DNA of 34,003 nt from the NCBI GenBank assembly GCA_030605095.1, contig JAUWBJ010000007.1, forward strand, positions 1 to 34,003. Reading direction: 5' to 3'. The notes below the pieces were generated by a model that saw only the letters and a list, made by a program, of their open reading frames with translations, was not told where the DNA came from and ran no database searches. Of the stretch, positions 1 through 34,003 are shown one piece after another. The translations under genes were made by a program, and so were the position numbers. The stretch comes from Candidatus Omnitrophota bacterium (GTDB taxonomy: Bacteria > Omnitrophota > Gorgyraeia > JABMRN01 > RBG-13-46-9). The first letter of the stretch is position 1. Each line of letters opens with the position of its first letter.

Positions 1-1974
1 ATAGTAGTGGTTTTTACGCTTATGTATATGGGTAAGCTCTCGATAAACATGATGAGCTTAGGAGGGCTGGCACTCGGTGTTGGAATGCTTGTTGACAGTG
101 CTGTAGTTGTCCTGGAGAACATCTCGCGGCACAAGGAAGAGGGAAAGGATAAAAAAGCTTCTTCCGTAGAAGGCGCAACCGAGGTTTCCAACGCAATAAC
201 AGCTTCGACGCTTACCACAATAGTCGTATTTTTTCCCATGATATTCGTAATCGGTATTGCCGGCCAGCTTTTCAAGCAACTTGCCTTTACCGTAATATTT
301 GCTCTGGTAGCAAGCCTTTTTGTTGCGCTTACCCTCATTCCGCTTTTAACCAGCACAAAAACAAGAAAAGAAAACCTGCCCCGGCCCGGGGGCGAGACAC
401 TCAAGAAAGAATTTGTTTTACTTACTTTCTATGAGGGATGGCTCTTAAAATTTCTCCGGGCCAAAAAATGGGGACTTTTTGTTGTGCTGCTTCTATTCTT
501 AGGTAGTCTCTTTCTATTTATTCCTTTAGATAAGGAACTCATGCCGAAGATGGACCAGGGCCAGTTTATTATAAAAGTCGGCCTCCCGAGCGGAACGAGG
601 CTTGAGATAACAGATAACGCTGCAAAGAAAATAGAGAAGTACCTTTTAAAACTCCCTTATGTAGAGGACATCACCAGCATCGTTGGTTCGACGAGGGGCA
701 GGGAGGCAAAGGATGTTCTTCAGAGGTTAGGCTCGCATCAGGCAGAAATCAGGGTAAATCTTGAAAAGAGAAGAAAAGTTAAAACAACCCAGGCCGTGCA
801 GAATATAAAAAACTACCTGGCCGGGCTCGATTTAGAAGGAGCCAACATAGAATACATACTTCAAGAAAGCGTATTTAGCGCCGTGGTCGAAGAATCCGCT
901 CCTGTAGTTATCGAAATAAAAGGCGAGCACATGCCGACACTTATTAAGATTACGAGAAAGTTAACCCGGAAATTTGAAAAGATAAAAGGAATATACGGCG
1001 TTAAAACCGACATGCCCGAGCCTTCGCCGGAGACAAAGATCTTCGTGGATAAGGATAAAGCCAGTATATATAACCTTTCAGTAGCGGATATAGCCCAGAC
1101 ATCCCAGATTGCTTTAAAGGGTTATATAGCCAGCCGGTTAAAAGAAAAAGGCCAGGAAATTGACATAAGGGTTAGATTAAGGGAAGTTGATAGAGACAAC
1201 TTCAACAAGCTCGCCAGAATCCAGATTCATTCCCCGGACGGCAATATTGTGCCTTTGTTTAGCGTAGCCCGGTTCGGGATAGGAAAGGGCCCCAGCGAGA
1301 TAAAGAGGCTCGACCAGGAAAGAACGATTTTAATCTCCGCCAATATTTTTAAACGAGCCCTTAAAAATGTGGTAGCCGACGTTACGAAGGCGATTAAAAA
1401 ACTGGATATACCGGAAGAGTTTACGGTTAAACTTGCCGGCGAATCAGAAGAGATGACCGAGTCATTCGCGAGCCTCAGGTTTGCTTTGATTTTTTCGATA
1501 CTTCTGGTCTATATGATAATGGCTGCGCAGTTTGAAAGTTTCTGGCAGCCTTTTATCATTATGGCAACGGTGCCTCTTTCGATAATAGGGGTGCTGGCAG
1601 CGCTCTTTGTAACCGGGACATCAGTTAACGTTGTGGCCATACTCGGAGTTATAATGCTCGGAGGCATAGTTGTAAACAACGGTATAGTGCTGATAGATTA
1701 CCTTAATTTGCTGCGCTCGAGGGGCAAATCCGTAGAAGAAGCTGTCGTCGAGGCGAGTAAAGCCCGCCTCCGGCCTATTCTTATGACAGCATTAACGACA
1801 ATATTGGGCCTTGTGCCTATGGCTCTTGCATTCGGAGAAGGAGCGGAACTACGAAGCCCCCTGGCCATAAGCGTTATAGGCGGCTTATTTATAGCCACTT
1901 TTCTTACACTCCTCGTTATTCCCGCATTGTATCTTTTGGTGCACGAATTAAGGATGAAACTGTTTAAGAAATGA
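1..1974 (+). CDS. RND-family efflux transporter, C-terminal part (5' end cut by window edge)
   Basis: Frame open from base 1 (ATA GTA before the listed GTG at 7), stop at 1972-1974. Contains RND TM4 signature LGVGMLVDSAVVVLENI, later MIMAAQFESFWQPFIIMATVPLSIIG and LGGIVVNNGIVLIDYLN...RLRPILMTALTTILGLVPMAL, typical of the RND/HAE superfamily. Confidence 0.95.
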   Translation: MVVVFTLMYMGKLSINMMSLGGLALGVGMLVDSAVVVLENISRHKEEGKDKKASSVEGATEVSNAITASTLTTIVVFFPMIFVIGIAGQLFKQLAFTVIFALVASLFVALTLIPLLTSTKTRKENLPRPGGETLKKEFVLLTFYEGWLLKFLRAKKWGLFVVLLLFLGSLFLFIPLDKELMPKMDQGQFIIKVGLPSGTRLEITDNAAKKIEKYLLKLPYVEDITSIVGSTRGREAKDVLQRLGSHQAEIRVNLEKRRKVKTTQAVQNIKNYLAGLDLEGANIEYILQESVFSAVVEESAPVVIEIKGEHMPTLIKITRKLTRKFEKIKGIYGVKTDMPEPSPETKIFVDKDKASIYNLSVADIAQTSQIALKGYIASRLKEKGQEIDIRVRLREVDRDNFNKLARIQIHSPDGNIVPLFSVARFGIGKGPSEIKRLDQERTILISANIFKRALKNVVADVTKAIKKLDIPEEFTVKLAGESEEMTESFASLRFALIFSILLVYMIMAAQFESFWQPFIIMATVPLSIIGVLAALFVTGTSVNVVAILGVIMLGGIVVNNGIVLIDYLNLLRSRGKSVEEAVVEASKARLRPILMTALTTILGLVPMALAFGEGAELRSPLAISVIGGLFIATFLTLLVIPALYLLVHELRMKLFKK

Positions 1975-1979
1975 ACCCC

Positions 1980-2084
1980 GTTAGACTCCCAAATCCGCAA
2001 AGTCTAGCGAGGATAGCAGTATAAAAAGCACAATTTTCAAATGATATTTTTGAAAATATCTATATTTTAAGGAGTCTAACGAGG
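1980..2084 (+). promoter_or_regulatory. Inter-RND leader with inverted repeat overlapping the ribosome-binding site
   Basis: gttagactcc (1980-1989) is the exact reverse complement of ggagtctaac (2071-2080), which contains the GGAG of the RBS. AT-rich hairpin attttcaa/ttgaaaat at 2033-2040/2050-2057. Near-direct repeat agtcta(g/a)cgagg at 2001-2012 and 2073-2084. Confidence 0.4.
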
Positions 2085-5000
2085 TGAACCTGCCCAAACT
2101 TGCCATAACAAGACCTGTTGCAACGATAATGTTTTTTACGGCCTTTATCTTAATAGGTATTATGGCTCTATTCAGGCTTCCGGTTGAACTTTACCCGAAT
2201 ATAAGTTTTGGCGAAATTAGCATTATTATTCAAATAAGAGGCGGAATCCCGCCGACAGAAGTCGAGACACTGGTCACAAAGCCGATAGAAGAAGTCGTGA
2301 GCACCGTTAGCCACCTGGAAGAGATGCTTTCCATCTCTAAGGAAGGAGAATCTACGATAGTTTTGAGTTTTGAACCTGGCATTGACATGGACTTCGTGGC
2401 GTTGGAGGTGAGAGAAAAGTTTGCGCGGGTAAAAAATAAACTTCCCAAAGAAGTTGAAAAACCAATAATAGCCCAGTTCAAACGCTCGGATGTCCCGATA
2501 ATGATATTGGCCGTAACAAGCCCCAGGAGGACGACCGAGGAGATACGAAAGGTTGTGGACGAGGTTGTTAAGGAGAGGATTAAGCGCGTGGGCGGTGTTG
2601 CGAATGTCGAGGTAGGCGGCGGTAGAGAGAGGAAGATATTAGTGGAAGTCAGCCAGCGAGCGCTTGTGAAATATTCATTACCGTTAGAGAGAGTGATAAA
2701 TATGCTGGGCCTTAACAACCTCAATTTATTATCGGGCGAAATAAAGAAAGAGAAAGATAAGTACTTGATAAGGACCATAGGCGAATTCGAATCCCTGGAC
2801 GATATAAAAGATATAGGCGTTTCGACCACCCCTGACGGCTCGATAGTAAGGTTGAGGGATGTGGCAGAGGTCAAGGACTCATATTTAGAGCCCACCGGTT
2901 ACGCGCGGATAAATATAAGACCCGTTGTTTCGTTATACATTCAAAAAGAATCGACGGGAAATACCATCCGGATTGCACAAAATGTCTTGAAAGAAGTAGA
3001 TAAAACAAAGACCATTATACCCGAAGATATGAGGATAGTCGTAACAAGCAATCAGGCCGATTTTATCAGAAAATCCATAGGTAATTTAAAGAACTCCCTT
3101 TTTAAAGGGGCAATCCTTATAATGCTTGTCCTGGCTTTCTTTTTGGGTAGAGTGAAAAAAGAGCATTCTATCTTTATTGCCGTCGGTCTTATAGCAATGA
3201 TGTTCATCCCGGCGAAGCTACTGTATGCGGTGCTTTTTGTTTTTATCATCGTTTTTTTGTCAAGGAGGGAGCTTCGCCCGATAATGATTGTAACCGCTTC
3301 CATACCTATTTCAGTGATAATTACGTTTGGATTGATGGAATTGTGCAACACATTTTTTTCGAGGGGAATTTCCCTGACAATAAATTTCATTACAATGTTC
3401 GGGCTGGCGCTCGGAGTAGGAATGCTTGTTGATAATTCTATCGTGGTATTTGAAAACATATTGAAAAAAATAGAAGAAGGCCAGAGTAAAATAAATGCTA
3501 CAGTATGGGGGGCATCCGAAATGAACCTGGTAATAATGGCGTCCACCTTAACCACGGTAATAGTATTTCTGCCTATGATTTTCGTCGGAAAAGAAATGAA
3601 GCTGCTCTATGGAGGCGTAGCATGGACTGTTACTTTTTCGTTAGTCGTTTCTCTTTTTGTGGCGCTAACAGTAGTTCCGCTTTTGTCTTTGCGCGTAGCA
3701 ATTACAAAGCAGGCGACAAATATATTGGCGCCGCTATATAGGCTTCAGAAGAAAGCGCTTTTCTTTATCCTTAAAAGAAGATTTCTGATTTTCGGGATTG
3801 TTCTTCTGGTTTTCTTCGTTTCCCTATTTTTATCGAGAAACCTCGGAAGGGAATTTATAGGCACAACCGAACAGAATAAATTTACGATTTTTATTGAGAT
3901 GCCGACAGGAGCCAAACTGGATGTAAGTAATTCGACCGTAAAACAGGTAGAAGACCTTGTAAGGGAAGTGCCGGAGGTAAAGACTTTTACGGCAAGGGTT
4001 GAAGCGTGGTCCAGCAAGGTATACGTGGAACTTCTGCCTCTGGGCCAACGGAGAAGAACCGTTGCGGATGTTATAGACAGCCTCAGGCCGAAGGTAGCGA
4101 AAATCCGGCCTGCCTTTATTTATTTTGAGGAAGAACAGGAGGTCGGGACAAAGGAGATTATTCTGGATTTATTCGGATACGAATATGACATGTTGCGGGA
4201 ACTCGCTATATCGATGGCTACGAGATTAGGCGGAATTCCGAAATTTACGGATGTTAAAATACGCATGAGAGAAGGAAGGCCAGAACTTGGTTTAAAAATC
4301 GATAAAAGTAAAGCGGCACAATTCGGCTTGTCGGTGAGCGACGTAGCAACTATGGTTCACGCTCAAATGCGTGGCCTTCGAGCCACGCTTTTTCATACAG
4401 AAGCAAGAGAAATCGAGACAATAGCGAGGTTAGAAGAACGGTACAGGAGGACTTTTAAAGACCTTCATAAACTTGTGCTGGTTACGGAAGACGGCAAAGA
4501 GGTCTTTATGGACCAAATATCAGAGTTTGAGTACGGATTGGGCCCGAGCGAAATCTGGAGGAAAGACCGCTCGAGAATGATTCAGGTTAGCGCCAATATC
4601 GGAGATATCCCGTTGAGTAAAGCGGCTGACAGGATAAAGGGAGCTTTAAAAGATATTAAATTCCCTGAAAATTATTTTTATAGACTCGGGGGTAACTACC
4701 CTTCTATGGTGAAGGTGCAGAAAGAGGTTTTTGGGTTGTGGCCACCCGGAATTATTTTTATTATAATCATACTTATTTATATAGTTCTCGCCTCACTTTT
4801 TGAGTCCCTATATCAACCGCTTATTATAATGGGGACAGTGCTTCTGGCATCCATAGGCGCTATTCTGGCTCTGTTTTTAACAGGCACCGCTATTGGCATG
4901 GGCGCATTAATAGGTATGATGATGCTTGCAGGAATTGTCGTCAATAACGGAATAATCCTTGTTGACCATATAAATGTGTTAAGAAAAACACAAAAAGGTT

Positions 5001-5248
5001 TATTTCGCGTAGTAATCCGCGCAACGCACGATAGACTTCGGCCCGTCGTTATGACAACCGCAACAACTATAGTGGGCTTATTACCCATGGCCCTGGATAG
5101 GTCAGAAGGTGCCAATCTCTGGAATCCGCTTGCGCTGACGGTAATCGGAGGCATGCTCGTTGCCACACCGTTAACACTCCTTTTGGTTCCCGCCATTTAC
5201 ACCGCCTTTGAACGGTTAAAAGAACTAGCTGTAACCCGCTCGAAATAA
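2084..5248 (+). CDS. RND-family efflux transporter, complete (1054 aa, GTG start)
   Basis: MNLPKLAITRPVATIMFFTAFILIGIMALFRLPVELYPNISF N-terminus, FGLALGVGMLVDNSIVVFENI, GIVVNNGIILVDHINVLR, RLRPVVMTTATTIVGLLPMAL. AAGGAG Shine-Dalgarno at 2069-2074, 9 nt before GTG. Confidence 0.95.
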   Translation: MNLPKLAITRPVATIMFFTAFILIGIMALFRLPVELYPNISFGEISIIIQIRGGIPPTEVETLVTKPIEEVVSTVSHLEEMLSISKEGESTIVLSFEPGIDMDFVALEVREKFARVKNKLPKEVEKPIIAQFKRSDVPIMILAVTSPRRTTEEIRKVVDEVVKERIKRVGGVANVEVGGGRERKILVEVSQRALVKYSLPLERVINMLGLNNLNLLSGEIKKEKDKYLIRTIGEFESLDDIKDIGVSTTPDGSIVRLRDVAEVKDSYLEPTGYARINIRPVVSLYIQKESTGNTIRIAQNVLKEVDKTKTIIPEDMRIVVTSNQADFIRKSIGNLKNSLFKGAILIMLVLAFFLGRVKKEHSIFIAVGLIAMMFIPAKLLYAVLFVFIIVFLSRRELRPIMIVTASIPISVIITFGLMELCNTFFSRGISLTINFITMFGLALGVGMLVDNSIVVFENILKKIEEGQSKINATVWGASEMNLVIMASTLTTVIVFLPMIFVGKEMKLLYGGVAWTVTFSLVVSLFVALTVVPLLSLRVAITKQATNILAPLYRLQKKALFFILKRRFLIFGIVLLVFFVSLFLSRNLGREFIGTTEQNKFTIFIEMPTGAKLDVSNSTVKQVEDLVREVPEVKTFTARVEAWSSKVYVELLPLGQRRRTVADVIDSLRPKVAKIRPAFIYFEEEQEVGTKEIILDLFGYEYDMLRELAISMATRLGGIPKFTDVKIRMREGRPELGLKIDKSKAAQFGLSVSDVATMVHAQMRGLRATLFHTEAREIETIARLEERYRRTFKDLHKLVLVTEDGKEVFMDQISEFEYGLGPSEIWRKDRSRMIQVSANIGDIPLSKAADRIKGALKDIKFPENYFYRLGGNYPSMVKVQKEVFGLWPPGIIFIIIILIYIVLASLFESLYQPLIIMGTVLLASIGAILALFLTGTAIGMGALIGMMMLAGIVVNNGIILVDHINVLRKTQKGLFRVVIRATHDRLRPVVMTTATTIVGLLPMALDRSEGANLWNPLALTVIGGMLVATPLTLLLVPAIYTAFERLKELAVTRSK

Positions 5249-5307
5249 TTACATACCCCTTCGAAAAAGGCATAAAATTAAGATATAAAATAGTTAGATT
5301 AAAACGC

Positions 5308-5335
5308 TTGACATGACTATATAATATGATATACT
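5308..5335 (+). promoter_or_regulatory. Sigma70-like promoter, extended -10
   Basis: TTGACA (5308-5313), 16-nt spacer, TATACT (5330-5335) preceded by TGa (5327-5329). Confidence 0.65.
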
Positions 5336-5441
5336 TGTATTAGAGTTAATTAATAAAAAAGCCAATATCAGATTATAGATTATGCTATTATGGCATATTT
5401 TTTATCATAACATATTAAAGGGTTTAATAAAGTAATGATAA

Positions 5442-5447
5442 AGAGGT
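5442..5447 (+). promoter_or_regulatory. Shine-Dalgarno of the giant ORF
   Basis: AGAGGT, 8 nt upstream of ATG at 5456. Confidence 0.6.
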
Positions 5448-5455
5448 AACCTAAA

Positions 5456-8400
5456 ATGAAGGCTTGGCGAAAAAAAGACTTGGCAAAAGAAAACACCCCT
5501 GATATAAGCCAATCTATAGAAAGCATGGCGGACTGGAGAACGCGCCATGCTTTTTTATTTAAAACCATCGCTATTATATTAATATTTGCTTTTATACTAT
5601 ATGATATAACATGGGCACAGGGCGGAACCCCTATATGGCGTGCATCCAAACCGGATATTAAAATTAACGGAAGAATCGGCTTAAACGGAATTAAAATCCC
5701 TTATGAGGCAGGAACTACCCAGGATGTCTTCTCAAACGGCGGAGACGAGGTTGTTATTAACATTCAGGATGCCCACGCCTCCCTATCAGCCCAGCAGTCA
5801 ATCGTAAAGATTCTCCAGACCCTCGCTACAAATTATGACCTTGATTTAATAGCGCTTGAAGGCGCGGAAGGACCAATAGATATATCGCTCTTAAGAACCT
5901 TCCCTGACCCGGAAATCCGCAGAGAAACTGCCGAATATCTTATGCGCAAAGGCAAGATGTCAGCAGGTGAATTCTTCTCCGTTGTTTCCGAAAAGCCAAT
6001 AAAGCTCTATGGAATAGAAAATAACGCATTATATAAGCAGAATATAGAAGCCCTGGAAAGGGTTATGGCGGGGAAGATAGAGAGCCTGAAGAATATAGGG
6101 GCGATTTTGCGCACCCTTAAAGCGCTCGAATCCAAAATTTATTCTAAGGACTTGAAGCAACTCAATAAAAACTCCATCCTTCACCATGACGGAAAACTTG
6201 CCTTTACCTCTCACTGGGATTTTATATCAAAGTTAGCGAGACGCAATGATATCAAAATCGTTATTTTTGAGAATTTATCGAAACTTTTAAAATCGATAGA
6301 GCTTGAGAAAGATACAGACTTCCGAAAAGCGAATGAAGAAAGAAAGCTTTTGATAGACGAACTTTCGAAAGTCCTCCCCAAGCGGGAACTTGAAAAACTG
6401 GTCCTGGAATCACTCTCCTTCAAAATGGGCAAAATCTCCCAGTCCGAGTTCCACCAGTATCTTGTAAGACTTTCCGAAGATATCGAGATTTCAGCCGAAC
6501 CCTATTCAAATCTAATTAAATTTACGCGTTATATCACGATTTACGAGGACATTGATTTAATAACGCTTTTCCAGGAAGTAGAAGAATTCGAGGACTACAT
6601 ACGCGAAAAAATCTTCCGAAATGGCGAAGAACGCACGTTTTATAACCTTACCAAGACCGCAAGAACAATAAAGAAACTTTTCGAAATCTCCCTCAACAAT
6701 GCCGATTACAATTTTATTATCAGTAAAAAGAGATATTTTGACAGAACCCTTCTTAGCGAATTCATCAAGAAAAGCTATCTAAAATACAAACTCCCCTTTG
6801 AGCATACCTACGACCTCGATGTAATCTTTGACAATATGAAAGAAGCCGTAGAATTTTACAATATAGCCCAGAGCCGTAATAACGCGATGATTTCAAATAC
6901 CATCCAGGCAATGAGACAAAACGGCGAAGAGGTCGCAGCCCTCATAACAGGCGGTTTCCACTCAAAGGGCCTTGCCGGCCTTTTGAAGGAAAAGGGCCTT
7001 TCGTATCTTGTCATCATGCCGAAATTCAAAGACGGAGAGCAGCGTCCCTATATAGCGATTCTTACCAATAAACGCCAGCCGTATGAGGAACTTCTTGAGA
7101 CAGGCGAATACATCTTGGCGGTAGAGGCCTATTTTGCTTCAGACCGCAAGCCAAGCGAATTAAACGAATTAATATTCTATTCAGTATCTCGGAAAGTTTA
7201 CGAAAAGAACTACACAAATGAAGAGCTTTTCCCTGTGGTAACAGGATGGTATGAGATATATAGAAATGGATATGAAGCCAGGCAAAGACGAGGGGAAACG
7301 ACAGGCTCGGTTACACCCAAGTATCTCGCGAAGCTACTTGGCTTGGAACTTGATGCGGGCGGGAACGTCATAGGCAGGCGGGATGACCAAGGGATAATCG
7401 CGGCCAAGACAAAAGACGGCGAGATTGTTATAGGTTGGAAGGTTGAAGGAGAGTTTATACACGAACTTGTGCTGGAACAAAATGAACAGGGCGAATGGAA
7501 TATGGATATGGCGACTCGCCCGCAAAGACGCGCCTTTGCGCAGAAAATCAGAAAATGGACCGAAGCTGGAAAACGAGAGGAACAACGTGTTGAAGAAATT
7601 GTCCAGGCAAGCTTTGATCAAATAAACACATTGGAATTATTGGATTTCGGTAATGATACAGCGGTAAGACAGAGATCTCGCATTATTGATAGTGTAAAAG
7701 AAGCTATGCTTACAGAAGACGGCTACTTCGAGCCGGGTGCGGAAATAAGGGATATCGAGGATGTAGTTATCAAGATAATGCGGAGAAAAAATTATGCCGT
7801 ACCCGCAAACTGGCGCTTAAACCGCAAGTTATCGGAGAGTATACAGAAATTTGCTGAAATAGCAAAATTAGCGGTACTGGAAGCCAGAGCCGAAGTTACA
7901 CCAGCCGAACCCGTTCCGCTTGTTGAAGCACCACCTGAAGTTCCAAAAATCGCTTTACCCGTAGGCGGCGGGATAGATGTTAAAAAAATACAAGATTTTA
8001 CACCAGAACAACTGATTGATTATCTTAAAGGAGGCAATTGGAGTCAAATAGGTGATGTTGTAAGAATAATAAGCACAGACCAGGAAAAACTAGACAACTT
8101 TAAAGTGCAGCTTATCCCAGCACTTGTAGAAGCTGCACCACAGAAAGGCCAAATTACCCCGGTCCTATTATTCGAATGCCTCAAACAAACAGACCTCCTT
8201 CACCAAGCTGGCAAAATTATAGAGGTGTTAAAACCAGATTCAGCAAAGTTAGCGGAATTTAACCGCTTGCTCGTTGAAAAAGAATATATTTCTGTCGATA
8301 GCGTAATAAAAGAAATTGAAAGTGCAATCGAAAGAATAAGTGATACCTCTATAAGAAGTCGAATAAAAGCCGGTTTTGTCGTAGGGTCTGTTTCAGATCT

Positions 8401-11400
8401 TTCTGAGAGTGGTAAGACACTGGCTCGTTTGGTAGGAGACATCGATGTCTTTGTAGGCGTTTCAAAGTATGATTCTGAAAAAGATAGAAGGGTGAAAACT
8501 GTTATTGAAAGTACCCTTACAAATGCAATTAAGGGTAAAAAGATTGATATTCGAATAGTTCCTGCAAATAATTTAGAAGAAACTATCGGGGCTACCGCAT
8601 TAGTAACGATAGAAGAATTGCAGATGGAACTAGAATCCATAGATTTTGAATATGCGGGTCAATCTGAAACAGAGCGCAATATAAGATTTATTAAAACCTA
8701 CCTCAAAACCGAACTTTTAATCGGAAAGCCCAAATTTGGTAATATTAGAGCGAGATTTCTGAAAGACCCTACCAATTCAGCTGCCGACCTAAGGGGAGAG
8801 ATCGAGGCTTCGGGTAGGATCCTGCGGCTTATCGAACTTTTAAGAGACACAACTAAACGCGACGGACTGATTAAGCAAGTTAAGAACGTTCTAAGAAAAA
8901 GTCTGATAGAACTAGCAAAACCGCGTACGGATAGGGTTGCAGCAAAACCGCGCATGAAAGAAGATACTAAAGAGCTTTCCTTAAAACGCCTTGTTGCGAG
9001 TATATCGGCACTAGAGGAGGTATTAAGGGAGCCGGAAAAAGTCAGTGCCGCTACAATACGTGATGCGGAGAAAAAAATGCGCGAAGCAAAAGAGGCGGCT
9101 GGCGATGTACCGGAAGAAGTTAACGACGACTTTCTAAGGATGACGAGCAAAGCGATTGGGGCATTACAGGTAAAAGAGAGGGATTTGGGAATCCACAAGT
9201 ACTTTACAGGCAAGGCAGGCGAACAAGTTAGCAAACCCCCTGATTTCCAGGGTCCTTTTGGACAGTTTCTTGCGAATATGGCGCTACTGCTTCAGGACTT
9301 ACGTCGCGAAAACATAAGCGTTGAGTCATTGCAGGATGCGATAACAAGCGCAAGCGATGCAAGACAAGCTTTAAGAGATAGATTTGAGAGAGACAAAACT
9401 TTTTACCTCGATTGTAAAGATAAACATTATGAAACCGTGCTTTCTTATATAAAGGAAATAAACACTGAATTTGCAAGACTCAAATATGACACTAAAATAC
9501 TAACCCCTATACAAAAATTTCTCGGCAGAGACGTAGACGAGAGTATAGAAAAGTCTAAAAAAATAATTGAAACAGCAAATCAAAAACTAATCCAAATTCA
9601 AAGACAGGAAAAAGAAAAACCCGAACAGCAGGATGCCAAACTCAAATCCTCAGTTACTAGATTTCGCCATGCTTACACAAGAATTAGCCCAATTCTAACG
9701 CTGGCTTCAATAGCTATTATTGTTGTTTCAATTCTTGGTATAATATTTTTGGTAAATAGAAGACCGTCAACCGCACCTGTTTCCCCCACTGCAACAGTTA
9801 GATCAACATCAGGTCGTGAGATAATCAATATAAATCCCGCTAATTTTATAATACAGGATTCCGAAGGGCAAGACGAGCTTTTCACTACTATTCGGGAGAA
9901 TAATTACACCGGATATATTCTTGAATTTAAATTTAGAAAAGGAAGTAAATTTAAAATACAGCTCGGAGTTAAAAACCATGAATATAAAAGTATATATTCA
10001 GAAAATATTTATCCGGACAAAGATGGCATAGCAAGATTTAACCCTTCCAACAGAAGGGAATGCACAGTTTATGAATTCGAAGATCTTAGCAATGTCAGTT
10101 CGGTAATCTGCAAACTTTGGGAAGTTTCAGGTAAAAAAGCACAAGGTGCATTAGAATATGTACGTTTTGTGCCTGCTGGTATTGTGGGTCAGACTATACC
10201 ATCTACACCGCCAGTTAAAACTATTATAACACCACCGACTAAAACCGTTGAAGAAGTAAGAACGCCTACTGAAGTTGAGCAAGCAGAACCTTCCAGAGAT
10301 AGGGAAGCCCCCACACCAGAGATATTTAATATCCCCTTAAACCAAAGCAACTGGGTTCCGCAAACATATCAGGACAGCCAGGCAGTCTCAAGTGTTCGAC
10401 AGGCAAAAGACGGTAAGTCGTTGGAACTGGTCACTTCTATTAGGGGTAGAAGCCCAACCCATGAAAAAGGAGAGACATTTATAGATTTAGTGAATGTATT
10501 CGGTAAGACATTTGACTTCAGAAATACAACGATAAAAGCAGTAATAGAAGTACCAGAAGAATTTATAGGAGAGACCAGCCGACCTAATGGTTTTCAACTG
10601 TTCATAAAAGATGCTGCTTGGAATAGCCAATATGGACCGTGGCATAATGTAACTGGTTCGGGAATAATTGAAGTAACATATAGTCCACAAGAAAAAGGTA
10701 CACCACCCGGTGGCTTTACGCAAGGACCTATTAATCCATCGCAGGGGCGTCTGTTGGGAATAAAGGTTGCCGCCGGTGTCGGCTCAGGATATAAAGGAAC
10801 ACCTACAATCAAGGTAAGATCCATTACCGTTGAGAGCAAACTAAAGAAAGCACCTCCGGTTAAAACTACACCTTATCTTAGGAAAGTTGCTAAACCAAGT
10901 CCAGCTCTAGCTATAAATGAATTCCAGAAGTTATGCGGAATCAGTATGTACTACAGTGCCCCAACCTATGGGAAAGATATCGGCGGAAACTATGGATTCA
11001 GCAGGCGAGAAGCTGAGCTAACAAAAAAATTTACCGAGTTTAAGCAAAACGGCATTAATGTAGTTCGCATATTTACCTTCTGCGATTTAAGGAATAATGC
11101 TATACGTTTCGACTCTCAAGGAAAACCAACAGGATATAACCTCGCAGCACTTGAGGATTTCAAAGCTTTAATCAGCGCGGCAAAGAAGGCAAAAATAAAA
11201 CTAATTCCTACTCTCTTTGACTTCCATATCGCTAATAAGGTCTCAGAAGAACGAGGCACAAAAGTCGGCGAGCATCCGAATCTTCTTACAAACCCTGTCC
11301 ATAAGCAAGCCCTGCTTGATGTATTCAGAGGCTTTTTAACCGAACTTCAAAAGTACATTAAGCAAAATGACTTAGAAGACGCCATCCTGGCCTGGGAGCC

Positions 11401-14400
11401 AATGAACGAACCAGAACTGGCAGGCGCTGTTGAATTGGGGCATATACAGGCCTTCGTAGAAGATTTTGCGAATCTCTTTAGAGAGGTATTTCCTAATAAG
11501 CCTATCTCCTTAAGTACTTATAGAAGAGGATTGTTAGAAAACTGGATTCATATCCTTAGGTCAGGCGATATCATGCAGCTGCATTACTACAGAAACATGG
11601 ATGGAGCAGTGCCATTTGATGCCTTGAATAAACCTAAGGGTGAGTTGAATATACCTGATGGGGTAAAAGTAATATATGGAGAGGTAGACCCTGATAATGT
11701 GCCTGAAGCTCTGAAAATAATCCATAGAAACGGCTATGATGGAGCTTTATTCTGGAATGATAATAATCATCCTTTTATTCAGAAGATAAAGCAGTTCCAA
11801 CAATGGTTCCAGGAATTTCATCCTGTCAAAGGGGTGATAACGCTAATTCTAAAGAGATGGCTGCAGCCAGCAGTTACACCTATATTAGAAAAGGGCCTTG
11901 CGAAAATCGGTATAAGAGGCCCCGTTGTTGACACAGTTTTTGCGCCTGTAATTGAGGAAGGTATATTTAGAGGAATACCGCTTGTGCTAGCATCATTGAT
12001 TTCGACCCAGGGCATACCTACTTTACAAGCCGATCCCCTTGGTTTTGTAATTACCGCCTTGATGTTAGTGATTTCAGGGATTATTTTTGTCCACCTGCAT
12101 CGCTCTAAAGAAGGAACCGCTTTCGAAAAATACAGCATACCTATAGCGATAACAGTCGTGAGTATCTGGACACTCTTTGCACCTGTTTCTATAGGAATGT
12201 TTTTGCTCCGCATGATGCTAATTCACGGCGCAGCTGCCTTGCCGTTAGCATTTATGCGTTCACTCCGCGAAGAAAAGGATGAAGAGATTGCAGCACCAAT
12301 TATACAGGCTGAGCAGCTGAAACCCGAAAAAGTTACTGATGCCGAGATGGCTGAAGAGGAAAACTTAAGATTTGCAATAGCCAGGGCTCGTGCAGTCGGA
12401 TTTGACATAAACACGTTACCGGTAGAGAAAAGATCTGACCCGGAGGCTATAAATAGTGCAATAGAAGAATTTGTTTATCAAAAATCCGAAAGGGCCGAAG
12501 ATAGAACAAAAGCAGTTGAAAGATTAGAAATTGCTTTTCAGGAAGCCGAAAACGCTGTGGAAACCGGCGATATCGGAAGTACCCAAGAAGCGCTAGAAAG
12601 ACTAAACGGTGTTTTAGATGAAGTTGCAAAAACCGGATTAAATCCGGCAATATATGAAGGCCGCAGGCAAAAAATAGAAAGGCAATTAACTCAGACCAGA
12701 GAGGCTGCGAGAACGCCGAAAGCGCCGGAATTCAGCAAAGATGCTATGGCAGAAGCGCAAATTTGGATGGAAAATCTTGACGCAAGAACTTTAGTGCTTC
12801 AGGAAATTTCAACAAGAGCACCGCCAAAGATAGAAATACTCGCAATTGCCCTCCTTGGAATAAGAGACTTCCTTCTTATGCACCGAGAGGCTCAGAAAGC
12901 CTTATTGTGGGTTTATAGCCAGGAGAGGCCGCAAGACAAGCTCGGTAATCTGTTAAAACTAGCCAGAGAAAAATTCGGAGGAAGACTCGACTTCATCTCC
13001 TACGAAGGAGAAGCCGTAATAGCTGCCGCTCGGTCAATACTCCCTGAAGCCGTAACATATTATGAATTAAATATAAATGTAGAATCTGCGCAAAAAGAAA
13101 TTGAAAATACTCGCCTGGCCATTGAAAACGCCCGACTCCTCCATTCTATCGGCGCAAACTTCAGCGCCCAATACGTACAAAAACTGATACATACAAAAGC
13201 AGATTTGCTAAGGAAGGCGCGTATATTAAAGGTATATGGCGTTTCGGTAAAAGCAGGTTTTCTACGAATGAGCGAAGAGCGTTTACAAGGCAATATTCCA
13301 TTTCTGATAAAACAAGGTTATAAGCCATCCGAGATTACACCAGGCATTTTACAGATGAGCGAAGAGCGTTTACAAAAAAATATTCCGCTTCTGATAAAAC
13401 AAGGTTATAAGCCATCCGAGATTACACCAAACCTTTTACAGAGATTCGCGGCAGGAGATCTATTTTTGAAAGCGCGCGAACGCTCTTCTGCTAAACTTGT
13501 AAAAGTGGCAGATTCAAGCGGTGACCCTGTTAAAACTGCTAATGAAAGGATTCAAGCTATTGCACAAAAAGGAGAAGATATCGAAGGCCGTAAAGAAGAA
13601 GCACTAGCTAAAACTGTATATGAACATGTAAACAAAGAAACACGTAATGCCCTTGATGATAAAGAGATATCGACTGCTGAGGCGCTTGCAGACCTCGAAC
13701 ATGAAGTAGCAACTTGGGAGAAAAGAATTACCGGTGCACTTATCTCAGTTCAAAGAAAGCTTACCAGGGCGGATGAACTAGAAAAGCTCGCAAGGGAGAA
13801 AGTGCGTCTTATTAAAGAAAGGAAAGAAAAGTTAGAAGATAGTAAGGACAACCTTATTACAAAGCGGTCTATAAATAAACTTAACAAACTTAACGAAAGA
13901 ATAGTAAGCCTTGATCAAAAAATAATTATGATTAAAACAGAAACGATGCCTTCCGTCCCCCTTGCGCAAAACATAAGTGACTATTTAACTTATATTCTGA
14001 ACGGCAATTACGCAGAACTACCGGCATTTATGGAGGATACATATGTGACTTTGGTTTCAGATAAATACCGGGTAACTCCAGACACATTTAATGCAGAATA
14101 CCTGAAATTCTACCTAGAAAACTTTAAGAGACTGAAAGCGATTAAAAAGGATATCGAGGCATTCGAATCTAAAGAATCCAAAAATCAACTAAGCGCAGAA
14201 GAGTTGTTCTACAGGTCTGTGGTAGACGAGGTAGGAGGTTATATAGAGGAAAAGCTGAAAGTGGTAAGAGCGCTTGAGAAAGAACTCAAAGATAAGAAAA
14301 CGGCACTTGAGCTTGAAGAAGAAAAATTGCAATCTAAAAAAATTATTAATATTTATGACAAGCGCGTATTAAAGATAAAACAGCTTAGCCATGAAATAGC

Positions 14401-17400
14401 CATTCTTGAAAAAGAAATAAAAGCTAAAAGACCATCCGAAAAGAAAATCCTTCGCCTACTTTTAGAGAAGACTGAAAAACATCTTGTTTTCAGCGTATCA
14501 CAGGAATTTGAGCGGAATAAATTCTATGAAAGCTTGTCACAATTTGGCCTGCTTGTAGATGGCGGAATACCGCTTATAAGAGATATGGCTGTTAGACTTG
14601 TGGGCGAGGCGAAAGGTAGAGCTCTCAAAGAAGACGAAAAACAAAAGATCGACGATGAATTAGACGCGCTATTCGCTAAACGCGAACAAAGAATAAAAAG
14701 AGAAATCAGTTTATTCCTGGGAAGGAATATCACCCTTTCGCCCGGAAAACAACTTAAACAACCCTCAATATTTAAAGATTTCGTTCTTCTTACTGTTTTG
14801 AAAGTTAGCAAATTTAAAAATCGTTATGCGCACTTTAGCGAAAACAGGAAAAAGGATTTTGACAGGGAACTTACTGCTATATGCAAAGCTGCCGAAGATG
14901 ACCTTATAGAAATAGCATTCCTGGATTTTAAGACAACGTGGGCAAAATACCGTTTTGAAAATGGTAAGATGCCCAAAGAGGAATATAAAGCGCTAACCTC
15001 AGAGCTTCAAAAAAGACAGAAAGCGCTCCGTGTAAAAGAGGCTAAGATACTACGGCTTTTCGGTGTTGATGTAAAAGCTGGAGAAGAAAAACCAACTATT
15101 GCGACAAAGTGCTATTCTATCGGAAAGATTGCCGCTGTAGCCGCTGTAGCCGCTGTAGTCACGGGATTTGTGTTTAGTAATGTGTTTATGGAAGCCTCAT
15201 ATGGTGGCCAAAGCGCCCCTTCGGAGCCAGGCTCTATTGCAAGTAATATTGTAGATAATCTTTTTGGTTGGGATGCTCAAAGAGCGATGTTTCTAGAGGT
15301 TCCGCCAGCGGTTTCTTCAGTTGAAGAAGAAAAACCAGTCGAAGAAACGCCAAAAGTGGAAGAAGCCGAGCCTGCGGAAAAGACAAAACTTGAAGAACAG
15401 AAGGAAGCGATAGCTGGCTTATTCGACCAGGCCAACGCTTACCTCAAAAAAGCAGAGGGACTCCTTAACAAGGGAAACACCGAAGATACCTTCCCCGAGA
15501 CAGAGAAGGCCTCGGAGATACTGGGGGAACTCACCTCAAAGTGGCTATCAGATGAACCCATCGTAGACGGCGACAAACTTACAAACCTGCAGAAGGAAAT
15601 AAATCGTCTTAGTAACCAGCGCACAGAAATAATCAGAGCCCAGGGGTTGGCGGATCCGAGGATTCAGAGACGAAGCGAACTTATAAAAAGATTATCTGCA
15701 ATCGAACTTGCTATAAGAAATATAAACGAAAAGGCGGATAAGTTTGAAAAAGAGGTTGAATATCAAACTGTTAAGGCCAATGTAGATAGGATGCTTGAAG
15801 CCCTAAATAGGGACTTTTCCGAAGAAGAACTAAAAACAATGCAAGATGAAATTGATGAGATCAATAGAAAGCTTGCTTACGCAGATAGTTCGGTCAGGGG
15901 GTCTTTAGCAATTAAAGGACCTACGTTGACTGACAAGAGAGCTGAAATAAGAAGAATACGCGACCGTAGGTTAGAAGAGATAGAAAAGAGAGACGCAAAA
16001 GAGGAAGCCGCAAAACCAATAGAAGAGCTTCCTGTAAGAGAAATTGCTACAGCGACAAAGCCACTCCTACACTTATTTGGCAAGAAGGAGAAATACACCG
16101 TTGTGGCAAGAGATGTAATCGTGTCTACGGAAGGCATAAGTGATGGTTTTCCTTTCTCGAATGACGGAGGAAATCACGGGATATTCGCTCCGGATGATGT
16201 GCGATATGGCGAGGAGGTTAAAGAAGGGGATAAAGCGTTTAGAGCATATCTTGTGATGAAGAATAAGGATGGCTGGATAAGGATAATAGACGACGAAAGG
16301 GATTTAATAAAACTGGTCGGCTCAGGATATGTGTTTGAGGATGAGAACGGAGATTCGATATTTTCCGAAGAAGTTACAAGACTTGCGGAAAAAGGTGATT
16401 ATAGACAAACATTGATTGAACATAGAATAGACGTAGCTGGAGAACAACGCCAGCAAATACTCGAGCAAATAAAAGAAACGGGAAAAATTACAGAAGAGAA
16501 TATTCTTAGGCTGATTCTTTCTTCGAGTCAAACCCTGGGAGAGAATTTGGAAATTGAGGAAGCCGAGGCAAAGGTGTTTAAAACAAGGTCGGGCGATTTG
16601 AGAATACAACTTGGCTGGACAGGCCTAATTGGCAAGGGCTTCCCAATCCCTTATACTCTATGGCTTAACCTTACAAAAATAGACGACCCGGCCAAAAAGG
16701 CATATGTAGGGGAGGCAAAGGAGAAGTATTTTGCAACATATGATAGAATTAGAAATGTACAGGCCAGGAGAGTTGCTGATGTTCTTTCGGATATAGCCAT
16801 GCTGCGGGAATTAAGGGCTCAGAAAATAGACATGGAAGCCGATAAAAACGCGATGAAAAAGGCCCTGGAAATAGAGAAGTCTCGAGGAATACCAGAAAAT
16901 GTGGAATATATAAACGCAATCCTCGATTTAAATCAGGCGACGCTTAAGGAATTGGATAATAAGGAAAGTGATTTAGAGCTTAAAATACATTCAGCTATGG
17001 GTAAAGGTTCGAAGGGCAAGATTTTGACCGGCAAAGAAACCGGCTTAACAATGAGCCAGATAAAACAACTCTTGCGACAGAGCGATATAGATACAAATAT
17101 AACCTACGCCGTTAAGGAAGCACAGCATCGGGTAAACTGGGCAGAGTGGAAGCAGGTCGAGGCAAAACTTCTTTCAGAAAGATGGAAGGGCATATACGGA
17201 ATTAGCATTTTTGTCGGCGAATCGCCCCACGGCGGATATGCCGGCGCATTGCCAATTGTAGACTTTGAGGATGGAAGCAAAAGTCTCACGGAAGAAAGAG
17301 CGCAACTTATGAGATTCCAGCAGGATATAAACAAAAAATGGGTGGTTTATAATGCAAGACAAAAGAAGAAGATATTAGAAGAACTGCGTAGAAGGAATGA

Positions 17401-20400
17401 AGGAATAATAAAAACTTCCGAGAATTTGATTGCTGTTTTGGGAGAAGACGCAAGCGCCGCCGAAGATGATTGGCGTAACGGCCGTTTGGATTACAAGGCA
17501 TTTGACAAAAAACACGCGAAATTAAAAATAGCACAATGGCAGCATTCGCTTCTTGCGGCTGAAAGGAATGCTATTGAGGCCGAATTAAAAATACTTCTTA
17601 GCGGGCTTGATACACAAATAAAAGATGAAGATAAAGTTAAACTTGAAAGAAAAGGCGGCGTTATAACTGTAGCCGATGTATTACGTTATGCGCGTTTAAC
17701 CTCTCAAGATATAGGCGATATCAAAAGGGCAAGACTCGCCAAACGTGAGTTGGAGGAACTTCTTAAAGAAGCAAAAGAGAGAGGTGTCATTACTATTGAA
17801 AATATGGGCACAGGAGTCAATATTGGCGAAAGCTGGGAAAGCGACTGGAAGAGGACATCCTTCCCAAGATTGGGTACAGGACAAAGCGACTGGGGGATAT
17901 TCTTCCTAAGATTTGGCGCAAAAGTTGACAGGACAAGGGATTTAAAAATACAGGTCTTGGAAACCGCCAAAAAAATATTAGACTACGAAGAAGAAAAAGC
18001 AAAGGGGCTCGTTGACAATCACTCTGTCAGAGCCCTTTTAAATTATAGAGATGCCGGGTTAAGAATTGGACATATGGGAAGACTCAAAGACTTGAGCAGA
18101 CAGAATAGAGAAGCTGTTTATGGAGACGGGACAAGTACCGTTGACGAAAAAAGGCAAGCGGATATTTTGATAAAGCAGGCAGACCACTTTTCAGAAACCG
18201 CAAATAGCCATTTAGCCTCTGCTGCAAGTGGGATAGCAACATCAACACGCGTAGAAGAAATTAAGGGTATTTCAGGTATAGAGGACGTAGATTTGTTAAA
18301 TCTATTATCCCAGACTGAGCTCGAAGTGCCGGGGATAAGGCTTAAGCTCCTGAAAGAACAGATGGAGATGGCAAAGAAAATGGTTGAGATTGCCAGAAAG
18401 GGCGACTCCTTCTCGGTTGATTTCTCCATGGCTCTGGCGAGAAGCTCAGGTTACGGCTACATATCCAGAGACATCGGGCTTAATGTCGGGCTTGGCCCGG
18501 ATATACTCGGACCGTTTAAATATCTATTTATGAATGTTAAAGCCGAAGAGCTTAGCATGGAGCTGGTTGAAAAACTTTATCAGGAAGAAAAAGCCGAGCT
18601 CCAAAAAGAAGCAAGAGTGCTTGATGAGAAAGTTAAAGGATTGAGAAAAGAAACAAAAGTAGTAAAACAAAGAATTAGCGATTTAGAGGCAGAACTTGAT
18701 TATTTGAAATCTAAGGTTATCACACTCAAGATGGTTGAAGCGGCTCGTCGCGGGGAAGCCGAACTTGATAAAACCGGACTGAGAGAAACTGAAATAGGCA
18801 GGGCGCCTGTGGAACTGAAACAGGCCGAGCTTGAACAGGCAAAAGATTACCTTAGACACAAACACTCTGAGCTAAATATAGCAGAATTTGAACGAAAGGC
18901 ATACCAGGACATCGAACGCGCACCAAGAATGAGAGCATTATCGGTTAAGGAATCGGCAAAAATAGAAACCGGGTTAGAAAAGGTAAAACATGTCGTAGAA
19001 TATTTTGACAAATTCTTATTTGGATACAAGGCAACATCAGAGTTTGTGTACTTTAGAGAATTACCTTCTGCCATAGAACCTTACCAGGCACATATCCAAA
19101 GCGTAATGACCGAGTTCCACAGACTTTTTGTATGGAATGAGGCCAATCAAGCTTATGAGGCTCGGGAATTCGATGGGGATACAGGAGAATCTCTATCAAC
19201 ACCGGAAGGCATTGAAAGACGGGATAATGTTCTTTATGAACTTGAGTATCTTGATGATGAAATAGAGTTAGTCGAACATTTAGAGAAGAAAAAAGCTGAA
19301 TTGAAGAAATTAAAAGTTGAAACAGGTGCTTATTTTGGTCTCAGGTGGATATTCTACGATCCTACGGACACAGCCGGAGAGACTTTTCCGCTTGGTATTA
19401 GTGCAATAACCGAGAAATCCAGGGCAGAATATGAAAATGCTGCCAGGGAATATAACAAATTAAAGGCAGAGATAATAAAAAATGAAGAGCTCATAAAAGA
19501 ATTAAGCCGTCTGGAGGAGAAAGCAGATGAGGAGCTGGATAAATTTGAGAAAGAAACACTTCCAAAATCAAGAGATAGGGAGGATAGAAATAGGAGAAAC
19601 AAGTTAAGGGCATATATAAATCAGTTAAAGCAGCAAATTGAAGGAGCAAATACCGACTTAAACATAGCTAATGCAACGCTTCCATATGTAATGGATAAAA
19701 TAGGTTCTGTGGAGGTAGAAACCGAAGAGGGCAAACGCGAAAAAATAAAACCAAGTAAACTAAAAGAACAATCTGAAAAGCAGTTTGCCGAACTCTGGGA
19801 AAATATAAAATCCGAAGACCCTACCTTAAAACGTCTGAAGGCGCTACAGGAAAAAGCCGCAATAGAATATAGAGCAACAGATTTTGTTCATACAAGGCTT
19901 TTACCCCCTATAGATGTAAAAGGCATTGTCGGTATTCCTGTTACAGAAGCTTCCGGCGACCTTATCTGGACATTATACGATTCAGGGCTCACCACCGCAA
20001 ATAGGTTATTAGCATGGATAAAATGGCAGAGAAATAACTTAAAATCTATGAGCGCCAAAGAGGCCGAGAAAACAAACCTTAAACACATTTTCGATGAACT
20101 TGAGTCTGCTGCGGGGGGACTAACGAATGCAAAAGAAGCTAAAAATAGCTTCCTTGATTTACTGGCAAAAATTGTAAGTAAACCGGATGTTGGTAAGATA
20201 GAGCTGTATAATTTCATAGAGGTTGCTGAAAAAGCCCAGAAAGCAACGGTCCTATATGCGGATGCTTTTTCGCAGTATGACGAGGCAATGGCAAACTTTA
20301 TCCTGTATTTAAAAACCAGAGGCGTTGACTATAAGAAATACCTTCCGACTAAAGAAGAACTTGAGACCAAAGTAAGACCAGATGGTGAAGTAATCCCTGA

Positions 20401-23400
20401 TGCAGGTAAAGCCGATATTACAGGTGCCGTGGTTGATTACAAAGTACCGCCTGAAGTTATAAAAACAGAAGATATCCAGGCCGAAACAAATGTTGTTCTG
20501 GATAGATTTGGAGTCGATAAGTATCCAGAGATATTTGAGATAATGTCTCGTTCAGGATTTGCCGAGATGTTTAAGGATAGGTATAATAGAGGAGGCTATA
20601 CTTCTTATGAAGCAGAAAGAGCATTATTTGCAATGTCCAGCTGGGGCCCAAGGATATTAAAAGATGCAGCCAGATTAAGAGAAAAGGGCATACACATCCC
20701 GGATTATTACGGAAGATTCCTCTATGAGGTTACAAGATTAGATAAATCCGGCAAAATAAACGATGCAAAGAAAGGTTATCCCGGATTATTTAATATGTTT
20801 GGCCTTGCTGATTACATTCAGTTTCAGGAAGAAGCGCTTATCAAAGCAAAATATGGCAGGTTTATGAAAACAAAAGTCGCTGGCTTCAAGGCAAAGAATG
20901 ATGGTAGAGAACCAAAAAATCGAAAAGAATTAAATAAAATAAAGCAAGATGTAATCGAAGATATACATTACATCGCATTGAAATATTATGAGCTTCTCAT
21001 TTCCCGAATTGAAGGCCCTCGCGACGAAGCTCGTGAAGCTCAAATCCGTGCACGCATTTCAGAATTAAGCATTAGAAAGACTCAAAGAGAAAAGGAGAGA
21101 GGATGGCTTGCAGTTCGCCCTATAGCCCAAAGCATTGCCGGAAGAGAGCTTGAGATTTATAACAACCTTTCCGACATATCTGTTTTGGACAGAGTCTATA
21201 GTTTCATGGTTATGCAAGGCATGGACTTAGACCAGCTTGAAAATGTAAAAGATGTAATGTTGTTAAAGCCGTTACTAAACGAGGCATTCGGCGATTACAG
21301 CAAGACGAAAGATGCTGCATTGAGAGAGGAGCTTGAACTTGACCGCCTGTTCAAAGTGACAAGGGCGTTATTGGAGGGATGCTACCCGGGACAGAGTTTA
21401 AAAGAGATATTTGGAAAAGATATTCCAAAAGAAGACCGCGATAAGAGATTTGAAGAAAAGCTGAATTACCTTAAAGATAAAATCATCCCGATGATGAAAG
21501 GACCTGATGGCAAATTCTTGAGCGATTATGAGCCTTCCTCCGTGTTGTGGGATGCGCTCTATTTCGCCAATAATCGCGGAAAGGCCTACCCGGCCAAGGA
21601 TGCCGATGGAAGGCGGCTGACCTATTATGTAGACAGTGAGAAAGAGCAGGTATTCGTGCATTATGGCAGTGAAGATTTCGCAAGCGAAATATGGAATGGC
21701 ACATTTGATGAAACAGCTTGGCAAGAGGGAGAAAAGCGCCCTATTGAGGGCTGGCTATATCAGAAGATAGAAGAGCCAGAAGTTCCTCCTCTGAAGCACG
21801 AAAAAAACGAGTTAAAACAGGATCTCGAAGAGATTAAAGGGATGCTTGAAACCCCTATACCGCAGAGTGTACCAGTATCCAAACTACACCAACTTGTAAA
21901 TAACATCTTGCTTAGTAGCTTAGGTGCTGTCCCGGAAGATGGTATGGATTTAATGGGTATGAGGTGGGCTGCAGAAACTTATGAGGATAGCCAGGGTATA
22001 AGAGGCGTGATGAAAGATATATCTACGGGCGGTTTGCGGCTAAACGCCAATTTGAAAGGTCAACACCCTAACAGGAGTAAAGGTGAAGCCTACGTTGAAT
22101 TCGCTTCTTCAAGAAATTTTAACGGTAAAAAAATACGTATGAAAATAAAGGTAGCTCCCGGATTTGCAGCCAATAGAATGAATGGAGTCCAGATCGCCTT
22201 GAAGGATAATAACTGGAAAAACCAATATAGACGATGGGTAAATGTTGAGGAATCAGGAAAATGGATTACAGTTGAATATATACCGACACCTTATGATGTA
22301 GATCAACAGGGGGGCACTGATAGAGGCTTTGACCTATCAAACATAAAAAGAATTATTGTCAAATTTGCTATGAATGATTCTACTCAAGATGAGTTTAAGG
22401 GTATCCTTGAGGTGAAAGATGTAGAGATTGTAGACGCGGAGGAAAAAATAGAAAAAGCTGAACAGGTAGAACTTTATAGAGATGAACCTATTACAGTCGA
22501 GCCAAAATCGATAGAAACATTCGTGGAAAAGTCAGGCGCGAGTTTCTATTTAGAACAATACGAAAGGACCATTGGTACACCAGACGGAGTAAGTGCCCAT
22601 TACAAAGAAATTTTAGATCAGTTTAAAACACTAAATGTTAGAACTGCAAGGGTCTGGTTGACAATCGGCTCTAAGGACTCAAGTGGAATACAATACTCAG
22701 GGGATGGCACTCCCGTAGGATGGAAGAATGAAAAACTTGCCATACAAGACTTAGTTACGTTAATACGAATAGCAAAAGAGACAAACACAAAATTAGTGCT
22801 TGTATTGCATAATTTCGATTTAGCCCAAAAACACAAAGACGTCTTGGAAGACCCTGCCAAGAGAGAGAAGATGATAGAACTTGATAGGGTCCTACTTAAG
22901 AAGGCATTTGAAAAGTTGGGCAGTGATACTAAATATATCGAAGCCATAGAAACTATGAATGAACCGGATAATGCCGATACATCTACCGCCAATACTCAGA
23001 AATTCGTAAAAGCAGGCAATGTAATGGTAAGGAAAACCACAGGAAAACCGATTAGTTTAGGGCCGGGTAAAATAGAAAATGGCGGATACTGGATTCATAT
23101 GTTGAAACCAGGTGATATCTTCCAGATACATTGGTATTACGTTTTCCATGAAAGGCCTTATGGCAAACCCATGTTTAGTGAGTTAAAACGTAATATAGGC
23201 GAACTTAACATACCAGATGGCGTACGCGTTGTTATAGGCGAAGCACAGCCTAATATAGGAAGCAGGTCTATTATCCCAGGCGCTTTTGACGCCGCGAGAG
23301 AATCAGGCGCAGAAGGGGTATGGTTCTGGGATGAATCCGACAGTAAGTTGTCCCCTCAATTTATATTTGATGAAAATGATTATAGAAGGACTATAGAGCA

Positions 23401-26400
23401 AAGAAAAGAGGATAAAAGAGCCCCTGATATAAAACCAGAGGTAGAGAAAGAAAAACCCATCCCCACAAAACCACCTGTAAAAAAACCAGCTAAAAAAGAA
23501 GTACCACCTAAAGTAGAAGAAAAAATTATGCGGCCTGTAGAAAAGCCCAAACCAGCTATGCCTACCGTGGAAATAGAAAGAAAACCTTTAAGAGATGTAT
23601 TAGAAGAGCTTGGACAGTATATAACTGATGGAAGATTGGTGGAAGCTCAAAATGCAATTCAGGAGTTAATATCTTCACCGGATGTAAGCAGCAAAGTACG
23701 CGACCAGTTAGAAAAATTATCAGCCAAACTCCAAGTGAATATAAGAGCCGTTGGACTTTCTGAAGCAGACCACCAGTTTGAATTACCCGACGGCAGAATT
23801 ATCGAGTTGAAATCAACTGTTAGGATACCAGTGACAGTATTTGATAAAGATGGAAATGAAATTGGTATATCTTACCTATATAGAGTAGGTAATGAAACCA
23901 AATTATCCATTACGCCAGAAATTGTTAAAATCAACGAAGTTAAACACCGACAAGTAGAGGAAGTTTGGGTTACCTTCTTCGATGAGCGAGGAAAAGCTAT
24001 AAGGACAGAAGGGTGGCTAGCCCGCATCAGCCGTGAGGATGCCTTGCTGGTTGCTTTGCCTGGCGCTGAAGCGCCGATATTGAGGGAAACTTATAGATAC
24101 ACGTATGACGAGAAGAATGGCACAAAAGAGATAGAGGGCGAAAGATACGACCTTTTCACGGGTGAGGTCAACTACAGAGAGTCGCTTGTAAACGATGCCA
24201 ATGATGTAATACTTGCCAAGACAATACGAGATTCATCAGTGTCTGAGACGTATACGAAAAAGACCCTCTATAGAAGAAATCCCGAGACAAATGAGATAAC
24301 CGAGCAGAATTTCACGATTTTGACTGCCGATGAAGTGGAACATTTGTCTTCGGAGGCAAAGTACAAATATAAAGGCAAGGATGAGTTCGGAGAGGAGATA
24401 TGGGATAGAACTTCATTTGTGAACTATGATACAGGCGTTACAAGCGAGAAACAAGAACCGGTAGAGATTGAAGGCAAAATGGTGCCTGTCGAAACAGGTA
24501 TAGACATAGAAGGTAGAAAATATATCAATACAGGTGGTTCATTCCACTATGAATATACGAGCAGAGATAGAGGAGTTGACTATGACGGCACTGCATTTAC
24601 TGTTGACGTAGTTGAACATGGCAAGCCAGGAGTTTTCACTCCGGTTAAGTTGGGCGAAAGCACAGTTAGGCAGCGTGGCCGGATTCTCCGAACGCAAGAT
24701 GCGCAGGTTATACCCAACAATACTAGTTTTGAAGGCAGAACTTTCAGTTTTCCGGAAGGCACATTTCCGGAGGGTATAGATGTAAACGAGACTACATATG
24801 AACTTACCCTACCTAAAGCCTTGTATAAGTATCACGTAACACAAGGATTCAATTACGAAACAAATGAAGTATTTATTGCGGAAGAACAGAGAATCATTAT
24901 GGATGAAGAGGAACGATTGTTATACAAAGTTGTAACTAATTTCGAAGAAGGAAAAGAAAAGGGGCAAACTGAGATTTATCGATATCATCCAACATACAGA
25001 GTGAATGAAAGAGAATATAATGATGTTATTGAAACCAAGATTTACGACAGAGAAGGGAATGAAATCGCGCATAGGTTCCACCAGGTTATCTTCGACATAC
25101 GCAATAGAGAAAAAGACATATGGAATCTCTTGACCTCGGACGAAATCGTAGAAGTGACCGAACATAATTATACCGACAATACAGATGAAATAAAGAAGCT
25201 TAGAGTCGGAAAGACAATAGAGATAAGAGAAGACGGCTCGCGAAGGATAAGAGAAACACGCAAATCCGAAGACGGTAAAGTCGAAACAACCGTAATTGCG
25301 GAAAAAGACCTTTTTGGAAATGTGTTATCCATTTCCTCAAGCGGCACCATCATTAACGAAGACAGCTCAAAGACGAGCTTTATTCCTCATATATATGAAC
25401 CCACGCCTATTACGGAAGAAACCAGAGAACTGAAGAATGCGTCAGGCCAAGTGGTTGCCTACATTTCTGAAGGAAAAGCAATCTTTACCATAGGGCCGGA
25501 AAGTAAGCCTTCCGAACCTATCGTAATACCCAGAGGAGCGCGATGGATTCTTCAGACGAAGCGAGATATGGCTAAAGAAGAGGTATCATTCGGTATATAT
25601 GATGCCTACGGAAAACAGATATATCAGGACATAACTGCAAGGTTCTATGACCTTAGTAGCCCCGGTAAAATACTGGGTATATTGCATCAGATACTAATCT
25701 ACAACCCCGAAGATAATACAGTGAAGGAACACGCTACATATAGGGAAACTGAGGCAGGAGAAGAGGTTCCAATAGTTGAAAAGACATCAACCTTGATAAG
25801 GTATAAAGACTCAGAGATGGACGACGAATGGCTTTTGATTATAGAAAAGTCGCCTAGAAAGCTATACGAAACAGAATATGTTTATCAGATATACAACACC
25901 GCTGATGGAGACCGATTTGGCAGGATGCCTATTGCAAGTGAATCATGGAATCTGGAGGATAGCAAAAGAGGCGAACTACTGGAACGCGTAAAGTTCTTGT
26001 ATGACAAGGAACATGATGAACGGTTGATAATAGATATGGCCAATAGGGCAGGCCCTGATGGAAGGGAAATTCCTGTCGAAGCCGAGTTGGAAGAAGGACA
26101 AATAGTAACAGGCCTTGTTACTTACCTGATGGAAGAAAAGGAATTTGAATCGGAGCAGTGGCGCGCTCCTCTTCTAAGATTGGAAGACGGAAGGTTTCAC
26201 CTCGATTATTCAAAGGGCGACCTCCTTGTCCAAAGAGACCGGTTCGATAATGAATATTATATCACCATGCACTTAAACAGAAACCCGGATACAAAAAAGT
26301 ATTCTGTAAGAAGCGCATATAAAGGCAAAGGCGTCTACGAGTTCTATGGCGTATATGGAAAAAGGAGAATCAGGGAATTTTTTGGACTTGACCCAGAACG

Positions 26401-29400
26401 CATTATTATAAATCCAGATACGGGTGAATATGTGGGTATAAAGGATAGTAAAAAGCCGGGTGATATCGAGATAACAAAATTTCTATATGATTCAGCCGAT
26501 TCGGACAATGTTTATAGTATGCCTTTAACCGGCCCGGATTACGAGAGCGGATACTTCTATCTCAACAAGAACATAAGGGGCGAAATCCGTCTGATTATGA
26601 AACTTAAGTTAAAGCCAGACGTAACGTTCGAGGAAATAATTGAACGCGCACAAACAAGAAAATCCGATAAGCCGAGCGCAGAAGTAACTATGTTCGATTC
26701 AACGGACGCGGTGGCGCAATCGCTTTATGCATATCCCAGAGAAGCTATGACTTATCCTGGAACGAACCTCCCGGTCGTATTTTCCATCGAAGAGCCGGGC
26801 GGGAAGGTCCAGGATATATATATGTACCCTCTTCTGGATGAGAAGAAGGGGCTGGTTGATAAAACTCGCGGGACGAGACTCCTTGTCAAAAAAACCACCA
26901 CTCCCGCCGCCAAAGAGGTTGAGTTGGATGCAGGCGGAGTTGAAAACATTACTTCCCTGGATGGCATTACAGCTCTTGACGGCACGCCTTTCGCCGATTT
27001 CAAAGGGCCGCTAAAATACTTGGTAGAAGAAGATGTGCACTGGGTTAAAACCGGGATAACAGAGGATAATCTTCAATCGATATCCAAAAAGAGTGGTTTG
27101 TCTTTGACGCAAGAAGACTTAGATTCTATATATATAGAGTATTTCAATCCAGACGGTTCACCCGCAAAAGGACCATTCGGATTTGAATTAGGTACGAATG
27201 ATGCGATGCGCGAAAAACTGGAAAAAACAGTAAGAGCCAGAGCGCCTGATTTTGAACTGCCCAACAACAGAGATCTTCTTAACAAAATATACGACATAAG
27301 AACGAGAAATACCTTAAGTCAAGCCCAATTAGATTACTTCATCTCCCGCTCGAGCCAGCTTAAAAAAGTTTTCTTCCAGTATCTAAAGACCCATTTAGCC
27401 AATAAAAGATTATCCGACCGCGCCTATAATCAAGACTTCTATAATAAAACTTGTCTCGATGCCTTTATGTGGTTTACAGAGCAAATTCTTTTTGCCAGCC
27501 ACCCAGAGCTATCTTTCTATTCAGGCGATTTAGATAAACTAGCGGAAGGTATAGTAAAGATAGGTAGATGGGATATTACTGTTGAGGCCATGAATTTTGT
27601 ATTAAATAATGAGAGCGAACTCAGAGAATTGGAGGGAAGTAGGGCAACGAAGAAGGCTATTGAAATGTATCTGGCAACTCTCCATGAGAAGGCCGTTTCA
27701 CAATTAAAACAGAATCTGACTGATGAAAAGATGAAAGAAGAAATGAGAGAAGCCCTTAATCTTGCAATCGTTACACATGAAAAGATAACAGGAGAGAAAC
27801 CGGCGGGTTATGAAGAAGCATGGAAAAAAATCAGCGATGAAATGCAACTAAACAGACTGAAATTCTTAAGCAAGGCTCTAATTCCGCTTGGTATACTTAT
27901 AGGATTAGGTACTTTTATCTTTATGTATTTTAGAAAAAGAACCGCGGCAGTATCAAAACAACTTAGAAAACAGAGAAAAGAGGCCATCAGTGAAGTCCGA
28001 GAAGAAAAAGAAACGGGACTACCCAAAGCCAGAGCCTTACCTCCTCAAGTTACCACACCACAACCTCTACCTGCAGGCGCTGAAGCAAAATTAGCCGAAC
28101 ACAGTAAAAAGCTCGAAGATACAAAAAAACTAATCCTTAGTTTTAATAAACCTGTAAACGCAGCGATTGAAAAAGCTATGTCAATAATAAATAATCCGAA
28201 GAGAATTAACATATTTGATACACAACAATTTCTGCCGATAGATACCAGGAATTTCAAATGGGAGAAGAAAGACACTGAAAATGGTTACACCATTTACAAA
28301 AAGCACTTTGCGTCAGAAGAGGTACTCAGGGCATTCAATATTGTCTTTTCTGACGACCAAACAAGAGCATATATAAAAGAACTGGATAACAAAGGAGATG
28401 TAAAAACAGAATATATCTACTACACTAACGGCAAGACAGACTGGGATAATAAGAATAACTGGGTAATAAGAGAGGTGGAAGAAGGCAGCGTTACTCATAA
28501 TTACTCAGATTTACACAACGGACGCTTTGAAATAAGTGTTTTTATGCAGGAGGGCAAAGAAAAAACAAGAATAGGTTCTTGCCGGTTTAATACATCAGGA
28601 TATCCAAACGATAAGACAAAATGGCATTTTGACGATAAGTACGAGCAACGACGCGCTGCGGCAATAACGATTAAGCTTGCTTCACTGCAACTGCAGAAGA
28701 AGTTGGAAGAAGCGATAAAAGAAGATCCTTCTTTGAAGAAACTTCTTTCACCTGTGAGTTTACATCAGTCATTTGGCCCTCCGGGTCTTTACCTAAGAGA
28801 AGGCGGAAGGACAAGAACGCTGGATTTGCATACCACGCTGCAACTGGCTGAAAAAGAGATGGACCTTGTATTAGATGCAGCTACGGGAAGGGACAGCAGT
28901 ATCTATTTTGGCCATGAGAAGAAAACAGACTTTAATCCTGCAAGCCTTACACTCTGGGCAGATGTGTTTGAAGAGGTTGAATATACCGATGGCAAAGAAG
29001 ATATAAAATGGCAAGGCGTTATGCCTGTAGGCGTTAAGGGCGTTGAAGGTAAAAAGCCGGTTCCCACAGGGCGCAAAAAAGGAAAGGGCGTAAAATTAAC
29101 GACATTTGAGACATTAACGCCATTAATAGCGGGATTTGCTATGAGGCTTGATTTGGCCCAGGATATTCTTAGCAGGAGATTCTCCGGAGCTTCTCAGGAA
29201 CTTATAACTGTTAATGAAGCCATAGAGCAGGCGACAACAACAAGAAAAGCCGTGCAGGAAACATACGTAGGGCACCTGGAAGAGATGGGAGACCACTCTT
29301 CACGGCAACCCCTGCGCGAGAGGCACAAATGGAGAATATGGACAATACCTATCCTGACATTCGCCGTTATATTTGTGTTAGGTATAGTAGTATTTTATTT

Positions 29401-32400
29401 TCTACCTCGGCATTTCCCCGGCATATCCAATTTCCCGCCAATATCTGAGATACAAAATGTAGGAATCTGGGAAATGGGAATGGTTGTTATCGGTATATTT
29501 TTCGTTTCAAAAACATTCTTTACTTTACTATTCTGGTCGCTTACCCTTACTGTGCTCCAGAAGCTTCATATCGGAACGACGGGTGTTTACAATCGTTCAG
29601 GCGCAATAGAAGTTACTGATGAAGATATCGGAGTTTCTGTGCCTAACAGGGTTATGAAGGATGCAATTGAAGAACTAGGTATCGGCGTTAAAGGCAAAAC
29701 CTCCGAAGAGATTATTCAGGAGTTGTCTGAGCCATATACAGGCATAACCGGTCTCGCCAGTAGAGCGCGAACTCATACGATAAAGTCACAGAGACCGATA
29801 AACCAACTGAAATTAAGCTCTACCGCAAGGCCGTTTTTCTTTGTTTATCTTAATAGTTTACCAAGAGGGATGTTAATAGAAGCGCTACTCTCTATAGATG
29901 CAATACAAAGCAATGCGATATTAAGAGATGCCCTTACGCGCGAATTACAGGACACACGCAATGCTAATGTAAAAATAAAAATAAACAACAAAGACCTGCT
30001 TGAAAAGGTGGAATCAGTATTAGGCGCTGATGGAGCCGATAACGTCTATAAGAGCTTATACAATATGAGAGGACTATTTATTCATGTTGCGCGATGCACA
30101 CCTTCTTACGGAGAACCATTTATTATAGAACGAGTAAATAAATCAGCGCTTATTACCGACTATCCTAACATTACAGTATGGCCGGCCCTTGTAGAGCACG
30201 ACACCCCCACGACAAACAGATTTACACAACTTATAAAAGAGGGACGATTAGAGCAGGGCAAGGTTTACGCATTCCTATCAAGTCAGAAAGGCGCGCAGCT
30301 TTCCGGCGTCCCCTTATTTATCCACGTAGATAGGCGCTTCAAGAACGGATGGAAGTTGGTTGACAGGATGCCGGAGACAAAATCTGTTGCTACGGGTTAT
30401 TCAATCGCCTTTATGGAAACAGCTGCTGCCGGAAAAGCGCCTGGCTTTGAAAGCGTTCAAGACAACCCCGTTCATGTCATGGAGATTCTCGACGTCGAGG
30501 ATGTTACCGGCGGATTGCAGGTATGGGGTATAGCGACGGCATTCAGGAGAAACACGACACTGGTAGATTACCTTATCGAGCATGTCCTGCGTTACGGTTA
30601 CGATTCGTTGACGCCGAGTGTATTAAAGAAACAAAACCGCGAACTTTATGACGCCAGCATGCGCCTGGGAATAGACCTCTTCAAAATAAAGAAAAAATTG
30701 AAAGAGTATGAAAAATTAAAAAAGAAATTAAGCGAAAAATCGAAAAATAACGCCTATATCCGACATATTGAAGAAGAAATATTCGATGGCATCTATGCCA
30801 AGCTACCATACGAATTTAAGACCGAAGAGTTACGAAAAGCATATCCGGATAGAGAAAAGCTTAAGTGGGTTATATCCGAATTTAAAGAGAGCCAGAGGAG
30901 GGCAATCCTTCAGGGCATACTGCGTTTAAGTCCATATACTAGCGAAAACCCGTTTTCGGTTCAGGATTACGGGCCGTGGTCATTCATAAAGAGGGGTTTG
31001 CTGGCATACAGGAGCTGGGTAAGTATATTATTCGCATTTACAGCTGGAGCAGTAACCATTCCTGTGGTTATTTTGGTAGCATTTTTATCCGGCAGCTATG
31101 TGCTAGCGTTTGTTGTTGCATTCTTAGTATTTCCCCCATTGTGGTTTATAGGGCATTACTCAGGATATAGATTGATAGAGAATTTAAGACGTAGATCTGA
31201 TTGGGTTGAACGATATTTAATAAACAGAAAAAATCCTTTCCCGCTTGATGGAACCACAAATTCATTTTTGGTGCAGGCCCTCACCGGCCAGGACACGCCA
31301 AGAGGTGAATTGCAAAAGCAGCTTTTTGCATACAAAAAAGAACTTTACGCAAAAGGCGAAAAAGATGTTAAAGCACAAAAGGCCCTTGAACTTATGGCGT
31401 TACTACATAAATACAGAGCACTCAATATACATGACCCGAGCAATATCATCGAGGATGCAAACTATGCCGACATCATACCGGAAACTGACCATACGGCCGG
31501 ATATTTACGTGGATTCGGCATGGAAACACGCGAAAAGGATTTGCCGACTCTTGGACCGGAATTCTGGTATCAACGCCAGCGATGGATTACAGTTACGCCT
31601 ACAGGAAGAGCGCTGGAATACCTGCCTGACTCAATGGCTTTCTGGGGCGGCTTGGTTGGTATGGGCCTCGGAGGCGCAATCTTGGGTTCTCGAGGCGACT
31701 GGGGTGTTGTGCTTGGAATAACGGGTGTTATTGTAGGATTTGTTGCAGGCACCTATCTTTTCCGAGGGATAGGGTTTGGAATAGAATGGATGAAAAAGAA
31801 ACTCCATATTGTGAAATACCCGGAACAGAAGACAAGTGTTTTTAAAGCATTAGGATTTACCCAATTCTTTGCATATATCTTTATGCTTTATGGTCTCCCA
31901 TCCACTGTCAAGACAACTTTTATATACGCACTTACGTTATTTTTCGGAACTATTTTTGGTATGCACCTTATGGGAATAGAATCACCCGTTGTGGCACTTT
32001 CGCTCAAACTGCTTCCGCCGATGTTATGGTGGATAGCAAGTATAACAGTGGGTATTATATTATTTATCATACCGGGATACCTAATTTGGGTACAGGCCGT
32101 TGCAGGTGCATTATTATCAGGCGAAGACGATGAGGAACAAGTAAGGATTTCGCTCAATAGGAATAAAGAGACAGCCGAAAAGTTCCAGAATTACAGTATA
32201 GCCAAAAAAATAGACGAGGCAATAGATATCCTAAAGAATAAGCTGCAGGACCAGGCTGCGCGGAAGAAAGTTGCGGATGAATTGGAAGCCCTTATATATG
32301 CTCTTTCCCGGGACCATGATGGTATTGTCTATACCCCTAAGGAGAGGGAGGAACGAATTTTTGATGAACCAACACCTGAAAATCTCGAAAGAGACATAAA

Positions 32401-34003
32401 TATACGGTTATTTATAGATGTGCTGCGGGATAGCTCTATTACAGGGAGGGCGGAGCTTGATGAAGTTATAAGGAAAGCGAAGCGTGTTTCAAGCGATAGG
32501 AAAAACAAGTTAATCAAGGATGTAAAAGAGCGCGCGAATGCCTTGAAGGTGGTAAAAGGGATTATGGGAACTGCCGAAGGAAAGGATATAGATGAAGCTA
32601 AAAAATTGGAGTTTATAAAGTACGAACTCACACAAAAAATAAAAAATACCGGTAAAGGTAATACTTTTGAGATACGGGAATTAAAGATATTACAAAAAGT
32701 CTTCAATAACTGCACAAGCTTAAAAGAGATAAAGAGCGCGCATAAAAAAGAAAGCGACTGGCTCGATAAGACAATTAAAGAGAAAATGAGAGAAATGCAA
32801 GACCGATTGGACAAATACACAGAAGGCCGGGTTGAGGTTGGCTTCAAGACGTTACTCTTCGGAGGCATATTGCCTATCGCAGCAGCAGCGGGATTGGTTA
32901 TCGGCGGCTTCATTACCTGGGTCGGCGCGCTTCCTATATTCATTATAGGAGCAGCTGTTATTATATTGGTTATTCTGTCATACGCAGGTAAGCATATAAA
33001 ACTAGGAAAAATGGCTTATTATTATGCGCATACGCTCGCGGCAAGTTTCTATGTGGGATGGTTTTACTACACCCATATGATACCGGCTAGCTATCTTACC
33101 CTGAAACAGTTACGCATGAAACGAGACAGTTACTGGTCAAGGACCTCTCACGAGGAGAAGGAAGTGCTTGTTGATGACCACTATAGCTATTGGGAACAAA
33201 TAAAGAATCGAGGAAAGACCTTTTACGTAAACGTGAAGCATAAATATCTACTTTATTTTATTATAACGGTGTTACCTGCGTTAATTATCTTCGGTATACC
33301 TTTCATGATGCGCGTAGAAGAGGCCAAAAAGGATAGGTATATAAATGCAGATATTATTCCATATAGCCAGATGTACTATCTGATGTCAGAAGAAAAACCA
33401 GAGAATACATCTGTATTGTACGCATGGGGCGGGATAACACCGGAAGCAAAGAGATTACCTCCTGAATCCTGGATAGAGGCGCTTGATAGAATGAAGGAAG
33501 AGGGATTCGATATTGGAAATAAAGAAGACCTGGCGCGTTTAAAGAAGAAGCTAATAGAAAGATTTACCGCGTGTCCGTATCCTAACGGTAGAAAGGATTT
33601 ATCCAGTTGGATTTTATTTAACACGGATTTATTGATTTTAAGGCATCACATGTATGTTTGGTCTCAGCAAGGGACGGCAGAAGCCGAAAGAGAGGCCAAA
33701 AATGTTAGAAAGTTTTATGAAAATGGTCTGAAATTCTTTGCCTATGATAAGGGTGAACGCGAAAGGATTTTAAGAATTTTAGCGGTTTTAGATGCAAGGG
33801 AAAATATGCGCCAGGAATTAAAACCCAGGAGGCTCGAAGCAGATTGGGAATTCATATTGCTGCAGTTAGAGGCGTATAGAAAGATGATAGAGGAAGAATA
33901 TAGAAAGACTGAAAATGAAAGACATAGAGAGGAATACCATAATCTATTATCTATGATTGAAGATAGGCTACACGCTTCCCGATTGCCAAGCCTCCAAACA
34001 AAG
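5456..34003 (+). CDS. Giant multidomain membrane-associated protein, at least 9516 aa, 3' end outside the window
   Basis: Frame starting at 5456 (second base of every 60-nt line) read by eye to the final codon AAG (34001-34003) without a stop; 28,548 nt = 9,516 codons. The translation is consistently protein-like (amphipathic helices, TM helices, recognisable catalytic motifs). Competing ORFs are short. Confidence 0.93.
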   Translation, partial: MKAWRKKDLAKENTPDISQSIESMADWRTRHAFLFKTIAIILIFAFILYDITWAQGGTPIWRASKPDIKINGRIGLNGIKIPYEAGTTQDVFSNGGDEVVINIQDAHASLSAQQSIVKILQTLATNYDLDLIALEGAEGPIDISLLRTFPDPEIRRETAEYLMRKGKMSAGEFFSVVSEKPIKLYGIENNALYKQNIEALERVMAGKIESLKNIGAILRTLKALESKIYSKDLKQLNKNSILHHDGKLAFTSHWDFISKLARRNDIKIVIFENLSKLLKSIELEKDTDFRKANEERKLLIDELSKVLPKRELEKLVLESLSFKMGKISQSEFHQYLVRLSEDIEISAEPYSNLIKFTRYITIYEDIDLITLFQEVEEFEDYIREKIFRNGEERTFYNLTKTARTIKKLFEISLNNADYNFIISKKRYFDRTLLSEFIKKSYLKYKLPFEHTYDLDVIFDNMKEAVEFYNIAQSRNNAMISNTIQAMRQNGEEVAALITGGFHSKGLAGLLKEKGLSYLVIMPKFKDGEQRPYIAILTNKRQPYEELLETGEYILAVEAYFASDRKPSELNELIFYSVSRKVYEKNYTNEELFPVVTGWYEIYRNGYEARQRRGETTGSVTPKYLAKLLGLELDAGGNVIGRRDDQGIIAAKTKDGEIVIGWKVEGEFIHELVLEQNEQGEWNMDMATRPQRRAFAQKIRKWTEAGKREEQRVEEIVQASFDQINTLELLDFGNDTAVRQRSRIIDSVKEAMLTEDGYFEPGAEIRDIEDVVIKIMRRKNYAVPANWRLNRKLSESIQKFAEIAKLAVLEARAEVTPAEPVPLVEAPPEVPKIALPVGGGIDVKKIQDFTPEQLIDYLKGGNWSQIGDVVRIISTDQEKLDNFKVQLIPALVEAAPQKGQITPVLLFECLKQTDLLHQAGKIIEVLKPDSAKLAEFNRLLVEKEYISVDSVIKEIESAIERISDTSIRSRIKAGFVVGSVSDLSESGKTLARLVGDIDVFVGVSKYDSEKDRRVKTVIESTLTNAIKGKKIDIRIVPANNLEETIGATALVTIEELQMELESIDFEYAGQSETERNIRFIKTYLKTELLIGKPKFGNIRARFLKDPTNSAADLRGEIEASGRILRLIELLRDTTKRDGLIKQVKNVLRKSLIELAKPRTDRVAAKPRMKEDTKELSLKRLVASISALEEVLREPEKVSAATIRDAEKKMREAKEAAGDVPEEVNDDFLRMTSKAIGALQVKERDLGIHKYFTGKAGEQVSKPPDFQGPFGQFLANMALLLQDLRRENISVESLQDAITSASDARQALRDRFERDKTFYLDCKDKHYETVLSYIKEINTEFARLKYDTKILTPIQKFLGRDVDESIEKSKKIIETANQKLIQIQRQEKEKPEQQDAKLKSSVTRFRHAYTRISPILTLASIAIIVVSILGIIFLVNRRPSTAPVSPTATVRSTSGREIININPANFIIQDSEGQDELFTTIRENNYTGYILEFKFRKGSKFKIQLGVKNHEYKSIYSENIYPDKDGIARFNPSNRRECTVYEFEDLSNVSSVICKLWEVSGKKAQGALEYVRFVPAGIVGQTIPSTPPVKTIITPPTKTVEEVRTPTEVEQAEPSRDREAPTPEIFNIPLNQSNWVPQTYQDSQAVSSVRQAKDGKSLELVTSIRGRSPTHEKGETFIDLVNVFGKTFDFRNTTIKAVIEVPEEFIGETSRPNGFQLFIKDAAWNSQYGPWHNVTGSGIIEVTYSPQEKGTPPGGFTQGPINPSQGRLLGIKVAAGVGSGYKGTPTIKVRSITVESKLKKAPPVKTTPYLRKVAKPSPALAINEFQKLCGISMYYSAPTYGKDIGGNYGFSRREAELTKKFTEFKQNGINVVRIFTFCDLRNNAIRFDSQGKPTGYNLAALEDFKALISAAKKAKIKLIPTLFDFHIANKVSEERGTKVGEHPNLLTNPVHKQALLDVFRGFLTELQKYIKQNDLEDAILAWEPMNEPELAGAVELGHIQAFVEDFANLFREVFPNKPISLSTYRRGLLENWIHILRSGDIMQLHYYRNMDGAVPFDALNKPKGELNIPDGVKVIYGEVDPDNVPEALKIIHRNGYDGALFWNDNNHPFIQKIKQFQQWFQEFHPVKGVITLILKRWLQPAVTPILEKGLAKIGIRGPVVDTVFAPVIEEGIFRGIPLVLASLISTQGIPTLQADPLGFVITALMLVISGIIFVHLHRSKEGTAFEKYSIPIAITVVSIWTLFAPVSIGMFLLRMMLIHGAAALPLAFMRSLREEKDEEIAAPIIQAEQLKPEKVTDAEMAEEENLRFAIARARAVGFDINTLPVEKRSDPEAINSAIEEFVYQKSERAEDRTKAVERLEIAFQEAENAVETGDIGSTQEALERLNGVLDEVAKTGLNPAIYEGRRQKIERQLTQTREAARTPKAPEFSKDAMAEAQIWMENLDARTLVLQEISTRAPPKIEILAIALLGIRDFLLMHREAQKALLWVYSQERPQDKLGNLLKLAREKFGGRLDFISYEGEAVIAAARSILPEAVTYYELNINVESAQKEIENTRLAIENARLLHSIGANFSAQYVQKLIHTKADLLRKARILKVYGVSVKAGFLRMSEERLQGNIPFLIKQGYKPSEITPGILQMSEERLQKNIPLLIKQGYKPSEITPNLLQRFAAGDLFLKARERSSAKLVKVADSSGDPVKTANERIQAIAQKGEDIEGRKEEALAKTVYEHVNKETRNALDDKEISTAEALADLEHEVATWEKRITGALISVQRKLTRADELEKLAREKVRLIKERKEKLEDSKDNLITKRSINKLNKLNERIVSLDQKIIMIKTETMPSVPLAQNISDYLTYILNGNYAELPAFMEDTYVTLVSDKYRVTPDTFNAEYLKFYLENFKRLKAIKKDIEAFESKESKNQLSAEELFYRSVVDEVGGYIEEKLKVVRALEKELKDKKTALELEEEKLQSKKIINIYDKRVLKIKQLSHEIAILEKEIKAKRPSEKKILRLLLEKTEKHLVFSVSQEFERNKFYESLSQFGLLVDGGIPLIRDMAVRLVGEAKGRALKEDEKQKIDDELDALFAKREQRIKREISLFLGRNITLSPGKQLKQPSIFKDFVLLTVLKVSKFKNRYAHFSENRKKDFDRELTAICKAAEDDLIEIAFLDFKTTWAKYRFENGKMPKEEYKALTSELQKRQKALRVKEAKILRLFGVDVKAGEEKPTIATKCYSIGKIAAVAAVAAVVTGFVFSNVFMEASYGGQSAPSEPGSIASNIVDNLFGWDAQRAMFLEVPPAVSSVEEEKPVEETPKVEEAEPAEKTKLEEQKEAIAGLFDQANAYLKKAEGLLNKGNTEDTFPETEKASEILGELTSKWLSDEPIVDGDKLTNLQKEINRLSNQRTEIIRAQGLADPRIQRRSELIKRLSAIELAIRNINEKADKFEKEVEYQTVKANVDRMLEALNRDFSEEELKTMQDEIDEINRKLAYADSSVRGSLAIKGPTLTDKRAEIRRIRDRRLEEIEKRDAKEEAAKPIEELPVREIATATKPLLHLFGKKEKYTVVARDVIVSTEGISDGFPFSNDGGNHGIFAPDDVRYGEEVKEGDKAFRAYLVMKNKDGWIRIIDDERDLIKLVGSGYVFEDENGDSIFSEEVTRLAEKGDYRQTLIEHRIDVAGEQRQQILEQIKETGKITEENILRLILSSSQTLGENLEIEEAEAKVFKTRSGDLRIQLGWTGLIGKGFPIPYTLWLNLTKIDDPAKKAYVGEAKEKYFATYDRIRNVQARRVADVLSDIAMLRELRAQKIDMEADKNAMKKALEIEKSRGIPENVEYINAILDLNQATLKELDNKESDLELKIHSAMGKGSKGKILTGKETGLTMSQIKQLLRQSDIDTNITYAVKEAQHRVNWAEWKQVEAKLLSERWKGIYGISIFVGESPHGGYAGALPIVDFEDGSKSLTEERAQLMRFQQDINKKWVVYNARQKKKILEELRRRNEGIIKTSENLIAVLGEDASAAEDDWRNGRLDYKAFDKKHAKLKIAQWQHSLLAAERNAIEAELKILLSGLDTQIKDEDKVKLERKGGVITVADVLRYARLTSQDIGDIKRARLAKRELEELLKEAKERGVITIENMGTGVNIGESWESDWKRTSFPRLGTGQSDWGIFFLRFGAKVDRTRDLKIQVLETAKKILDYEEEKAKGLVDNHSVRALLNYRDAGLRIGHMGRLKDLSRQNREAVYGDGTSTVDEKRQADILIKQADHFSETANSHLASAASGIATSTRVEEIKGISGIEDVDLLNLLSQTELEVPGIRLKLLKEQMEMAKKMVEIARKGDSFSVDFSMALARSSGYGYISRDIGLNVGLGPDILGPFKYLFMNVKAEELSMELVEKLYQEEKAELQKEARVLDEKVKGLRKETKVVKQRISDLEAELDYLKSKVITLKMVEAARRGEAELDKTGLRETEIGRAPVELKQAELEQAKDYLRHKHSELNIAEFERKAYQDIERAPRMRALSVKESAKIETGLEKVKHVVEYFDKFLFGYKATSEFVYFRELPSAIEPYQAHIQSVMTEFHRLFVWNEANQAYEAREFDGDTGESLSTPEGIERRDNVLYELEYLDDEIELVEHLEKKKAELKKLKVETGAYFGLRWIFYDPTDTAGETFPLGISAITEKSRAEYENAAREYNKLKAEIIKNEELIKELSRLEEKADEELDKFEKETLPKSRDREDRNRRNKLRAYINQLKQQIEGANTDLNIANATLPYVMDKIGSVEVETEEGKREKIKPSKLKEQSEKQFAELWENIKSEDPTLKRLKALQEKAAIEYRATDFVHTRLLPPIDVKGIVGIPVTEASGDLIWTLYDSGLTTANRLLAWIKWQRNNLKSMSAKEAEKTNLKHIFDELESAAGGLTNAKEAKNSFLDLLAKIVSKPDVGKIELYNFIEVAEKAQKATVLYADAFSQYDEAMANFILYLKTRGVDYKKYLPTKEELETKVRPDGEVIPDAGKADITGAVVDYKVPPEVIKTEDIQAETNVVLDRFGVDKYPEIFEIMSRSGFAEMFKDRYNRGGYTSYEAERALFAMSSWGPRILKDAARLREKGIHIPDYYGRFLYEVTRLDKSGKINDAKKGYPGLFNMFGLADYIQFQEEALIKAKYGRFMKTKVAGFKAKNDGREPKNRKELNKIKQDVIEDIHYIALKYYELLISRIEGPRDEAREAQIRARISELSIRKTQREKERGWLAVRPIAQSIAGRELEIYNNLSDISVLDRVYSFMVMQGMDLDQLENVKDVMLLKPLLNEAFGDYSKTKDAALREELELDRLFKVTRALLEGCYPGQSLKEIFGKDIPKEDRDKRFEEKLNYLKDKIIPMMKGPDGKFLSDYEPSSVLWDALYFANNRGKAYPAKDADGRRLTYYVDSEKEQVFVHYGSEDFASEIWNGTFDETAWQEGEKRPIEGWLYQKIEEPEVPPLKHEKNELKQDLEEIKGMLETPIPQSVPVSKLHQLVNNILLSSLGAVPEDGMDLMGMRWAAETYEDSQGIRGVMKDISTGGLRLNANLKGQHPNRSKGEAYVEFASSRNFNGKKIRMKIKVAPGFAANRMNGVQIALKDNNWKNQYRRWVNVEESGKWITVEYIPTPYDVDQQGGTDRGFDLSNIKRIIVKFAMNDSTQDEFKGILEVKDVEIVDAEEKIEKAEQVELYRDEPITVEPKSIETFVEKSGASFYLEQYERTIGTPDGVSAHYKEILDQFKTLNVRTARVWLTIGSKDSSGIQYSGDGTPVGWKNEKLAIQDLVTLIRIAKETNTKLVLVLHNFDLAQKHKDVLEDPAKREKMIELDRVLLKKAFEKLGSDTKYIEAIETMNEPDNADTSTANTQKFVKAGNVMVRKTTGKPISLGPGKIENGGYWIHMLKPGDIFQIHWYYVFHERPYGKPMFSELKRNIGELNIPDGVRVVIGEAQPNIGSRSIIPGAFDAARESGAEGVWFWDESDSKLSPQFIFDENDYRRTIEQRKEDKRAPDIKPEVEKEKPIPTKPPVKKPAKKEVPPKVEEKIMRPVEKPKPAMPTVEIERKPLRDVLEELGQYITDGRLVEAQNAIQELISSPDVSSKVRDQLEKLSAKLQVNIRAVGLSEADHQFELPDGRIIELKSTVRIPVTVFDKDGNEIGISYLYRVGNETKLSITPEIVKINEVKHRQVEEVWVTFFDERGKAIRTEGWLARISREDALLVALPGAEAPILRETYRYTYDEKNGTKEIEGERYDLFTGEVNYRESLVNDANDVILAKTIRDSSVSETYTKKTLYRRNPETNEITEQNFTILTADEVEHLSSEAKYKYKGKDEFGEEIWDRTSFVNYDTGVTSEKQEPVEIEGKMVPVETGIDIEGRKYINTGGSFHYEYTSRDRGVDYDGTAFTVDVVEHGKPGVFTPVKLGESTVRQRGRILRTQDAQVIPNNTSFEGRTFSFPEGTFPEGIDVNETTYELTLPKALYKYHVTQGFNYETNEVFIAEEQRIIMDEEERLLYKVVTNFEEGKEKGQTEIYRYHPTYRVNEREYNDVIETKIYDREGNEIAHRFHQVIFDIRNREKDIWNLLTSDEIVEVTEHNYTDNTDEIKKLRVGKTIEIREDGSRRIRETRKSEDGKVETTVIAEKDLFGNVLSISSSGTIINEDSSKTSFIPHIYEPTPITEETRELKNASGQVVAYISEGKAIFTIGPESKPSEPIVIPRGARWILQTKRDMAKEEVSFGIYDAYGKQIYQDITARFYDLSSPGKILGILHQILIYNPEDNTVKEHATYRETEAGEEVPIVEKTSTLIRYKDSEMDDEWLLIIEKSPRKLYETEYVYQIYNTADGDRFGRMPIASESWNLEDSKRGELLERVKFLYDKEHDERLIIDMANRAGPDGREIPVEAELEEGQIVTGLVTYLMEEKEFESEQWRAPLLRLEDGRFHLDYSKGDLLVQRDRFDNEYYITMHLNRNPDTKKYSVRSAYKGKGVYEFYGVYGKRRIREFFGLDPERIIINPDTGEYVGIKDSKKPGDIEITKFLYDSADSDNVYSMPLTGPDYESGYFYLNKNIRGEIRLIMKLKLKPDVTFEEIIERAQTRKSDKPSAEVTMFDSTDAVAQSLYAYPREAMTYPGTNLPVVFSIEEPGGKVQDIYMYPLLDEKKGLVDKTRGTRLLVKKTTTPAAKEVELDAGGVENITSLDGITALDGTPFADFKGPLKYLVEEDVHWVKTGITEDNLQSISKKSGLSLTQEDLDSIYIEYFNPDGSPAKGPFGFELGTNDAMREKLEKTVRARAPDFELPNNRDLLNKIYDIRTRNTLSQAQLDYFISRSSQLKKVFFQYLKTHLANKRLSDRAYNQDFYNKTCLDAFMWFTEQILFASHPELSFYSGDLDKLAEGIVKIGRWDITVEAMNFVLNNESELRELEGSRATKKAIEMYLATLHEKAVSQLKQNLTDEKMKEEMREALNLAIVTHEKITGEKPAGYEEAWKKISDEMQLNRLKFLSKALIPLGILIGLGTFIFMYFRKRTAAVSKQLRKQRKEAISEVREEKETGLPKARALPPQVTTPQPLPAGAEAKLAEHSKKLEDTKKLILSFNKPVNAAIEKAMSIINNPKRINIFDTQQFLPIDTRNFKWEKKDTENGYTIYKKHFASEEVLRAFNIVFSDDQTRAYIKELDNKGDVKTEYIYYTNGKTDWDNKNNWVIREVEEGSVTHNYSDLHNGRFEISVFMQEGKEKTRIGSCRFNTSGYPNDKTKWHFDDKYEQRRAAAITIKLASLQLQKKLEEAIKEDPSLKKLLSPVSLHQSFGPPGLYLREGGRTRTLDLHTTLQLAEKEMDLVLDAATGRDSSIYFGHEKKTDFNPASLTLWADVFEEVEYTDGKEDIKWQGVMPVGVKGVEGKKPVPTGRKKGKGVKLTTFETLTPLIAGFAMRLDLAQDILSRRFSGASQELITVNEAIEQATTTRKAVQETYVGHLEEMGDHSSRQPLRERHKWRIWTIPILTFAVIFVLGIVVFYFLPRHFPGISNFPPISEIQNVGIWEMGMVVIGIFFVSKTFFTLLFWSLTLTVLQKLHIGTTGVYNRSGAIEVTDEDIGVSVPNRVMKDAIEELGIGVKGKTSEEIIQELSEPYTGITGLASRARTHTIKSQRPINQLKLSSTARPFFFVYLNSLPRGMLIEALLSIDAIQSNAILRDALTRELQDTRNANVKIKINNKDLLEKVESVLGADGADNVYKSLYNMRGLFIHVARCTPSYGEPFIIERVNKSALITDYPNITVWPALVEHDTPTTNRFTQLIKEGRLEQGKVYAFLSSQKGAQLSGVPLFIHVDRRFKNGWKLVDRMPETKSVATGYSIAFMETAAAGKAPGFESVQDNPVHVMEILDVEDVTGGLQVWGIATAFRRNTTLVDYLIEHVLRYGYDSLTPSVLKKQNRELYDASMRLGIDLFKIKKKLKEYEKLKKKLSEKSKNNAYIRHIEEEIFDGIYAKLPYEFKTEELRKAYPDREKLKWVISEFKESQRRAILQGILRLSPYTSENPFSVQDYGPWSFIKRGLLAYRSWVSILFAFTAGAVTIPVVILVAFLSGSYVLAFVVAFLVFPPLWFIGHYSGYRLIENLRRRSDWVERYLINRKNPFPLDGTTNSFLVQALTGQDTPRGELQKQLFAYKKELYAKGEKDVKAQKALELMALLHKYRALNIHDPSNIIEDANYADIIPETDHTAGYLRGFGMETREKDLPTLGPEFWYQRQRWITVTPTGRALEYLPDSMAFWGGLVGMGLGGAILGSRGDWGVVLGITGVIVGFVAGTYLFRGIGFGIEWMKKKLHIVKYPEQKTSVFKALGFTQFFAYIFMLYGLPSTVKTTFIYALTLFFGTIFGMHLMGIESPVVALSLKLLPPMLWWIASITVGIILFIIPGYLIWVQAVAGALLSGEDDEEQVRISLNRNKETAEKFQNYSIAKKIDEAIDILKNKLQDQAARKKVADELEALIYALSRDHDGIVYTPKEREERIFDEPTPENLERDINIRLFIDVLRDSSITGRAELDEVIRKAKRVSSDRKNKLIKDVKERANALKVVKGIMGTAEGKDIDEAKKLEFIKYELTQKIKNTGKGNTFEIRELKILQKVFNNCTSLKEIKSAHKKESDWLDKTIKEKMREMQDRLDKYTEGRVEVGFKTLLFGGILPIAAAAGLVIGGFITWVGALPIFIIGAAVIILVILSYAGKHIKLGKMAYYYAHTLAASFYVGWFYYTHMIPASYLTLKQLRMKRDSYWSRTSHEEKEVLVDDHYSYWEQIKNRGKTFYVNVKHKYLLYFIITVLPALIIFGIPFMMRVEEAKKDRYINADIIPYSQMYYLMSEEKPENTSVLYAWGGITPEAKRLPPESWIEALDRMKEEGFDIGNKEDLARLKKKLIERFTACPYPNGRKDLSSWILFNTDLLILRHHMYVWSQQGTAEAEREAKNVRKFYENGLKFFAYDKGERERILRILAVLDARENMRQELKPRRLEADWEFILLQLEAYRKMIEEEYRKTENERHREEYHNLLSMIEDRLHASRLPSLQTK
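5520..5556 (+). terminator. Terminator-like hairpin inside the 5' coding region of the giant ORF (candidate attenuator)
   Basis: aaagcatggcg (5520-5530), loop gactggagaacg, cgccatgcttt (5543-5553), T6 tract 5551-5556. The arms are perfect reverse complements. Confidence 0.55.
5549..5620 (+). other. Signal peptide or N-terminal TM anchor of the giant protein
   Basis: RTRHAFLFKTIAIILIFAFILYDITWA|QGG: basic region, hydrophobic core, possible TWA cleavage site. Confidence 0.75.
5740..7045 (+). other. N-terminal domain with IQDAHAS ... ALEGAEG ... ITGGFHSKG motifs (possibly TIKI/ChaN/erythromycin-esterase-like fold)
   Basis: IQDAH at 5762-5776, LIALEGAEGPIDISLLR about 30-40 aa later, and GGFHSKGLAGLLKEKGLSYLVIMPK near 6944-7020. 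The spacing of Gly/His motifs is reminiscent of TIKI/ChaN-type domains. Confidence 0.4.
8350..8640 (+). other. Nucleotidyltransferase-fold-like domain
   Basis: FVVGS (GS at 8384-8389), GDIDVFV (D codons at 8438 and 8444), KKIDIRIVP (D codon at 8546): GS...DxD...D pattern of the Pol-beta-type NTase superfamily. Confidence 0.45.
9692..9757 (+). other. Single TM helix in the giant protein
   Basis: ILTLASIAIIVVSILGIIFLVNRR. Confidence 0.8.
10330..10850 (+). other. Beta-sandwich CBM-like domain, copy 1
   Basis: IKAVIEVPEEFIGETSRPNGFQLFIKDAAWNSQYGPWHNVTGSGIIEVTYSP...IKVRSITVES, directly before a GH-A-like domain and similar to 21930-22440. Confidence 0.55.
10910..11775 (+). other. Clan GH-A glycoside-hydrolase-like TIM-barrel domain, copy 1
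   Basis: INVVRIFTFCDLR, IKLIPTLFDFH, ILAWEPMNEPEL (acid/base Glu codon 11408-11410, residue 1985), DIMQLHYY, VKVIYGEVDP (nucleophile Glu codon 11681-11683, residue 2076), GALFWND. Confidence 0.75.
11930..12250 (+). other. CPBP (CAAX/ABI-type) intramembrane glutamic protease-like domain embedded in the giant protein
   Basis: VFAPVIEEGIFRGIP (EExxxR, Glu codons 11954-11959), GIIFVHLH (FxxxH, F at 12086, H at 12098), MMLIHGAAALPLAF (H at 12224), in a hydrophobic context. Confidence 0.7.
13268..13441 (+). repeat. 87-bp (29-aa) in-frame tandem repeat, 2 copies
   Basis: Units 13268-13354 and 13355-13441, about 8 differences in 87 nt; MSEERLQ(G/K)NIP(F/L)LIKQGYKPSEITP(GI/NL)LQ. Confidence 0.95.
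15113..15190 (+). other. TM helix with Ala-Ala-Val repeats
   Basis: SIGKIAAVAAVAAVVTGFVFSNVFM; encoded by three tandem gccgctgta units at 15131-15157. Confidence 0.7.
15131..15157 (+). repeat. 9-bp perfect tandem repeat x3 (gccgctgta)
   Basis: Read directly in the sequence. Confidence 0.95.
16590..19720 (+). other. TolC/outer-membrane-efflux-protein-like beta-segment plus long helix repeats (tentative)
   Basis: IQLGWTGLIGKGFPIPYTLWLNLTKIDDPAKKAYVGEAKEKYFATYDRIRNVQARRVADVLSDIAMLRELR; DIGLNVGLGPDILGPFKYLFMNVKAEELSMELVEKLY; AYFGLRWIFYDP...; AEDDWRNGRLDYKAFDKKHAKLKIAQWQHSLLAAERNAIEAELKILLSG. Confidence 0.35.
21930..22440 (+). other. Beta-sandwich CBM-like domain, copy 2
   Basis: IRMKIKVAPGFAANRMNGVQIALKDNNWKNQYRRWVNVEESGKWITVEYIPTPYD...GILEVKDVEIVD, colinear with copy 1 (GFQLFIKDAAWNSQYGPWHNV...). 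Confidence 0.55.
22510..23400 (+). other. Clan GH-A glycoside-hydrolase-like TIM-barrel domain, copy 2
   Basis: VRTARVWLTIG, TKLVLVLHNFD, YIEAIETMNEPDN (acid/base Glu codon 22961-22963, residue 5836), DIFQIHWYY, VRVVIGEAQP (nucleophile Glu codon 23240-23242, residue 5929), GVWFWDES. Shares GELNIPDGV with copy 1. Confidence 0.75.
23400..23590 (+). other. Pro/Lys/Glu-rich low-complexity linker
   Basis: APDIKPEVEKEKPIPTKPPVKKPAKKEVPPKVEEKIMRPVEKPKPAMP. Confidence 0.85.
23770..26960 (+). other. Extended beta-rich repeat-like region (YD/RHS-reminiscent)
   Basis: Recurring short-strand/turn pattern with E-x-Y, DxxG and 'YDxxGxxI' elements (ITVFDKDGNEIG-type, TYDEKNGTKEIEGERYDLFTGEV, KIYDREGNEIAHRF, GIYDAYGKQIYQDITARFYD, EKDLFGNVLSISSSG). 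Confidence 0.45.
27875..27930 (+). other. TM helix
   Basis: ALIPLGILIGLGTFIFMYFRKR. Confidence 0.8.
29340..29580 (+). other. TM helix pair
   Basis: WTIPILTFAVIFVLGIVVFYFLP and MGMVVIGIFFVSKTFFTLLFWSLTLTVL. Confidence 0.8.
31010..33315 (+). other. Polytopic membrane region of the giant protein
   Basis: Hydrophobic segments SILFAFTAGAVTIPVVILVAFLSGSYVLAFVVAFLVFPPLWFIG; MAFWGGLVGMGLGGAILG...VVLGITGVIVGFVAGTYLF; FFAYIFMLYGL...FIYALTLFFGTIFGMHL; LLPPMLWWIASITVGIILFIIPGYLIWV; LLFGGILPIAAAAGLVIGGFITWVGALPIFIIGAAVIILVILSY; YLLYFIITVLPALIIFGIPFMM. Confidence 0.8.

Follow-up and report, generated by a model that had tools for sequence, protein, structure and literature searches.

The window, the whole stretch of 34,003 nt analysed here, carries a giant open reading frame that adds to the giant ORFs already known in Omnitrophota and belongs to a phylum-wide family of genes sharing an N-terminal domain, referred to below as the header. 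Its product is probably (about 60%, judged from predicted features of the protein) an exported, membrane-anchored, multi-module envelope protein that processes glycans. The start of the gene and its upstream neighbours are as follows:

1..1974, + strand: gene for an RND (AcrB-family) transporter, its 5' end cut by the contig end (PF00873, E=3e-157)
2084..5248, + strand: gene for a second RND (AcrB-family) transporter, directly upstream of the giant ORF (PF00873, E=2e-214)
5308..5335, + strand: sigma-70-like promoter match, TTGACA-16-TATACT, TG-extended (11/12; consensus match only)
5442..5446, + strand: Shine-Dalgarno-like AGAGG, 9 bases 5' of the ATG
5456..34003, + strand: giant ORF of 9,516 codons, with an ATG start, stop-free and cut by the contig end

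Mechanical translation from the ATG at 5456 to base 34003 gave 9,516 residues and no stop codons, as the earlier note had maintained, and its argument that so long a frame cannot be open by chance is supported by a probability, calculated from base composition, of about 1e-285. The further claim that the whole of 5456-34003 is coding was borne out by scoring 189 overlapping 300-base windows against the codon usage of the two upstream genes: the ORF frame was the top of the six in 184 of them and in a near tie in the other five, and codon-position GC is steady along the ORF. Both the ribosome-binding site and the promoter that had been claimed are present, the latter as a consensus match, and the ATG is also backed by the MKAWR or MKAWQ at which related proteins start. 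The giant ORF is a real coding gene, and it was missing from the ORF track only because open-ended ORFs are normally not listed. There is no N within the window, and Rfam and tRNA scans of it returned nothing, with no catalytic RNA or intron seen. The assignment to Omnitrophota, made originally from protein style and architecture, agrees with the named nearest relatives: when one genome per species was scanned with residues 1-560 as query, five loci were retrieved (48–87% identity), and all five are titled 'Candidatus Omnitrophota'. Since the window is a complete contig (C95) of its MAG (109 contigs, 1.37 Mb, 92% complete), the giant gene is truncated by the end of the assembly.

The best conserved part of the protein lies at its N-terminus:

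5543..7135, + strand: N-terminal header domain, residues 30-560 (alignment A1, 28 sequences)
5552..5608, + strand: signal anchor or signal peptide, residues 33-51 (from hydropathy; aligned in relatives)

Conservation across the approximately 530 aa of the header is far above that of the rest of the protein; D105, H107, E135 and H502 are invariant in alignment A1 (n=28), and a WAQ motif recurs directly after the hydrophobic anchor. Header matches were found in 56 of 99 relatives and, in a wider sample of the phylum, in 136 of 285 genomes, some of them from families outside the class, while plasmid and phage records had none. Every giant tested carries a single significant copy, at the N-terminus. 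Many further matches are frames of about 500–650 aa, and the header seems also to exist alone, with the proviso that some of these short frames may be cut by contig ends. The MAG of the window itself holds a second header gene, of 3,119 aa, adjoined by a large open-ended ORF of 1,124 aa (C11:12752-22111; L139, L140).

The header is likely to be related to the Tiki/ChaN superfamily (PF04187). A phylum-wide PF04187 scan returned four proteins at 1e-5 to 4e-4, belonging to another Omnitrophota family and matching over the C-terminal part of PF04187, and the A1 profile places all four among the header proteins (2e-53 or better); within the alignment, weak matches were seen in five of the 28 members (best E 0.055). 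The header differs from this superfamily by a large helical insertion, the window's own copy reaches only E=0.22, and its AlphaFold (AF2) model (pLDDT 83) had no significant Foldseek match (best E 0.13; 3b55, Q81BN2_BACCR, at E 0.73). Nothing significant was found when the header and the C-terminal region were compared with PDB sequences.

Proximity to RND genes is conserved among the header giants. In a genome of the same genus (G001), both RND genes are 90% identical to those of the window and are then followed by a header gene, and RND genes also lie upstream of header ORFs in G003, G004, G015, G038, G071, G074, G088, G094 and G099 and, outside the class, in G278. Expressed by locus, the linkage was seen in 9 of the 29 whose short flanks were inspected, several of these running into a contig end, plus those of G099 and G278. 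A reading of the syntenic place in G001 as holding only a 1,134-aa header protein was rejected, as that frame crosses a 100-N join. The G001 record (CP070780.1; L038-L044) is labelled a 'chromosome' but is a series of pieces with 100-N gaps between them, and two of these gaps fall within header genes.

Header giants are also found in tandem, with as many as four in one array. Four consecutive members are found in G099 (9,648, 10,535, 3,231 and 4,058 aa) and four in G126, while G187 has three complete genes and the start of a fourth. Tandem giants behind RND genes offer a defined neighbourhood for proteome searches. With the header always present once and first, and the bodies arranged in arrays of up to four beside an RND operon, it is conceivable, if rather unlikely, that the header marks one phylum-wide export and display system in which the Tiki-like domain would deliver or process interchangeable giant bodies. 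If so, the Omnitrophota giants would form a single modular surface system, loaded or processed in a common step, and not a set of unrelated oddities.

Beyond the header, most of the 9,516 residues found no match in family searches, and an NCBIfam scan gave nothing above cut-off. The recognisable parts of the body are:

10310..11791, + strand: module 1, CBM-like plus GH5 mannanase-like, residues 1619-2112 (PF00150, E=3e-6; profile A7)
11903..12265, + strand: possible CPBP/Rce1-like intramembrane protease segment, with EEGIFR and FVHLH (PF02517, E=0.018, below cut-off; weak)
21965..23410, + strand: module 2, CBM-like plus GH5 mannanase-like, residues 5504-5985 (by similarity to module 1; profile A7)
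23834..27388, + strand: conserved 1,185-residue region, residues 6127-7311, shared with a G099 giant and without a family match
28739..33976, + strand: multi-TM region, residues 7762-9507, 33–35% identical to giants of G010 and G126
31403-32170, + strand: GT2-like core, with IIED (31445) and QRQRW (31571)

A nucleotidyltransferase-like motif (GSVSDLSES...GDIDVFV) without a family match is also present inside the giant ORF, at 8370-8460.

The two GH5 modules share 31% identity (E=2e-42). PF00150 is above cut-off for module 1 and reaches 4e-12 in another member of the module family, and profile A7 matches the GH5 beta-mannanases of the PDB at E=2.9e-17. Both catalytic glutamates, invariant across the module members, are kept in module 1 (acid/base E1985, in NEP, and nucleophile E2076) and in module 2 (E5836, again in NEP, and E5929), as is the HxY motif. 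The modules share both the profile and the catalytic pair with endo-beta-1,4-mannanases such as PDB 2c0h, 4oou and 5y6t, and differ from them in being embedded twice in a giant chain, with 28–31% identity among modules and a substrate that is predicted. With its active site intact in both copies, the GH5 module is a concrete handle for biochemistry. The retained catalytic residues also bear on whether the product might be a giant adhesin or coat, a mainly structural surface layer attaching to cells in which the GH5/CBM-like modules bind and do not cut. The large share of the protein lacking any enzyme match would suit such a layer, but both GH5 copies keep the glutamate pair and HxY, and discoidin, laminin-G and dockerin domains had no match in the window giant, so this reading appears unlikely.

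The C-terminal membrane region is suggestive of a glycosyltransferase. An ED motif and a QRxRW motif precede its TM helices, as in processive GT2 enzymes, and the E, the D and QRxRW are invariant in 16 of 16 homologues (alignment A4). PF13632 matches 2 of 11 homologues of residues 7762-9507 (best E=8e-4), and a PF13632 GT2 domain is above cut-off in a header giant of G066. For the window itself, hhalign gave no significant GT2 match (P 0.036–0.22) and Foldseek found no fold match for residues ~8030-8900, on a poor model (pLDDT 64). A complete GT-A domain with a significant profile or fold match was not found in 7762-9507, where the N-terminal half of the fold went unrecognised. Because profile-profile and fold comparison fail to confirm GT2 for the window, the region is described here as GT2-like and is not assigned to GT2. 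Within it, DUF2207_C (PF20990) is matched at 32597-32980 with E=7e-7, just below cut-off. A polysaccharide synthase assembly at the inner membrane, in which the GH5 modules would act as hydrolases that edit exopolysaccharide made by the cell itself, would account for a GT2-like multi-TM region and GH5 modules in a single chain and for the GT2 domain of related giants, but given the window's own weak GT2 match and the unrecognised half of the GT-A fold we regard it as improbable.

It is more doubtful still that the chain is a polyprotein from which separate enzymes are released by cleavage once it has been exported, the cleavage being possibly the work of the Tiki/ChaN-like header or of the CPBP-like segment. 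The header's relationship to a superfamily that contains hydrolases, its invariant D, H, E and H, and the CPBP-like motif within the chain are all compatible with such processing, but the CPBP match lies below cut-off.

The four functional readings overlap, and the exported, surface-acting glycan-processing protein is favoured because of the low cysteine content, the N-terminal anchor and the GH5 modules. Cysteine makes up 0.15% of the giant compared with 1.04% of 22 baseline ORFs, a low value, as in exported proteins. In the preferred reading, the N-terminal anchor would thread the chain through Sec, the Tiki/ChaN-like header would be positioned outside the inner membrane, the GH5/CBM-like modules would act at the cell surface as hydrolases of beta-mannan-like glycans, and the C-terminal GT2-like membrane region would perhaps make or handle surface polysaccharide. 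TM-type hydropathy peaks occur at about 10–15 separate places by a crude method, and the topology is ambiguous, as the charge around the TM segment at 1413-1431 does not fit a simple alternation with module 1 outside. That such a protein might serve to attack other cells or to feed on them is a suggestion taken from published work on related giants.

Both the modules and their order differ from giant to giant. In the window the sequence of parts is header, GH5, GH5, the region 6127-7311 and membrane region; a G099 giant has header, GH5, a 6127-7311-type region and membrane region; and giants of G126 and G187 have header, membrane region and GH5. The region 6127-7311 was found only in G099 among the fetched giants (33% identity by tblastn/blastp, 38% in alignment). 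The C-terminal part of the G099 giant (L061, on G099:C14) also carries a phosphodiester glycosidase domain (12248-12436; PF09992, 3e-10) and a cytidine-deaminase-like domain (13853-14155; PF00383, 3e-13).

Several homologous frames are closed and free of N: 9,648 aa in G099, 11,297 aa in G088, 10,442 and 9,585 aa in G126, and 11,228, 10,585 and 12,923 aa in G187. Measured from the ED motif (window residue 8665), the distance to the stop codon is 3,706 residues in G099, 4,068 in G187 and 4,626 in G126, in line with the expectation that the true protein is longer than the window. From these distances the full-length giant is projected at 12,400–13,300 aa, so that the window would hold roughly the first three quarters of the gene. 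A search for the missing 3' end in the window's own MAG, by way of the continuation in G010, found only distant paralogues on C11 (28–32%). Two longer frames were set aside, one of 26,281 aa on G126:C70, where N makes up 70.8 of 78.8 kb, and one of 35,105 aa on G278:C37, with 72 kb masked; in these records (L094-L097 and L147-L152) masked N stretches read as open and inflate ORF lengths to 26–35 thousand aa. Gapped or masked records can therefore fake longer giants, whereas giant counts are low estimates, since these genes are often interrupted by the end of a contig or scaffold. That assembly or indel polishing fused several ordinary genes into one frame is very unlikely because closed, N-free giants exist in independent MAGs, and although the MAG contig ends within the ORF and the same-genus record CP070780.1 has its joins inside header genes, the ORF frame is best or tied over its entire length and stretches of 1,185 and ~1,700 residues can be aligned in frame to sequences from independent MAGs.

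That giant ORFs occur in Omnitrophota, as the earlier note stated, is documented by Velamenicoccus archaeovorus LiM, for which the passages on giant proteins in PMC10066038 give an ORF of 39,678 aa with peptides up 3-fold in attached cells, and term the giants of the phylum poorly conserved and of obscure function. A genome of the same class as the window (G063) has a frame of 39,687 codons, with 40 kb masked, that from its length and contiguity looks like the published LiM giant; if it is, the class would be Velamenicoccia. The window ORF shares with LiM-type giants the phylum, apparently the class, a size above 20 kb (28.5 kb and still open), many TM stretches, few recognisable domains and a link to carbohydrates. 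Unlike the window giant, the presumed LiM genome has no header match; its giant shows weak module similarity (23–33%) to other header giants and no match to that of the window in the parts compared, 40 kb of it being masked. The header, the tandem arrays and the RND linkage were not found in the consulted passages on such giants, which did not include the West-Roberts preprint; we regard them as useful additions and make no claim of priority for them, and the shared header provides a handle for collecting and comparing giants. Beyond the phylum, giant genes of predatory bacteria encode up to ~85,800 aa (West-Roberts et al. 2023, bioRxiv 10.1101/2023.11.21.568195, as cited in PMC12057145), and according to the passages of PMC12057145 that treat them, their products combine TM helices with carbohydrate-degradation domains, as is predicted for the window giant.
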